Below are positions 1 through 64,000 of a stretch of 64,000 nt of DNA, piece after piece. The position numbers and the translations under genes were made by a program. The notes beneath the pieces were generated by a model that made no database searches, was not told where the DNA came from, and was given only the letters and a program-made list of their open reading frames with translations. Origin of the DNA: Propionivibrio dicarboxylicus (lineage in GTDB: Bacteria > Pseudomonadota > Gammaproteobacteria > Burkholderiales > Rhodocyclaceae); NCBI RefSeq assembly GCF_900099695.1, contig NZ_FNCY01000002.1, positions 124,001-188,000 on the forward strand. Direction: 5' to 3'. How positions within the stretch are numbered: position 1 is the first letter of the stretch; each line of letters starts with the position of its first letter.

Positions 1-48
1 CAACATACCAACTGCACGCACGCGGCCCCTGCAAACGCTTACAAAAAA

Positions 49-750
49 TCATGAAACCTCTTCCTTGACCAGTTCGGCAAAGGCCCGATCCTGGGTATCC
101 AGCACCATATGACGCGATGCTTCTTCCGCCGCCACGGCATTCTTCCGCCGGATGGCGTCGAACAACTCCTGATGCACCTGGATCGTCCGCGCGATATGCG
201 CCTCGTCGGTGCGGAAAGTGTAGTCAAAGATCGCCCGCTGCAGCGCCGTGATCGCGTCGCTCAACTGCTGGATGACGACGTTGTGGGTCGCCAGCAGAAT
301 GGCATTATGAAAACCGATATCGGCCTCGTGGAAGGCATGCGGATGCCCCCGGCTGGCGATCATCGCATTCAGGTTGGCTTCGATGGCAACGAGATCGACC
401 GCCGTCGCGCGCTCGGCCGCCCAGCGCGAAATCGTCGGCTCGATCAGGCTGCGCACCTCGATCAGCGACGAAATCAGATCCTGGTTGACGCCTTTCTCGA
501 GCACCCATTCCAGCACGTCGGCATCGAGATAGTTCCACTGCTCGCGCGGCATGACGAACAAGCCGCGATGACGCTGGGCATCGATCAGCCGCTTGGTCGA
601 CAAGACCTTGACCACTTCGCGCAGCACATTGCGCGAGGTCTCGAAGCGCGTGCAGAGTTCAGCCTCGGACGGCAGCGCCGAGCCCGGCACGTAGTCGCCC
701 TGGGCGATCTGCTTGCCGAACGCTTCGATCAGTCGATCGGTCTTGGTCAT
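49..750 (-). CDS. dgoR: GntR/FadR-family repressor of the DgoR type
   Basis: Predicted transcriptional repressor of the sugar-acid genes around it. The 233 residues show an N-terminal winged helix (about residues 5-72, with the TSRNVLREV recognition stretch) and a C-terminal FCD ligand domain whose metal-binding set is visible as D144, H148, H193 and H214. From memory of the family, the first 85 residues resemble E. coli DgoR very closely (VPGSALPSEAELC, QWNYLDADVL). It is the last gene of the leftward operon, 34 bp after the zinc dehydrogenase, and a perfect DgoR-type palindrome sits between the two divergent operons (4308-4322). That position predicts autoregulation. The effector is probably a galactonate-like acid, which is inference. 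Confidence 0.88.
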   Translation of the reverse strand: MTKTDRLIEAFGKQIAQGDYVPGSALPSEAELCTRFETSRNVLREVVKVLSTKRLIDAQRHRGLFVMPREQWNYLDADVLEWVLEKGVNQDLISSLIEVRSLIEPTISRWAAERATAVDLVAIEANLNAMIASRGHPHAFHEADIGFHNAILLATHNVVIQQLSDAITALQRAIFDYTFRTDEAHIARTIQVHQELFDAIRRKNAVAAEEASRHMVLDTQDRAFAELVKEEVS

Positions 751-784
751 AATGGGTGGGTCGCTTTCGAAAAGAAGAATGAGC

Positions 785-1816
785 CTACGGCGAAACGATT
801 ACCTTCATCAAGCCCGGCTCGCCGCGGTGCAAGCGCTCGAACCAGGCCGCAGCATCCTCGAGCGGCACGACCGCCGACATCATCTCGTCGACCTTGACGC
901 GGCCGCTGGCGATCATGTCGAGACAGGCCGGATACTCACCCGCCGACGCGCAGGAACCGTAGATCGTGATCTGCCGCGTCACCACCGCCTGCAGCGGCAG
1001 ATCGATCTTCGGCGAGAGATTGCCGACGAGCGCGACCTTGCCGCCCTTGCGCACGCCGTTGATGGCGAGATTCACCGTCGGCGTGATGCCGACGACCTCG
1101 ACGGCGAGATCGGCGCCACGTCCATGCGTCAGCGCGCGGATCTTGTCGATGATCTCGGCATCATCGGCCTTGAGCGCGTGGTCGGCGCCGAACTTGATCG
1201 CCTTGTCGAGACGGGACTGATCGAGATCGATGGCGATGATGCTGCCGCAGCCCTTGATGCGCAGCGCCTGAACGACGAACAGGCCGATCATGCCGCAGCC
1301 GACGACGATGGCACTGTCATTGAGTTCGCTGGGCAGAAGATTGACCGCGTGGAAAGCGACCGAGACCGGCTCGGTCATCGCCGCCTGCTCGAAGCTCAAG
1401 CCCTCGGGCAGCCGATAGAGCACCGACTGCGGCACCGCGACGAACTCGGCGAAGGCACCATGCTGACGGTATTCCGGGCAGGAGACGCCGAGCACCTTGC
1501 GGTAATCGCTGAGATTGAACGTGCCTTTTTGCGAATAGAAATCCTGACGCGTGACGACCGTCGAATCGAAGGTGACGCGCTCGCCGACCGCCCACTCGCT
1601 GACGCCCGAACCAACCTGCTCGATGACGCCGGCGGCTTCGTGCCCCATGATGATCGGCGGGATGCGCCGGCCGGTGCTGCCGTCCATGCCATGAACATCG
1701 CTACCGCAGATGCCGCAGGCCTTGACGCGGATCAGTACCTCGTCGGCGGCGATCTCGGGGACCGGCACTTCTTCACAGACAAAATGATTGTATTCCTTGA
1801 GAACCAGCGCTTTCAC
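785..1816 (-). CDS. Zinc-dependent medium-chain dehydrogenase, sugar/polyol type
   Basis: A 343-residue MDR-family NAD(P)-dependent alcohol dehydrogenase, presumably oxidising a sugar, polyol or sugar acid in the cytoplasm. Catalytic-zinc residues are present (C37 in CGICGSD, H59-E60, E149), as is the nucleotide-binding GCGMIG at 172-177. The lobe that normally carries four cysteines for the structural zinc (residues 84-113) has lost three of them and keeps only C113, unlike the second dehydrogenase at 6632 which has all four. It lies 22 bp after the Gfo/Idh gene and 34 bp before the DgoR-like gene in the same operon. The exact substrate cannot be read from sequence. Confidence 0.85.
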   Translation of the reverse strand: MKALVLKEYNHFVCEEVPVPEIAADEVLIRVKACGICGSDVHGMDGSTGRRIPPIIMGHEAAGVIEQVGSGVSEWAVGERVTFDSTVVTRQDFYSQKGTFNLSDYRKVLGVSCPEYRQHGAFAEFVAVPQSVLYRLPEGLSFEQAAMTEPVSVAFHAVNLLPSELNDSAIVVGCGMIGLFVVQALRIKGCGSIIAIDLDQSRLDKAIKFGADHALKADDAEIIDKIRALTHGRGADLAVEVVGITPTVNLAINGVRKGGKVALVGNLSPKIDLPLQAVVTRQITIYGSCASAGEYPACLDMIASGRVKVDEMMSAVVPLEDAAAWFERLHRGEPGLMKVIVSP

Positions 1817-1838
1817 AAACCTTCTCCTGAAGACATCG

Positions 1839-2981
1839 TCATTGCAAGGGCACCGATGTGTAGGTGCCGTAATCCCGATCGCCGGCGTCCGGCGCGAGCG
1901 GGAACTTGACCGGAGCGCCGGTCTTCTGCGAGCGATAGATGGCGGTGAAGATCTCCACCGTCCGCCGGCCGTCCTCGCCGCTGATCAGCGGTTCGGTCCC
2001 GGCGAGAATCGCGCGCAGGAAATCCTGAAGTTGCAGATGGAAATAATGCGCGACGGCATTGGGCAAGCCGTTGAACGCGTCGCTGTCCTGACGCTTCCAC
2101 TGTTCGAGCAGATGCTCTTCGCCGGGTACGGTCCATAGATCGTTGATCGGCGGTTCGAGCACCGACGACATGCCGGCGACGAACATCGCGCCGCCGTCGG
2201 TCTGCACGCCGACCGAGGCACCGTTCTGTCCATGCACATGGACTTTGCCGTAGATGCCGGGCTTCTGCGAATTGCTGACGACGATATTGCCGAGCGCACC
2301 GCTGCGGAAACGCACGATCGCCACCGCTGTATCCTCGACCTCGATATAAGGATGGTTGAGATTGGCCCAAACGCCGAACAACTCGTCGATCGGCCCCATG
2401 AACCATTGCAACAGGTCGAGCTGGTGCGGCGCCTGGTTGACCAGCACGCCGCCGCCCTCCGACGCCCACTGGCCGCGCCAGGGATCGCTCTCGTAATATT
2501 TCTCGTCGCGCCAGCCGAGCATCAGTACGGTGCCGAGTGCCGGCCGTCCGATCTTGCCGTCGTCGATGGCGCGGCGCAGACGCTGCACCGGCGCGTAGAA
2601 ACGCCGTTGGCATACCGTGCCGATCTTGACGCCGGCACGGCGGGCCGCGTCGATCATGTCGTCGCATTCCTGCAGGCTCGCGCCGAGGGGTTTCTCGACG
2701 AGCACATGCGCACCGGCTTCGGCCGCCGCGATGGCGGCGGCGCGGTGCGCCGGATGCGGCGTGCATACGACAACCATCTCGACGCCCGCCGAGACGATCA
2801 TCTCGCGGATATCGCTGAACCCTTGCACGCCATATTTCTTGCCGTACTGCTCGGCCTTGTCGCGACTACGGCTGTAGATCGCGACGAATTCGGCCTCCGG
2901 CGTCGCTTTCATTGCTTCGGCATGGAGGTCGCTGACCTTGCCGCAGCCGATGATCGCCGTCCTGACTTTGCGCATCGACAT
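1839..2981 (-). CDS. Gfo/Idh/MocA-family oxidoreductase
   Basis: A 380-residue NAD(P)-dependent sugar or inositol dehydrogenase-like enzyme. The Rossmann motif GCGKVS is at 12-17, the family signature EKP at 96-98, and the catalytic His in the APHQLDLLQW stretch at H186 with D189. The ATG is preceded by AAGG at good spacing. It sits 18 bp after the kinase stop, in the middle of the four-gene leftward operon, so it is expected to oxidise or epimerise a sugar derivative feeding the kinase. The substrate is not determinable. A full-length family member with no damage seen. Confidence 0.85.
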   Translation of the reverse strand: MSMRKVRTAIIGCGKVSDLHAEAMKATPEAEFVAIYSRSRDKAEQYGKKYGVQGFSDIREMIVSAGVEMVVVCTPHPAHRAAAIAAAEAGAHVLVEKPLGASLQECDDMIDAARRAGVKIGTVCQRRFYAPVQRLRRAIDDGKIGRPALGTVLMLGWRDEKYYESDPWRGQWASEGGGVLVNQAPHQLDLLQWFMGPIDELFGVWANLNHPYIEVEDTAVAIVRFRSGALGNIVVSNSQKPGIYGKVHVHGQNGASVGVQTDGGAMFVAGMSSVLEPPINDLWTVPGEEHLLEQWKRQDSDAFNGLPNAVAHYFHLQLQDFLRAILAGTEPLISGEDGRRTVEIFTAIYRSQKTGAPVKFPLAPDAGDRDYGTYTSVPLQ

Positions 2982-2999
2982 CTGCCTTCGACTCCCGCC

Positions 3000-4082
3000 T
3001 TAGCGTTGCACGCGCGCCGAACCGCCTTGCGCCAGCGCCCGCACTTCGTCGACCGAGGCCATACTGACGTCACCGGGGAAGGTCGTCAGCAGCGCGCCGT
3101 GCGCCCAGCCGAGCTTGATCGCCGCTTCCGGCGTCTCGCCGCTGAGCAGGCCGTAGAAGAAGCCGGCGGCAAAACCGTCGCCACCGCCGATGCGGTCATG
3201 CACATCGAGTTCCATCGTCGGTGCCGCATAGGTCTTGCCATCCACCCACGCCACCGCGCTCCAGCTATGACGATTGGTCGAATGCACTTCGCGCAGTGTC
3301 GTCGCGACGATCTTGATCTGGGGATGCTTGGCCAGCACGGCATCGATCATGCCGAAGAAGGCGCTCGAATCGAGCTTCGACTTGGCCTCGACTTCCGGTC
3401 CCGCAATACCGAGGCTCTTCTGCAGGTCTTCCTCGTTGCCGACCAGCACATCGACATGCCTGAGGATGCGGTCGAGCACGGCCACGGCATGCTCCTCGCC
3501 ACCGGCGACGTTCCACAGCTTGGCGCGGAAGTTGAGGTCGAAGGAAACGACGGCGCCCTGCGCCTTGGCCGCTTTCATGCCCTCGATGATCACCTCGGGT
3601 GTCGTCGCCGACAGCGCCGAGAAAATGCCGCCGCAATGGAACCAGCGGACGCCACCGGCAAAGATCTGAGCCCAATCGAAGTCGCCGGCCTTGAGCATGC
3701 CTGCCGCTTCGTTCGCCCGGTTGTAGAAGACCACCGGTGGACGCACGCCCTGACCGCGATCGCTGTAGACCGTCGCCATGTTCGGGCCATTGACGCCGTT
3801 ATGCTTGAAGCGTTTGTAGAAAGGCTTGACGCCCATCGAGCGCACCGCGTGATCGATCAGTTCGCCGACGGGATAATCGACCATCGCCGAGACGATGCCG
3901 GTCTTGAGGCCGAAGCAGCTGGCGAGATTGGCGGCACAGTTGAACTCGCCGCCGCTGATGTGGATGTCACAGCCCGTCGCGCGCCGGAACGGCACGATGC
4001 CCGGGTCCAGACGGTGAATCAGTGCGCCCAGCGAAACGAAATCCAGCGCGCCCTGCGGAAGAATATTGAGTCCGTATGCCAT
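3000..4082 (-). CDS. PfkB-family sugar kinase, 2-keto-3-deoxygluconate kinase type
   Basis: A 360-residue ribokinase-fold kinase. The C-terminal anion-hole and catalytic-base motif GGGDG is present, as is the DLNFRAKLW stretch common in KDG kinases. The likely job is ATP-dependent phosphorylation of a 2-keto-3-deoxy sugar acid made by the dehydratases encoded on the other side of the divergent promoter. I chose the ATG at 4082 (MAYGLN) because it has an AAGGG about ten bases upstream and starts just before the beta-sheet of the fold; an in-frame extension of 41 residues is arginine-rich and looks noncoding. First gene of the leftward operon. It is not of the E. coli DgoK family, so the phosphorylated acid is inferred. 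Confidence 0.8.
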   Translation of the reverse strand: MAYGLNILPQGALDFVSLGALIHRLDPGIVPFRRATGCDIHISGGEFNCAANLASCFGLKTGIVSAMVDYPVGELIDHAVRSMGVKPFYKRFKHNGVNGPNMATVYSDRGQGVRPPVVFYNRANEAAGMLKAGDFDWAQIFAGGVRWFHCGGIFSALSATTPEVIIEGMKAAKAQGAVVSFDLNFRAKLWNVAGGEEHAVAVLDRILRHVDVLVGNEEDLQKSLGIAGPEVEAKSKLDSSAFFGMIDAVLAKHPQIKIVATTLREVHSTNRHSWSAVAWVDGKTYAAPTMELDVHDRIGGGDGFAAGFFYGLLSGETPEAAIKLGWAHGALLTTFPGDVSMASVDEVRALAQGGSARVQR

Positions 4083-4307
4083 AGTGTTCACCCTTGCCTC
4101 GTCTTCATGGTCCGTTAATGCCATGGCCCTGTCAGCGGGAAGAGCACACATCGGCCCCGCACGCGCGATCGCCGCGCGCACTCGCCTCAGGCACCCTCCC
4201 CCCATGTTGTCTCGCCCCCCAAACGGGAAAACGGGACGGCACTCGACAGGTGCCCTTTATCGTTTGTGACCCACAGTCTGCTACACGTTATGGTGCAATG
4301 TCAACAC

Positions 4308-4322
4308 GATTGTAGTACAATC
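4308..4322. promoter_or_regulatory. Perfect palindromic operator for the DgoR-type repressor
   Basis: The sequence GATTGTAGTACAATC is a perfect 7-1-7 inverted repeat. Its centre, TTGTAGTACAA (4310-4320), matches the inverted repeat I recall for E. coli DgoR. Two further direct half-sites TTGTA follow at 4327-4331 and 4332-4336. It sits in the 303-bp gap between the two divergent operons (4083-4385), 64 bp before the rightward start codon. On the minus strand a TTGACA (4304-4299) borders it, but no good -10 was found. Nothing else recognisable lies in the gap. Confidence 0.75.
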
Positions 4323-4385
4323 CTACTTGTATTGTAGATCACACTATTTCCATTGAGACGGGATGAGACCCTCCCACCACGACGC

Positions 4386-6575
4386 ATGAAAACACAGCAC
4401 GAAGTCATCAATCCCGAGTTCGCCTCGCTCCATGTTGAAGAGCGCAGCAACCCGTATCAAGAATGCATCCAGGGTCTCGCCAACGAGCCCATTACCGTGC
4501 AGGCGCTGCTCCGGCGCGCCGCCGAACTGCTCGATGCCGAGCCTGGATTTGCCGGCCTGGGCGAAATCTCGCAGGCGGTCATCGTCGAGCGCCTCGTCGC
4601 CAACCGCCCGCGCATCTGCATCATTGCCGGATCGCCCGACCATCCGGCCCACCTCTACGACCACGAACACGTGCTGCGTGCCGCCGCGCGCATCTGGCAG
4701 AACGGCGGCGTTCCCTTCGCCTTCGGCCTGCCGGTGATCTGCGACGGCACGGCCCAGAGCAACATCGGCCAGAGCTATTCGCTCGCCTCGCGCAACCACA
4801 GCGCGATGGCCGTCAACATCAATTTCGAAGGACACAGCTACCACGCCGCCTACGTGCTGTCGGGCTGCGACAAGACACCGACCGGCATCCTCTCCGGCCT
4901 CGCCGCTGCCGACCGGGCGCGGCGCGCGCCCGAACGCGGCACGGCGCCGGTCTGGGCCGTTTTCGTCCCGGCCCATGTGCTCAAGGGCGGCACGATCCCG
5001 GCGACGACACGTGAAAAGTTGCTTGTCATACAGGACAAGGCACGCGCCGCCGGCGACGAGCAACTCGCCGACGACATCGAGAACAACTGCCATTACATCC
5101 TCCAGTGCTCGTCCGACGAAGCCTTCCTCGGCATGCTCAACCGCGCCGTCGAACACGACCTCATCGGCGCGTCGGAAGCACGCACCATTCTCAACGAACT
5201 TGCCGCCGCCACCTGCGACGACAAGGGCGGCATCTGCGCCTTCAACGGCAGCGGCAACTCGTCGCGCACCCTCGTCTCGGCGCTCGGCTTCGTCCCGCCC
5301 GAGGCCGAACTCCTGATCGACGAACCGCCGACGGCACTCGTTTCGCGTTACGTCGACAGCCTGTTCCGCCTGATCAATCGTCCGGAATATGCCGTCTGCG
5401 AGATCCTGGCCGCCAACTATGCCAATGCGATCCGCATCCACAACGCCACCGGCAGCTCGAGCAACCTGATGCTGCACATGCCCGCCGTCATGCGCCACGC
5501 CGGCTTCGACGTTTCGCTCTTCGACTACGAGGCGATCGGCAACGAACACCCTGTGCCGGACATCTTCGCCCACAGCCTGACCCAGCAGCGCGATACCTAC
5601 GTGCTGGCGCAGCAATGGCTGGCCGGACATCACCATGGCATCGCCAGCTTGTACAAGGCGCTCGAGACCCTGCGTGTACCGCTCGACCTCGACGCACCGA
5701 CCGTCGCCGGCAAGACCTGGGGCGAGCGCCTCGCCGCCATCGACGTCGCCGTCTCGCCGGCGCTGCCGCAGGAACGCTCGGTCATCCGCATCCATCCGAT
5801 CCGCGACATCTCCGGCACCGACATCCTGCGCGGCAACTTCTTCTCGTCCTGCACGCTCAAGGTTTCGGGCATGGCGACGGCGCAGTACGAATGCTTCAAC
5901 GACCATGTCTTCGTCGTGCGCTATTACGAAAACGAGCATCCGTGCAACGACGAACTGCATTCCGGCAACCTCGTCGACACCCTCGCCGAGATGCCGGAAC
6001 TGACGCCCGAACTCCTCGCCGCGCTGCGCCGTCACAATCACGCACCAGCGGACGAAGACATCCGCACGATGATCGAGCGCGGCACGCTGTCCTTTGCTTT
6101 TGTCATTGCCGGCCAGGGACCCAAGGCTTTCGGCATGCCCGAGATGTTCGCGCCGAGCCAATACCTGCGCCACCACGGCGTCGTCGAAAAGACCTCGATC
6201 ATGATGACCGACGGCCGCTATTCCGGCGTCACCAAGGGCGCCTGCGTCGGCCACACGGTGCCGGAAGCCTTCGAAGGCGGCGGCATCGGCGCGCTGATGA
6301 ACGGCGACCTGCTCTGGGTCCGGCTCAGCGACAAACGCATCGACCTGCTCGATCGCCAGGCTTTCCTGCGCGGCGAACTCGTGCCGCTTGCGGCGCCGCC
6401 CTTCGATACGCGTCGCGCGCTGATGGACGAACGCCGCGCGCGCATGGAAAAACGGCAGGCGCAGATCGCCGCCTGCAGCCTCTTGGACAGCGTCTCGACG
6501 GCCGAGTATGGTGTCGTACCGATGGCCGTCCATCGCCGCGCCACCCTGCCCTGGCGAAAGCCCTCCGGCCGCTGA
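4386..6575 (+). CDS. Unusual long IlvD/Edd-family sugar-acid dehydratase
   Basis: Probably an iron-sulfur sugar-acid dehydratase producing a 2-keto-3-deoxy acid. It is 729 residues from the ATG at 4386, against roughly 570-650 for usual IlvD, Edd and YjhG proteins. The three cluster cysteines appear conserved: C119 in ICDG, C161 in GCDKTPTG and C284 in GGICAFNGSGNS. The TGSSSN and MTDGRYSG family motifs are also present. Much of the rest diverges, including a segment around FNDHVFVVRYYENEH. No clear Shine-Dalgarno precedes 4386; an in-frame TTG at 4353 is the alternative. First gene of the rightward operon and just downstream of the operator. Substrate unknown. Confidence 0.78.
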   Translation: MKTQHEVINPEFASLHVEERSNPYQECIQGLANEPITVQALLRRAAELLDAEPGFAGLGEISQAVIVERLVANRPRICIIAGSPDHPAHLYDHEHVLRAAARIWQNGGVPFAFGLPVICDGTAQSNIGQSYSLASRNHSAMAVNINFEGHSYHAAYVLSGCDKTPTGILSGLAAADRARRAPERGTAPVWAVFVPAHVLKGGTIPATTREKLLVIQDKARAAGDEQLADDIENNCHYILQCSSDEAFLGMLNRAVEHDLIGASEARTILNELAAATCDDKGGICAFNGSGNSSRTLVSALGFVPPEAELLIDEPPTALVSRYVDSLFRLINRPEYAVCEILAANYANAIRIHNATGSSSNLMLHMPAVMRHAGFDVSLFDYEAIGNEHPVPDIFAHSLTQQRDTYVLAQQWLAGHHHGIASLYKALETLRVPLDLDAPTVAGKTWGERLAAIDVAVSPALPQERSVIRIHPIRDISGTDILRGNFFSSCTLKVSGMATAQYECFNDHVFVVRYYENEHPCNDELHSGNLVDTLAEMPELTPELLAALRRHNHAPADEDIRTMIERGTLSFAFVIAGQGPKAFGMPEMFAPSQYLRHHGVVEKTSIMMTDGRYSGVTKGACVGHTVPEAFEGGGIGALMNGDLLWVRLSDKRIDLLDRQAFLRGELVPLAAPPFDTRRALMDERRARMEKRQAQIAACSLLDSVSTAEYGVVPMAVHRRATLPWRKPSGR

Positions 6576-6631
6576 GACGAATCGCAACGCATAGAACACC
6601 CGCATTGAACAATCTTGACAGGAGAATGACC

Positions 6632-7672
6632 ATGGAATCGCTTGCTTGTGTACTCCACTCAGAAAAGGATCTGCGCATCGAATCGGTGCCGGTCGCCGAC
6701 ATGGGCGATGACCAGGTGCTCGTGCGCATCGGCGCCGGCGGCATCTGCGGCTCCGACCTGCACTACTATCTCGACGGCGGCTTCGGCGTCGTCCGCGTCA
6801 AGCAACCGATCGTCCTCGGCCACGAAGTCGCCGGCACGGTCGAAGCCGTTGGCGCCAAGGTCACCAAGGTCAAGCCGGGCGACCGCATCGCGCTCAACCC
6901 GAGCCGCCCCTGCGGCCACTGCAAATTCTGCCAGGCCGGCGAACAGCAGCACTGCCTGGACATGTGGTTCTATGGCAGCGCCATGCGCATTCCGCATAGC
7001 CAGGGTGCTTTCCGCGAGCGCATCGTCGCCCACGAGTTCCAGTGCGAACCGGTTGGCGATACCGTCTCGCTCGGCGAAGCCGCCTGCTGCGAACCCTTGT
7101 CGGTGGCGCTGCACGCCGTCCGCCAGGCCGGATCGCTGACCGGCAAGCGCGTGCTCGTCACCGGCTCCGGCCCGATCGGCGCGCTCGTCATCGCTGCCGC
7201 CCGTTATGCCGGCGCGCTCGAAGTCGTCGCCACCGACCTTCATGACGCCGCGCTGAAGAAGGCGACGGCGATGGGCGCCACGCGCACCGTCAACGTCTCG
7301 CAGGCACCCGGCCTGGCTGCCGAGGAATTCACCGCCGACAAGGGCTACTTCGATGTCGCCATCGAGTGCACCGGCGCCGGCGTCGTCATCAAGGACGTGC
7401 TGCCGGTCCTGCGGCCGCGCGGCACGCTCGTCCAGGTCGGCGTCACCGGCGAAGTGCCGATCCCGATCAATGCGCTCGTCGGCAAGGAAATCTGCTTCCA
7501 GGGCGCCTTCCGCTTCCATACGGAATACGCGCTGGCCGCCCGCCTGATCAAGGAAGGCCGCATCGACGTCAAGCCGATCATCACCGCCACGGTACCCTTC
7601 GAGCGCGCCGTCGAAGCCTTCGAGATGGCCTCCGACCGCAAGGCGCACATGAAAGTCCAACTGACGTTCTGA
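6632..7672 (+). CDS. idnD: L-idonate 5-dehydrogenase
   Basis: Zinc-dependent MDR enzyme that oxidises L-idonate to 5-keto-D-gluconate with NAD(P). The 346 residues carry the catalytic zinc set C39, H64-E65 and E154, all four structural-zinc cysteines (C94, C97, C100, C108) and the nucleotide motif GSGPIG at 178-183. Stretches such as GGICGSDLHYY, NPSRPCGHCKFC and FYGSAM recall E. coli IdnD closely. The start at 6632 is favoured over an in-frame ATG at 6626 because the AGGAG at 6620-6624 is 7 bases from the former and 1 base from the latter. It lies 56 bp after the dehydratase, and the IdnO-type partner reductase is two genes downstream. Confidence 0.85.
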   Translation: MESLACVLHSEKDLRIESVPVADMGDDQVLVRIGAGGICGSDLHYYLDGGFGVVRVKQPIVLGHEVAGTVEAVGAKVTKVKPGDRIALNPSRPCGHCKFCQAGEQQHCLDMWFYGSAMRIPHSQGAFRERIVAHEFQCEPVGDTVSLGEAACCEPLSVALHAVRQAGSLTGKRVLVTGSGPIGALVIAAARYAGALEVVATDLHDAALKKATAMGATRTVNVSQAPGLAAEEFTADKGYFDVAIECTGAGVVIKDVLPVLRPRGTLVQVGVTGEVPIPINALVGKEICFQGAFRFHTEYALAARLIKEGRIDVKPIITATVPFERAVEAFEMASDRKAHMKVQLTF

Positions 7673-7692
7673 ACCGCAACGAGGTCCGCCCC

Positions 7693-8940
7693 ATGAGCAT
7701 CCGCATCACCGATGTCAAAGTCATCCTGACGGCGCCGGAAGGCATCAACCTCGTCGTCGTCAAGGTCGAGACCAACCAGCCGGGGTTGTTCGGCCTCGGC
7801 TGCGCCACCTTCGCCTACCGGCATGTGGCGGTCAAATGCCTGGTCGACGAGTACCTCAAGCCGCTGCTGGTCGGCCGCGATGCCGAAGCGATCGAGGAGC
7901 TCTGGCAACTGATGCACCAGAACGCCTACTGGCGCAACGGCCCGATCGAGAACAACGCCATTTCCGGCGTCGACATGGCGCTCTGGGACATCAAGGGCAA
8001 GCTCGCCGGCATGCCGCTCTACCAGCTGTTTGGCGGCAAGGTGCGCGAAGGCGTGCCGATCTATCGTCATGCCGACGGCAAGGACCTCGCCGAACTCTGC
8101 GACAACATCCAGCGCTACCGCGCCCAGGGCATCACCCATATCCGCTGCCAGAGCGGCGGCTACGGCGGCGGCGCCTACGGCCCGGCGCCGACGACGGCGC
8201 CGACGGGCGCGCCGGAAGGCGTCTATCTCGACAGCAAGCGCTACATGCGCGAGACGATCAAGCTCTTCGAAGGCATCCGCGACCGCGTCGGCTGGGACGT
8301 CGCGCTCTGCCACGATGTGCACGAGCGCCTGAAACCGATCGAGGCGATCAAGTTCGCCCAGGAACTCGAAGCCTTCGAGCTCTTCTTCCTCGAGGACGCG
8401 ATTCCGCTCGAGGAAGGCGACTGGCTGCGGCAACTGCGCGAGAAGACTTCGATCCCGCTCGCACAAGGCGAGCTCTTCAATCATCCGCTCGAATGGAAGA
8501 CGCTGATCGTCGAGCGCCTGATCGACTATATCCGCGTGCATCTCAGCCAGGTCGGCGGCATCACGCCGGCGCGCAAGCTGCAGATCTTCGCCGAGCAATT
8601 CGGCGTGCGCACGGCCTGGCACGGCCCCGGCGACATGTCGCCGCTGGCCCATGCCGCCAACATCCATATCGATCTCGCCGCGCGCAATTTCGGCATCCAG
8701 GAATGGTCAGGCACCGAACCGCCCAACTTCGTCATCCAGGAACTCAAGGGTCCGCGCGAGGCGCTGCTCGACGTCTTCCCCGGCCTGCCGGAGTTCCGCG
8801 CCGGTTATGTCTATGCCAACGACAAGCCCGGCCTCGGCATCGAGCTGAACGAAGCCGAAGCCGCCAAATACCCCTGCGAGAAAACCGTGACGACCTGGAC
8901 GCAGACGCGTCTCGCCGACGGTTCGCTGCAGACGCCCTGA
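7693..8940 (+). CDS. ManD/RspA-type mannonate or gluconate dehydratase (enolase superfamily)
   Basis: A 415-residue enolase-superfamily acid-sugar dehydratase, expected to convert D-mannonate and/or D-gluconate to 2-keto-3-deoxygluconate with Mg2+. The metal ligands are D208 (in CHDVHERL), E234 (FFLEDA) and E260 (AQGELFNHP), with catalytic H210 and H310 (AWHGPGDMSP). These match the ManD arrangement. GAGG at 7681-7684 is 8 bases before the ATG. Members of this subgroup differ in mannonate versus gluconate preference, so the exact substrate is open. It lies 20 bp after idnD, in the operon that also makes the gluconate-forming reductase. Confidence 0.82.
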   Translation: MSIRITDVKVILTAPEGINLVVVKVETNQPGLFGLGCATFAYRHVAVKCLVDEYLKPLLVGRDAEAIEELWQLMHQNAYWRNGPIENNAISGVDMALWDIKGKLAGMPLYQLFGGKVREGVPIYRHADGKDLAELCDNIQRYRAQGITHIRCQSGGYGGGAYGPAPTTAPTGAPEGVYLDSKRYMRETIKLFEGIRDRVGWDVALCHDVHERLKPIEAIKFAQELEAFELFFLEDAIPLEEGDWLRQLREKTSIPLAQGELFNHPLEWKTLIVERLIDYIRVHLSQVGGITPARKLQIFAEQFGVRTAWHGPGDMSPLAHAANIHIDLAARNFGIQEWSGTEPPNFVIQELKGPREALLDVFPGLPEFRAGYVYANDKPGLGIELNEAEAAKYPCEKTVTTWTQTRLADGSLQTP

Positions 8941-8968
8941 CACCCTGACACGAAGGAAAGACAACATC

Positions 8969-9736
8969 ATGTCTCCCCTCTTCAATCTCTCCGGCCGCAC
9001 GGCATTGATCACCGGATCGGTGCGCGGCATCGGTTTTTCGCTGGCCGAAGGCCTCGCCGCCGCCGGCGCCCGCATCCTGATCAACGGCCGCCAGCAAACC
9101 GCCGTCGATGAGGCCGTCGCCAAGCTGCGTGCCGCCGGACACGCCGCCGAAGGCTGCGTCTTCGACGTCATCGACGAAGCCGCCGTTGAGGCCGCCTTCG
9201 CCGATCTCGATGCCCGTGGCATTGCCGTCGACATCCTCATCAACAACGCCGGCATCCAGTTCCGCAAGCCGATGGTCGAACTCGAGGTCGCCGACTGGCA
9301 ACGCGTCATCGACACCAACCTGACCGGCGCCTTCATCGTCGCGCGCGCCACGGCGAAACGCATGATCGCGCGCGGCCAGGGCGGCAAGATCATCAACATC
9401 GGTTCGCTGACCAGCGAAGCCGCACGCGCCACGGTTGCGCCCTACACCGCCGCCAAGGGCGGCATCAAGATGCTGACGCGGGCGATGGCGGCCGAATGGG
9501 CGCCGCACAACATCCAGGCCAATGCCATCGGCCCCGGCTACATCCTCACCGAAATGAACACGGCATTGATCGAGAACGCCGCTTTCGACGCCTGGGTGCG
9601 CGCCAGCAACCCGGCCGGACGCTGGGGCAAGCCCGACGAACTGGCCGGCACGGCCGTCTATCTCGCTTCGGAAGCCTCGAACTACGTCAACGGGCAGATC
9701 ATCTACGTCGACGGCGGCTGGCTCGCCGTGCTGTAG
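8969..9736 (+). CDS. idnO: Gluconate 5-dehydrogenase / 5-keto-D-gluconate reductase (SDR)
   Basis: A 255-residue short-chain dehydrogenase that interconverts 5-keto-D-gluconate and D-gluconate. The TGSVRGIG cofactor loop is at residues 15-22, NNAG near 92, and the catalytic triad is S146, Y159, K163. Sequence features (SxLFxLxG start, GPGYILTEM, DGGWLAVL end) recall E. coli IdnO of 254 residues. Together with IdnD two genes upstream it would turn L-idonate into D-gluconate, which the ManD-like dehydratase could then take. A purine-rich AAGGAAAG lies about 10 bases before the ATG. Confidence 0.85.
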   Translation: MSPLFNLSGRTALITGSVRGIGFSLAEGLAAAGARILINGRQQTAVDEAVAKLRAAGHAAEGCVFDVIDEAAVEAAFADLDARGIAVDILINNAGIQFRKPMVELEVADWQRVIDTNLTGAFIVARATAKRMIARGQGGKIINIGSLTSEAARATVAPYTAAKGGIKMLTRAMAAEWAPHNIQANAIGPGYILTEMNTALIENAAFDAWVRASNPAGRWGKPDELAGTAVYLASEASNYVNGQIIYVDGGWLAVL

Positions 9737-9769
9737 CATTTATTAGTCACGCCCGCGCCGGGAGTTGCC

Positions 9770-10918
9770 ATGAAGATCACCCGCCTGACCACCTACCGCC
9801 TGCCGCCGCGCTGGATGTTCCTCAAGGTCGAGACTGACGAGGGCATCAGTGGCTGGGGCGAACCGGTCGTCGAGGGCCGGGCGCGCAGCGTCGAAACCGC
9901 GGTCCATGAGCTTTCCGACCTCCTCATCGGCAAGGACCCGGCACGCATCAACGACCTCTGGCAAACGCTCTACCGCGGCGGTTTCTATCGCGGCGGGCCG
10001 ATCCTGATGAGCGCCATCGCCGGCATCGACCAGGCGCTCTGGGACATCAAGGGCAAGGCACTCGGTGTGCCCGTCTATCAGTTGCTCGGCGGCCTCGTCC
10101 GTGATCGCATCAAAGCCTACAGCTGGGTCGGCGGCGACCGACCGGCCGAGGTCATCGCCGCTATCCGCAGCCTGCAAACGGCCGGCTTCGACACCTTCAA
10201 ACTCAACGGCTGTGGCGAGATGGCCCTGATCGAAAGCAGCCGCCAGATCGATGCCGCGATCGCCACCGTCGCCGAAATCCGCGCGACCTTCGGCAACAGC
10301 ATCGAATTCGGCCTCGATTTCCACGGACGCGTCACCGCGCCGATGGCCCGCGTCCTGCTCAAGGAACTCGAACCTTACCGGCCGCTGTTCGTCGAGGAAC
10401 CGGTACTGTCCGAACAGGCCGAACACTATCCACGCCTGGCCGCCGCCACCTCGATCCCGCTGGCCGGCGGCGAACGCCTCTATTCGCGCTTCGACTTCAA
10501 GGCGCTGTTTGCCTCCGGTGGCCTCGCCATCGCCCAGCCCGATCTCTCTCATGCCGGTGGCATCACCGAGTGCCACAAGATCGCGTCAATGGCCGAAGCC
10601 TACGACATCGCCCTGGCGCCGCACTGCCCGCTCGGCCCGCTGGCGCTGGCGGCCTGCCTGCATATCGACGTCGTCGCGCGCAACGCCGTGCTGCAGGAAC
10701 AGAGCATGGGCATTCATTACAATCAGGGCGCCGACCTGCTCGACTATGTCCTCAACCCCGAGGATTTCCGCTTCCATGACGGCCACCTGTTGCCGCCGTC
10801 ACGGCCCGGACTCGGCGTCGAGATCAACGAAGCGCGGGTGATCGAACGCAGCGCCAACGCACCCAACTGGCGCAATCCGGTCTGGCGCCACGCCGACGGA
10901 TCGATCGCCGAATGGTGA
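9770..10918 (+). CDS. dgoD: D-galactonate dehydratase
   Basis: Enolase-superfamily enzyme that dehydrates D-galactonate to 2-keto-3-deoxy-D-galactonate. At 382 residues it is the same length as E. coli DgoD, and the functional residues fall at the same numbers: metal ligands D183, E209 and E235, with H185 and H285 as acid/base. The opening [19 protein letters not shown] is nearly that of E. coli. GGGAGT lies 6 bases before the ATG and 33 bp separate it from idnO. Last gene of the rightward operon, and the strongest link between this locus and the DgoR-type repressor. No DgoA aldolase or DgoT transporter is found within the window. Confidence 0.95.
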
Positions 10919-11086
10919 GCGGCGCCTGAAACGACGGGTTTCGCACACCGCGCCAGGACTGCTTTGAGTTCGCTGCGCCGACATCTTCTCTGTCGCCGGG
11001 CTTTGGTGTAGGCTACGCTGAGCTTGGCGACCCCCGCTATTCCAGCGACATCGCCACATCGACGAACACCGCGACGGAGGTGGCCC

Positions 11087-11458
11087 ATGAACCGCAAAAT
11101 CCCGTACTGCCTGTGCCTGATCGGCTCTCTTGCCCTCACCGCCTGCGGCCAGAAGGATGTCAGCTTCAAAGCCGACGTCATGCCGATCCTGCTGCAGAAC
11201 TGCCTCGAGTGCCACACCGAAAAAGGCGAAGGCGCGCAAAAGAGCGGCCTGGTCATGGAAAGCTATGACAGCCTGATGAAGGGGACGCGCTTCGGCGCCA
11301 TCGTCAAACCCGGCGACAGCCTGACCAGCGCGCTCAACATGCTGGTCGAAGGCCGTGCGGCGCCGTCGATCCGCATGCCCCACCACAAGACTGCGCTACC
11401 CAAGGAAAAGACCGACATCATCAAGAAGTGGGTCGACCAGGGCGCCAAGAACAACTGA
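11087..11458 (+). CDS. Small c-type haem lipoprotein
   Basis: A predicted 123-residue exported haem protein. Residues 1-20 form a lipoprotein signal peptide ending in the lipobox LTAC (acylated C20). One haem site, C39-x2-C42-H43, follows in the NCLECHTEKG stretch. The pattern resembles the small cytochrome-c-like domains found in anchored electron carriers. GGAGG at 11076-11080 fixes the start. It stands alone between dgoD (168 bp upstream, same strand) and the convergent chromate transporter genes, so its redox partner is unknown. The 168-bp gap shows no promoter I trust. Confidence 0.8.
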   Translation: MNRKIPYCLCLIGSLALTACGQKDVSFKADVMPILLQNCLECHTEKGEGAQKSGLVMESYDSLMKGTRFGAIVKPGDSLTSALNMLVEGRAAPSIRMPHHKTALPKEKTDIIKKWVDQGAKNN

Positions 11459-11498
11459 TTGCCGTTCCCAGCGCGAGCGCTATATCCCGCTTTCGCCG

Positions 11499-11550
11499 CT
11501 ATATCCAGCTGCTATATCCAGCTGCTATATCCAGCTGCTATATCCAGCCG
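11499..11550. repeat. Four tandem 13-bp repeats at the 3' end of the chromate transporter gene
   Basis: Four consecutive copies of CTATATCCAGCTG (last copy ends CCG) at 11499, 11512, 11525 and 11538. The stop codon of the leftward chrA gene lies in the fourth unit (11538-11540), so read on the minus strand the final coding bases for GWI-stop have been copied three more times downstream. A further partial TATATCC is at 11481. It looks like a slippage-generated minisatellite in the convergent 3' region between the haem lipoprotein gene and chrA. Confidence 0.9.
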
Positions 11551-12119
11551 CTGGCGCCGAGGATGCCGCCGAGCGCCAGCAGCCAGAGGATGTGAACGCG
11601 GTAACGCGCAACGAGGACCACGGTCAGCGCCGACAGCAGCCACAGCCGCCAGTCCTGTTGCGCATCGCGATGCGCGCCCGCCAGGATCCAGCCGGTCGCC
11701 ACCAGCAGCGCCACGACGATCGGCCCCATGCCGAGCTTGAAGGCGCGCACGGCGCGCAGTTCGCGATTACGGTGCCCCCACTGCGCAGCGAAGTACGTCA
11801 GCAGAGAACTCGGCAACAAGGTGCCGAGCAGCGTCAGCAACAAGCCGAACGCCGCCCACGCGAAACCGCCGGCATTGAGCCCGATATTCCAGCCGACGAT
11901 GCCGACAAAAAGCATATTGGGACCCGGCGCGGCCTGGGCGATGGCGATCGAACCGTTGAATTGCGCGTCGGTCAGCCAGGCATGCTGATCGACCAGATAG
12001 CGATGCATTTCGGGTACCGTGGTGATAACGCCGCCGATCGAAATCAGCGAGAGCATCGCGTAGTGCAGGAACAGCGACAACCAGTCGTGCCACTGCAGAT
12101 CGATCATCAGGGCGGTCAT
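11538..12119 (-). CDS. chrA: Chromate transporter subunit, C-terminal-half type (short-chain CHR)
   Basis: A 193-residue hydrophobic CHR-family protein, probably the second subunit of a two-gene chromate/anion transporter in the inner membrane. The CHR signatures GGVITTVPEMHRYLV and AQAAPGPNM are visible, with about six membrane segments. Its ATG overlaps the stop of the preceding chrA gene (ATGA at 12119-12116), which implies translational coupling and a 1:1 pair. A 13-bp tandem repeat begins inside its stop codon. Chromate export is the family function; the natural substrate may differ. Confidence 0.85.
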   Translation of the reverse strand: MTALMIDLQWHDWLSLFLHYAMLSLISIGGVITTVPEMHRYLVDQHAWLTDAQFNGSIAIAQAAPGPNMLFVGIVGWNIGLNAGGFAWAAFGLLLTLLGTLLPSSLLTYFAAQWGHRNRELRAVRAFKLGMGPIVVALLVATGWILAGAHRDAQQDWRLWLLSALTVVLVARYRVHILWLLALGGILGASGWI

Positions 12120-12682
12120 CGACCGATCCTCCAGTAGGCGATGACGCAGGCGATGCCGCCAAGCCCGAAGAGCACATAGACCAGCGGCACGCGCAGCAGC
12201 GCGATGCAGACGAAACAAACGCCGGCGAAGAGCGCGCACAAGGGTACGCCGAGCGGGTTCTTGCGCAGCGCCGGCAGCATCTTGAGACCGGTGGCCATGA
12301 TCAGCCCGGCGGCGACCGCGCCCATGCCGCGCAAGGCACCGGCGACGGCCGGAATATCGGAGAACTGCTGGTAGCTGACGGTCAGCACGAGCAAGAGCAG
12401 CAGCGGCAGGACAATCATGCCGGACATCGCCGCCAAGGCGCCGGGCAGCCCGAAATAGCGGCTGCCGATCATGATCGAAATATTGATGACATTCGGGCCG
12501 GGCAGGATCTGCGCGACCGCCCAGTTCTCGACGAATTCCTCGTTCGTCATCCAGCGCTTGCGTTCGACAAGTTCCTGCTGAACGACGGCGAGCACCCCGC
12601 CGAAGCCCTGCAAGGCGAGCCAGGTGAAAGAAAAGAAGAGGTCCGACAACGAGGTCGGCCGGGGTCGATCGTCACACGCCAA
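12116..12682 (-). CDS. chrA: Chromate transporter subunit, N-terminal-half type (short-chain CHR)
   Basis: A 188-residue CHR-family membrane protein and partner of the next gene. The family motifs GGVLAVVQQELVERKRW and QILPGPNVINIS are near the N terminus, followed by several hydrophobic helices. I place the start at the TTG at 12682 because an excellent GGGAGGAG (12697-12690) lies 7 bases upstream; the in-frame ATG at 12718 has no ribosome site and would turn that Shine-Dalgarno into codons. The pair resembles bacterial short-chain CHR systems in which two half-size proteins replace one long ChrA. The 110 bp upstream carries a possible minus-strand TAGAAT at 12751-12746. Confidence 0.84.
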   Translation of the reverse strand: MACDDRPRPTSLSDLFFSFTWLALQGFGGVLAVVQQELVERKRWMTNEEFVENWAVAQILPGPNVINISIMIGSRYFGLPGALAAMSGMIVLPLLLLLVLTVSYQQFSDIPAVAGALRGMGAVAAGLIMATGLKMLPALRKNPLGVPLCALFAGVCFVCIALLRVPLVYVLFGLGGIACVIAYWRIGR

Positions 12683-12792
12683 GACCGGGCTCCTCCCGCA
12701 ACCCACGCACGGCCTCATGCCATCGCAATTGCGGTCAAAGCCGGGATTCTAGCGTAATCGGAACGACTATGACGGCACGACGCCGACGCTCA

Positions 12793-13059
12793 GAGCCTAT
12801 TTCGGCAGGGCTCGCGGGCTGCGTTGTCGATAGGGGCGGATGGATGCAAGGCGCGAGGCGCAGCGCAGGGTTGTTCCATGCGCAAGCGGAGCAACGCCAC
12901 AGACACCGCCCCTATCGGCAACCCGAAGGGCCGCTTCGCTGCGGGAGGCAGCGCAAGGCGTGGGCGATGAGGTGGAGTTACTCTCCACGAATCGACCGCA
13001 ACGCAGCGATGCGCCCGCAGCGAAGCGGCTCGGCCCACGATCCCTACCGAAATAGGCTC
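12793..13059. repeat. 267-bp palindrome-ended structured element, copy 1
   Basis: Noncoding element bounded by a perfect 13-bp inverted repeat GAGCCTATTTCGG (12793-12805, partner 13047-13059); the arms stay similar for about 26 bp. Inside are nested stems: 12828-12839 with 12906-12917 (12 bp perfect), hairpin 12863-12883, 12931-12945 with 13014-13028 (15 bp perfect), and hairpin 12972-12988. Unpaired motifs GCAAGGCGCG, GCAACGCC and GGCAACCCGAAGGGC (12917-12931) recur in the second copy at 50775. It directly abuts the stop codon of the DUF2721 gene and fills most of the 12683-13059 gap. Short reading frames across it have no coding signal. Confidence 0.85.
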
Positions 13060-13494
13060 CTAATGCGTCACGTGTGTACCGACGCTGACACCGAGATAGA
13101 CTTCGCGCAAAAAAAGCCCGAGCGCGGCAATGACGGCGCACAGCGCGAGAATGAAAACGATGGCGACGCCCTTCGAAAGATCGACCGAAATCAGCGCACC
13201 GAGGAAGGCGCCGATCATCACGAGACAAATCAGCAGCGCCGACAGCACGGCGAAAAAAATGCCGAGATACGACAGATGGGCACGCAGGCTCAAGGTCCGC
13301 AACTCGAGGTCGCACTCCTCGTCGATCGCCGGATTCTCGCCCCGCCGCTGTTCGAGCACCTTGCGGCGACGATCGACGATGCGGCCGAGACGGGTGTTCA
13401 TCGCATTGATCATCGTCGCGATCGAGGTCAGCAGGAAAACCGGCGCCACCGACAGCTGGATGACATGCGAAATATCATTGACATGCAATTCCAT
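13060..13494 (-). CDS. DUF2721 family membrane protein
   Basis: A 144-residue membrane protein of unknown function. The family hallmark, a near-invariant stretch reading LSVAPVFLLTSIATMINAM followed by TRLGRIVDRRR, lies near the N terminus, and two more hydrophobic helices lie in the C-terminal half. The ATG at 13494 is chosen because GGAG sits 8 bases upstream. It follows the CNNM/CBS gene by 25 bp on the same strand and so is probably co-transcribed with it. Its stop codon is immediately followed by the structured repeat element. No function can be assigned. Confidence 0.8.
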   Translation of the reverse strand: MELHVNDISHVIQLSVAPVFLLTSIATMINAMNTRLGRIVDRRRKVLEQRRGENPAIDEECDLELRTLSLRAHLSYLGIFFAVLSALLICLVMIGAFLGALISVDLSKGVAIVFILALCAVIAALGLFLREVYLGVSVGTHVTH

Positions 13495-13519
13495 GAGCAA
13501 GGCTCCAGAAAACGGAAAA

Positions 13520-14824
13520 TCAGATCGCCGCGTCGTCGTCCGGCAAGCGTGTCAGCAGCACCTTGTCGACCCGGTTCTTGTCCATATCGACAACTTCGAA
13601 ACGGCAACCGGCCGCCTCGAAATGATCGGTAACGCCGGGGATGCGGCCGAGCACGAACATCACCAGCCCGCCCAGCGTGTTGAAGGCGTTCTCGTCCTCG
13701 CCCGGCAAATTCTCCTCGATCCCGGCCACCTGCTTCAGCCGTTCGATCGACAAGCCGCCATCGACCAGCCAGGAACCGTCCTCGCGCTGCACGACGTCGG
13801 GCGCCTCGCCGCTATCGGACGAAGGCAACTCGCCGACGATCGAGGTCAGCACATCGGTCAGCGTCACCAGTCCCTGCAATTCGCCGTATTCGTCGACGAT
13901 CAGCGCGCATTGCTGCCGCGAGGAACGGAAGCTCTCGAGCAACAATGTCGTGCTGACGCCTTCCGGCACGTACAGCGGCAAACGCAGATGCTGCTCGATG
14001 TCGAGCTTTTCGCCAGCCAATGCCGGCCGCAGCAGATCGGCGGTACGCAGTATCCCGACGACATGATCGAGACCGTCGCGGCAGACGATGACGCGCGTGA
14101 AGGGCGACTCGGCCACTTTGGCCCGCAGCGTCTCCTCCGAGTCTTCGAGGTCGAGCACATAGATGTCGTTGCGATGCGTCATGATCGCGCCGATGCGCTG
14201 CTCGTCAAGGCGCAGGACATTGGAAACGATCGCCTGTTCGCTCTCGTGAAAGACGCCCGCCTCGGCGCCCTGCTCCATCAGCACATTGATCTCGTCGTCG
14301 GTCACCGGCGGCTCGTCGCGATTGCGCGTGCCGATCACGCGCAGCACCAGGGTCGATGACGACGACAACAGCAGGACCAGCGGCCGCGCCGCGCGCGCCA
14401 GGAAATTCATCGGCGCCGCCACCAGCGCCGCGATCGCTTCGGGCGCCAGCAGACCAAGACGCTTTGGCACCAGCTCGCCGATCACGACGGAAAAATACGT
14501 CAGTCCGACGACCACCAGCGTCAGCGCAATGCCGCGCGCATAGGGAGCGAGAAATGCGAATTGCTCGAGCCAGCCGGTCAGCGGGTCGGCCAGTGCGCCT
14601 TCGCCGATCGCGCCGCTGAGAATGCCGACGGTGGTGATGCCGATCTGGATCGTCGACAGGAAGCCCGACGGTTCGTTGGAAAGTTCGAGCGCACGCTGCG
14701 CGCCGAGACTGCCGTCATCCGCCAGTTTCTGCAGACGCGCCTTGCGCGACGACACGACGGCGATTTCCGACATTGCCAGCACGCCGTTGAGCAGCACCAG
14801 GAAAACCAGCAGCAGCAATTCCAT
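13520..14824 (-). CDS. CNNM/CBS-domain protein (CorC/HlyC family)
   Basis: A 434-residue integral membrane protein of the kind often called hemolysin or CorC-like, now linked to Mg2+/Co2+ transport. The layout is an N-terminal CNNM transmembrane domain (about residues 1-185), a CBS pair (about 200-330, with VLDLEDS and LIVDEYGELQGLVTLTD), and a C-terminal CorC_HlyC domain (about 345-425). The start is the ATG at 14824; a TTG just upstream has no better ribosome site. Transcribed with the DUF2721 gene. Ion specificity is inferred from the family. Confidence 0.88.
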   Translation of the reverse strand: MELLLLVFLVLLNGVLAMSEIAVVSSRKARLQKLADDGSLGAQRALELSNEPSGFLSTIQIGITTVGILSGAIGEGALADPLTGWLEQFAFLAPYARGIALTLVVVGLTYFSVVIGELVPKRLGLLAPEAIAALVAAPMNFLARAARPLVLLLSSSSTLVLRVIGTRNRDEPPVTDDEINVLMEQGAEAGVFHESEQAIVSNVLRLDEQRIGAIMTHRNDIYVLDLEDSEETLRAKVAESPFTRVIVCRDGLDHVVGILRTADLLRPALAGEKLDIEQHLRLPLYVPEGVSTTLLLESFRSSRQQCALIVDEYGELQGLVTLTDVLTSIVGELPSSDSGEAPDVVQREDGSWLVDGGLSIERLKQVAGIEENLPGEDENAFNTLGGLVMFVLGRIPGVTDHFEAAGCRFEVVDMDKNRVDKVLLTRLPDDDAAI

Positions 14825-14918
14825 CAAGAAGGCAGATTCCGAAAGGACAGGCCTTGATTATAGGGGATCGCGCCGCACGCGCGAAACAAAGGCACGGGCG
14901 GCGATCAACAAGAGCGCA

Positions 14919-15890
14919 TCATGCCAGCGCTTCGACGGCGACAATGGCCTTGGCCTGGTTGAAGTCATCGGCATAGCCGCTGGCGTACAGACAGCACGCC
15001 AGTTGATTCGCCAACGGTGCCGGCATCGCCACCGTGCCGGCCAGTACCGCCTGCATCCACGTTACCGTCGAATGCACATCGCATTGCTCGGGCAGATGCG
15101 GCATCGCGCGCAGGCTTTCGTGCTCGGCGTCGAAAAGCAGATCGATGGTGCCGTCATGCAAGTACTCGATACGCGGCCGACGCTTTGGATTGGCGACGGG
15201 TTCGCCCTCGGTCGCACGCAGGAGCAATGCCGTCGCCCCAAGTTTGGACAGCAACTCGCGCATCAACTCCAGATATTCCGGATGCGTCGCAGCGGCAAGT
15301 AACAAGCCCTTGCCGGCGAAAGGATCGAGCATCTTGACGAGACTGTGCGCCGAGTTGCGCAGACCGAGGCGGCTGCGGGCGGTCAGGAGTTGCGCCAGGC
15401 CCGGCGATATGACCGAGAGCGGCACAAAGGTCACCGCCCCCTCCTTCAGATGCTGATTGGCATGCGCCCGACTGGTCACCGGCATGATGCCGAGCTCGCG
15501 CAGGATCTGCGCCGTCGTCACCCGACCATAGCCCTCGATCAGACCGTGGATCAGTACCGGCACGCCGAAACGTTGCAGCAACAGCGCAAGCAGGGGCGTC
15601 AGGTTTGGCCCCTTGCGGGCGCCGTTGTAACTCGGGATGACCACCGGACGCAGGCGGTCGCGCGGCAGGTCGAACGTGGTCAGGCGCTCGTTCGCCGCCG
15701 CCATGAAGCCGGCCATCTCGTCGATGACCTCGCCTTTCATGCGTAGCGCGATCAGAATCGCACCCAGCTCGATATCGGGAACGCCGCCATCGAGCATCGC
15801 GCCGTAGAGTTGCTGCGCCTCGGCAAACTCGAGGTCGCGTGCGCCTTCGCGGCCGCGCCCGATTTCCCGGATGAAATGTGCAAAATTCAT
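14919..15890 (-). CDS. ybiB: YbiB, TrpD2-like nucleic-acid-binding protein
   Basis: A 323-residue member of the anthranilate phosphoribosyltransferase fold (glycosyltransferase family 3) that lacks the tryptophan-pathway role. E. coli YbiB is known as a DNA-binding TrpD homologue. An N-terminal helical domain (to about residue 75) is followed by the alpha/beta domain with IPSYNGARKGPNLTPLLALL and a GYGRVTT loop. GGAG lies 5 bases before the ATG. No trp genes are nearby, which supports the YbiB assignment. A small palindrome TTGTCTATGACAA lies upstream at 15909-15921. The 232-bp gap 15891-16122 to sspB holds nothing else clear. Confidence 0.85.
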   Translation of the reverse strand: MNFAHFIREIGRGREGARDLEFAEAQQLYGAMLDGGVPDIELGAILIALRMKGEVIDEMAGFMAAANERLTTFDLPRDRLRPVVIPSYNGARKGPNLTPLLALLLQRFGVPVLIHGLIEGYGRVTTAQILRELGIMPVTSRAHANQHLKEGAVTFVPLSVISPGLAQLLTARSRLGLRNSAHSLVKMLDPFAGKGLLLAAATHPEYLELMRELLSKLGATALLLRATEGEPVANPKRRPRIEYLHDGTIDLLFDAEHESLRAMPHLPEQCDVHSTVTWMQAVLAGTVAMPAPLANQLACCLYASGYADDFNQAKAIVAVEALA

Positions 15891-16122
15891 GTCCGCTCCG
15901 CTCTTGGATTGTCTATGACAAAGACCTGTTTGCTGCGTACTGGTTTCGCAAAAAACACAGCAACAGACGTGCCACCCATCAAAAACAGGTATTTAAGTCA
16001 TAAAACCGGAATTTTCGGTACCGCGACGCGCCATTCTGGTGCGCCACTCGGCCAGACGGCCGACTCGGTGCGCCCAATGGACGCCGGTCCGGCATCGGAC
16101 CCGCACCGGGCAAAAGATGCGC

Positions 16123-16533
16123 TTACTTGATGCGCTGCAGCTTCGGGCGATTCGGCGACGGCGGCGGCTCGGTGGGCTCGGTGGATTCCGGGCTCGTGTC
16201 GCCGGTTTCCGTCGACGGCTTCGACTCGGTCTCGAAGGACATGCCGACGCCATTTTCCCTGGCGTAGATGGCCGCGACATTGTCGATCGGCACGTACAAC
16301 TCGCGCGCGACGCCGCCAAAACGGGCCTGGAAGGTGATTTCCTCGTTGCCGATATGCAGGTGTCCGGTCGCCTCAAGGCCAACGTTCAGGACGATCTGGC
16401 CGTCCTTGACGAATTCGCGCGGCACCCGCGCCCGCCCATCCGGAAAGACTGAGATGTAGGGGGTAAACCCGTTGTCACAACACCACTCGTGAATGGCGCG
16501 CAGCAGATAGGGTTTGGTCGATGGCAGATTCAT
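16123..16533 (-). CDS. sspB: ClpXP specificity-enhancing adaptor SspB
   Basis: A 136-residue adaptor that hands ssrA-tagged and other substrates to ClpXP. The folded domain covers residues 1-105, with the conserved ARFGGVARELYVPIDNV stretch that forms the tag-binding groove. A flexible acidic and proline-rich linker follows, then the C-terminal ClpX-binding tail RPKLQRIK. It follows sspA by 57 bp, but a strong terminator hairpin sits in that gap, so sspB should be made at a lower level than sspA or from its own promoter. GGAA precedes the ATG. Confidence 0.92.
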   Translation of the reverse strand: MNLPSTKPYLLRAIHEWCCDNGFTPYISVFPDGRARVPREFVKDGQIVLNVGLEATGHLHIGNEEITFQARFGGVARELYVPIDNVAAIYARENGVGMSFETESKPSTETGDTSPESTEPTEPPPSPNRPKLQRIK

Positions 16534-16546
16534 GGCGTTCCGGAAG

Positions 16547-16579
16547 AAAAAACGTCCGCCCGGTCACCCGGACGGACGT
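16547..16579 (-). terminator. Intrinsic terminator between sspA and sspB
   Basis: On the minus strand a hairpin with a 7-bp outer stem (ACGTCCG at 16552-16558 with CGGACGT at 16573-16579) and a CCGG/CCGG inner stem is followed by six U residues (complement of 16547-16552). It lies directly after the sspA stop and before sspB, so it probably attenuates sspB expression. Confidence 0.8.
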
Positions 16580-16590
16580 CGATACGTCGA

Positions 16591-17187
16591 TCAGCGGCGC
16601 ATGGCCTTTTCCGACGGCGTCAGCGCGTCGATGTAGCCCTGGCGGCTGAAGATCCGCTCGGCATACTTCATCAACGGCGCCGCCGACTTCGGCAGTTCGA
16701 TGCCATAGTGGTCGAGACGCCAGAGCAGCGGAGCGATGGCGACGTCGAGCATCGAGAACTCCTCGCCCAGCATGTGCTTCTGTTTGACGAAGATCGGCGC
16801 CATTTCGGTCAGCCGGTCACGAATGATCTGACGCGACTTGTCGGCCGTCTTGAGATTCTTCTCGAGCGCCTCGATGTGCGCGAAAACTTCGCGTTCCATC
16901 GTGATCAGCAACTGGCGCGCCCGCGCGCGCATGATCGGATCCGGCGGCATCAACTGCGGATGCGGGAAACGCTCGTCGATGTACTCGTTGATGATGTTGG
17001 GCTCATACAGGATCAGGTCGCGCTCGACGAGCACCGGCACCTTGCCGTACGGATTGGTGACAGCGATATCCTCGGGCTTGCCGAAGAGGTCGACGTCGAT
17101 TACCTGAAAGTCCATCCCCTTTTCGTAGAGGACGATGCGGCAACGCTGACTGAACGGGCAAGTCGTGCCCGAATAAAGGTTCATCAT
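16591..17187 (-). CDS. sspA: Stringent starvation protein A
   Basis: A 198-residue glutathione-S-transferase-fold protein that binds RNA polymerase and supports starvation and acid survival. An N-terminal thioredoxin-like domain (about residues 1-80, CPFSQRCRIVLYEKG, then GKVPVLVERDL) is followed by the all-helical GST-C domain. I start at the ATG ATG at 17187 because GGGA lies 8 bases upstream; an in-frame upstream extension has no ribosome site. It sits 113 bp after petC, a neighbourhood (bc1 then sspA-sspB) that is typical of beta- and gammaproteobacteria. A terminator follows it. Confidence 0.92.
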   Translation of the reverse strand: MMNLYSGTTCPFSQRCRIVLYEKGMDFQVIDVDLFGKPEDIAVTNPYGKVPVLVERDLILYEPNIINEYIDERFPHPQLMPPDPIMRARARQLLITMEREVFAHIEALEKNLKTADKSRQIIRDRLTEMAPIFVKQKHMLGEEFSMLDVAIAPLLWRLDHYGIELPKSAAPLMKYAERIFSRQGYIDALTPSEKAMRR

Positions 17188-17300
17188 GGTCAATATCCCG
17201 AAAAAACAAACCGGCATCGCTACAGCGGGCGGTGATTTTCCGCTCGCCGGCGATGCCGAGACCTGAAAGCAGGTGGCTTACAGCCGTAATGATACCCGAT

Positions 17301-18026
17301 CTACTTGATATCCTTCCAGAATTCCTTTTTCAGCGCGTAGGAAACCCCGAAAAGCACGAGCAGGAAGAGCAAAACGCCGACCCCGACCTGACGCCGGAAG
17401 GCCGCCGACGGCTCCGCCGCCCAGACCAGGAAACCGACGAGATCGGCCACTTGTTTGTCGTATTCGGCTTCGGAAAGCTGGCCGGGAACGCCCGGCACGA
17501 TCTTCTTGGCCGTCGCGTCGAATTCAGGCTGGCCCTGCAATTCCCACAGCACATGCGGCATGCCGACATTGGGGAAAAGCGTGTTGTTCCAGCCGGTCGG
17601 CCGCTGCGCGTCGCGGTGGAAGGAGCGCAGATAGGTGTAGAGCCAGTCGGCGCCGCTACCGTCCGCCGAGGCGCGGGCACGGGCGACGAGCGAAAGATCG
17701 GGCGGCGCCGCGCCGAACCAGAGCTTCTGCTCGCCGGTACGCGCGGCAACGCGCATCGGCTCGCCGATCTTGTCGGCGCTGAACATGAGATTGTCCTGAA
17801 CCTGCTGCTCGTTCAGCCCAAGCTCGGTCAGCCGCTTGTAACGCACGAAGCTCATGCCGTGGCAGTTGAGACAATAATTGACGAAGAGGCGTGCGCCATT
17901 CTGGAGCGCGGCCTGATCGCCCTGGACATCCGGCGCCCGATCGAGGTGCGCGCCGCCCGCGGCGAACACCGCCAGGGGCAGCAGGAGAATCGCCGTCAGG
18001 AAAGACTTCAGCATGCGAGTTTTCAT
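17301..18026 (-). CDS. petC: Cytochrome c1 of the bc1 complex
   Basis: A 241-residue membrane-anchored cytochrome that passes electrons from the Rieske centre to soluble cytochrome c. A cleavable signal peptide (about residues 1-24) precedes the periplasmic domain with the single haem site C52-x2-C55-H56 in YCLNCHGMSF. The probable axial Met is in the KIGEPMRV stretch, and a C-terminal membrane helix (about 205-227) ends in a basic tail. The ATG overlaps the petB stop by one base (TAATG), giving tight coupling. The larger in-frame opening upstream overlaps petB and is not used. Confidence 0.95.
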   Translation of the reverse strand: MKTRMLKSFLTAILLLPLAVFAAGGAHLDRAPDVQGDQAALQNGARLFVNYCLNCHGMSFVRYKRLTELGLNEQQVQDNLMFSADKIGEPMRVAARTGEQKLWFGAAPPDLSLVARARASADGSGADWLYTYLRSFHRDAQRPTGWNNTLFPNVGMPHVLWELQGQPEFDATAKKIVPGVPGQLSEAEYDKQVADLVGFLVWAAEPSAAFRRQVGVGVLLFLLVLFGVSYALKKEFWKDIK

Positions 18027-19327
18027 TAGAAGGTCACCCTTTCCGGAACCGGTTTGCACTTGTCGATCTTCGAATACCAAGGCATCGCCAGGAAGAATCC
18101 GAAATAGATCAGGCTGCAAATCTGCGAAATCAGTTCGCTCGCCGGCGACGGCGGCTGCGTGCCGAGATAGCCGAGCGTCAGAAAGGCAACGACGAAGACC
18201 GCCAGGAAGGACTTGTAGATCGGCCCGCGGTAGCGGATCGACTTGGCCGGGCTGCGATCGAGCCAGGGCAGGAAGGCGATGATCATCACCGACGCGCCCA
18301 TCGCGACGACGCCCCAGAACTTCGCATCGATGCCGAAGATCGGCCAGACGACGGCGCGCAGGATCGAATAGAAGGGCGTGAAGTACCACACCGGCGCAAT
18401 GTGCGGCGGCGTCTTGAGCGGATCGGCCGGGAAGAAGTTGTTGTACTCGAGGAAGTAGCCGCCGCCTTCCGGAGCGAAGAAAACGACGCCGGCAAAGACG
18501 ATGGCGAAGACCACGACGCCAACGATGTCCTTGACCGTGTAATACGGATGGAAGGGGACGCCGTCGAGCGGAATGCCCTTTTCATCGAGGTGTTCCTTGA
18601 TCTCGATGCCGTCGGGATTGTTCGAGCCAACCTCGTGCAGCGCCATGACGTGCGCGGCGACGAGTCCGAGCAGCGCCAGCGGCACGGCGATGACATGGAA
18701 GGAGAAGAAGCGGTTGAGCGTCGCATCGCCGATCACGTAGTCGCCGCGAATCCAGAGCGAGAGAGGATCGCCGATCAGCGGGATGGCCGAGAACAGATTG
18801 ACGATCACCTGCGCGCCCCAGAACGACATCTGCCCCCAGGGCAGCAGATAGCCCATGAAGGCTTCCGCCATCAGCACCAGGAAGATCAGCACGCCGAACA
18901 CCCAGATCAGCTCGCGCGGCTTGCGGTACGACCCGTAGAGCATGCCGCGGAACATGTGCAGATAGACGACGATGAAGAAGGCCGAGGCGCCGGTCGAATG
19001 CATGTAGCGTATCAACCAGCCCCAATTGACGTCGCGCATGATGTATTCGACGCTGGCGAACGCCGCCGGCACGCCGTTGGCATTGAGCGCGGCGTCGGGC
19101 TTGTAGAACATCACGAGGAAGATGCCGGTGGTCAGCTGGATGGCCAGCACGACGATGGCGAGCGAACCGAAGAAGTACCAGAAGTTGAAATTCTTCGGTG
19201 CGTAGTATTCGGCAAGATGCCCGCGCCACAAAGAGGTGGCCGGGAAGCGCGCATCGAACCACTCGAGCACGTTGCCGAGCAGCGAACCGTCCGATTTGTA
19301 TTTTTCGTAGCCGGAATTCGACGCCAT
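18026..19327 (-). CDS. petB: Cytochrome b of the bc1 complex
   Basis: The 433-residue core membrane subunit with both quinone sites and two b haems. Haem-ligand histidines are visible in the helix reading GWLIRYMHSTGASAFF and in the AHVMALHEVGSNNPDG helix. The quinol-oxidation motif usually written PEWY is PVWY here (in APVWYFTPFYSILR). Eight membrane helices fit the length. It lies between petA (2-bp gap) and petC (1-base overlap) in a standard petABC operon. Confidence 0.96.
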   Translation of the reverse strand: MASNSGYEKYKSDGSLLGNVLEWFDARFPATSLWRGHLAEYYAPKNFNFWYFFGSLAIVVLAIQLTTGIFLVMFYKPDAALNANGVPAAFASVEYIMRDVNWGWLIRYMHSTGASAFFIVVYLHMFRGMLYGSYRKPRELIWVFGVLIFLVLMAEAFMGYLLPWGQMSFWGAQVIVNLFSAIPLIGDPLSLWIRGDYVIGDATLNRFFSFHVIAVPLALLGLVAAHVMALHEVGSNNPDGIEIKEHLDEKGIPLDGVPFHPYYTVKDIVGVVVFAIVFAGVVFFAPEGGGYFLEYNNFFPADPLKTPPHIAPVWYFTPFYSILRAVVWPIFGIDAKFWGVVAMGASVMIIAFLPWLDRSPAKSIRYRGPIYKSFLAVFVVAFLTLGYLGTQPPSPASELISQICSLIYFGFFLAMPWYSKIDKCKPVPERVTF

Positions 19328-19329
19328 GA

Positions 19330-19926
19330 TCAGGCTCCCTTCCTGTCTTCGCCGATCAGGATGCGCGTATCCGACAGATACGTGTGCGGCGGAATTTCAA
19401 GGTTGGTCGGCGCCGGCTTGCTCTTGAAGACACGCCCGGCAAAGTCGAAGGTCGAACCGTGGCACGGACAGAGGAAACCGCCCTGCCAGTCGGCCGGCAT
19501 ACCGTCTTCGGCACCCTTCTTGAATTTCGACGACGGCGAGCAGCCGAGGTGCGTGCAGATGCCGATGGCAACGAGCATGTTGGGCTTGATCGAACGCGTC
19601 GCGTTCTTGCAATACTCCGGCTGCTGCTTGACCTCCGACTTGGGATCGGCCACCGCGCTCTCAAGCTTCGGCAACGTTTCCAGCATTTCGGGGCTGCGGT
19701 TAAAGATCCACACGGGCTTGCCGCGCCATTCGACCGTCATCAACTGGCCCGGGGCCAGGTTGCCGACATCGACCTCGACCGGCGCACCGGCCGCCTTGGC
19801 ACGTTCCGACGGCAACATGCTGGAAAGAAACGGCACCATCGCCGTCACCATACCCGCACCGCCCACGGCCGCCGTCGCGACGATCAAACGCCGCCGGCCA
19901 CAATCCACCTTGCCTTCTTGACTCAT
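19330..19926 (-). CDS. petA: Rieske iron-sulfur subunit of the bc1 complex
   Basis: A 198-residue 2Fe-2S protein anchored by an N-terminal helix after a twin-arginine-like CGRRRLIVATAA segment. The cluster ligands are in CTHLGC and CPCHGS, with the SxFDFxGRVFKS stretch of the cluster domain downstream. The start at 19926 (MSQEGK) is favoured because GAGG lies 9 bases upstream; an in-frame ATG at 19935 overlaps that site. First gene of the petABC operon, with a good sigma70 promoter 50-80 bp upstream. Confidence 0.95.
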   Translation of the reverse strand: MSQEGKVDCGRRRLIVATAAVGGAGMVTAMVPFLSSMLPSERAKAAGAPVEVDVGNLAPGQLMTVEWRGKPVWIFNRSPEMLETLPKLESAVADPKSEVKQQPEYCKNATRSIKPNMLVAIGICTHLGCSPSSKFKKGAEDGMPADWQGGFLCPCHGSTFDFAGRVFKSKPAPTNLEIPPHTYLSDTRILIGEDRKGA

Positions 19927-19976
19927 CAGACCCATCCTCTGAACGACGCTGCCGATGTGGTAAGCATTAGCAGCCG

Positions 19977-20004
19977 ATTATACGCAAAAGCCCCTAGCGA
20001 TCAA
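19977..20004 (-). promoter_or_regulatory. Sigma70 promoter of petABC
   Basis: On the minus strand TTGATC (20004-19999), a 16-bp spacer and a perfect TATAAT (19982-19977) point toward petA. It lies just after the recR stop, which marks the boundary between the dnaX and pet operons. Confidence 0.7.
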
Positions 20005-20041
20005 GGCAGCGTTCATGCCAAAGACCTATTCTGCGACGCCG

Positions 20042-20644
20042 CTATTGCGTCACTGCCCGGCGTTCACGGACAGCCTGCGCCAGCGTTCCGGCATCGACAT
20101 ATTCAAGCTCCCCGCCGACCGGCACGCCGCGCGCGATGCGCGAAACGCGAAGGTCGCGACTCTTCAGCATTTCAGTCAGATAATGCGCGGTGACTTCACC
20201 TTCGTTGGTGAAATTCGTCGCCAGAATGACTTCCTGCACAATGCCGTCGCACGCCCGCGTCATCAGCTGTTCTAGCTGCAGTTCGCGAGGCCCGACGCCG
20301 TCAAGCGGAGAGACCCTGCCCATCAAAACGTAGTAAAGACCATTGTAGGCGTGTGTTTGTTCCATCATATTCATGTCGACCGGCGTTTCGACGACACAAA
20401 GCTGCGTCGGGTCGCGCCGGGAGGACAGACAACGCTCGCAAATCTCCGCCTCGGTGAAGGTGTTGCACCGCTGGCAATGGCGCAGCGCGGAAAGCGCGCG
20501 CTGCAGGCTATCGGCCAGGAGCCTCGCGCCCGGCCGATCCCGCTGCAACAGGTAGTACGCCATGCGCTGTGCCGACTTCGGCCCAACCCCGGGCAGGCAG
20601 CGCAACGCCTCGATCAGGGAATCGAGACTGGATGGATGGGTCAT
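20042..20644 (-). CDS. recR: Recombination mediator RecR
   Basis: A 200-residue RecFOR-pathway protein that helps load RecA at gaps. An N-terminal helix-hairpin-helix ([20 protein letters not shown]), a four-cysteine zinc finger ([16 protein letters not shown]) and a Toprim domain (about 80-175, with [13 protein letters not shown]) are present. Its ATG overlaps the ybaB stop (TGATG at 20646-20642). The order dnaX-ybaB-recR is the classical arrangement in proteobacteria. Confidence 0.95.
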
Positions 20645-20967
20645 CAGAACGGCAGCTTCATGCCGGGCGGCAGGTTGAGACCGGAAGTAAACCCGGCCAT
20701 GCGCTCCTGCGACACCGCTTCGGCGCGGCGCACGGCGTCATTGACGGCCGCAGCGACGAGATCCTCGAGCATTTCCTTGTCATCCATGACCGAAGCGTCG
20801 ATGGCAACACGACGGACATCATGGGCGCAGGTCATGACGATCTTGACCATGCCGGCGCCGGACTGGCCCTCGACTTCGACTTGCGCCAGTTGCTCCTGCG
20901 CCTTCTTCATGTTTTCTTGCATTTGCTGAGCCTGTTTCATCAGGCCGGCGAGTCCGCCTTTCATCAT
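20644..20967 (-). CDS. ybaB: YbaB/EbfC nucleoid-associated protein
   Basis: A 107-residue DNA-binding nucleoid protein that acts as a dimer. The start [20 protein letters not shown] and the methionine/glutamine-rich first helix are typical of the family, as is the acidic [19 protein letters not shown] helix. GAGG lies 8 bases before the ATG. Its stop overlaps the recR start and it follows dnaX by 10 bp, so the three are translated as a coupled operon. Confidence 0.93.
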
Positions 20968-20977
20968 TGCGATTGCC

Positions 20978-22708
20978 TCAATTCGTTGAAATGGGTTTGA
21001 TGGAAGATTCGATTACAGTGGCATCGAACAGATCGATCGCCTCGCGGACGAATTCGTCCTGCTCAAGCGATGCCACCGCTTGTTCCTGGCGCTCCTGCCG
21101 CCGTCGCTGCGCGGTGACGGCCGGCGTGTCCCCCGCGACCTCGTCGAGGTCGATACGGAGCGAAAGGGGACGACCGAAATACTCGGACAAGGCTTGCTGC
21201 AGCTTGTCCTGCGCCGGTTTGATCTGCAGGTGCCGATGCGCCGGCGACAGACAGAGCACGATCCGCGTTTCCTCGACGCTCTGCAGCAAGCAATGCTGTC
21301 CGAGTTCGCGCGCCATGCCGCTCACCCCCAGCGCCGGCAGGATATCATGCCAGTCGCCTGAAACCTGCTTCGGCGCCGATGTCTTCTGCGCCACGGGAAC
21401 GACCGCTGGCGGCACGTCCTGCGCTTCCGCAATTTCGGCAGCCGCCGCTGGCGCACGCTGCGCAAAGTCCGGCGCCTCACTCATGCTTTTGGTCGTCGGC
21501 ACCCCCGCCTCCGGATTGGCGACCGGTGCCGCAGCCGCGACGACCGGCGCTCTTGCCGGCGCCGGACGCGCCGTCGGCGGCGCTGCCGGCCGTGCCGCGG
21601 GCGGCGGCGATACGTCGCCGTCATTGGCCGGACGGAAGGTATGGAGTCGCAACAGGGTCATGATGAACCCCGCCTGCTCGTCCGGTGCCAGCGGCAGTTC
21701 CTTGCGCCCATGCACGGCGATCTGATATCCCAACTGGATGAACTCCGGATCGAACTGCCCGGCCAGCGCCAACAATCGCTCGCGCTCCGGCAACTCGTCG
21801 GCGATCGCCTGCGGCGCCAACTGGGCGATCTGGAGGCGCGTGAATAACGCCGCCAGTTCCTGCAGCGCCTCGTCGAACGACAGACTGCGGGTCGCCATCG
21901 CGTCGGCCACCTGCAGCATTCCGCTGACATCATCGGCAAGCAGGGCGTCGAGAATCGAATACAGGTAGTCGAGATCGACGGTACCGAGCATGTCGCGCAC
22001 CTGGTCCTCGTCGACCTTGCCGGCGCCATGGGCGATGGCCTGGTCGAGCAGCGACAAGGCGTCGCGCATGCTGCCCGAGGCCGACCGCGCCAGCAGGTTC
22101 AGCGCCGCCGCGTCGGCGGTAATGCCCTCGACATCGAGAATGTGGCGAAGATGACCGGAAATCAGCGGCGGCGTCATCTGCTTGAGGTTGAACTGCAGAC
22201 AGCGCGACAACACCGTCACCGGAATCTTTTGCGGATCGGTCGTCGCCAGGATGAATTTGACATGCTCTGGCGGCTCTTCCAGCGTCTTCAGCATGGCGTT
22301 GAAGGCCGAGTTGGAGAGCATATGGACTTCATCGATCACATAGACCTTGAAGCGGCCACGGGTCGGCGCATAGACGGCATTTTCGAGCAACTGCCGCATT
22401 TCATCGACTTTGGTGTTGGTTGCCGCATCGACTTCGAGCAGATCGACGAAACGGCCGGAATCGATTTCGGTGCAGGCCGAACAGACACCGCAGGGCGTCG
22501 CCGTCACACCCGTCTCGCAATTGAGCGACTTGGCGAGGATACGTGCCAGCGTCGTCTTGCCGACCCCGCGCGTGCCGGTGAACAGGTACGCGTGGTGCAG
22601 TCGCTGATCGCTCAACGCATGCGTCAGGGCGCGCACGACGTGCTCCTGCCCGACGAGACTTTCAAAGGATTTCGGCCGCCATTTGCGCGCCAGGACTTGA
22701 TAGCTCAT
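20978..22708 (-). CDS. dnaX: DNA polymerase III tau/gamma subunit
   Basis: The 576-residue clamp-loader ATPase. Walker A GTRGVGKT is at 45-52, a zinc module is at C64, C73, C76 and C79, and the DEVHMLS Walker B and an SRC sensor follow. A proline/alanine-rich linker (about residues 365-450) leads to the C-terminal tau region that contacts the polymerase and helicase. I see no A-rich slippery heptamer of the E. coli type in the linker, so a separate gamma form by frameshifting is not indicated. First gene of dnaX-ybaB-recR. Confidence 0.95.
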
Positions 22709-22748
22709 AGCCGGATTTTACTCTGGATTCGCCCCCGAACGCTGCCGG

Positions 22749-23933
22749 TCACTGCAGGCATTCCTGTGCCGCGACGACACCGCTGGCCTTGAGCGGCACG
22801 CCGAAGGCGCGCATGCCCATTTCGCAGCCGCTCAAGGCTGCCAGCAGGGTCAGTGCATTGCAGTCGCCGAGATGGCCGATACGGAAGACGCGGCCCTTGA
22901 CCTTGCCGAGCCCGGTCCCCAGGGACAGGTTGTAGCGTTCGAGAATCAAGCGGCGCAGTCCATCGGCATCGTAGGCTTCGGGCAGCAGGACCGCCGTCGA
23001 TACCGGCGAAACCTGTGACGGATCGAGACAGAGATTCTCCAGCCCCCAGGCATCGATCGCCGCCCGGCAGGCGGCGCCCAGGCGCTGATGACGCGCCAGG
23101 ACATTGTCCAGTCCTTCGCCGAGGATCATGTCGATGGCTTCGTGCAGGCCGTAGAGCAGATTGGTCGCCGGCGTCGTCGGCCAATAGCCGTTGCGGTTCA
23201 TGTCGAGATACTCGTCCCAGGCCCAGAAAGCCTTGGGCAGGCGCGCCAGCCGCGACGCCTCGAGCGCCTTCGGCGAAATGGCGTTGAAGCCGAGTCCGGG
23301 CGGCAGCATCAACCCCTTTTGCGAGCCGGCGACGGTGACGTCGACGCCCCAATCGTCATGGCGGTATTCGGCCGAGCCAAGCCCGGAAACGGCATCGACC
23401 ATCAGCAGCGCCGGATGTCCGGCCGCGTCGATGGCCCGGCGCACGGCGGCGATGTCCGAAACGACGCCGGTGGAGGTCTCGTTATGCACGACGCAGACCG
23501 CCTTGATGCGATGCTGCGTATCCTCGCGCAGACGTGCCGCGATCCGCTCGGGATCGACGCCGCGACGCCAACCCTCGATACCGGGGAAACTGATGAATTC
23601 GGTCTGCAGGCCAAGCCGGTCGGCGAGCTTGCGCCACAGCGAGGCGAAATGCCCGGTCTCGTACATCAGAACGAGATCGCCGGGCGACAAGGTATTGACC
23701 AGCGCGGCTTCCCACGCCCCCGTCCCCGACGCCGGATAAATGACAACCGGATGCTGCGTGCGGAAGATCTGCTTGATGCCCTCGAGTACCTTGAGCCCCA
23801 ATTGCCCGAACTCGGGGCCGCGATGATCGATCGTCTGAAAACTGATCGCGCGCAGAATCCGCGCCGGCACCGGACTCGGTCCCGGAATATGCAGAAAGTG
23901 CTGACCGGACGGGTGGGAATCTAGCCTAAGCAT
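22749..23933 (-). CDS. Class V aminotransferase, serine-glyoxylate/alanine-glyoxylate type
   Basis: A 394-residue PLP enzyme expected to transfer the amino group of serine or alanine to glyoxylate, giving glycine. The PLP lysine is K206 in AGSQKGLMLPPGL, and other family marks are PGPSPVP near the start, the YPASGTGAWEAAL loop and the SGLGSAEYRHDDWGVDV stretch. It lies upstream of dnaX by 40 bp on the same strand. The glycine/serine link is in keeping with the gcv and glyA genes farther right, but the serine-versus-alanine preference is not resolved. Confidence 0.82.
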   Translation of the reverse strand: MLRLDSHPSGQHFLHIPGPSPVPARILRAISFQTIDHRGPEFGQLGLKVLEGIKQIFRTQHPVVIYPASGTGAWEAALVNTLSPGDLVLMYETGHFASLWRKLADRLGLQTEFISFPGIEGWRRGVDPERIAARLREDTQHRIKAVCVVHNETSTGVVSDIAAVRRAIDAAGHPALLMVDAVSGLGSAEYRHDDWGVDVTVAGSQKGLMLPPGLGFNAISPKALEASRLARLPKAFWAWDEYLDMNRNGYWPTTPATNLLYGLHEAIDMILGEGLDNVLARHQRLGAACRAAIDAWGLENLCLDPSQVSPVSTAVLLPEAYDADGLRRLILERYNLSLGTGLGKVKGRVFRIGHLGDCNALTLLAALSGCEMGMRAFGVPLKASGVVAAQECLQ

Positions 23934-24059
23934 CGTTCATCCTCTCTGTGCGTTTTTATGACTCCGCGATCCGCACCGCGGAACGAAGGACGAAGACTAT
24001 ACCGTGTTTCGACGCGATCGTTACAGCGCAACGCGCATCGGATCACTGCCGCGGACATG

Positions 24060-24086
24060 AAAAGGCCCGGAAACCTGTTCCGGGCC
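24060..24086 (-). terminator. Intrinsic terminator after the small monooxygenase-fold gene
   Basis: A 9-bp stem GGCCCGGAA/TTCCGGGCC (24064-24072 with 24078-24086) is followed on the minus strand by UUUU. It lies 36 bp after the stop of the gene ending at 24122. The rest of 23934-24121 shows nothing else certain. Confidence 0.78.
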
Positions 24087-24121
24087 AAGCTTCTGCGGCA
24101 CGACGGCTGCCGCTCGGTAAA

Positions 24122-24424
24122 TCAGACGGTGTGCGTCATATGCGGATAGACATAGGACTCGCAGATCGTCGGCGTTCCCAGCAATTCGTCAATCTGCGTC
24201 TGCACGGCAATCCGGGCTTCGCTCGCAAGCCAATCGAGCCAGCTCTTTTCACTGTCCCAGATGCTGATGACGACATACTCTTCCGGCTTGGCCGAGTTAT
24301 GCAGGGTCTCTCCGGAAATGTAGCCTTCCTGCCCGGAAGCGCCAATACGCAACTGCGTGACCAGTGCCAGCAATTCCTTTTCCTTGCCGGCAGGAACTGT
24401 CCGTTTAAGAATTACCTTGAACAT
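24122..24424 (-). CDS. Antibiotic-biosynthesis-monooxygenase (ABM) fold protein
   Basis: A 100-residue protein of the dimeric alpha-beta barrel ABM family: MFKVILKRTVPAGKEKELLALV at the start, then EGYISGETLHNSAKPEEYVVISIWDS with the conserved W. Family members include quinol monooxygenases and haem-degrading enzymes, but many have no known activity. The start at 24424 is chosen because a strong AGGAGG lies 6 bases upstream; the preceding ATG leaves only 3. It follows typA by 106 bp and ends at its own terminator. Function unassigned. Confidence 0.75.
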   Translation of the reverse strand: MFKVILKRTVPAGKEKELLALVTQLRIGASGQEGYISGETLHNSAKPEEYVVISIWDSEKSWLDWLASEARIAVQTQIDELLGTPTICESYVYPHMTHTV

Positions 24425-24530
24425 CATGAACCTCCTTTCGTCCAGATGACCTTCGCCCCTAGACCCATCCCGTACTTTCAGCGTAGGAGATAAATCCGGG
24501 GAATCAAGCCTTCCGAAAGAAGGTTCTGCG

Positions 24531-26375
<1,845 letters not shown>

Positions 26376-26507
26376 GAGGGCCTAACTCGTTGAAAAAGGC
26401 GGCAATTCTACCACAAGCCAAGCATCACCGCCCGGCATGATCGCATTATCGCGCCGTGGCGCGACCGAAACCCTTGACGCAGCGCCAGCAAGCACGGGGA
26501 TATCTCC

Positions 26508-26513
26508 TATAAT
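26508..26513 (+). promoter_or_regulatory. -10 element upstream of the solute-binding protein gene
   Basis: A perfect TATAAT lies 30 bp before the ATG at 26544. The best -35-like TTGACG is 28 bp upstream, too far for a standard promoter, so only the -10 is called. Confidence 0.45.
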
Positions 26514-26543
26514 GACGCCGTGCATCCGCAAAGGATCTGACCG

Positions 26544-27338
26544 ATGAACCCGAGCAAATCGCTGCGCACCCTTGCGCTTGCCCTGCTGGCAGGCCTGGCC
26601 GCACCCTCGGGGCACGCCGAAGACAAAGTCATCAGCTGGGCGACCAACCCGAAATATCCGCCCTATGACTGGAGCATCAACGGCACACAGTACGAGGGCG
26701 CCTGCACCCACCTCCTCGAACTCGTCATTCCAAAGGAATACACCCTGCGCCCTGTCCTGGTCCCCTGGGCAAGAGCACAGAAAATGGCCGAGGAAGGCAG
26801 CATCGATCTGCTCGTCAATCTGCGGGTCACACCGGAGCGCTCGACCTGGCTGGAGTTCTCGAAGAATCCCACTTTCAGCAACCCGATCGCCATCTTCATG
26901 CGGAGGGATCAGAGCATTACCTTCAAGTCGTGGAACGAACTCAAACCGCTGACCGGCGGCGTCACCATCGGCGACGCTTTCGGCAACGGCTTCGACGAAT
27001 TCCTCAAAGCCAATCTGAAGGTCGAGCCGACGGCCAGCCCTTTCAACAATTTCCGCAAACTCGACAGCGGACGCATCGACTACTTCGTCACCGGCTACTA
27101 CATGGGCATGGCAATGCTGAGCAGCGCCCAAATCAAGGATCACATCGTCGCGCTACGCCCCTTCGTTTCCGACCAAGCGATCCATCTCGGATTCAGCAAG
27201 CGCTCGCCCTATCGGACACTGCTCCCCGAAATCGACCGGAAACTCGCACAACTGACCGCCGACGGCACCCTCGCCAAGATTCTCAACGACCACCTGCTTG
27301 AAGCTTCCCGGATTCCGATTTCGGTATTTTCAGAGTAG
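26544..27338 (+). CDS. Solitary periplasmic solute-binding protein, family 3
   Basis: A 264-residue exported protein with a Sec signal peptide (residues 1-25, cleavage after GHA) and the bilobal SBP_bac_3 fold (ISWATNPKYPPYDWSINGTQYEGACTH split over the first strands, later VTPERSTWLEFSKNP). Such proteins bind amino acids or other small polar solutes. No ABC permease or ATPase gene is nearby, so it may be a sensor-type or orphan binding protein. AAGGAT lies about 8 bases before the ATG. Ligand unknown. Confidence 0.78.
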   Translation: MNPSKSLRTLALALLAGLAAPSGHAEDKVISWATNPKYPPYDWSINGTQYEGACTHLLELVIPKEYTLRPVLVPWARAQKMAEEGSIDLLVNLRVTPERSTWLEFSKNPTFSNPIAIFMRRDQSITFKSWNELKPLTGGVTIGDAFGNGFDEFLKANLKVEPTASPFNNFRKLDSGRIDYFVTGYYMGMAMLSSAQIKDHIVALRPFVSDQAIHLGFSKRSPYRTLLPEIDRKLAQLTADGTLAKILNDHLLEASRIPISVFSE

Positions 27339-27374
27339 CTTCGCCGTCGCTCGGCCCCTGCCCAAGACGAGGAC

Positions 27375-29555
<2,181 letters not shown>

Positions 29556-29618
29556 CGGCAACTCAATCGACAAAATAATGGCAGGGGGACGGATTGTAGC
29601 GCCTCGCCGCCGGCGACA

Positions 29619-31262
29619 CTACATGGCAGGATACGACGGCCCGTCGCCGCCCTCCGGCGGCGTCCACTCGATATTCTGCGAGGGGTCCTTGATATCGCAG
29701 GTCTTGCAGTGCAGGCAATTCTGCGCGTTGATCTGCAAAACGGCACGCCCGTCGGCCTCGTGCCGGATTTCATAGACACCCGCCGGGCAGTAGCGCTGCT
29801 CGGGCGCGTCATATTCGGCCAGGTTGACCCGGATCGGCAATTCAGGATCCTTGAGTCGCAGATGGCAGGGCTGCTGCGCGTCGTGGCGGATGTTCGACAG
29901 GAAGACCGAGGAGGCACGATCGAAGCTCAAGACACCGTCCGGCTTCGGATAGACGATGGCCGCACTATCCGACGCCTTGTCGAGCCGAAGATGATCGGCC
30001 GGGCATGGCGACAGTGTCCACGGCGCCGACGCGCCGAACAGCTTCTGTTCGATGCCGAACAGGGCGCCGCCAACAAACAGGCCCTTGTCCAGCCAGGATT
30101 TGAAGTTACGTACCCCCCAAAGCTCGCGGTACAGCCAGCTGTCGCAGACCGCCTGCGGATACTCGACCAAGACATCGTTGTGACGGCCTGCCTGCACCGC
30201 CGTCACGACTGCCTCGGCCGCCAACATGCCGGACTTCATCGCCGTATGCGAGCCTTTGCTGCGCGCTGGGTTGAGGAAACCGGCCTCGTCGCCGACCAGC
30301 ACACCACCAGGAAAGGCCAGCGCCGGCAAAGCGCCAATCCCGCCGGAAACGACCGAGGCGGCGCCGAAGGCTACGCGCCGGCCGCCGGCGAGCACGCCGC
30401 GGAGGGCCGGATGCGTCTTGAAGCGCTGGAATTCCTCGAAAGGCGACAGATACGGATTGCGATAGCCGAGCCCGACCACCAACCCGACGGCAACACGCCC
30501 GCCCGACTGGTGATAGACGAAGCCACCGCCGTAGGTATCGGCGCGCAGCGGCCAGCCGCAGGTATGAACGACACGCCCCGGATGCGATTGCGCTGCCGGC
30601 ACTTCCCACAACTCCTTGATGCCAAGGCCATAGGTCTGCGGCGCCACGCCGTCACGCAGGCGATACTGCGCCATCAGACGCTTGCCGAGCGGACCGCGGC
30701 AACCCTCGGCGAAGATCGTGTAACGGCCACGCACCTCGATCCCCGGCTGGAAATTCGGCCCGGCGCTGCCGTCTGCCTGCCGGCCGGCATCGCCAGTGAT
30801 GACACCAGCAACGGCGCCGTCGGCATCGAAGAGCACATCGATGGCGGCAAAGCCCGGAAAAATCTCGACGCCCTGCGCCTCGGCCTGCTGCGCCAACCAG
30901 CGGCACACCTCGCCGAGCGAAACGACGAACCCGCCGTCATGATGAAAACACTGCGGCAACAGCGCCGTCGGCAGGCAGAGACTGCGCGATGCGCCGAGCC
31001 AGAGAAAATGCGCGTCGGCAACGGGGGCATCGAACGGCGCACCGGCGTGCCGCCATTCCGGCAACAACTCGTCGAGCGCACGCGGATCCATGACCGCTCC
31101 GGACAGGACGTGCGCACCGATCTCGGCCGCCTTCTCGAGGACGCATACCGACAGATCGAGCGCCTGAGCCTGCGCCAGTTGCCGGAGACGAATCGCCGCC
31201 GCCAGCCCGGCCGGGCCGCCGCCAACGACGACCACGTCGAACTCGATCGATTCTCGCGTCAT
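29619..31262 (-). CDS. Electron-transfer flavoprotein-ubiquinone oxidoreductase
   Basis: A 547-residue membrane-associated flavoprotein that passes electrons from reduced ETF to ubiquinone. The FAD motif GGGPAGLAAA is near residue 14, and GDEAGFLNPARSKGSHTAMKSG belongs to the second FAD segment. The C-terminal 4Fe-4S domain shows RYCPAGVYE followed by NCLHCKTCDIKDP, giving four cysteines. It lies 29 bp downstream of etfA, so the three ETF genes form one operon for acyl-CoA dehydrogenase electrons. Confidence 0.93.
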   Translation of the reverse strand: MTRESIEFDVVVVGGGPAGLAAAIRLRQLAQAQALDLSVCVLEKAAEIGAHVLSGAVMDPRALDELLPEWRHAGAPFDAPVADAHFLWLGASRSLCLPTALLPQCFHHDGGFVVSLGEVCRWLAQQAEAQGVEIFPGFAAIDVLFDADGAVAGVITGDAGRQADGSAGPNFQPGIEVRGRYTIFAEGCRGPLGKRLMAQYRLRDGVAPQTYGLGIKELWEVPAAQSHPGRVVHTCGWPLRADTYGGGFVYHQSGGRVAVGLVVGLGYRNPYLSPFEEFQRFKTHPALRGVLAGGRRVAFGAASVVSGGIGALPALAFPGGVLVGDEAGFLNPARSKGSHTAMKSGMLAAEAVVTAVQAGRHNDVLVEYPQAVCDSWLYRELWGVRNFKSWLDKGLFVGGALFGIEQKLFGASAPWTLSPCPADHLRLDKASDSAAIVYPKPDGVLSFDRASSVFLSNIRHDAQQPCHLRLKDPELPIRVNLAEYDAPEQRYCPAGVYEIRHEADGRAVLQINAQNCLHCKTCDIKDPSQNIEWTPPEGGDGPSYPAM

Positions 31263-31291
31263 GATTGTCCCGTCCCTGCGACGCTTGCCGT

Positions 31292-32224
31292 TTATCCGAG
31301 CGCGGCGACCAGCGCCGGCACCGCTTCGAACAGATCGGCGACGAGGCCGTAGTCGGCCACCTTGAAAATCGGCGCCTCGGGATCCTTGTTGATGGCGACG
31401 ATGATTTTGGCATCCTTGATGCCAGCCAAGTGCTGAATGGCGCCAGAGATGCCGACGGCAACGTAGAGATCCGGCGCGATGATTTTTCCGGTCTGGCCGA
31501 TCTGCAAGTCGGGAGCGGCATAGCCGGCACTCACTGCCCCATAACTCGCGCCGAGCGCGGCACCGAGCTTGTCGGCCAGCGGCGTCAATAGGCGATTGAA
31601 ATCATCGCAGCTACCGACCCCGCGCCCACCGGCGACGACGACGCGGGCAAGACCGAGCTCGGCGCGCCCGGCATCGCGCCGATCGCGGCGCAACACTTCG
31701 ACGAGACCCAGATCGGGCGACGCGGCGATCTCCAGGACAGTGCCATTGCCGCCCTCCTCGACCGCCGAAAACGCCGCCGCGCGGATACTCAGCACCTTCT
31801 TCGCGTTAGCGTTGCGCACCGTCGCCAGCGCGTTGCCGGCATACACCGGGCGCACGAAGGTGTCGGCGGAAAGAATGCGGCAGACGTCGGAAACCTGCTC
31901 GACATCGAGCAGCGCCGCAATCCGCGGCAACAGGTTCTTGCCAAAGGCCGACGCCGATGTCAGGACATGCGAATACGGCCCGGCTTGCGCCGCGACCAAG
32001 GCCGCGAGATTCTCGGCCGTCTGCGCCGCATAATGCGCGGCCTCTGCCAGCAACACCGAGCGCACGCCAGCCAGGGCTGTTGCCGAGACAGCGACGTCGC
32101 GGCAATCGCAGCCGGCCACCAGCACATCGACATCCAGACCGAGTTGTTGCGCGGCGAAGACCGCATGCCGCGTCGCCGGAAACAAACGCCGATGATCGTG
32201 CTCGGCAATGACAAGAACGCTCAC
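31292..32224 (-). CDS. etfA: Electron transfer flavoprotein alpha subunit
   Basis: The 310-residue FAD-binding ETF subunit. The N-terminal domain starts SVLVIAEHDHRRL. The C-terminal FAD domain contains VVAGGRGVGSCDDF, YGAVSAGYAAPDLQIGQTG and the signature GISGAIQHLAGIKDAKII with INKDPEAPIF. The start codon is GTG at 32224, with GGAGAGGG upstream. It lies 12 bp after etfB in the order etfB-etfA-dehydrogenase. Confidence 0.94.
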   Translation of the reverse strand: MSVLVIAEHDHRRLFPATRHAVFAAQQLGLDVDVLVAGCDCRDVAVSATALAGVRSVLLAEAAHYAAQTAENLAALVAAQAGPYSHVLTSASAFGKNLLPRIAALLDVEQVSDVCRILSADTFVRPVYAGNALATVRNANAKKVLSIRAAAFSAVEEGGNGTVLEIAASPDLGLVEVLRRDRRDAGRAELGLARVVVAGGRGVGSCDDFNRLLTPLADKLGAALGASYGAVSAGYAAPDLQIGQTGKIIAPDLYVAVGISGAIQHLAGIKDAKIIVAINKDPEAPIFKVADYGLVADLFEAVPALVAALG

Positions 32225-32236
32225 GCTGCCCTCTCC

Positions 32237-32983
32237 TTACAAGACCTTGGCCGCGCGAAGCCGATCGACGAGATCGGTAACGCTCTCGACGCGTACGCCG
32301 GCGCGCCGTACCGGCGGCTCGGCCCATTCGATTGTCATCACCCCGACAGACGGCTCGCCGCCCAGTTCGCCCGGCGCAACGACGCGCAGCGGCTTCTTGC
32401 GCGCCTTCATGATGTTGGGAAGCGTCGCATAGCGCGGTTCGTTGAGTCCGAGCTCAGTCGTCACGACGGCCGGCATCGGGAGGCGTAGCGCTTCCCGACC
32501 GTCATCGAGATCGCGCGTGACACAGACGCGGCCATCGACGATATCGAGCGCCGACGCGAACGTCGCCTGTGGCCACCCAAGCAGTGCGGCGAGCATCTGC
32601 CCGGTCTGGTTGGCGTCATCGTCGACCGCTTGCTTGCCGCAGATGACGAGATCGGGCTTTTCCTCGGCGCAGACGGCCTTGAGCAATTTGGCGACGGCCA
32701 GCGGTGACAATTCGTTCGCGGTCTCGACCAGGATGCCGCGATCGGCACCAATTGCCATGGCGGTGCGCAGTACCTCCTGAGACGCAGGAACACCGCAGGA
32801 AACCGCGACGACCTCGGCCGCCACCCCCGCTTCACGGAAACGGACAGCGGCTTCGACGGCGATTTCATCGAACGGATTCATGCTCATACGCACGCCGCTG
32901 GCATCGATACCCGACGCATCGGGCTTGACCCGCACGGCGACACACGGATCCACCACACGTTTGACAGGCACGAGAATTTTCAC
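32237..32983 (-). CDS. etfB: Electron transfer flavoprotein beta subunit
   Basis: The 248-residue AMP-binding ETF subunit. It opens MKILVPVKRVVDP and carries VICGKQAVDDDANQTG, the AMP-site stretch, and LPAVVTTELGLNEPRY. The reading frame has TTG TTG GTG in a row; I choose the GTG at 32983 because AAGGA lies 6 bases upstream and the product then starts MKILVPVKR like its relatives. First gene of the ETF operon, with a matching promoter about 35-60 bp upstream. Confidence 0.93.
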   Translation of the reverse strand: MKILVPVKRVVDPCVAVRVKPDASGIDASGVRMSMNPFDEIAVEAAVRFREAGVAAEVVAVSCGVPASQEVLRTAMAIGADRGILVETANELSPLAVAKLLKAVCAEEKPDLVICGKQAVDDDANQTGQMLAALLGWPQATFASALDIVDGRVCVTRDLDDGREALRLPMPAVVTTELGLNEPRYATLPNIMKARKKPLRVVAPGELGGEPSVGVMTIEWAEPPVRRAGVRVESVTDLVDRLRAAKVL

Positions 32984-33015
32984 CAACAATCCTTACGTTC
33001 GAACGGCCAGCCGCA

Positions 33016-33044
33016 AGTCTAGTGTTTTTCCGCGCACAGGCCAA
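33016..33044 (-). promoter_or_regulatory. Candidate promoter of the etfB-etfA operon
   Basis: Minus-strand TTGGCC (33044-33039), a 17-bp spacer and TAGACT (33021-33016), located between the tRNA terminator and etfB. Confidence 0.5.
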
Positions 33045-33105
33045 ATACGGAGGCATCGAACGCCCGTAAGAAATACGCCATTGGCATCACGCGCAAAGAA
33101 ACCAT

Positions 33106-33149
33106 GAAAGAAAAAGCCCCGCAGTTCGCTTGAACTGCGGGGCTTTGTC
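33106..33149 (-). terminator. Strong terminator of the tRNA operon
   Basis: A 15-bp perfect stem (33113-33127 with 33132-33146, GC-rich core GCCCCGCAGTTC) ends in a minus-strand U-rich tract right after tRNA-His. Confidence 0.9.
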
Positions 33150-33226
33150 TGGGGCGATGTACCGGGATCGAACCGGTGACACTCGGAATCACAATCCGAT
33201 GCTCTACCAACTGAGCTAACACCGCC
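33150..33226 (-). tRNA. tRNA-His (GTG)
   Basis: A complete cloverleaf on the minus strand with anticodon GTG in the loop of GGATTGTGATTCC. The G at -1 and its partner C73 are both encoded, as is CCA. The acceptor stem has one G-U pair. Last of three tRNAs before a strong terminator. Confidence 0.96.
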
Positions 33227-33233
33227 ATTGTTC

Positions 33234-33310
33234 TGGCGCGCCCGGCGAGACTCGAACTCACAACCCCCGGCTTAGAAGGCCGGTGCTCTATCCGGTTGAG
33301 CTACGGGCGC
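33234..33310 (-). tRNA. tRNA-Arg (TCT)
   Basis: Cloverleaf with acceptor GCGCCCG/CGGGCGC, anticodon TCT in CCTTCTAAG, a TTCGAGT T-loop and encoded CCA (33236-33234). Middle of the three-tRNA operon, 7 bp from tRNA-His. Confidence 0.97.
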
Positions 33311-33367
33311 GAGGCACGCATCTCTCGGAGTTTCGCTTCCTGCTGGCAACGCTTTGCTGCTTAATTC

Positions 33368-33444
33368 TGGTCGGGGCGGTGGGATTCGAACTCACGACCC
33401 TCTGCTCCCAAAGCAGATGCGCTACCAGGCTGCGCTACGCCCCG
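33368..33444 (-). tRNA. tRNA-Pro (TGG)
   Basis: Cloverleaf with acceptor CGGGGCG/CGCCCCG, anticodon TGG in CTTTGGGAG, a TTCGAAT T-loop, discriminator A and encoded CCA. First of the three tRNAs, with a promoter directly upstream. Confidence 0.97.
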
Positions 33445-33449
33445 AAGAA

Positions 33450-33484
33450 GCGCGCATTCTACAGAGACTGACCGGTCAGGTCAA
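33450..33484 (-). promoter_or_regulatory. Stable-RNA promoter of the tRNA-Pro-Arg-His operon
   Basis: Minus-strand TTGACC (33484-33479), a 17-bp spacer and TAGAAT (33461-33456) are followed by an all-GC discriminator GCGCGC (33455-33450). Such discriminators are the hallmark of promoters under ppGpp/DksA control. Confidence 0.78.
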
Positions 33485-33602
33485 TCGTCATTTCATCAAA
33501 TTTGAATTGCGCAACACCCAGCCCAAAAAGTAGGAAATAGTTGGAGACAGAATTTGCGCCAAAGACTATTCTTCGCATATGGGCGCGCGACAACACAGGC
33601 GC

Positions 33603-33631
33603 TTGCGGCGCTCGAAAAATTCTGATATTAA
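33603..33631 (+). promoter_or_regulatory. Candidate promoter of dksA
   Basis: TTGCGG (33603-33608), a 17-bp spacer and TATTAA (33626-33631), 26 bp before the first dksA start codon. Confidence 0.5.
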
Positions 33632-33656
33632 GTCGCCTTTTTGCAAAAAATAGAGG

Positions 33657-34094
33657 ATGGTCTCAGACATGCCTGAAGATATGCTCCATAAACAATTTGC
33701 TCCCTACGTTCCGAAGAAGGGCGAGGAATACATGAGCACTCGGCAACTGGCTCATTTCCGCACCATCCTTGAAGCGCTCAAGACGGAACTGATGAACGAC
33801 ATCGAGCGTACCGTCCACACGATGCAGGACGAAGCAACAGTCTTTGCCGACCCGAACGACCGCGCCAGCCAGGAAACCGATATTGCCATCGAACTGCGCA
33901 ACCGCGACCGCGAACGCAAGCTGATCAAGAAAATCGAGGAAACGATCGGGACGATCGACAGCGGCGATTATGGCTACTGCAGCAGCTGCGGCGTCGAGAT
34001 CGGCATCAAGCGCCTCGAAGCGCGTCCGACGGCCTCGCTCTGCATCGATTGCAAGACGCTCGAGGAAGTCCGCGAAAAGCAAGTCGCCAAGTAA
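33657..34094 (+). CDS. dksA: RNA polymerase-binding transcription factor DksA
   Basis: A 145-residue secondary-channel factor that works with ppGpp on stable-RNA and amino-acid promoters. The coiled-coil tip has D65-P-N-D68-R-A70, matching the essential acidic tip of E. coli. The four-cysteine zinc finger is C108, C111, C129 and C132 (CSSCG, CIDCK). The start is uncertain: at 33657 the GAGG abuts the ATG, 33669 is in frame with 12-base spacing, and an internal ATG at 33732 has GAGG 6 bases upstream but would cut conserved sequence. It is divergent from a tRNA operon with a GC-rich discriminator. Confidence 0.95.
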
Positions 34095-34160
34095 TATCGC
34101 GCGGAACGAGGGGAGCGCTCCGCCGACACAGCCCGTCGAGTTCAGCATCCGGGCAAAAAA

Positions 34161-34188
34161 AAAAAGGACGCCGCATGGCGTCCTTTTT
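34161..34188. terminator. Bidirectional terminator between dksA and pnp
   Basis: Stem AAAAAGGACGCC/GGCGTCCTTTTT (34161-34172 with 34177-34188) with a GCAT loop; A-rich on the left and T-rich on the right, so it can serve both convergent genes. Confidence 0.9.
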
Positions 34189-34201
34189 CATTACCTGATA
34201 C

Positions 34202-36352
34202 TTACTGCGGTGCGGCAGGCGTTTCAACCACCGGAGCCGGCGCCGGCGCCGGAGCCATGCCACCCTCTTCAACCGTCACCGCCTTCATCGACAGACGGAC
34301 ACGACCCTTCTCATCGGCTTCGAGCACTTTGACGCGCACTTTCTGGCCTTCCTTGAGGTAGTCGGACACGGCATTGACGCGCTCGTTGGCGATCTGCGAA
34401 ATGTGCAGCAGACCGTCGCGACCCGGCAGGATGCTGACGATGGCGCCGAAGTCGAGCAGCTTGAGCACGGTGCCCTCATAGACCTTGCCAACCTCGACGT
34501 CGGCGGTAATCGCCTCGATACGGGCCTTGGCGGCATTCGCGGCATCGCCGTTGACCGACGCGATGGTGATCGTGCCGTCTTCCTTGATGTCGATCGTCGT
34601 ACCGGTTTCCTCGGTGATGGCGCGGATGACCGCACCGCCCTTGCCGATCACGTCGCGGATCTTCTCCGGATTGATCTTCATCGTGTAGAGACGCGGCGCG
34701 TAGTTCGACACGTCCTGACGCGGCGCGGCAACGGCACCCTGCATCTGCGCAAGGATGTGCATGCGGGCTTCCTTGGCTTGCGCCAGCGCCACTTGCATGA
34801 TTTCCTTGGTGATGCCCTGGATCTTGATATCCATCTGCAGCGCCGTCACACCCGAATCGGTACCGGCCACCTTGAAGTCCATGTCGCCCAGGTGATCTTC
34901 ATCACCGAGGATGTCGGTCAGCACGGCGAAACGGTTGCCTTCCTTGATCAGGCCCATCGCGATGCCAGCGACATGCGCCTTGAGCGGCACGCCCGCATCC
35001 ATCAGCGCCAGCGTCGAACCGCAGACCGACGCCATCGAGCTCGAACCGTTCGACTCGGTGATTTCCGAGACGACGCGCATCGTGTAGGAGAAGTCCTCAG
35101 CCTTCGGCAGCACCGCGATCATCGCGCGCTTGGCCAGGCGGCCGTGACCAATTTCACGACGCTTCGGCGAACCGACGCGACCGCATTCGCCGGTAGCGTA
35201 CGGCGGGAAGTTGTAGTGCAGCATGAAGCGATCGCGCGACTCGCCTGCGAGCGAATCGATGATCTGCTCGTCGCGGCCCGTGCCCAGCGTCGCCACCACC
35301 AGCGCCTGCGTTTCGCCACGCGTAAACAGGGCCGAACCGTGCGTACGCGGCAGCACGCCGGTACGGATCGCGATCGGGCGAACGGTGCGCGTGTCGCGAC
35401 CGTCGATACGCGGTTCGCCGGCCAGGATGCGGCCGCGGACGATACGCGATTCCAGATCGAAGAAGAGGTTGCCGATCGTCGTCGCATCCGGCGCACCTTC
35501 ACCCGCGGTCAGCGTTTCGACAGCCTTGGCGGCGATTTCATTGACGCGGTGCGTGCGTTGCTGCTTGCTGGTGATGCGATAAGCATCTTGCAGATCGCTT
35601 TCGACGAGCGCGGCGAGCTTGGCCACGAGTTCCTCGTTCTTCGCCGCGGGCGCCCAGACCCACTCGGGCTTGCCGGCTTCATCGACGAATTCGTTGATGG
35701 CGCTGATAACGCTCTGCAGTTGCTCATGACCGAACACCACGGCGCCGAGCATGACGTCTTCGGGCAGGACATCGGCTTCCGACTCGACCATCAACACCGC
35801 TGCCTGCGTACCGGCGACGACGAGGTCGAGACGGCTGGTTTGCAGTTGCGTGCGCGTCGGGTTGACCACGTACTGGCCGTCGACATAACCGACGCGCGCA
35901 GCGCCGATTGGGCCGTTGAACGGGATGCCGGAAACGGCCAGCGCCGCCGAGGCGCCGATCATCGCCGGGATGTCCGCATCGATCTCGGGATCGAGCGAAA
36001 CAACCATCGCAACGACTTGGACTTCATTGTAGAAACCGTCCGGGAAGAGCGGACGCAGCGGACGGTCGATCAGACGCGAGGTCAGCGTCTCCTTCTCCGA
36101 AGGACGGCCTTCGCGCTTGAAGAAACCGCCGGGAATGCGGCCGGCGGCATAGGTCTTCTCGATGTAATCAACGGTCAGCGGGAAGAAATCCTGACCGGGC
36201 TTGACCGACTTGGCGCCGACCACGCTCACCAGAACGACGGTGTCGCCCATCGACACCATGACAGCCGCGCCGGCCTGCCGGGCGATCTCACCGGTTTCAA
36301 GCGTCACCTGGTGTGCCCCGTAGGTGAACGTCTTCTTGGCGATATTGAACAT
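34202..36352 (-). CDS. pnp: Polyribonucleotide nucleotidyltransferase (PNPase)
   Basis: A 716-residue phosphorolytic 3'-5' exoribonuclease of the RNA degradosome. Two RNase PH domains (the first with [19 protein letters not shown], the second with [16 protein letters not shown]) are followed by a KH domain ([15 protein letters not shown]) and an S1 domain ([31 protein letters not shown]). An AP-rich tail ends the protein. The ATG at 36352 follows AGAGG at proper spacing. It lies 168 bp after rpsO; the leader carries a long hairpin. Confidence 0.96.
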
Positions 36353-36437
36353 GTTTTCCTCTCTCAATGGTTTCGCATACCCACGACACCGGCATGCAAT
36401 GCAACGTGCCTAAATGGCAAAAAACTCCAATACGACA

Positions 36438-36470
36438 ACAGCGGCACAACCCGCCCGGGCTGGCCGCTGT
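36438..36470 (-). promoter_or_regulatory. Hairpin in the rpsO-pnp intergenic leader
   Basis: An 8-bp stem ACAGCGGC/GCCGCTGT (36438-36445 with 36463-36470) with an inner CCCG/CGGG stem lies in the pnp 5' leader. In E. coli a similar leader stem is cut by RNase III and is the site of PNPase autoregulation; the parallel here is inference. Confidence 0.55.
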
Positions 36471-36520
36471 CTTTCATTCGACTATCTGCACACGAACCGC
36501 ATCGCGGTCTGGCAGACAGA

Positions 36521-36790
36521 TTACTTACGCAGACCGAGACGCTGGATCAGCGTACGATACGAATCAACATCGGTACGCTTCAGGTAGTCCAGCAGGGTGC
36601 GGCGACGGCTGACCATGCGCAGCAGACCACGACGCGAGTGGTGATCCTTGACGTGTTCCTTGAAGTGACCCGTGAGGTCATTGATGCGCGCCGTCAGCAG
36701 TGCGACCTGAACTTCGGCCGAGCCAGTGTCAGCGGCGTCGCGCTGATAATCCTTCATGATCTGCGCTCTTTGCGCAACGGTAATCGCCAT
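36521..36790 (-). CDS. rpsO: 30S ribosomal protein S15
   Basis: An 89-residue 16S rRNA-binding protein, the same length as in E. coli. It contains the RNA-contact stretches [32 protein letters not shown] and [11 protein letters not shown]. It lies between truB and pnp and has its own strong promoter in the 152-bp gap after truB. The leader region includes a GAGAG ribosome site. No oddity. Confidence 0.98.
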
Positions 36791-36887
36791 GTCAAACTCT
36801 CTTTCTGAGAAAACGACGCCGCCCCGGTTTGATAGAGCCGGACGCCTGGTTGATGAAAATAAAATCGCTTGGCGAAGCGAGCCGCGG

Positions 36888-36916
36888 ATTATAGCGCAGC
36901 GGACGCCCGCCGGCAA
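36888..36916 (-). promoter_or_regulatory. Sigma70 promoter of rpsO
   Basis: Minus-strand TTGCCG (36916-36911), a 17-bp spacer and a perfect TATAAT (36893-36888), about 100 bp upstream of the rpsO start. Confidence 0.75.
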
Positions 36917-36942
36917 GAAACCCCTCGGCCGTTCGGGACTTG

Positions 36943-37857
36943 TCAGGCCGAGACAAGACGACGCGGCGCCAGTCGGCCGTCATCGCCAAGATCGCCGACG
37001 CCAAGCAGTACCGTATCGGCATACACCCGGCACTTGCCGACCGCCCTGTTGTTGTCGCCGACGCCGACCTCGACGGGATTGCCATGCGTGAAGCGACGCG
37101 CCAGACCTTCCGGCAGCATGATTTTCGGCAGCGACTGCAGCAAGGCATCCGGCGACTGCAGCATGGCAGCACGGACCTCTTCAGCCAACGCCTCGATCTG
37201 TTCGAGTGTTACCGCCATCGTCACATCAAGATCGCCGACGCCGATGCGGCGCAAGGCGACAAGATGCGCGCCGCAATCGAGACGCTCGCCGACATCCTCG
37301 GCCAGCGTGCGGATATAGGTGCCCTTGCTGCAGCGAACACGGACGCGGCAGCGCTCGCCACTCCATGACAATAGCGTCAATTCGTGAATCGTCACGGCAC
37401 GCGGCGCGCGCTCGACTTCGACGCCCTGCCGGGCAAGTTCGTACAAGGGCCGCCCGTCGCGTTTCAATGCCGAATACATCGGCGGGACCTGCAGGATCGG
37501 ACCGCGGAACGCTGCCAGCGCGGTCACCAGATCGGCGGCCGAGAACGTCACCGGGCGGCGTTTGACGACGACGCCATCGGCATCGCCGGTATCGGTCGTC
37601 GCACCGAACAGCACATCGGCTTCATAGGTCTTGTCGGCATCGAGCAGATCGGCCGAGAACTTGGTCGCCTCACCGAAGCACAGCGGCAGCAAGCCGGTGG
37701 CCATCGGATCGAGCGTGCCGGTATGCCCGGCCTTGGCAGCGGAAAACAGGCGACGCGCTTTCTGCAGCGCCGCATTCGAGGTCATGCCTTGCGGCTTGTC
37801 GAGCAGCAGCACACCATCGACGCGCCGCCAGACTTTCCGGGGCGCCTGCGCTGCCAC
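36943..37857 (-). CDS. truB: tRNA pseudouridine-55 synthase TruB
   Basis: Makes the T-loop pseudouridine 55 in tRNAs. The catalytic Asp is D50 in [15 protein letters not shown], next to [14 protein letters not shown], and the [15 protein letters not shown] stretch follows, with a C-terminal PUA-like domain. I start at the GTG 37857, which puts the catalytic Asp near the E. coli position 48 and begins after the rbfA stop; an in-frame GTG at 37914 would add 19 residues overlapping rbfA. Neither has a strong ribosome site, so coupling to rbfA is likely. Confidence 0.93.
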
Positions 37858-37864
37858 CGTCAAT

Positions 37865-38272
37865 TCAGCGCTCGCCCGAACCGGCGCCGTCAGCAGCTTC
37901 GCTCTCGTCGCCACCGGACACCGAGACCGCCTGCTGGATCAAACGGGTCAGATCGGCGCCGCGTTCGAGCGACTGATCGAAGACGAAGTGCAGTTGCGGC
38001 GTCGTGTGGATGCGGATGCGCTTGCCCAATTCGCGGCGCAGAAAACCCGAGGCTTTTTGCAGACCTTCGAGCACGCCGTCAACCGACGCACTGCCGGACA
38101 AGGTGCTGAAAAACACCTTGGCATGAGCATAATCGGGCGTCACCTGCACTTCGGTGACACTGACCATGCCGACGCGCGGATCCTTGACCTCGGCCCGGAT
38201 CAGCTCCGCCAGTTCGCGGCGGATCTGTTCCGATACCCGGTCCTTGCGGGAAAAGCTCTTGTTGCCTGCCAC
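37865..38272 (-). CDS. rbfA: 30S ribosome-binding factor RbfA
   Basis: A 135-residue KH-fold factor needed for 30S maturation. Family marks are RVSEQIRRELAELI at the start, KDPRVGMVSVTEVQVTPDYAHAKVF split over two strands, and a late HFVFDQSLERG. The C-terminal 20 residues are acidic and glycine-rich. The start codon is GTG at 38272, directly after the infB stop (TAAGTG) with no spacer, so it is translationally coupled to infB. Confidence 0.94.
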   Translation of the reverse strand: MAGNKSFSRKDRVSEQIRRELAELIRAEVKDPRVGMVSVTEVQVTPDYAHAKVFFSTLSGSASVDGVLEGLQKASGFLRRELGKRIRIHTTPQLHFVFDQSLERGADLTRLIQQAVSVSGGDESEAADGAGSGER

Positions 38273-41242
38273 TTAGAGCGTCCTGGCCACTTCGGTGACG
38301 TCGAACACCTCGAGTTGGTCGCCCGACTCGTAATTGGTGTAGTTCTTGAGCGACAGACCGCATTCGAAGCCGGCGCGCACTTCCTTGACGTCGTCCTTGA
38401 AACGCTTGAGCGACTCGAACTCGCCTTCCCAGATGACGACGTTGTCGCGCAGCAGACGGGCCCGCGAAGTCCGCTTGACGACGCCTTCGAGCACGTAGCA
38501 ACCGGCGATCGTGCCGATCTTGCTGGCACGGAACACCTGCCGGATCTCGACGAGACCGGTGACATCCTCGCGCTTCTCGGGCGAAAGCATGCCGGACAAA
38601 GCCGACTTCACATCATCGACAGCGTCGTAAATGATGTTGTAGTAACGGATCTGGACGCCCGCACTTTCGGCCGCCTTGCGCGCACCGGCATCGGCACGGG
38701 TGTTGAAGCCGATGATGACGGCCTTAGACGCCTGCGCCAGATGCACGTCGGATTCGCTGATCGCGCCGACCGCAGCGTGAATGACATTGACCTTGACCTC
38801 GTCGGTCGACAACTTCTGCAGCGAATGCACCAGCGCTTCCTGCGAACCCTGGACGTCGGCCTTGATGATCAACGCCAGCGACTTGACTTCGGCTTCGCCC
38901 ATCTGTTCGAGCAGGTTCTCCAGGTTCGCCGCCTGCTTGTTGGCGAGCTTCACATCGCGGAACTTGCCCTGACGGAACAGCGCGATTTCACGAGCCTTGC
39001 GTTCGTCATTGAGCACCACGGCTTCCTGACCGGCCGTCGGCACGTCCGACAGACCGAGGATTTCGACCGGGATCGACGGACCGGCTTCCTTGATCGAGCC
39101 GCCATTCTCGTCGAGCATGGCGCGGATACGACCGAACACTTGCCCTGCCAGCAGCACGTCGCCCTGGCGCAGCGTGCCGGATTGCACCAGCATCGTCGCC
39201 ACCGGACCACGCCCCTTGTCGAGCCGCGCTTCGATGATCAGACCCTTGGCCGGCGTTTCCTTCGGCGCCGTCAATTCGAGAACTTCAGCCTGCAGCAGGA
39301 CGTTTTCGAGCAGCTCGTCGATGCCCTGGCCGGTCTTGGCCGACACCGAGATGAACGGCGATTCGCCGCCATACTCCTCGGGCACCACCTGCTCGGCGAC
39401 GAGTTCCTGCTTGACACGATCCGGATTGGCTTCCGGCTTGTCGATCTTGTTCACCGCGACAACGATTGGCACTCCTGCCGCCTTGGCGTGGTGGATGGCC
39501 TCGCGCGTCTGCGGCATGACGCCATCATCGGCAGCGACAACCAGGATGACGATATCGGTGGCCTTGGCGCCGCGGGCACGCATTGCCGTAAAGGCCTCGT
39601 GACCCGGGGTGTCGAGGAAGGTGACCATGCCGCGCGCCGTTTCGACGTGGTAGGCACCGATGTGCTGCGTGATGCCACCGGCTTCACCGGATGCCACACG
39701 CGTACGACGGATGTAGTCGAGCAGCGAGGTCTTGCCGTGGTCGACGTGGCCCATCACGGTCACCACCGGCGCACGCGGCAGTTGCTCCGCATCCTTGTGT
39801 TCCGAATCGTCGATGAAGGCATCGGGATCGTCAAGCTTGGCAGCAAAGGCGCGGTGTCCCATTTCCTCGACGACGATCATCGCCGTTTCCTGGTCGAGCA
39901 CCTGGTTGATGGTGACCATCGAACCCATCTTCATCAGCGTCTTGATGACTTCGGTCGCCTTGATCGCCATCTTGTGCGCCAGATCGGACACGGAGATGGT
40001 TTCGGGCACATGCACGTCGCGCACGACCGCCTCGGTCGGCTGCTGGAAGCCATGCGACTCATCGGCCTCGTGCGAGCGCCCGGAGCGCTTGCCCTGCCGT
40101 CCGTCGCGCCAGCCGGAACCACCGGTCGGCGCAGCACCGCCGCGCGTCTTGAGACCCGGACGCTTGGCGCCGCCCTCATCCTTCCAGGTCCCCTTCTTCT
40201 CGCCCGGACCCTTCTTGTCGGTTTTCTTGTCTGCCACGCCGGCTTTTCCGGCCGGCTTGTGCAAGGTCTTGTCCTCGGCAGGACGGTCCGATGCCGTCTT
40301 CGCCGCGACCTGCTTGGCAGCTTCCGCAGCCTTCGCCGCCACAGCCTTGGCCTCGGCCTCCTGCTTCAGGCGAACGAGTTCAGCCGCACGCTGCTGCTTC
40401 TCGAGGAATTCGGCTTCCTGGCGCGCGCGCAGTTCCGCCTTGCGCCGTTCTTCCTCGGCGCGCAGACGCTGTTGCTCCTCGCCGATAATCGACGCACGCG
40501 AAACCACTTTCTTGACAGCCACCTTGGTCTCGCCAACCGGTTTCGTTTCCGGCGCTTTTTTCGCATCGCCGGCATGCTTGGCGGCATGACGCTGCGGCGC
40601 AGGACGACCGTCCTCAGCTTTTCTCGCCTCCGGCGCCTTCTCGGTTTTCCTGGCAGGCGCGGCTTCCACGACGACAGGCTTCTCGACCGGCACTTCAGCC
40701 ACCGGTTCGACCGGCGCTGGCGCCTCGACCACGGGCTCGACCGCTTTTTCGACGACCGACTCGACCTTCGGCGTTTCGACCACAACTTCCTTCGGCGCCT
40801 CAACCTCCACCGCCTCGGCGACGACGGGCGCAACCGGCACGACCTCGACGGGTGTCGGCGAAATCTCGACGACGACTTCCGGCTTGATTTCCTCGACCGG
40901 CGCCGACGCGGCTTCGACAGGCGTAGCAGCCTTGATTTCGGGAATATCGCGCTTGACGAGGATGCGCTTCTTGCGCACTTCGACCTGCACCGTCCGCGAT
41001 TTACCCTGCGCATCCTGCGATCGGATCTCCGACGTTTCTTTGCGTGTCAGGGTAATTTTCGTCTTCGCTTCGACCGCGCCATGCGAACGCCGCAGGTAGT
41101 CGAGCAAACGGGTCTTGTCCTGTTCGGTCAGCAGGTCGTCGGTCTTGGTCTTGACCACACCCGCCTTCTGCAATTGCTCCAGCAGGACGACTGCTGGCAT
41201 CTTTAGGCTATCGGCAAATTGGGCAACGCTTGTTTGCGCCAT
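38273..41242 (-). CDS. infB: Translation initiation factor IF-2
   Basis: A 989-residue GTPase that places fMet-tRNA on the 30S subunit. A small N-terminal IF2N module ([20 protein letters not shown]) leads into a long charged, valine/proline/alanine-rich linker (about residues 90-390). The G domain has GHVDHGKTS near residue 497, [15 protein letters not shown] and [10 protein letters not shown]. Domains II-IV follow to the C terminus. It lies 17 bp after nusA in the classical rimP-nusA-infB-rbfA-truB order. Long for a bacterial IF-2, mainly because of the linker. Confidence 0.97.
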
Positions 41243-41259
41243 AGAATCCTCTTCTCCGC

Positions 41260-42732
41260 TTACTCGAACCAGTGCGCACGCGCCGTGGTAATCAGTTGTT
41301 TGGCCCGATCGGCGGTGATGCCGGTCATCTCGGTCAGTTCATCGACGGCAAGATCCGCCAGGTCGTCGAGCGTCTTGATCCCGTTCGTCGCCAGCTTTCC
41401 GGCCAGTTGTTTGTCCATGCCGTCCATGCCAAGCAGATCGTCGGCGACATCGCCGATCTGCTCTTCGGTGACGATGGCCTCCGTCAGCAGGACGTTGCGG
41501 GCCCGCTCACGCAATTCCTGAACCGTCTCTTCGTCGAAGGACTCGATTTCCAGCATTTCATGCAGCGGCACATAGGCGACTTCTTCCAGCGTCGAGAAGC
41601 CCTCGGCGATCAGGATGTTCGCCACTTCCTCATCGACGTCCAGTTTTTCCATGAACAGCACGCGGATCGCCGCCGATTCCGCTTCGACCTTGGTGACCGA
41701 CTCTTCTTCGGTCATCAGGTTGATGGTCCACCCGGTCATCTCCGACGCCAGACGGACATTCTGGCCGCCGCGGCCGATGGCGACGGCGAGGTTGGCCTCG
41801 TCGACCACCACGTCCATGCTGTGCTTGTCTTCATCGACGACGACCGAGCTCACGTCGGCCGGCGCCAGCGCGCCAACCACGAATTGCGCGGGATCCGGCG
41901 ACCAGAGCACGATATCGACGCGTTCGCCGGCCAGTTCGTTGGTTACCGCCGTCACACGCATGCCGCGCATGCCGACGCAGGTACCGATCGGATCGATCCG
42001 CTGATCGTTCGACTTGACCGCGATCTTCGCGCGCAGACCGGGGTCGCGCGCCGCCGCCTTGATCTCGAGCAGGCCGTCATCGACTTCCGGCACTTCCATC
42101 TCGAACAGCTTGACAATGAATTCCGGCGCCGTCCGCGACAGGATCAACTGCGGGCCGCGTGCCTGGCGATCGACGCGCAGCAAATAGGCCTTGACGCGGT
42201 CGCCGATGCGCAGGTTCTCACGCGGGATCATCTGATCGCGCGGCAGGACCGCCTCGATCTTGCCGGCCTCGACGATGGCGTTGCCGCGTTCCATGCGCTT
42301 GATCGTCCCGGTAACGAGATGTTCCTTGCGGTCAAGGAAGTCGTTGAGGATCTGATCGCGTTCGGCGTCGCGAATCTTTTGCAGGATGACCTGCTTAGCC
42401 GCCTGCGCACCAATTCGTCCGAAATCGATCGGCTCGAGCGCTTCTTCGAGAAAATCGCCGACCTCGACATCGGGATCCTGCTTGCACGCTTCCGACAGGG
42501 GGACCGTCAGCGCTTCATTGAGATAGTCGCCGTCGGCGACCACTTCCCAGCGGCGGAAGGATTCGAAATCGCCGGACTCACGATCGACGACGACGCGGAC
42601 ATCCGCCTCGTCGTGGAGGCGCTTCTTGGTCGCCGACGCCAGCGCCAACTCCAGCGCTCCGAAGACGATTTCCTTGGCGACGTTCTTTTCGCGCGCCAAC
42701 ACGTCGACCAACAGCAAAATTTCACGGCTCAT
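41260..42732 (-). CDS. nusA: Transcription termination/antitermination factor NusA
   Basis: A 490-residue RNA polymerase-binding factor. The N-terminal RNAP-binding domain (about 1-125) is followed by S1 ([18 protein letters not shown]), two KH domains ([13 protein letters not shown] and [14 protein letters not shown]) and two C-terminal acidic repeats. It is preceded by rimP with a 60-bp gap. The rimP leader carries two terminator-like hairpins, which in this operon are natural targets for NusA-dependent autoregulation (inference). Confidence 0.96.
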
Positions 42733-42792
42733 ACGCTCACTACCCCCTCTTCCGCACTCAGTATTCGCTCGGCACCCTCAGGCACGCCGCGC

Positions 42793-43233
42793 TCAATCAA
42801 ATTTCGGCACCAACCGGGCCTTGTCCACATTGGACAACTCCAGCTCAACGTCGCCCGTGTCGATGGTCAGACAGACCTTGCCGTCACGGACGCCCTGCAG
42901 AATGCCATTGAAGTTGCGCCGCCCGGCCAGCGGCAGCCGCAACCTGAGATTCACTTCCGACCCCGCAAAACGTTCGAAATCCGCGAGTTTCTTCAGAACC
43001 CGATCCAGCCCCGGCGACGACACTTCGAGGCGGTCGTAATCGACGTTCTCGACCGCCAGCACGCGCGTCAGATGGTTGCTGACCGTCGCGCAGTCTTCAA
43101 CATCGATGCCGCCCTCTTTTTCAGGCTTGTCGATAAACAGACGCAGGACGCGACCGCGCGGGCTTTGTTCAACGTCTACCAGCTCAAATCCCAAGCCGGT
43201 CACCGTTTTTTCGAGAAGTTCGTGCAAATCCAT
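42793..43233 (-). CDS. rimP: Ribosome maturation factor RimP
   Basis: A 146-residue factor for early 30S assembly. It has the GLGFELVDVEQSPRGRVLRLFID core, the SSPGLDRVLKKLADFERFAG signature and a C-terminal SH3-like strand ending ARLVPKFD. The start is set at the ATG 43233; a GTG two codons upstream is possible and no good Shine-Dalgarno is visible for either. First gene of the nusA-infB operon. Confidence 0.92.
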   Translation of the reverse strand: MDLHELLEKTVTGLGFELVDVEQSPRGRVLRLFIDKPEKEGGIDVEDCATVSNHLTRVLAVENVDYDRLEVSSPGLDRVLKKLADFERFAGSEVNLRLRLPLAGRRNFNGILQGVRDGKVCLTIDTGDVELELSNVDKARLVPKFD

Positions 43234-43240
43234 GGCCACA

Positions 43241-43264
43241 AATAAAAAATGGGCAAATGCCCAT
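43241..43264 (-). terminator. Leader attenuator 2 upstream of rimP
   Basis: On the minus strand, stem ATGGGCA/TGCCCAT (43264-43258 with 43255-43249) is followed by a U-rich tract (ATTTTTTATTT), ending 8 bases before the start codon. It is one of two tandem terminator-like hairpins in the leader. Confidence 0.65.
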
Positions 43265-43268
43265 CCAG

Positions 43269-43290
43269 AAAAAATGCCCGCAAAGGGCGC
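43269..43290 (-). terminator. Leader attenuator 1 upstream of rimP
   Basis: Minus-strand stem GCCC/GGGC (43288-43285 with 43279-43276) is followed by ATTTTTT. It lies between the rimP promoter and the second leader hairpin. Confidence 0.6.
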
Positions 43291-43307
43291 TCCGAAAAAT
43301 CGGACGG

Positions 43308-43336
43308 ATTATACCCGTTATTCTTCGCCCCGACAA
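43308..43336 (-). promoter_or_regulatory. Sigma70 promoter of the rimP-nusA-infB operon
   Basis: Minus-strand TTGTCG (43336-43331), a 17-bp spacer and a perfect TATAAT (43313-43308). Transcription from here would run through both leader hairpins before reaching rimP. Confidence 0.75.
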
Positions 43337-43441
43337 TGCCAACATGCAATTAAGCTGCTGTTGAAAAAACCCTTTTTTTCGATTTCTGCAATTTTCCATC
43401 GGTGCGGCGGCATCAAAACAGCGCCGCACCGAAGCCCGTCG

Positions 43442-44416
43442 TCAGCGCGGACGTCGCTTCACCGGCGTCCGTTCCGGCGCCTCGAGACCGAACTCGGCCA
43501 TCAGCTTGGCTACGACCGCGTCATCGAGTTCCTGCACCTGGCCGCGCTTGAGGTTGGGCGGCAGCACGAAAGGACCGTAACGCACACGCATCAACCGGCT
43601 GACGGTCACGCCGACGGCCTCGAACATGCGGCGCACCTCGCGGTTGCGTCCCTCGAACAAGGAGACGCGGTACCAGTGATTGGCGCCATCGCCGCCCGCA
43701 TCCTGAAACGACGAGAACTGCGCCAGCCCGTCCTCGAGTTCGACACCGTCGAGCAGGCGCTTTTGCGCCTCGACGCCGAGATCGCCGAGCACCCGCACCG
43801 CGTATTCCCGGACCAGTTGGTAACGCGGATGCATCAAGCGGTTGGCCAACTCGCCCGACGTCGTGAATAGCAGAAGACCGCTGGTATTGAAATCGAGCCG
43901 GCCGACCGCTACCCACCGCGCCCCGGAAAGCCGAGGCAGCGACGTAAACACGCTCGGACGGCGATCCGGATCGTCGCGCGAGACGATTTCACCCTCCGGC
44001 TTGTGGTACAGGATGACGCGCGGCAGGCGGTTGGAAAACTTCAGATTGACGAGCCGACCGTTGACCTTGACGCGATCGCCGGGACTCGCCGACTGCCCGA
44101 GCGTCGCCGTTTCGCCATTCACCGTCACCCGCCCTTCGCCGATCAGTGTCTCCATTTCGCGACGCGAGCCGATCCCGCTTTGCGCCAGCAGCTTCTGCAG
44201 GCGCTCGGGCTTGGCCGGCGCCACCATGTGCCGCTCGCGCTTGCCGAGATCGGTGGGTGGACGGCGCGGACGCTCGACTGCCGGCGCAGCATCTTCGGGC
44301 GTCGGACGCCCGGCCGGTGCCGGCACGCGCTCGGCGGGGCCGCCACGACGCCCGGTCGTGCGGCGGGAATCGGCCTGAGGCGACCGGAACGGGGTTTTCT
44401 TCTGATTATTCGGCAT
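43442..44416 (-). CDS. rluB: 23S rRNA pseudouridine synthase, RluB type
   Basis: A 324-residue RsuA/RluB-family enzyme. A basic, proline-rich N-terminal extension (about residues 1-68) precedes an S4 domain ([19 protein letters not shown]) and the catalytic domain with D175 in [14 protein letters not shown], then [16 protein letters not shown]. RluB (position 2605) is favoured over RsuA because of the context after scpA-scpB. Its start overlaps the scpB stop by 11 bases. Confidence 0.88.
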
Positions 44417-45137
44417 GAACGAGGTCCAGTGTTTGATTCATCATATCGAGTTGCGGAAGCTCGGACACGCTGCGCAAGCCGAGATCGTCGAGGAATTGCC
44501 GGGTCGTCGCCAGCAGCGCCGGGCGCCCCGGCGTATCGCGATGCCCGACGACATCGACCCAGCCGCGCTCCTCGAGCGCCTTGATCACCTGCGAAGACAC
44601 CGTCACACCCCGGATATCCTCGATATCACCGCGGGTTACCGGCTGACGGTAGGCGATGATTGCCAGCGTTTCAAGCACGGCTCGCGAGTACTTGGGCGGC
44701 TTTTCCGGATGGAGCTTTTCGAGGTAGGGCATGAACTCGGCCCGAATCCGGAAACGCCAGCCGCTCGCCAGTTGCAGGAGTTCGAGCGGGCGCGTCGCCC
44801 ATTCGGCGCGCAGTTCGTCGAGCAGCACGCGCAGCGCGTCGCCCGACATTTCGCCGTCGAAAACCCGCCGCAACTCCGACATCGACAAGGGCTGCGTCGA
44901 ACTCAGCAGCACTGCCTCCAGAATGCGCTTGATTTCGCGGGTGTTGTCCGGGGGATCGGGCGGCGACGGTTCGAGCGCGAATTCGGAAGCATCCGGAATC
45001 ACCTGCCCGTCCGGCGCGATCATCGCCGCCGGCACCTCAGGCGCCGTCGCTGCGTCCGTCATCGTCTCCGGCGTCTCCACTGTCGGCGGGTTCATCGGGC
45101 TCGGCATCGTTTCCGTGGTGTGGTTCGTTTCGTCCAT
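44406..45137 (-). CDS. scpB: Segregation and condensation protein B
   Basis: A 243-residue partner of SMC-ScpA in chromosome condensation. The two winged-helix domains begin near residue 65 ([19 protein letters not shown]) and include the family stretch [24 protein letters not shown]. The first 60 residues are low-complexity and overlap the scpA coding region by 101 bases in another frame. GAGG about 8 bases before the ATG at 45137 supports that start; later in-frame ATGs could shorten it. Confidence 0.9.
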
Positions 45138-46020
45138 CGGCCAACCTCACATAGATGGGAGCAAAAGCTTGTTCCTGGGTCAATACGAGCAAATGCTCGC
45201 GCGCCAGTTCGAGCATGGCGAGAAAATGCACGACGACGACCGGCGCCCCCTTGGCGGCATCGAACATCTGTGTGAATTCGACGAAGCCGCCGTTGTCGCG
45301 CAGCAGACGAAGGATTTGCCCCATGTGCTCGCGCACCGACAATTCCTCGCGCTGGATCGTGTGGTGCGTGTGCAGCTTGGCCTGGCGCAGGATCGCATTC
45401 CAGGCATCGCGCAAATCCTCGGGCTGGACTTCGGGCAATCGCTGCATCAGCGACTTCTCGACCCAGACCTCGGCCCAGTCGAAATCGCGCTCGGCCTGCG
45501 GCAAGTCGTCGATCCGCGCTGCCGCGAGCTTCATCTGCTCGTACTCGATCAGGCGCCGCACGAGTTCGGCGCGCGGGTCCTCGGCCTCGCCATCTTCATC
45601 GAGGCGCGGCTTGGGCAACAGCATGCGCGACTTGATCTCGATCAGCATCGCCGCCATGACCAGGTAATCGGCCGCCAGTTCGAGGTTCTGCGAGCGCATC
45701 GCCTCGACGTAGGTCAGGTACTGTACGGTCAGCGGCGCCATCGGAATGTCGAGGACATTGACGTTGGCCTTGCGGATCAGATACAGCAATAGGTCGAGCG
45801 GCCCTTCGAAAGCGTCGAGCATCACCGCCATCGCGTCGGGCGGGATGTACAGGTCGAGCGGCATCTGCTGCATCGGCTCGCCGTAGATGCGCGCGAGCGG
45901 CTCCGCCTCGGTCTCGAGAGACGGGGACGCCTGCGCCTCGGCCACGGCCTCCGCCGTGCCCTCTGCGGGCATCTCCGCTGCGTCGTCCGCCAAAGGCGCG
46001 CTGATCGTCGTTTCGCTCAT
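45037..46020 (-). CDS. scpA: Segregation and condensation protein A
   Basis: A 327-residue kleisin that bridges the SMC dimer. The conserved N-terminal SMC-binding part begins after a 60-residue acidic lead and shows [23 protein letters not shown] and [21 protein letters not shown]. The C-terminal winged helix includes [20 protein letters not shown]. The last 33 residues are acidic and are read in a second frame as the start of scpB. It follows trpS by 9 bp. Confidence 0.92.
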
Positions 46021-46029
46021 GCGTGGAGT

Positions 46030-47232
46030 TTAGGCGTAATTGAGGCCCATCGCCGCGCGCACGTCGCGCATCGTCTCGCGCGCCAGCACCCCGGCCTTGC
46101 GATTGCCTTCGGCGATGATGTCGCGCACCAGCGCCGGTTGGTCCAGGTATTTCTGCGCCCGTTCCTGCATCGGCGCCTGTTCGCGCAGGATGCCGTCGAT
46201 CACCGGCTGCTTGCACTCGATACAGCCGATGCCGGCACTGCGGCAGCCCTTCTGCACCCAGCCCTTGCACTCGGCATCGGAATAGACCTGATGCAGTTGC
46301 CAGACCGGGCAACGATCGGGTTCGCCCGGATCGGTGCGGCGCACGCGCTGGGTGTCGGTCGGCATGCGCTTGATCTTCTGCGTCACCGACGCCGCATCCT
46401 CGCGCAGCGTAATCGTGTTGTTATAGGACTTGGACATCTTCTGGCCATCGAGCCCCGGCATTTTCGAGGCTTCGGTCAGGAGATAGCCCGGTTCGACGAG
46501 AATCGTCTTGCCGGTGCCTTCGAGATAGCCGAGCAAGCGCTCGCGGTCGTCGGCCGAGAGTTGCGGCAATTCGGCCAGCAGCGCACGGCCCTTGGCCACC
46601 GCCTCCTTGTCGCCGTCCTGCTGGAAGCGCGTGCGCAAATGTTCGAAGGAGCGCTTGTTCTTGCTGCCGAGCCGGGCGACGGCTTCCTTGGCCTTTTCCT
46701 CGAAGCCCGGTTCGCGCCCGTACATGTGGTTGAAGCGCCGCGCCAGTTCGCGGGTGAATTCGACGTGCGGAATCTGGTCTTCGCCGACCGGCACCTTGTC
46801 GGCCCGGTAAATCAGGATATCGGCGCTCATCAGCAACGGATAGCCGAGGAAGCCATAGGTCGTCAGGTCCTTGCCCGACATCTTTTCCTGCTGATCCTTG
46901 TAGGTCGGCACGCGTTCGAGCCAGCCGAGCGGCGTCATCATCGAGCACAGGAGGTGCAGTTCGGCATGCTCGGGCACCTGCGACTGGATGAACAGCGTCG
47001 CCTTCTCGGGATCGACACCCGCCGCCAGCCAGTCGATGATCATGTCCCAGGTCGCCTTCTCGATACCCTGCGGATCGTCGTACTGGGTCGTCAGCGCATG
47101 CCAGTCGGCGACGAAGAACAGGCAGGGATACTCATGCTGGAGCTTGATCCAGTTTTTCAGCACGCCGTGATAGTGGCCGAGATGCAGGCTGCCCGTGGGG
47201 CGCATGCCGGAGAGGACGCGTTCTGCGAACAT
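46030..47232 (-). CDS. trpS: Tryptophanyl-tRNA synthetase with a predicted 4Fe-4S site
   Basis: A 400-residue class I synthetase that charges tRNA-Trp. The HIGH-type HLGH is at 17-20 and KMSKS at 265-269. An inserted helical block at about residues 175-243 makes it longer than the 330-residue E. coli type. The C-terminal part has cysteines C308-x21-C330-x6-C337-x2-C340, close to the C-x22-C-x6-C-x2-C cluster site described for Thermotoga TrpRS. It lies between a site-2 protease gene (14-bp gap) and scpA. Confidence 0.93.
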   Translation of the reverse strand: MFAERVLSGMRPTGSLHLGHYHGVLKNWIKLQHEYPCLFFVADWHALTTQYDDPQGIEKATWDMIIDWLAAGVDPEKATLFIQSQVPEHAELHLLCSMMTPLGWLERVPTYKDQQEKMSGKDLTTYGFLGYPLLMSADILIYRADKVPVGEDQIPHVEFTRELARRFNHMYGREPGFEEKAKEAVARLGSKNKRSFEHLRTRFQQDGDKEAVAKGRALLAELPQLSADDRERLLGYLEGTGKTILVEPGYLLTEASKMPGLDGQKMSKSYNNTITLREDAASVTQKIKRMPTDTQRVRRTDPGEPDRCPVWQLHQVYSDAECKGWVQKGCRSAGIGCIECKQPVIDGILREQAPMQERAQKYLDQPALVRDIIAEGNRKAGVLARETMRDVRAAMGLNYA

Positions 47233-47246
47233 GGTGTCGGTTCGTT

Positions 47247-47900
47247 TCAGTTGAGTTGGAAGAGGGAAAGAATAGTCTGCTTGAGCAGCGAAACCAAGGG
47301 CCAGACGGTGACGTCGAGCACATTGAAATACATCAGCGCGAGTAGGATGAAGAAGCCCCAGCGCTCAAGGCGGGCGAAGCGGATCGCCAGCGACCACGGC
47401 AGCAGGCTGACAGCAATGCGACCGCCGTCGAGCGGCGGTAGCGGAATCAGGTTGAGCGCCATCAGCGCCAGATTGATGCCGATACCGACCTGGCACATCA
47501 GCGCCAGCGGATAGCTGAATTGATTGACCGGAATCAGGGTATCGACCTTGAGCAGCGCCGCCCAGCCGAGCGCCATGACGAGATTGACCGCTGGCCCGGC
47601 CGCCGCGACCCAGAGCATGTCGCGCTTCGGATGGCGCAGCCGGCTGAAATCGACCGGCACCGGCTTGGCCCAGCCGAACAGGAAGGGACTATTGACGAGA
47701 TAGAGCAGGATCGGCAGCAGGATCGTCCCGAACAATTCAACGTGGCGCAAGGGATTCAGGCTGATGCGCCCGGCCAGCCAGGCGGTCGGATCGCCAAAAT
47801 AACGCGCGGCATAACCGTGCGCCGCTTCGTGCAGCGTGATGGCCAGCACCACCGGTAGCGCGGCGATCGACAGCGTCTGGATGATCGAGGCGAACTCCAT
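47247..47900 (-). CDS. Site-2 protease family (M50) membrane metallopeptidase
   Basis: A 217-residue integral membrane protein with the zinc motif H24-E25-x2-H28 in the first helix and the NLIPLPPLDGG second motif near the C terminus, with about five membrane segments. Members cleave membrane-embedded substrates; this small YwhC-like class has no defined target. The ATG at 47900 has GGAG 5 bases upstream and lies 2 bases after the yciO stop. Conserved neighbourhood with trpS, scpA and scpB. Confidence 0.87.
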   Translation of the reverse strand: MEFASIIQTLSIAALPVVLAITLHEAAHGYAARYFGDPTAWLAGRISLNPLRHVELFGTILLPILLYLVNSPFLFGWAKPVPVDFSRLRHPKRDMLWVAAAGPAVNLVMALGWAALLKVDTLIPVNQFSYPLALMCQVGIGINLALMALNLIPLPPLDGGRIAVSLLPWSLAIRFARLERWGFFILLALMYFNVLDVTVWPLVSLLKQTILSLFQLN

Positions 47901-47902
47901 GC

Positions 47903-48529
47903 TCACTCCAGGCCGAAAGGTTCGAGCGCCCCGCGCCCGGCCCGCACCAGCTGCGGCGGCAGGCTGGTCAGATCGACGACCGTCGTCGGCTCGGTACCGC
48001 ACCAGCCGCCATCGAGAATCAGGTCGACATGATCGTCGAGCCGGTCCTGGATCTCCCAGCCTTCGGTCAAGGGCGCTTCGTCCCCCGGCAGCATCAGCGT
48101 CGAGGTCAGGATCGGTTCGTCGAACACCTCGAGCAGCGCCAGCACGGCCTTGTGATCCGGGATACGCAAACCGATCGTCTTGCGCTTCGGATGCAGCACC
48201 CGGCGCGGCAACTCGTGCGTCCCTTCGAGAATGAACACATAACTGCCCGGCGTCGTCGCCTTGAGCAGGCGGTACTGGGCATTATCGACGCGCGCGAACT
48301 GGGCGATCTGCGAGAGATCGCGACACATCAGTGTCAGGTGGTGCCGGTCGTCGAGCGCGCGGATGCGGCGAATGCGTTCCATCGCGTCCTTGTCGCCAAC
48401 GCGGCAACCGAGCGAATAACAGGAATCGGTCGGTATCGCGATGACGCCGCCCGCCTGCAAGACCTCCGCCGCCTGCGCCAGGAAACGCGGCTGCGGATCT
48501 TCCGGATGAATCGACAGATAACGTGCCAT
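47903..48529 (-). CDS. yciO: YciO, Sua5/YrdC-family protein
   Basis: A 208-residue relative of the threonylcarbamoyl-AMP synthase TsaC/Sua5. The nucleotide-binding fold shows GGVIAIPTDSCYSLGCRVGD, RHHLTLMCRDLSQIAQFA and KTIGLRIPDH. YciO proteins have weak or different activity compared with TsaC, so the exact role is open. It starts 1 bp after the stop of the PHP-domain gene and is followed by the site-2 protease gene. Confidence 0.88.
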   Translation of the reverse strand: MARYLSIHPEDPQPRFLAQAAEVLQAGGVIAIPTDSCYSLGCRVGDKDAMERIRRIRALDDRHHLTLMCRDLSQIAQFARVDNAQYRLLKATTPGSYVFILEGTHELPRRVLHPKRKTIGLRIPDHKAVLALLEVFDEPILTSTLMLPGDEAPLTEGWEIQDRLDDHVDLILDGGWCGTEPTTVVDLTSLPPQLVRAGRGALEPFGLE

Positions 48530-48530
48530 G

Positions 48531-49364
48531 TCAGAAAGACTCCCACACGGGCGTCAAGCCCTCGGGCAGGCTGGCCACCCGACCGAGATCGGCATAGCTC
48601 TCGTCCGGCCCGTGAAAATCGGACCCGCTGGTCGCCATGAAGCCATATTCGCGGGCGATGCGGCTGTAGGTGCCGACATCGTCGACCGAATGACTGCCGG
48701 ACACGACCTCGATAGCCTGTCCGCCGCATTGTTTGAATTCGTCCAGCAGCTTGCGCATCTCGCCGCGCGAGAACGCATAGCGGGCCGGGTGTGCGACGGC
48801 GGCAATGCCGCCGGCACCGACGATCCAGCCGACGGCTTCGGCCACCGTCGGCCAGCGATGTTCGACATAACCGGGTTTGCCCGGCACCAGATAGGAATCG
48901 AAGACGCTGCGAACATCCTTGCAGACACCGGTAGCCGCCAAATGGCGCGCGAAATGCGCGCGGCTGATCAGCTTGGGATTCTCGGCAAAGCGCATGGCGC
49001 CCTCGAAGCACCCGGCAATCCCGATTTTTTCAAGCGACTCGGACATGCTCCGGGCACGCACCAGGCGTCCGCTGTGGATCGATGCCAGCCCCCCGGTCAG
49101 CGCCGCGTCGTCGGCATCGAAACGATAACCGAGCAAATGCACCTGCGCGCCGCCCCATTCGATCGAGATCTCGACGCCATTGACGAAGCGCATGCCGACC
49201 GTCTCAGCCTCCTGACGCGCCCGCGCCAGTCCGCTGACACCGTCGTGGTCGGTCAGCGACAGCAACGAGACGCCGTTGCCGGCGGCGCGGCGCACCAGCG
49301 CCTCGGGCGACAACAAACCGTCCGATACGGTGGAATGACAATGAAGATCAACGATGAGCTGCAC
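48531..49364 (-). CDS. rnm: PHP-domain 5'-3' exoribonuclease, RNase AM type
   Basis: A 277-residue PHP metallo-phosphoesterase like E. coli YciV/RNase AM, which trims 5' ends of rRNA precursors. Metal ligands are in DLHCHSTVSDG (H8, H10), LTDHDG, NGVEIS, AHPARY and GSDFHGP. The start is taken as the GTG at 49364, six residues before the first metal His-containing strand; the in-frame region farther upstream is arginine-rich and looks noncoding. First gene of a leftward run rnm-yciO-protease-trpS-scpA-scpB-rluB. The 229 bp before it hold no clear promoter. Confidence 0.87.
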   Translation of the reverse strand: MQLIVDLHCHSTVSDGLLSPEALVRRAAGNGVSLLSLTDHDGVSGLARARQEAETVGMRFVNGVEISIEWGGAQVHLLGYRFDADDAALTGGLASIHSGRLVRARSMSESLEKIGIAGCFEGAMRFAENPKLISRAHFARHLAATGVCKDVRSVFDSYLVPGKPGYVEHRWPTVAEAVGWIVGAGGIAAVAHPARYAFSRGEMRKLLDEFKQCGGQAIEVVSGSHSVDDVGTYSRIAREYGFMATSGSDFHGPDESYADLGRVASLPEGLTPVWESF

Positions 49365-49593
49365 CAGGAATCGCCGGAAAATTAAACCCTCGATGATAGC
49401 ACAGACCCCTCTCCGAACACGCCGCACACTGCCCGGCGACGGGGCGACGACGCGCCTGCCGGCGAGCACTGGCGGCTAGCGTCACGAAAGTTTCCTTCGG
49501 CAAGGAAGAGCGGAAACGGGTCGGCCGACCCAAACGCAGGATGCCGATCTCAGCGTCGCGAAGACCGGCCGGCACGCCCCTATCCGGGAAGAA

Positions 49594-50535
49594 TCACTGC
49601 GGATAGCGAACGAGCTGTCGCTCGCCGGCGCGCTCCGAAAAACGGTTCATCGCCGTCAGGCGTTCCTGCTCCAGTTGAAAGGGCCGTCCGCCATACACCG
49701 ACGCCGACAGCCAGGCAATTTCCTCGTCGAAAACCGCCTTCCGGATCGCCTTGGCCCAGACTTTCTTGTCCGGATTCCAGCGATAGCCGCGTTGTCTGAG
49801 TACATCCTTCGATTCAAACGGCGAGCCCAGCGCGGAAATCCGGATCTCCGCCTCACGGGCATTGACCAGCAAGGCCTGCATGGCCTTCGTCCCGGACGTC
49901 GGCAAGTCCGCCTGCAGCACTTCGAGCAAGGCCTGGCAATCGATCGAAGCCCGGTGGCCGGTGAAGTGGAAGCCGCAGCGATAGGCGAGAAACTCGAGCT
50001 TGGCCGAAGAGATACCTTCATCGCTCCACGGCACCTGCTGGAACGAACACGCCCAGGCCTTAGTGGCAAAGACCGGCCAGCGTTTTTCGACGAAGGGCCG
50101 GTCGAAGCCGGCATTGTGCGCGACGACGAGCGCGACCGGCGCCAGCAGGCGGGCGACTTCGTCATCGTCGATACGCTTGCCGGCCACCATCTCGTCGGTG
50201 ATGTGGTGGATCTGCGTCGACGCCGGCGGAATCGGCATGCCGGGATCCTCAAGCTGATTGAAGACCTGCAGCACGCGATACGCCTGGCCGGTATCGGGCG
50301 CGATCTCGACGAGCACCATGCCAAGTTCGATTACCTTGTCGGCCTGCTGATCAGTGCCGGTGGTTTCGGTATCGAGAATGGCGACCGTGACGAGTTTCTC
50401 CGGGCGCTCGCCGACAGCGAAGGACTCACGCGCAACGAGTGGTCGGATGAGGCGATAATCGGCACCGCCAAGCCAGCGCGAAATCGTTTCGATCTGGTCG
50501 GGCGTCGGCGGATTCGCAAGGTCGATGACAGGCAT
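49594..50535 (-). CDS. DEDDh 3'-5' exonuclease with a C-terminal extension
   Basis: A 313-residue DnaQ-fold exonuclease. The active-site set is D55 and E57 (ILDTETTG), D145 (AHNAGFD), H194 and D199 (GHRASIDCQ), which defines the DEDDh class. After residue 225 a small module contains GYRWNPDKKVWAK, a stretch seen at the ends of several DnaQ-like exonucleases of unknown role. It is not the polymerase epsilon subunit by context. It stands alone between rnm and the repeat element upstream of the efflux genes. Confidence 0.82.
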   Translation of the reverse strand: MPVIDLANPPTPDQIETISRWLGGADYRLIRPLVARESFAVGERPEKLVTVAILDTETTGTDQQADKVIELGMVLVEIAPDTGQAYRVLQVFNQLEDPGMPIPPASTQIHHITDEMVAGKRIDDDEVARLLAPVALVVAHNAGFDRPFVEKRWPVFATKAWACSFQQVPWSDEGISSAKLEFLAYRCGFHFTGHRASIDCQALLEVLQADLPTSGTKAMQALLVNAREAEIRISALGSPFESKDVLRQRGYRWNPDKKVWAKAIRKAVFDEEIAWLSASVYGGRPFQLEQERLTAMNRFSERAGERQLVRYPQ

Positions 50536-50774
50536 GGGGAATCAAGACGATGTAATAACAATACGTCATGGTACCCATTTGTCCTTGCCAGCGCACGCCA
50601 GCACCGAAAAACGAAGAAGCGAAGTAGATACGCACGCCATTCGGGACGCCGACAGCCCGGCTTGCACGGCAAAATACAGCCCGTGCAATTACGAACGCTT
50701 ACATACCGGCCACGATAAATGTGATAAACAGGTAGTTTGCGACGACCAGAGCGCTTCACATCGAATTCAACATC

Positions 50775-51043
50775 AGGGGGTGTTCACAATCAACCGCTGG
50801 ATTGCGTTGCACCCTGCGCTGGAACGGCTGCAAGGCGCGTGTCGCAGCGAAGGGTCACTCCCTTCGCAAGACACGCAACGCCGCAGACGACCGGCGCAGG
50901 GGCAACCCGAAGGGCAAGGGATTGGCAGGGTGCATCGCGTTGTTGCCGGATGCTTGCATGGATGGCCATGCGGCGCATCCGACGCCTAGCGCTGCGCCCT
51001 GCCAGTCCCTTGCGCAACCAACGCTTGATTGTGAACACCCCCT
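50775..51043. repeat. 269-bp palindrome-ended structured element, copy 2
   Basis: Noncoding element bounded by a perfect 19-bp inverted repeat AGGGGGTGTTCACAATCAA (50775-50793, partner 51025-51043). Inside: 50812-50822 with 50891-50901 (11 bp, one G-T), hairpin 50847-50867 (8 bp perfect), 50916-50938 with 50989-51011 (23 positions, 20 paired plus 2 G-T), 50947-50953 with 50975-50981, and hairpin 50956-50971. Motifs GCAAGGCGCG, GCAACGCC and GGCAACCCGAAGGGC (50901-50915) match copy 1 at 12793. It ends 17 bp before the outer-membrane-factor ATG. The rest of the 525-bp gap (50536-50774) shows nothing recognisable. Confidence 0.85.
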
Positions 51044-51060
51044 AGAAAAATAGGTTGGTC

Positions 51061-52536
51061 ATGCACGACACAACGGCATCCCTGAGCAAATGCCTTGCCT
51101 CTCTCCTGATCCTCAGCCTGTGCGGCTGTGCCGCGGTCGGCCCCGACTATGTCGCCCCGACGCTCAGCGGCAAGGAGGTCCCGGACCAATGGACCTCACG
51201 TACCGACGTCCCGCCGGCAACGGAAACGTCGCCCACGGCAAAACCCGAACAGGTGCCGCAATGGTGGGGCGAACTTTCCGACCCGGTGCTTGACCAGCTC
51301 GTTACCGAAGCCTTCACCAACAACCCGACGATCGAGGCGGCCATCGCCCGCCTGCGGCAATCGCGCGCGGCCTATACCCAGAGTGCGGCCGCGGGATCGC
51401 CCGCGGCCAGCGCCGGCGCGTCGAGCCAACGGGCGACGGATTCGTCGGGCACGCTGGCGACCGAATCCTGGCTATCGATGAATGCCTCCTGGGAACTCGA
51501 TTTCTTCGGCTCGGTGCGCCGCGCCAAGGAAGGTGCCCTGGCCCGCGAAGGCGTCCAGCTGGCGACGCTGGCCGATGTCCGGGTCAGCCTCTCGGCCGAC
51601 GTGGCCGATGCCTACCTGAGTCACCGCGCCTGCCAGTCGCGCCTCGAACTGACCGAACAGGACCTAGTTTCGCGCGAAGCCACGGAAAAACTCACGGCCG
51701 ACAGCATCAGCGCCGGCTTTACCGCGCCCTACCAGGGCATTCGCAGCACGGCCTCGGTGGCCGAGGCCAAGACCCAGGTAGCGGCAACGCGTTCCCAGTG
51801 CGAACAGATCGAGAACCTGCTGACGCGGCTGACCGGCATGGCGCGGCCGGGATTGATGAAACTGCTGGCCGAGCGACCGACCGGACTCGCCCGGTTGCCG
51901 GTGCCGAAACACTTCAGCATCGCCATTCCGCGCGATGCCCTGATGCAGCGGCCGGACATCCGCGCCGCCGAGCGTGCCGTCGCCGCGGCCTCGGCCGACA
52001 TCGGCCTGGCCGAGGCTGACCGCTATCCGCGCATCGCCCTCAACGGCACCCTCGGGTATGCCGCGAACAGCACCAGCGGCAGCGGCGCGTTGTCGTTCGG
52101 CACCTGGTCCTTCGGCCCCTCGATCAGCCTGCCGATTTTCGACGGCGGCCGCCGCAAGGCCGCGGTGGAGATCGCCAGGAGCAAATACGACGAGTCGCTG
52201 GCGAACTACAAATCGACGACACGGCGGGCGATCCAGGAAGTCGAGGACGCGCTGACCCGTTATGCTGCCACGCACGAACGCGCCGAAAACGCGCGACAGT
52301 CGGCGGACCAGTACCAACACTTTTTCGACGCAGTCGAACTCCGCTACCGCGAAGGTGCCAACAACCTGCTCGAACTCGAGGACGCCCGGCGCGCCATGCT
52401 GACAGCGCAAAAGACGCTGCTTGGCGTCCAGCACGAGCGCCTGCAGGCCTGGATCGCGCTCAACCGGGCCACTGGCGGTGCCGCCCAATTCGACCCGGAC
52501 GCCGCGACGCCGGGCCCTCTTTCCGACAAGCGATGA
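51061..52536 (+). CDS. Outer-membrane efflux lipoprotein, NodT/OprM type
   Basis: A 491-residue TolC-superfamily outer-membrane factor. A lipoprotein signal ends at the LCGC box (acylated C23), followed by the AVGPDYVAP motif of the NodT group. Two homologous halves contain SWELDFFGSVRRAKEG and GPSISLPIFDGGRRKAAVE, the long coiled-coil hairpins. The ATG at 51061 has AGG 7 bases upstream; it lies 17 bp after the repeat element, so that element forms most of its leader or promoter region. Followed by a membrane-fusion protein gene. Confidence 0.88.
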   Translation: MHDTTASLSKCLASLLILSLCGCAAVGPDYVAPTLSGKEVPDQWTSRTDVPPATETSPTAKPEQVPQWWGELSDPVLDQLVTEAFTNNPTIEAAIARLRQSRAAYTQSAAAGSPAASAGASSQRATDSSGTLATESWLSMNASWELDFFGSVRRAKEGALAREGVQLATLADVRVSLSADVADAYLSHRACQSRLELTEQDLVSREATEKLTADSISAGFTAPYQGIRSTASVAEAKTQVAATRSQCEQIENLLTRLTGMARPGLMKLLAERPTGLARLPVPKHFSIAIPRDALMQRPDIRAAERAVAAASADIGLAEADRYPRIALNGTLGYAANSTSGSGALSFGTWSFGPSISLPIFDGGRRKAAVEIARSKYDESLANYKSTTRRAIQEVEDALTRYAATHERAENARQSADQYQHFFDAVELRYREGANNLLELEDARRAMLTAQKTLLGVQHERLQAWIALNRATGGAAQFDPDAATPGPLSDKR

Positions 52537-52557
52537 ATATTGACCGGACCCCGATTT

Positions 52558-53778
52558 ATGCGCTCACCTGAACACAGCGACCTGACTTTCCGATTTGCCC
52601 GACGCGCCGCACTCCTGATCGCCCTCGCCTCTGCCCTGATCAGCGGCGTGGTGGCGCAGACGCATCCCCCCGCCGAAGCGCCGGCGAAAAGCGCCGTCCC
52701 GGAACGCAGCAACAAGGAATCGACGACGCCCCCGAGCAGCAGTGCCGAACCGGTCATCCCGCAGGTAGCGATCGTCCGCCCCAAGCAGCAGAGCTGGCCG
52801 GCGGCGGTCGACGCTCAGGGCAACATCCAGCCCTGGCAGGAAATTCATATCAGCGCAGAAGTCGATGGCCTGCGCGTCAACAGCGTGCTCGCCAGTCTGG
52901 GCGACGTCGTCAAGAAAGGCCAGGTGCTGGCCCGCCTCAATTCGGCCTCGGTCGAAGCCGAACTCGATTCGGCGACGGCGCAGCTCAACGAAGCCAAAGC
53001 CGCGCAAGCGCAAGCCGCCTCGACGCTCGAACGCGCCACCCGGCTGGCGCCTTCGGGCGGCATCAGCAAGCAGGAACTGACGCTCTACGAAACGCAAAAA
53101 CGCACGGCCGACGCACGTTATTCGGCCGCGCTCGCCCTCGTCAAAAAGCAGCAGCTCCGGCTCGAACAGGCGACGATCGGCGCTCCCGATGACGGCGTGA
53201 TTTCGTCGCGCACGGTCGTCGAAGGCGCCATCGTCCAGACCGGCAACGAACTCTTCCGGATGATCCGGCAAGGCCGCCTGCAATGGCGCGCCGAAGTCCC
53301 CGGCGACCTCCTGCTGAGGGTCGCACCGGGACAAGAGGTACTGGTCAAGAGCCCGCTCGGCGAAGCCATCAAGGGCCGCGTTCGCCAGGTATCCCCGACC
53401 ATCGACGTCGCCACCCAGAAGGGCGCGGTCTTCGTCGACCTCCCGACCGACAGCAACCTCAAGGCGGGACTGTCCGTGAGCGGCACATTGAATGCCGGAA
53501 AACGCCAGGTGCTGGCGCTGCCGGCCTCGGTCATTCGCAGCCGCAACGGGGTCGAGACCGTGCTGACGGTAAATCAGGACAACAGGATCGAGATCGTCGA
53601 AATCAAGACCGGCGAACGCCGCGACAAGTTCGTCGAAGTCCTCTCGCCGCTGGACGAAAAGACACGCGTGCTTGCCGACAAGATCGACACACTGACGCCC
53701 GGAGACAGCGTCAGTATCCTGCCACGGGCCGCAGCCCCGGCTGCCCCCGCCATCCCCGCTCCGACGCCCGCCAACTGA
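52558..53778 (+). CDS. Periplasmic membrane-fusion (adaptor) protein of an efflux system
   Basis: A 406-residue RND-type adaptor. An N-terminal signal/anchor (about residues 10-33) and a proline/serine-rich lead precede the lipoyl and barrel-sandwich half (HISAEVDGLRVNSVLASLGD), an alpha-hairpin (about 135-205), the second lipoyl half (IGAPDDGVISSRTVVEGAIV) and a beta-barrel. It lies 21 bp after the outer-membrane factor. No RND, ABC or MFS pump follows: the next gene encodes a decarboxylase, so the inner-membrane partner must be elsewhere. Confidence 0.87.
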   Translation: MRSPEHSDLTFRFARRAALLIALASALISGVVAQTHPPAEAPAKSAVPERSNKESTTPPSSSAEPVIPQVAIVRPKQQSWPAAVDAQGNIQPWQEIHISAEVDGLRVNSVLASLGDVVKKGQVLARLNSASVEAELDSATAQLNEAKAAQAQAASTLERATRLAPSGGISKQELTLYETQKRTADARYSAALALVKKQQLRLEQATIGAPDDGVISSRTVVEGAIVQTGNELFRMIRQGRLQWRAEVPGDLLLRVAPGQEVLVKSPLGEAIKGRVRQVSPTIDVATQKGAVFVDLPTDSNLKAGLSVSGTLNAGKRQVLALPASVIRSRNGVETVLTVNQDNRIEIVEIKTGERRDKFVEVLSPLDEKTRVLADKIDTLTPGDSVSILPRAAAPAAPAIPAPTPAN

Positions 53779-53847
53779 CCGTCCCGCCCGGCGCGGGACC
53801 GCAGGACGGCGCGTACCCCGACCCAGCCCGGCGACGCCAACCTGTCA

Positions 53848-53876
53848 TTGGAAAGTCGCCGAAATCCATCTACCAT
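53848..53876 (+). promoter_or_regulatory. Candidate promoter of the methylmalonyl-CoA decarboxylase gene
   Basis: TTGGAA (53848-53853), a 17-bp spacer and TACCAT (53871-53876), about 90 bp before the start codon. A GTCCCGC/GCGGGAC hairpin at 53781-53799 lies upstream, after the adaptor gene. Confidence 0.45.
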
Positions 53877-53965
53877 CGGGAGTGGATCCGGCCGACGCCT
53901 CTCGCATCACCCTCCGCCGTTCGCCGACGTCCGGATACGCCGCACAACCAGAAGAAGGGGGTCAC

Positions 53966-54745
53966 ATGGCACTCGTTCTCTCCGCAACGCAAGGGCACAC
54001 CGGCATCATCACGCTCAACCACAGTGAAAAGCGCAACGCCCTGAGCGAAGCGCTGGTCCACGAACTGATCGGAGTGCTCGACGACTTCCGGCATCGGGAA
54101 ATCCGCGCCGTCATCCTGCGCGCCCAGCCCGGCATCAAGGTCTGGTCGGCCGGACACGACGTTAACGAACTGCCCGGTCGCGGCCGCGACCCGCTCGGCT
54201 GGAATGACCCCTTGCGCATCCTGATCCGCACCCTCCAGGAATACCCGGCACCGATCATCGGACTGATCGAGGGCAGCGTCTGGGGCGGCGCCTGCGAGGT
54301 CGCGATGGCCTGCGACATCCTCGTCATCACGCCCGACGTCAGCTTCGCCATCACCCCGGCCAAGATGGGCGTACCCTACAACATCGGCGGCCTGCTGACG
54401 CTGCTCAACATGATCCCGCTGCCGATCGTCAAGGAAATGCTGTTCACCGCCGAACCCTTGCCGTCCGACCAGGCCTTCAATCTCGGCATCGTCAATTACG
54501 TCAAACCCGCCGACGAAATCGAGGCCTTCGTCGGCAACATCGCCGACCGCATCGCACTCAACTCGCCGCTCAGCATCGGCGTCATGAAGGATGCATTACG
54601 CCTGCTGTCGAGCGCGCACGCAGTCAGTCCGGAACTCTTCGAGCGCATCCAGGGCATGCGCCGGATCGTCTATGACAGCGAGGATTATCAGGAAGGCATC
54701 CGCGCCTTCCGCGAGAAGCGCAAGCCCAAGTTCCCGGGCAAGTGA
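53966..54745 (+). CDS. ygfG: Methylmalonyl-CoA decarboxylase (crotonase family)
   Basis: A 259-residue crotonase-fold enzyme that converts (methyl)malonyl-CoA to propionyl-CoA and CO2. H64 in SAGHDVNELP and Y138 in GVPYNIGG correspond to the active-site H66 and Y140 of E. coli YgfG, and EGSVWGGACEV gives the oxyanion-hole turn. The GGRDPL-type loop (GRDPLGWNDPLR) and FERIQGMRR near the end also match. The start at 53966 has AGGGGG 4-5 bases upstream. No methylmalonyl-CoA mutase gene is in the window. It may take part in a propionate-forming route. Confidence 0.85.
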   Translation: MALVLSATQGHTGIITLNHSEKRNALSEALVHELIGVLDDFRHREIRAVILRAQPGIKVWSAGHDVNELPGRGRDPLGWNDPLRILIRTLQEYPAPIIGLIEGSVWGGACEVAMACDILVITPDVSFAITPAKMGVPYNIGGLLTLLNMIPLPIVKEMLFTAEPLPSDQAFNLGIVNYVKPADEIEAFVGNIADRIALNSPLSIGVMKDALRLLSSAHAVSPELFERIQGMRRIVYDSEDYQEGIRAFREKRKPKFPGK

Positions 54746-54798
54746 GGGATCGGGTCGGTCGCTTGCCATCGGCCATCGATTGCGTCACACTGGCCCTT

Positions 54799-54918
54799 GT
54801 CCGCATGACTGACGCGAATCAGGGGAGGCGACACCCCGAGGGAGTGCGGACCTGGGTGAAAACCCGGTAAAGCCGCGCGTCTGGGCGTATTCCTGCTGGC
54901 CGACAGCAGGGAGCGCCC
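54799..54918 (+). promoter_or_regulatory. ZTP (pfl-motif) riboswitch upstream of glyA
   Basis: Aptamer: stem GTCCGCA/TGCGGAC (54799-54805 with 54845-54851) enclosing TGACTGACGCG and CCGAGGGAGTG, a GGGG/CCCC hairpin, a linker hairpin with a GAAA loop, and the conserved GCCGCGCGTCTGGGC (54872-54886). These match the pfl motif for ZTP/ZMP in order and key bases. Expression platform: the aptamer 3' GGGCG (54883-54887) can instead pair with CGCCC (54914-54918) around a CCTGCTG/CAGCAGG hairpin. glyA is a common pfl-motif target. Confidence 0.8.
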
Positions 54919-54966
54919 ACCGGTTCTCCCCGTTGCGACCAGCCCAACACGTTTGTGGAGGTCGCC

Positions 54967-56232
54967 ATGCAACAATCATCGCAGTCCATTCAATCCGCAT
55001 TTCCCCTGCTCTCCTCGTCCGATCCGCAACTCGCCGCGCTGCTCGTCGATGAAGAACATCGTCAACGCGACAAGATCCGCCTGATCGCCTCGGAAAACTA
55101 CGTTTCCGGCGCCGTACGCGAAGCCTGTGCCTCGGTCATCACCAACCAGTATTCGGAAGGCTATCCCGGGGCCCGCTATTACGAAGGCCAGCAGATCGTC
55201 GACCAGGTCGAACGTCTCGCGATCGACCGCGCCAAGGCGCTGTTCGGCGCCGAGCACGTCAATGTCCAGCCGCACTCCGGCTCGCCCGCCAACCTCGCCG
55301 TCTACCTCGCCTTTCTCAAGCCCGGCGACACCGTGCTGGCGATGCAACTCGCCCATGGCGGCCACCTGACGCACGGCTCGAAAGCCTCGATCACCGGCAA
55401 ACACTGGAACGTCGTGCATTACGGCCTCGACCCGCAGACGCGGCGGCTCGACACCACGGCGATCCGCGAACTGGCGCTGCAACATCGGCCGAAACTGCTG
55501 ATCGCCGGCCACTCCGCCTATCCGCGCCTGCTCGATTTCGCCGCTTTCCGGGCGATTGCCGACGAGGTCGGCGCCCTCCTGATGGTCGACATGGCCCATT
55601 TCGCCGGCCTCGTCGCCGGCGGCGCCCATCCCTCGCCGGTTCCCTATGCCGATGTAGTCACGACGACGACGCACAAATCCTTGCGCGGTCCGCGCGGCGC
55701 CATGATCCTGTGCCGCGCCGAACATGCGGCAAAGATCGACAAGGCGGTGTTTCCCGGCCTGCAGGGCGGTCCGCACAACGCCATCACCGCGGCGATCGCG
55801 GCGACGCTGAACGAAGCCCTGCGCCCCGAGTTTGCCACCTATGCGGCGCAGTGCGTGACCAATGCCCGTGCGCTCGCCGACGAACTCATGTCAAACGGAT
55901 TCGAACTGGTCACCGGCGGCACCGACAACCACCTGATCCTGATCGACCTGCGCAACAAGGGCATCGGCGGCAAACCGCTGGCGGCGGCGCTCGACCGCGC
56001 CGGCCTCGTCACCAATTACAACGCGGCCCCCTGGGATGACCAGCCACCGCAGAATCCGTCAGGATTGCGCCTCGGCTCGCCGTCGATGACGACACGCGGA
56101 TTCGGCGAAACGGAATTCCGGCAGATCGCCCGATGGCTCGCCCGCGTGGTCGACTCCGGACTCGATGAAAGTGTCATCACGACGGTGGCAGCGGAAACCG
56201 GCGCGCTCTGCCGACGGTTTCCACTTCCCTGA
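54967..56232 (+). CDS. glyA: Serine hydroxymethyltransferase
   Basis: A 421-residue PLP enzyme that interconverts serine and glycine with tetrahydrofolate. The PLP lysine is K237 in TTTTHKSLRGPRG; the DKIRLIASENYVS and YSEGYPGARYYEG substrate-site stretches and VDMAHFAGLVAGG are present. GGAGG (54957-54961) is 5 bases before the ATG. It is preceded by a ZTP riboswitch, which suggests induction when the purine/folate intermediate ZTP rises. The glycine cleavage operon follows, so both arms of glycine C1 metabolism are together. Confidence 0.95.
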   Translation: MQQSSQSIQSAFPLLSSSDPQLAALLVDEEHRQRDKIRLIASENYVSGAVREACASVITNQYSEGYPGARYYEGQQIVDQVERLAIDRAKALFGAEHVNVQPHSGSPANLAVYLAFLKPGDTVLAMQLAHGGHLTHGSKASITGKHWNVVHYGLDPQTRRLDTTAIRELALQHRPKLLIAGHSAYPRLLDFAAFRAIADEVGALLMVDMAHFAGLVAGGAHPSPVPYADVVTTTTHKSLRGPRGAMILCRAEHAAKIDKAVFPGLQGGPHNAITAAIAATLNEALRPEFATYAAQCVTNARALADELMSNGFELVTGGTDNHLILIDLRNKGIGGKPLAAALDRAGLVTNYNAAPWDDQPPQNPSGLRLGSPSMTTRGFGETEFRQIARWLARVVDSGLDESVITTVAAETGALCRRFPLP

Positions 56233-56295
56233 GTTGCGGCCACACTGACTGTTTTCCAGTCAAAATGAGATAAGCGTCAGCGAAACCGGCTCACG

Positions 56296-57093
56296 TCACA
56301 ACGGGCTGGTTTCGGCGAACTTCAGCGCCGAATCGACGAAGTGGAACAGAACCGTCGGGGGGAACCAGCCAGACGCCGGGCGCAGGACTTTCTTGACCGA
56401 CTGGTCGAGCTGCAGTTCGATCCGGTACGAGGCCGGGAAAGTTGTGTCCCAGCGCGGAAGAACCTTCTTGAGATAGTCGAGTTGCAGGCTTTCGTCGCGA
56501 ATGACGCCCATGGTTTCGAGCAGGCTCAGCTTCGGCCAGTGCTCGCCGCCCGGACGCCCGTAGGAAACGATGCTGAGAAAACGGTTGAAACTGCGGTAAA
56601 ACTTGTCACTCGGTTCGACGAGCTTGCCATTCGAATAAATGGCATCCATGAAATAGGTCACCGTGTGGTTCTTCGGCGCCCGCTTGGCCCACTGGTAGAG
56701 GATGTCGTGCAAGGACGCCGACATGCAGGCTTCGAGATGCCCGCCGACGATATAAAGATGATCGGCCGACAGATCGAAGCTGATCTCGCCACCGGCGGAG
56801 GAGACCCAGTAGTCCGGGTTGCAGTCCTCCATGAAATAGAATTTTTCCGGCGACTCATCGACGAGATAGATCACCGGTATCCGTTTCGACTTGGCAAAAC
56901 GAACGGCCTCGTCCACGCCCCGTTTCGTCGAATACCGCGCGTCATAGGTCGACGTCTCATGCACGACGATCATCACCGAATCGCCCTGGATATGGATATG
57001 GGACGGCACGGTCGTCCGGGCCTCCTGGCACGCCCAGGACAACGAGAACCAAAACACGCCGAGCACGACGACCCAGAAATTCCTGACGGTCAT
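56296..57093 (-). CDS. Secreted protein of unknown function
   Basis: A 265-residue protein I do not recognise. The ATG at 57093 gives a hydrophobic signal peptide (residues 4-20) ending in LSWACQEA, which could be processed by signal peptidase I or, less well, as a lipoprotein. The mature part is mixed alpha/beta with few repeats; possible marks are VPVIYLVDES, a Cys-containing EDCNPDYW stretch and GGEHWPKLSLLE. No strong ribosome site was found. It is convergent to glyA and divergent from gcvT, and unrelated by context. A TTG start at 57156 is possible but less likely. Confidence 0.6.
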   Translation of the reverse strand: MTVRNFWVVVLGVFWFSLSWACQEARTTVPSHIHIQGDSVMIVVHETSTYDARYSTKRGVDEAVRFAKSKRIPVIYLVDESPEKFYFMEDCNPDYWVSSAGGEISFDLSADHLYIVGGHLEACMSASLHDILYQWAKRAPKNHTVTYFMDAIYSNGKLVEPSDKFYRSFNRFLSIVSYGRPGGEHWPKLSLLETMGVIRDESLQLDYLKKVLPRWDTTFPASYRIELQLDQSVKKVLRPASGWFPPTVLFHFVDSALKFAETSPL

Positions 57094-57207
57094 GGCGATT
57101 TGATCAGAAAAATGTAATGACGGGATTATGAGCACGGCAAAACAAGGCCGTAGCAACGGAAATAATTTGAAATGACTTTTTCCTCCCGGGCGATTTTCGG
57201 CGCTGGC

Positions 57208-57237
57208 TTGCCGTCACCGCCCCCCTCGCGTTATAGT
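57208..57237 (+). promoter_or_regulatory. Promoter of the gcvT operon
   Basis: TTGCCG (57208-57213), an 18-bp spacer and TATAGT (57232-57237), 8 bp before the first glycine aptamer. Confidence 0.6.
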
Positions 57238-57244
57238 TCGGCCG

Positions 57245-57436
57245 CGAACGGGAGAGAGCGGAAAGAGCGATCCCCGCCGCCGAAGGCGCAATCCACCCGA
57301 AAACGCTCAGGCAAAAGGACCGTTCGTGCAATGAACTCTGGAGAGCGGCGCCCGGCAGTTGCACGGAGCGCCCACCGATGGGGCAACACGGCACCGCCTG
57401 CGGGCCGTGATAATCTCTCAGGTACCAAGGACAGGG
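57245..57436 (+). promoter_or_regulatory. Tandem glycine riboswitch
   Basis: Two consecutive glycine aptamers. The first (57245-57326) is closed by CGAACGG/CCGTTCG and has the GGAGAGAGC and CTCAGGCAAAAGGAC signatures. The second (about 57331-57436) has CTGGAGAGC and ATCTCTCAGGTACCAAGGACAG. The expression platform is the terminator that follows. Gene context (gcvT) is the classical one for this riboswitch. Confidence 0.93.
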
Positions 57437-57468
57437 GGGTGAACTCGAGACGAGTTCGCCCTTTTTTT
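57437..57468 (+). terminator. Riboswitch-controlled terminator upstream of gcvT
   Basis: An 11-bp stem GGGTGAACTCG/CGAGTTCGCCC (57437-57447 with 57451-57461, one G-T pair), AGA loop, then seven T residues. It directly follows the second glycine aptamer, so glycine binding should decide read-through into gcvT. Confidence 0.85.
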
Positions 57469-57504
57469 GTTTCCGAAATTCAACGCCTTTTCCAAGGACT
57501 TGAA

Positions 57505-58584
57505 ATGACACAGAAAACTGTCCTCAACGAAACCCATCGCCGGCTTGGCGCCCGCATGGTCGATTTCGGCGGCTGGGACATGCCGCTTCACTACGGTTCG
57601 CAGATTGAGGAGCACCACGCCGTGCGCCGCGACTGCGGCATGTTCGACGTCTCGCACATGTGCGCCGTCGATATTGCCGGCGCCGACGCAAAAGCCTTCC
57701 TGCTGCGCCTCATCGCCAACAATGTCGACAAGCTCAAGGAACCCGGCAAGGCCCTCTACAGCGCCATGCTCAACGAATCCGGCGGCGTCGTCGACGACCT
57801 GATCGTTTATTTCGTCGCCGACGGCCAGTACCGCATGGTCATCAACGCCGGCACCGCCGAAAAGGATCTCGCCTGGATGGCTGCCCGCCTCGCCGACTGG
57901 CAGCTCGATGTCGCCGTCGTGGCGCGCCGCGACCTGGCGATCATCGCCCTGCAGGGCCCGAACGCCAAGGCGCGTGTCTGGCAGGTCCGGCCCGACGCGC
58001 GTGCCGCCACCGAAGCGCTGAAGCCCTTCTACTCGGTCAGTGTCGGCGACTGCTTCATCGCCACGACAGGCTATACCGGCGAAACCGGTTTCGAGATCAC
58101 GCTGCCGGCCAGCCAGGCCGAAACGTTCTGGCAGCAATTGCTCGATGCCGGCGTCGCGCCGATCGGCCTCGGCGCCCGCGACACCCTGCGCCTTGAAGCC
58201 GGCATGAACCTCTACGGCCAGGACATGGATGAATCCGTGTCACCGCTCGACGCCGGCCTCGCTTGGACCGTCGATCTCGACAGCCCGCGCGATTTCGTCG
58301 GTAAACCGGCGCTGCTCGCCCAGCCGCAGCAGAAACAGTTTCTCGGTCTGGTACTGCTCGACAAGGGCGTGCTGCGCGCCCACCAGAAGGTCGTCACCGC
58401 GCAGGGCGACGGCGAGATCACCAGCGGCAGCTTCTCGCCTTCGCTGCAACAGTCCGTTGCACTGGCGCGCTTGCCGCTCGCCACCGCCATCGGCGACACC
58501 GTCCAGGTCGATATCCGCGGCAAGCTGCTCGCCGCCAAGGTCGTCAAACCCTGTTTTGTCCGCAACGGCAAAGCCCTCGTCTAA
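57505..58584 (+). CDS. gcvT: Glycine cleavage system T protein (aminomethyltransferase)
   Basis: A 359-residue enzyme that moves the methylene group from lipoyl-GcvH to tetrahydrofolate. Family marks are [35 protein letters not shown] and [16 protein letters not shown]. The ATG at 57505 has AAGGA 6 bases upstream. It is the first gene after the tandem glycine riboswitch. The in-frame open region upstream overlaps the riboswitch and is not translated. Confidence 0.95.
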
Positions 58585-58608
58585 ACCACCGATCCCCAGG
58601 AGTTCCGC

Positions 58609-58989
58609 ATGAACATTCCCGCCAACCTGAAGTACACCAAGAGCCACGAATGGGTGCGCGTCGAATCCGACGGCACGGTCACCGTCGGCATCACCGACCA
58701 CGCCCAGGAACTGCTCGGCGACCTCGTCTTCGTCGAACTGCCGGATATCGGAAAAACGCTGGCGGCCGAACAGGAAGCCGCGATCGTCGAATCGGTCAAG
58801 GCCGCCTCCGACGTCTACGCGCCAATCGCCGGCACGGTGATCGAGGTCAACGGCGCCGTCCCCGACGCGCCCGAGAGCGTCAACCAGGATGCCTACGCCG
58901 CCTGGCTGTTCAAGCTGAAGCCGGCCAACGCCGCCGATGTCGATGCCCTGCTCGACGCCGCTGCCTACGCCGCCTGCGCCGACGAATAA
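58609..58989 (+). CDS. gcvH: Glycine cleavage system H protein
   Basis: A 126-residue lipoyl carrier. The lipoylated lysine is K64 in [13 protein letters not shown]. The [12 protein letters not shown] start and the [10 protein letters not shown] tail are typical. It lies 24 bp after gcvT and is expected to be lipoylated by LipB/LplA gene products elsewhere. CAGGAG precedes the ATG. Confidence 0.96.
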
Positions 58990-59016
58990 TCCGGCCGATT
59001 TCCGTCGATTTCTGTC

Positions 59017-59036
59017 GCACCGGCGCAAGCCGGTGC
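59017..59036. repeat. REP-like short palindrome between gcvH and gcvP
   Basis: GCACCGGC-GCAA-GCCGGTGC is a perfect 8-bp stem with a GCAA loop in the 137-bp gap between gcvH and gcvP. It lacks a T-run. Short palindromes of this look are often dispersed in beta/gammaproteobacteria; no second copy was seen in the window. Confidence 0.5.
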
Positions 59037-59126
59037 ATGGCGATTTGAGGCCCCGGATTCCGGCCGTCGCCGCCATGACACTTTCTTCGCCCCGCCACCC
59101 TCTTTGCGCTTTTTGACGCTTCCGCC

Positions 59127-62003
<2,877 letters not shown>

Positions 62004-62048
62004 CGCTGAAACACGAAGGCCCCCGTCGTCAGGCGAGGGCCTTCGGCA

Positions 62049-62378
62049 TCAAGGCGCCGCGATCCGGGCCAGCGCCGCGCGGATCGATTCGGCGTCGTGC
62101 GGACGCACGAGGCGCTCGACTTCCTTGCCGTCGCGCAAAAAAATCAGGCTCGGCCAGAGCTTGACCGTGAACGAGCGGCCGAGAGGCCGTCCCTTGCCGT
62201 CCTCGACGCGGATATGGCGAACGCCCGGAAACCCGGTAAACGCCTCGGCAATCAGCGGCTGAGCCGCCTGGCAGTGCTCGCACCACGGCGCGCCAAACTC
62301 GAGCAGCGTCGCGCCGGCCAGGGCGTCGATCTCGCTACGTACCGGCTCGACGGCCACAAATGTCGCATTCAGTCCCAT
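62049..62378 (-). CDS. Thioredoxin-family protein
   Basis: A 109-residue thioredoxin-fold protein. The active site is C33-E-H-C36 in FGAPWCEHCQAAQP and the cis-Pro loop is KLWPSLIFLRDG. The CEHC pair is not the CGPC of housekeeping thioredoxin, so redox potential and partners probably differ. No signal peptide, so cytoplasmic. AAGGA lies 5-6 bases before the ATG. Convergent with gcvP; a GAAGGCCC/GGGCCTTC stem at 62015-62044 lies between them but lacks a T-run. Confidence 0.85.
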   Translation of the reverse strand: MGLNATFVAVEPVRSEIDALAGATLLEFGAPWCEHCQAAQPLIAEAFTGFPGVRHIRVEDGKGRPLGRSFTVKLWPSLIFLRDGKEVERLVRPHDAESIRAALARIAAP

Positions 62379-62498
62379 CGCATTCCTTTCGTTTCAACAA
62401 CGCGCACCATGACGGTCGCAAAACCACATTATATCGGCGTCGAAACCACACCTTAAGCGAAACGCCGGCAAAAGGGGCTAGCGGACGGACCGCGATGC

Positions 62499-62504
62499 TA
62501 TACT
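62499..62504 (+). promoter_or_regulatory. -10 element upstream of gcvR
   Basis: TATACT 63 bp before the gcvR ATG. No convincing -35 was found at 16-18 bp spacing, so only the -10 is noted. Confidence 0.4.
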
Positions 62505-62566
62505 CGTCGGCAGTTTCCTTGCACCGGCGGATCGCCAATGCCGGTCGTAGATAAAGAGGGATACCC

Positions 62567-63097
62567 ATGAACGCCCCCACCGCCTCTCTCATCCTCACCG
62601 CCATCGGCGACGACCGCCCCGGCCTCGTGGAATCCCTGGCCGCGACAATCTCCCGTCATGACGGCAACTGGCTGGAATCGTCGATGTCGCATCTGGCGGG
62701 AAAATTCGCCGGCATCGTCAACATTGCCTTGCCGGCCGACCGGATCGACGGTCTCAAGGCCGACCTTGCCACGCTGCAGGGGCTTCGGGTCACGGCGGAA
62801 ATCTCCGATGCCGCAGCGAAAGAAAGCGGCCAGCGCAAGCTCAAGCTCTCGCTTGTCGGCCACGACCGGATCGGCATCGTCAAGGAGGTCTCGCAAGTAC
62901 TGGCGCGACAAGCGATCAACGTCGAGTCGCTGACCACCTTCACCTCGAGCGCCGCGATGTCGGCCAGCACGCTGTTCCACGCCGTCGCCGAACTCACCGC
63001 GGCGCCTTCGCTCGACGCGCGGGCGCTCAAGCACGAACTCGAAACGCTTTCGAACGACCTCATGGTCGATATCACGCTCGACGAAACCATCAACTGA
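62567..63097 (+). CDS. gcvR: ACT-domain glycine cleavage regulator, GcvR type
   Basis: A 176-residue protein made of two ACT domains (about residues 8-78 and 92-165; LTAIGDDRPGLVESLAATI and LSLVGHDRIGIVKEVSQVLA). E. coli GcvR binds glycine and blocks the activator GcvA. Here the gcv operon already carries a glycine riboswitch, so this could be a second layer or have another target. GAGGG lies 6 bases before the ATG. No gcvA is in the window. Confidence 0.8.
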   Translation: MNAPTASLILTAIGDDRPGLVESLAATISRHDGNWLESSMSHLAGKFAGIVNIALPADRIDGLKADLATLQGLRVTAEISDAAAKESGQRKLKLSLVGHDRIGIVKEVSQVLARQAINVESLTTFTSSAAMSASTLFHAVAELTAAPSLDARALKHELETLSNDLMVDITLDETIN

Positions 63098-63112
63098 CAG
63101 CGCCGCGCTTTC

Positions 63113-64000
63113 ATGGCCCCCGCCCAGCAACGCCTGACAACCCATTCGCGCCTGATTGTCGTCATCTTTTTCCTGATGTGCGGCGGCTTCGTGTTGACCT
63201 CGTTGAGCACCTATTACGTTTCCCGGGCTGAAATTCGCGACGCGATCATTAACACGGAACTGCCGCTCACCGCCGACAACATCTATTCGGAAATCCAGAA
63301 AGACCTGGTCCGCCCGACGCTGATTGCCTCGATGATGGCGCGCGACACCTTCCTGCGTGACTGGGTGCTCGTCGGCGAGCGCAACACCCCGCAAATGACG
63401 CACTACCTGAACGAGATCCGGAACCACTACGGCGCCACGAGCAGCTTCTTCGTCTCCGACCGAACACACGCGTACTACTCGACGCGCGGCATTCTCCGCA
63501 AGGTCAATGACCAGGATCCGCGCGACGCCTGGTATGCCCGTGTTCGCAGCATGAAGGAAACGCATGAGATCAATGTTGATTCGGACGAGCCCCCCCCCGG
63601 AGCGATGTCCATCACCATCAACCACCGAGTGCTCGACTACAACGGCAATTTCATCGGCGTCACCGGCGTCAGCCTCTCCGCCGATACGGTCACTCGCCTG
63701 GTCGACGAATACCAGAAGCGCTACGGCCGCAACATCCTTCTAACCGACGCCGAAGGCAAGATCATCCTGCGCGGCAAGGCACCCCGTAACGCCGGCGGCC
63801 AGTCCGCCCCTGCCTCCGACATCTTCAAGACCCCGGGATTGCGCGACATCGCTCCGGCGATCCTGAAGGCCAGCAGCGCCTCGTTCGAATACACGAACGA
63901 CGGCGAGCGCCACTTCATCAACGTCCGCGCCCTTCCCGAACTCAAGTGGTTCCTGATCGTCGACAAGCCCGCGCACCAGGCATACAGCGCGGTACAGCGA
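63113..64000 (+). CDS. N-terminal part of a membrane sensor protein (runs off the window)
   Basis: An open frame of 296 codons without stop to the window edge. A membrane helix (about residues 13-37) is followed by an extracytoplasmic sensor region with ELPLTADNIYSEIQKDLVRP and TFLRDWVLVG, then a PAS/Cache-like part with ITINHRVLDYNGNFIGVTGVSLS. Such sensors usually precede GGDEF, histidine kinase or SpoIIE outputs, but the output lies beyond the window. It begins 15 bp after gcvR; no strong ribosome site is visible, so the exact start is uncertain. Confidence 0.75.
   Translation, partial: MAPAQQRLTTHSRLIVVIFFLMCGGFVLTSLSTYYVSRAEIRDAIINTELPLTADNIYSEIQKDLVRPTLIASMMARDTFLRDWVLVGERNTPQMTHYLNEIRNHYGATSSFFVSDRTHAYYSTRGILRKVNDQDPRDAWYARVRSMKETHEINVDSDEPPPGAMSITINHRVLDYNGNFIGVTGVSLSADTVTRLVDEYQKRYGRNILLTDAEGKIILRGKAPRNAGGQSAPASDIFKTPGLRDIAPAILKASSASFEYTNDGERHFINVRALPELKWFLIVDKPAHQAYSAVQR

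What the first reader, a model, noticed from the sequence alone, without database searches (positions are those of the whole stretch)
12793..51043. Two copies share core motifs but have unrelated, internally matched stems
Aligned by their motifs, the two elements have the same length and stem order, yet the terminal repeats (GAGCCTATTTCGG versus AGGGGGTGTTCACAATCAA), the second stems (CGATAGGGGCGG versus CCCTGCGCTGG) and the right-hand stems differ completely while each still pairs with its own partner. The inner hairpin even shows compensated changes (GCGCA/TGCGC versus GCGAA/TTCGC). Ordinary transposon ends are conserved between copies, so this suggests either strong selection on structure only, or a mechanism that rewrites one arm from the other. 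It is the best candidate here for an undescribed element family.
Basis: partly seen in the sequence, partly recalled or inferred. Interest (0 to 1): 0.9.

Follow-up and report, generated by a model that had tools for sequence, protein, structure and literature searches.

The report
Structured mini-transposons with interchangeable stems
The two sequences are small gene-free mobile DNA elements from two different families that share one folded core; the same core turns up inside many unrelated end sequences in distant bacteria, so what evolution keeps is mainly the fold.

Summary
Window 12793-13059 and 50775-51043 are not two odd copies of one element. They belong to two families of the same genome, A and B, each with its own fixed terminal repeat. 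What they share is a 56-nt folded module (GCAAGGCG-stem-GCA-hairpin-AAG-stem-CAACGC), usually inside a ~269-bp element with a second, inverted module. A pattern scan found the module mainly in Proteobacteria, with a few other bacteria. Its free stem covaries strongly: 63 of 87 fully paired against a shuffled mean of 4.9. G.T wobble far exceeds A.C in the left arm; the right arm leans the other way, less firmly; the terminal repeats show no bias. That means selection on a single-stranded fold. A sister species has an empty site for copy B and a ~55-bp short form at the site of copy A. Arm rewriting and loop flips occur, as known template switching would produce. I read these as MITE-like elements, perhaps related to Neisseria Correia elements. 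No helper transposon was found in the genomes searched, and what the module does is unknown. My literature searches found no description.

The parts
12793..13059 (+). Element A (267 bp, long form of family A)
   Evidence: the sister species G026 has a ~55-bp short form at the same site with TTA on both sides
12793..12814 (+). Element A left terminal repeat (outer part)
   Evidence: family-fixed
12828..12839 (+). Element A stem2, 5' arm (CGATAGGGGCGG)
12846..12901 (+). Element A module M1
   Evidence: covariance model R1, 61.6 bits, E 8.7e-17
12906..12917 (+). Element A stem2, 3' arm
12922..12930 (+). Mini-hairpin CCC-GAA-GGG after stem2; loop letters vary among relatives
12931..12945 (+). Element A right-arm stem4, 5' arm
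12953..13008 (+). Element A second module M2, inverted relative to that of L020 (loop flip)
   Evidence: (22.2 bits, + strand) against (L020 M2 on - strand)
13014..13028 (+). Element A stem4, 3' arm
13038..13059 (+). Element A right terminal repeat (outer part)
50775..51043 (+). Element B (269 bp, family B)
   Evidence: empty site in the sister species G026
50775..50800 (+). Element B left terminal repeat
50812..50822 (+). Element B stem2, 5' arm (CCCTGCGCTGG)
50830..50885 (+). Element B module M1
   Evidence: covariance model R1, 76.7 bits (this sequence is one of the 32 in the model)
50891..50901 (+). Element B stem2, 3' arm
50906..50914 (+). Mini-hairpin CCC-GAA-GGG
50915..50930 (+). Element B stem4, 5' arm
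50937..50990 (-). Element B second module M2, degenerate, opposite orientation
   Evidence: sequence reading; only a weak model match at 50969-50990 (-), 12 bits, E 0.27
50997..51012 (+). Element B stem4, 3' arm
51018..51043 (+). Element B right terminal repeat

Best explanation
Both are non-autonomous, MITE-like DNA elements of one large superfamily. Shown: each has terminal inverted repeats and sits at a TA-type target (family A TNA; family B TA, read from flanks and an empty site). Each carries a conserved 56-nt module, usually with a second one pointing inward from the other end. Insertion sites differ between sister species. Inferred: a transposase supplied in trans, probably of the cut-and-paste DDE type, moves them through the terminal repeats, and different lineages have adopted the repeats of different helpers. 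Shown: the left-arm stems, module included, are under selection as a folded single strand in the module's own orientation; the right arm points the same way more weakly. Inferred: the active form is RNA made when a neighbouring gene is transcribed into the element, most likely bound or cut by a conserved host RNA-binding protein or RNase, so that insertion is tolerated and retained. Template switching at the hairpins adds arm homogenisation and loop inversion, and perhaps the collapse to short palindromes.
For: Fixed ends per family, sizes 267, 175-177 and 44-67 bp, and the same 3 bp (TTA, TAA, once TGA/TCA) on both sides of 20 of 36 family-A copies. Empty site for B and a short form for A in G026. 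Covariation: 130 cells changed on both sides against 38 shuffled, score 0.617 against 0.169; 63 of 87 fully paired against mean 4.9, max 14. Wobble: left arm GT 81 / AC 16, elements 47 to 7; terminal repeat 50/38, 23 to 15; right stem4 7/28, 4 to 19. Length 257-284 bp in 86 of 120 modules with a strong outer repeat. Partner module found in 27 of 54 chosen loci, inverted in 26 (E up to 1). Arm rewriting in L098 and collapse in L052 against L094. Gene stop codon within 3 nt of an end in 16 of 45 rows.
Against: No helper was found: terminal repeats never flank an IS-sized stretch in G000 or G026 (exact 12-mer), in four genomes with GGAAGCGCTGAA or in the listed rows for G437-G439 (G439 list cut). 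G000 has only two truncated DDE_Tnp_1 hits with unrelated ends. RNA against single-stranded DNA is not resolved. The right-arm wobble bias loses significance under stricter stem detection (p 0.078 to 0.2), and a crude count on the second modules' own stems showed none (13 against 14). Of 16 one-module copies, 9 could be judged by eye: 5 face the transcribing gene, 4 do not, so no preference is seen.
Confidence: 0.55

Rival explanations
1. The module is recognised as single-stranded DNA by an unknown recombinase or transposase, as attC sites are by integron integrase. Terminal repeat sequence is then free to drift because shape is read, and two inverted modules let either strand serve.
For: Strand-specific wobble bias. 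Many copies without any same-ended helper in the genomes searched. 29 terminal-repeat clusters among 53 elements that all carry the module by choice of sample. Near-constant total length.
Against: The same 3 bp on both sides of 20 of 36 family-A copies points to a staggered-cut DDE-type insertion. Terminal repeats are fixed within a family and show no wobble bias. G000, rich in copies, has no Y1 transposase.
Confidence: 0.22
2. No selection: template switching keeps copying one hairpin arm onto the other, so stems covary by mutation alone.
For: Arm homogenisation in L098; loop inversions in L075, window copy A and L206. The mechanism is established: PMC8604942 (abstract and passages seen); PMC8794818 (search listing with the start of the abstract only) is titled as showing that it can create and maintain RNA hairpins.
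Against: It predicts equal G.T and A.C mismatches, but the left arm shows 81 to 16. It also predicts loss of the internal loops GCA/AA and CAA, which are invariant in all 32 aligned modules; this second point is weak, because the search pattern fixed those letters.
Confidence: 0.1
3. Two unrelated MITEs each acquired the same core by a nested insertion, and the match elsewhere reflects one mobile core jumping into palindromes.
For: Terminal-repeat-only palindromes exist in both families (rows of 34-67 bp).
Against: L052 against L094 shows a short palindrome and a 197-bp copy at the same site, best read as collapse. Element length and the stem2/module/stem4 order recur across unrelated ends. 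Stem2 and stem4 differ between families too.
Confidence: 0.06

Closest known systems
Correia repeat enclosed element (CREE, NEMIS) of Neisseria
   Same: Non-coding, inverted terminal repeats, TA (sometimes CA) target, no transposase and mobilising mechanism undetermined (PMC2649163, passages). A Correia core string recalled from memory hit only one unnamed genus (g57, 5 of 399 genomes), which I take to be Neisseria; the copies read there contain GCAAGGCG-AGG-CAACGCCG and ACAAGGCGACGAAGCCGCAGAC or close variants, the outer letters of the module. Of two such loci searched with model R1, L253 matched at E 0.007 and L257 did not. A review says the element can invert (PMC10969869, passages).
   Different: Different terminal repeat; 69-157 bp in the passages read; module stripped of its hairpin; promoters and IHF sites. 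CREE is stated to be unique to Neisseria (PMC5039591, passages).
MITEs moved in trans by insertion sequences
   Same: Short, non-coding, terminal repeats, short target duplication, multicopy.
   Different: No same-ended IS found in the genomes searched. Conserved strand-specific folded modules inside unrelated ends are not mentioned in the review passages seen (PMC10969869).
REP/REPIN elements with RAYT (Y1) transposases
   Same: Intergenic palindromes (recalled).
   Different: Much larger here, with target duplications; G000 has no Y1 transposase.
Pseudomonas fluorescens repeat R6 (177 bp, 34-bp repeats)
   Same: Size and repeat length fit the one-module short form (PMC2718517, passages).
   Different: Sequence not seen; membership not tested.
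Integron attC sites
   Same: Imperfect hairpin conserved in shape more than in sequence, acting on one strand (recalled).
   Different: Terminal repeats and target duplications here; no formal attC test was made.

Membership tests
MITE | Terminal inverted repeats | tested here: met
MITE | Target-site duplication | tested here: met
   Family A: identical 3 bp on both sides in 20 of 36 distinct copies (13 TTA, 6 TAA, 1 TGA in genome orientation). Family B: TA, inferred from flanks and the empty site
MITE | Short, non-coding, dispersed multicopy, mobile | tested here: met
   empty or short-form orthologous sites
MITE | A helper IS with the same terminal repeats (usual, not strictly defining) | tested here: inconclusive
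   No IS-sized pair in G000 and G026, four genomes, the listed rows of G437-G439 (G439 list cut) or the loci then held; helpers elsewhere or with diverged ends are not excluded
Correia element | TATAGTGGATTAA terminal repeat | tested here: not met
   Ends of A and B differ from those read in L253-L258
Correia element | TA target | tested here: met
   Family B; TA on both sides in 23 of 53 elements at boundaries my script placed in favour of TA; Correia TA target per PMC2649163
Correia element | Characteristic core | tested here: inconclusive
   Shared outer module letters; model R1 E 0.007 for L253, no match for L257
Correia element | Transcript bound or cut by RNase III | not testable with these tools
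   needs RNA work
REP/REPIN-RAYT | RAYT (Y1) transposase in the genome | tested here: not met
   PF01797: 0 in G000; present in 18 of the 22 module-bearing genomes and in 180 of the same 300 overall (the 18 counted by eye from the list)
Known RNA family (Rfam 15) | Score at or above gathering threshold | tested here: not met
   No match on the elements: window, 18 loci (the five matches there lie elsewhere); the L020 element at E up to 1 gave two matches far below threshold
Integron attC | GTTRRRY/RYYYAAC core sites (recalled) | not tested
   considered by analogy only

The most novel reading that the evidence does not exclude
A previously undescribed superfamily of structured mobile elements, present from beta-, gamma- and alphaproteobacteria to some Clostridia, whose conserved and selected part is a strand-specific folded module carried in inward-facing pairs, while terminal repeats and stems are replaceable; Neisseria Correia elements are an abridged local branch, and the module is the missing key to how such helperless elements move or persist.
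Probability: 0.3. Interest if true: 0.9.

Novelty: new variant of a known kind. Interest (0 to 1): 0.74.

Why it matters
Bacterial MITEs are usually treated as local debris of insertion sequences (a review says ISs are thought to be their main source: PMC10969869, passages). Here one folded module unites elements with unrelated ends across phyla, perhaps including the Correia elements, whose mobilising mechanism is stated to be undetermined (PMC2649163, passages). The module gives a search handle, a structure model and a testable strand-specific function. It also gives a natural data set in which selection on structure can be told from mutational hairpin correction by the G.T to A.C ratio.

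Tried and rejected
Autonomous partner: terminal-repeat searches in G000 and G026, in three Polaromonas and one Burkholderiales genome (names) and in three more genomes (one further locus, L142, not held) gave element-sized pairs but no IS-sized pair in the listed rows; the G439 list was cut, so an unlisted pair is possible. A scan of all loci then held for same-ended pairs 600-4000 bp apart gave none for 97 terminal-repeat 16-mers. DDE_Tnp_1 in G000: two truncated hits, ends unrelated. Y1/RAYT: rejected as required, since G000 has none. Known RNA families: none on the elements. Literature: six sequence strings gave one irrelevant paper; topic searches listed no description of this module in the rows shown. 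The not-in-print statement rests on these eight searches of the open PMC library only; subscription papers, preprints and supplements were not seen. Of the papers opened (PMC2718517, PMC10969869, PMC8632094, PMC5039591, PMC2649163, PMC8604942) I saw passages, none in full.

Plasmid records: relatives of the L131 element on 4 records and of the L109 element on 1, no annotated feature listed under them; none for copy B.

Results against my reading: the M2 own-stem wobble count shows no bias (13 against 14, crude fixed-offset pairing, 21 modules); the stem4 bias has p 0.0022 to 0.0072 with mild mismatch penalty but 0.078 to 0.2 with a strict one. Family A stem3 is itself badly paired (2 to 4 of 6 pairs). 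The pattern scan fixed 23 letters, one of them a partner letter of the six-pair stem, so invariance of those letters is built in; only the free stem letters and the loop lengths test anything. The two scans overlap in genomes; identical modules were counted once.

Dropped rows: one search removed 64 of 152 distinct modules as near-duplicates and 1 more with another stem length; one search used 73 of 88 with enough flank; one search uses 73, 53 and 44 elements for its three counts. The model alignment used the 32 modules of exactly 56 nt out of 88. One search covered 54 loci of my choice, not all held. One search counts 45 rows, one element (L047) entering twice, chosen by terminal-repeat match, not a full census (family-B copy L010 is not among them); its genes come from a codon-usage script, not from an annotation.
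Full report
WHAT IS IN THE WINDOW. The two structures exist at the stated coordinates and are far beyond chance. Copy A is 12793-13059 (267 bp), copy B 50775-51043 (269 bp). Both have the order: terminal repeat, stem2, module M1, stem2', a mini-hairpin CCC-GAA-GGG, right-hand stem4 holding a second module, stem4', terminal repeat.

TWO FAMILIES, NOT TWO COPIES. The 13-mer GCAACCCGAAGGG occurs 18 times in the window's genome, each time in an element of one of two kinds. Around terminal-repeat matches I read 36 distinct copies ending in GAGCCTATTTCGG (family A: 6 of 267 bp, 16 of 175-177 bp, 14 of 44-67 bp) and 8 rows ending in GGTGTTCACAATCAA-type repeats (family B: five of 261-262 bp by inner bounds, three solo palindromes). 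The ends are fixed within each family up to a few mismatches. Of the 36 family-A copies, 20 have the same 3 bp on both sides: 13 TTA, 6 TAA and 1 TGA in genome orientation, the mark of a TNA target duplication. The other 16 do not match exactly; window copy A is one of them.

MOBILITY. The flanks of both copies, joined without the element, were searched in 28 genomes of the genus. In G026 the copy-B site is contiguous and empty (521 bp against 520 of query). The copy-A site holds about 55 extra bases, a short palindrome with A-type ends flanked by TTA on both sides. At another site G026 has a 197-bp copy (L094) where G000 has 51 bp (L052), with both flanks alignable. Most simply, copy B arrived after the split (precise loss in G026 is not excluded), and short palindromes can arise by internal collapse of longer copies.

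THE SHARED MODULE. Comparing A, B and elements of two further genomes (G058, G028) gave the constant letters GCAAGGCG N6 GCA (hairpin) AAG N4-7 CAACGC N GCA. By record title 112 of these are Proteobacteria, mostly beta and gamma (Acidovorax, Polaromonas, Pseudomonas, Stutzerimonas, Thiobacillus, Methylobacillus and others) with three alphaproteobacterial stretches (L160, L180, L189); five are not: four Clostridia (L117, L128, L159, L199) and one Planctomycetota (L175). The Clostridia hits keep a fully or nearly fully paired free stem (L117, L128, L199 6 of 6; L159 5 of 6). Most of these five are metagenome bins, so misbinning is possible, and single hits may be chance.

COVARIATION. Apart from one partner letter, the six-pair stem was not fixed by the search. 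After removing near-duplicates, 63 of 87 modules pair at all six positions; dealing the right arms out at random gives 4.9 on average and 14 at most in 1000 trials. On 32 modules of equal length, 92.2% of cells pair against 69.3% shuffled, 130 cells changed on both sides against 38, the covariation score is 0.617 against 0.169, and every slid register falls to 0.114 or less. Thirteen of 18 pairs have changes on both sides. Related sequences can exceed shuffles without structure, so I lean on the size of the effect and on the wobble test below.

ARCHITECTURE ACROSS UNRELATED ENDS. Of 152 distinct modules, 120 have a strong outer inverted repeat: 86 of these define 257-284 bp, 22 define 153-195 bp, 7 at or below 108 bp are stem2 rather than ends, and 5 are other lengths. 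Among 53 deduplicated elements I find 29 terminal-repeat clusters at 70% over 16 nt, with mean identity 0.29 between cluster representatives. TA stands on both sides in 23 of the 53 and 9 more share 3 bp, at boundaries that my script placed in favour of TA. The covariance model, built on left modules only, finds a partner module 98-114 nt away in 27 of 54 chosen loci (E up to 1): inverted in 26, in the same orientation in L206. Window copy A has it in the same orientation too.

SELECTION ON A SINGLE STRAND. If stems were kept only as double-stranded palindromes or by arm copying, G.T and A.C mismatches should be equal. In the left arm (stem2 and stem3) they are 81 and 16; 47 elements have more G.T, 7 more A.C (sign test about 2e-8). 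In the terminal repeats they are 50 and 38 (23 to 15, not significant). In right-hand stem4 they are 7 and 28 (4 to 19, p 0.003), the reverse, as expected if the right module works on the other strand. Under six settings of deduplication and stem detection, stem2 keeps its bias (p 0.0066 or below), the terminal repeats never show one (p 0.16 or above), and stem4 keeps the direction but loses significance under strict detection (p 0.078, 0.12 and 0.2). A crude count on the second modules' own stems gave 13 to 14, no bias. I take the left-arm result as firm and the right-arm result as likely.

ARM REWRITING AND LOOP FLIPS. Both signatures occur here. In the orthologous family-B pair, L098 (G026) has lost the GCA/AA internal loop because its left arm became the exact complement of its right arm; L021 (G000) keeps the loop. 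The core is inverted inside stem2 in L075, and the second module is inverted in window copy A relative to L020, and in L206 relative to the usual arrangement. Since the process can erase the loops, their persistence speaks for selection, with the caution that my search pattern required them.

WHERE THEY SIT. A gene's stop codon lies within 3 nt of an element end in 16 of 45 rows; where both neighbours were called and no gene spans the element, 13 pairs converge, 15 are tandem and 5 diverge; 2 rows lie inside a called gene (genes from a codon-usage script). TNA targets include stop codons, so harmlessness may explain this. Of the 16 one-module copies, 9 could be judged by eye: 5 sense and 4 antisense to the gene reading in, no preference. 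Copy A touches the stop codon of a 146-residue ORF; copy B lies between a 3'-5' exonuclease gene and a NodT-type efflux outer membrane gene, just upstream of the latter.

WHO MOVES THEM. I found no same-ended insertion sequence, no intact DDE_Tnp_1 transposase in G000 and no Y1 transposase in G000. TA, TNA and YTAR targets with G-rich ends recall IS5-family insertion sequences; that comparison is from memory and untested here. My best reading is a trans-acting DDE transposase, now lost or divergent in the genomes examined. A structure-reading enzyme remains possible.

KNOWN OR NOT. Correia elements of Neisseria are the nearest relatives I can name. Searching a recalled 24-base core string gave 5 of 399 genomes of the order, all in one unnamed genus. 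The copies read there contain GCAAGGCG-AGG-CAACGCCG or close variants and a second abridged module. Model R1 matches one of two such loci, L253, at E 0.007 over 336 kb, and not L257. Correia elements share the TA target and an undetermined mover (PMC2649163, passages). This relation is suggestive, not proven, and goes against the statement that they are unique to Neisseria (PMC5039591, passages). No Rfam match falls on the elements. The papers listed by my searches do not describe the module.

VERDICT. Observation confirmed; interpretation partly supported. These are MITE-like elements of two families within a wide, apparently undescribed superfamily defined by a strand-specific folded module. 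Shown: families, differing occupancy between sister species, covariation, left-arm strand bias, one arm rewriting. Inferred: RNA as the acting form, a DDE helper, kinship with Correia elements.

Noticed in passing
window 57239-57436 and 54795-54893: Tandem glycine riboswitch and a ZMP/ZTP riboswitch, over Rfam thresholds.
   Followed up: no
window 11538-12718 (-): Two adjacent short proteins matching parts of the chromate transporter family, below the curated cut-offs, left of copy A.
   Followed up: no
G000, rows of 34-67 bp (L023, L044-L050, L052, L056-L058, L061, L064-L066, L077, L079): Solo terminal-repeat palindromes in both families, several with intact target duplications; one stands where the sister species has a longer copy (L052 against L094).
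   Followed up: partly
G439 (genome of L190/L194, Paracidovorax wautersii): 156 matches of one terminal repeat; many listed pairs about 270 bp apart, plus 42-bp palindromes: a very copy-rich genome.
   Followed up: no
G089, contig ends: Several modules lie within 200 bases of contig starts, so these hairpins may break assemblies.
   Followed up: no
L117, L128, L199 (Clostridia): Module with a different conserved inner loop GAGCATAATGGA(G/C)ATATATGGTC and a fully paired but different stem in each, in short elements of about 163-181 bp.
   Followed up: partly
L125: A 120-bp perfect inverted repeat around a module, ending at the locus edge; possibly an assembly artefact.
   Followed up: no
G000 C23 and C37 ends (L251, L252): Two truncated DDE_Tnp_1 insertion sequences at contig ends, identical over 568 bases that start GATTCTGTTGAAAAACTC, ends unrelated to families A and B.
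   Followed up: partly
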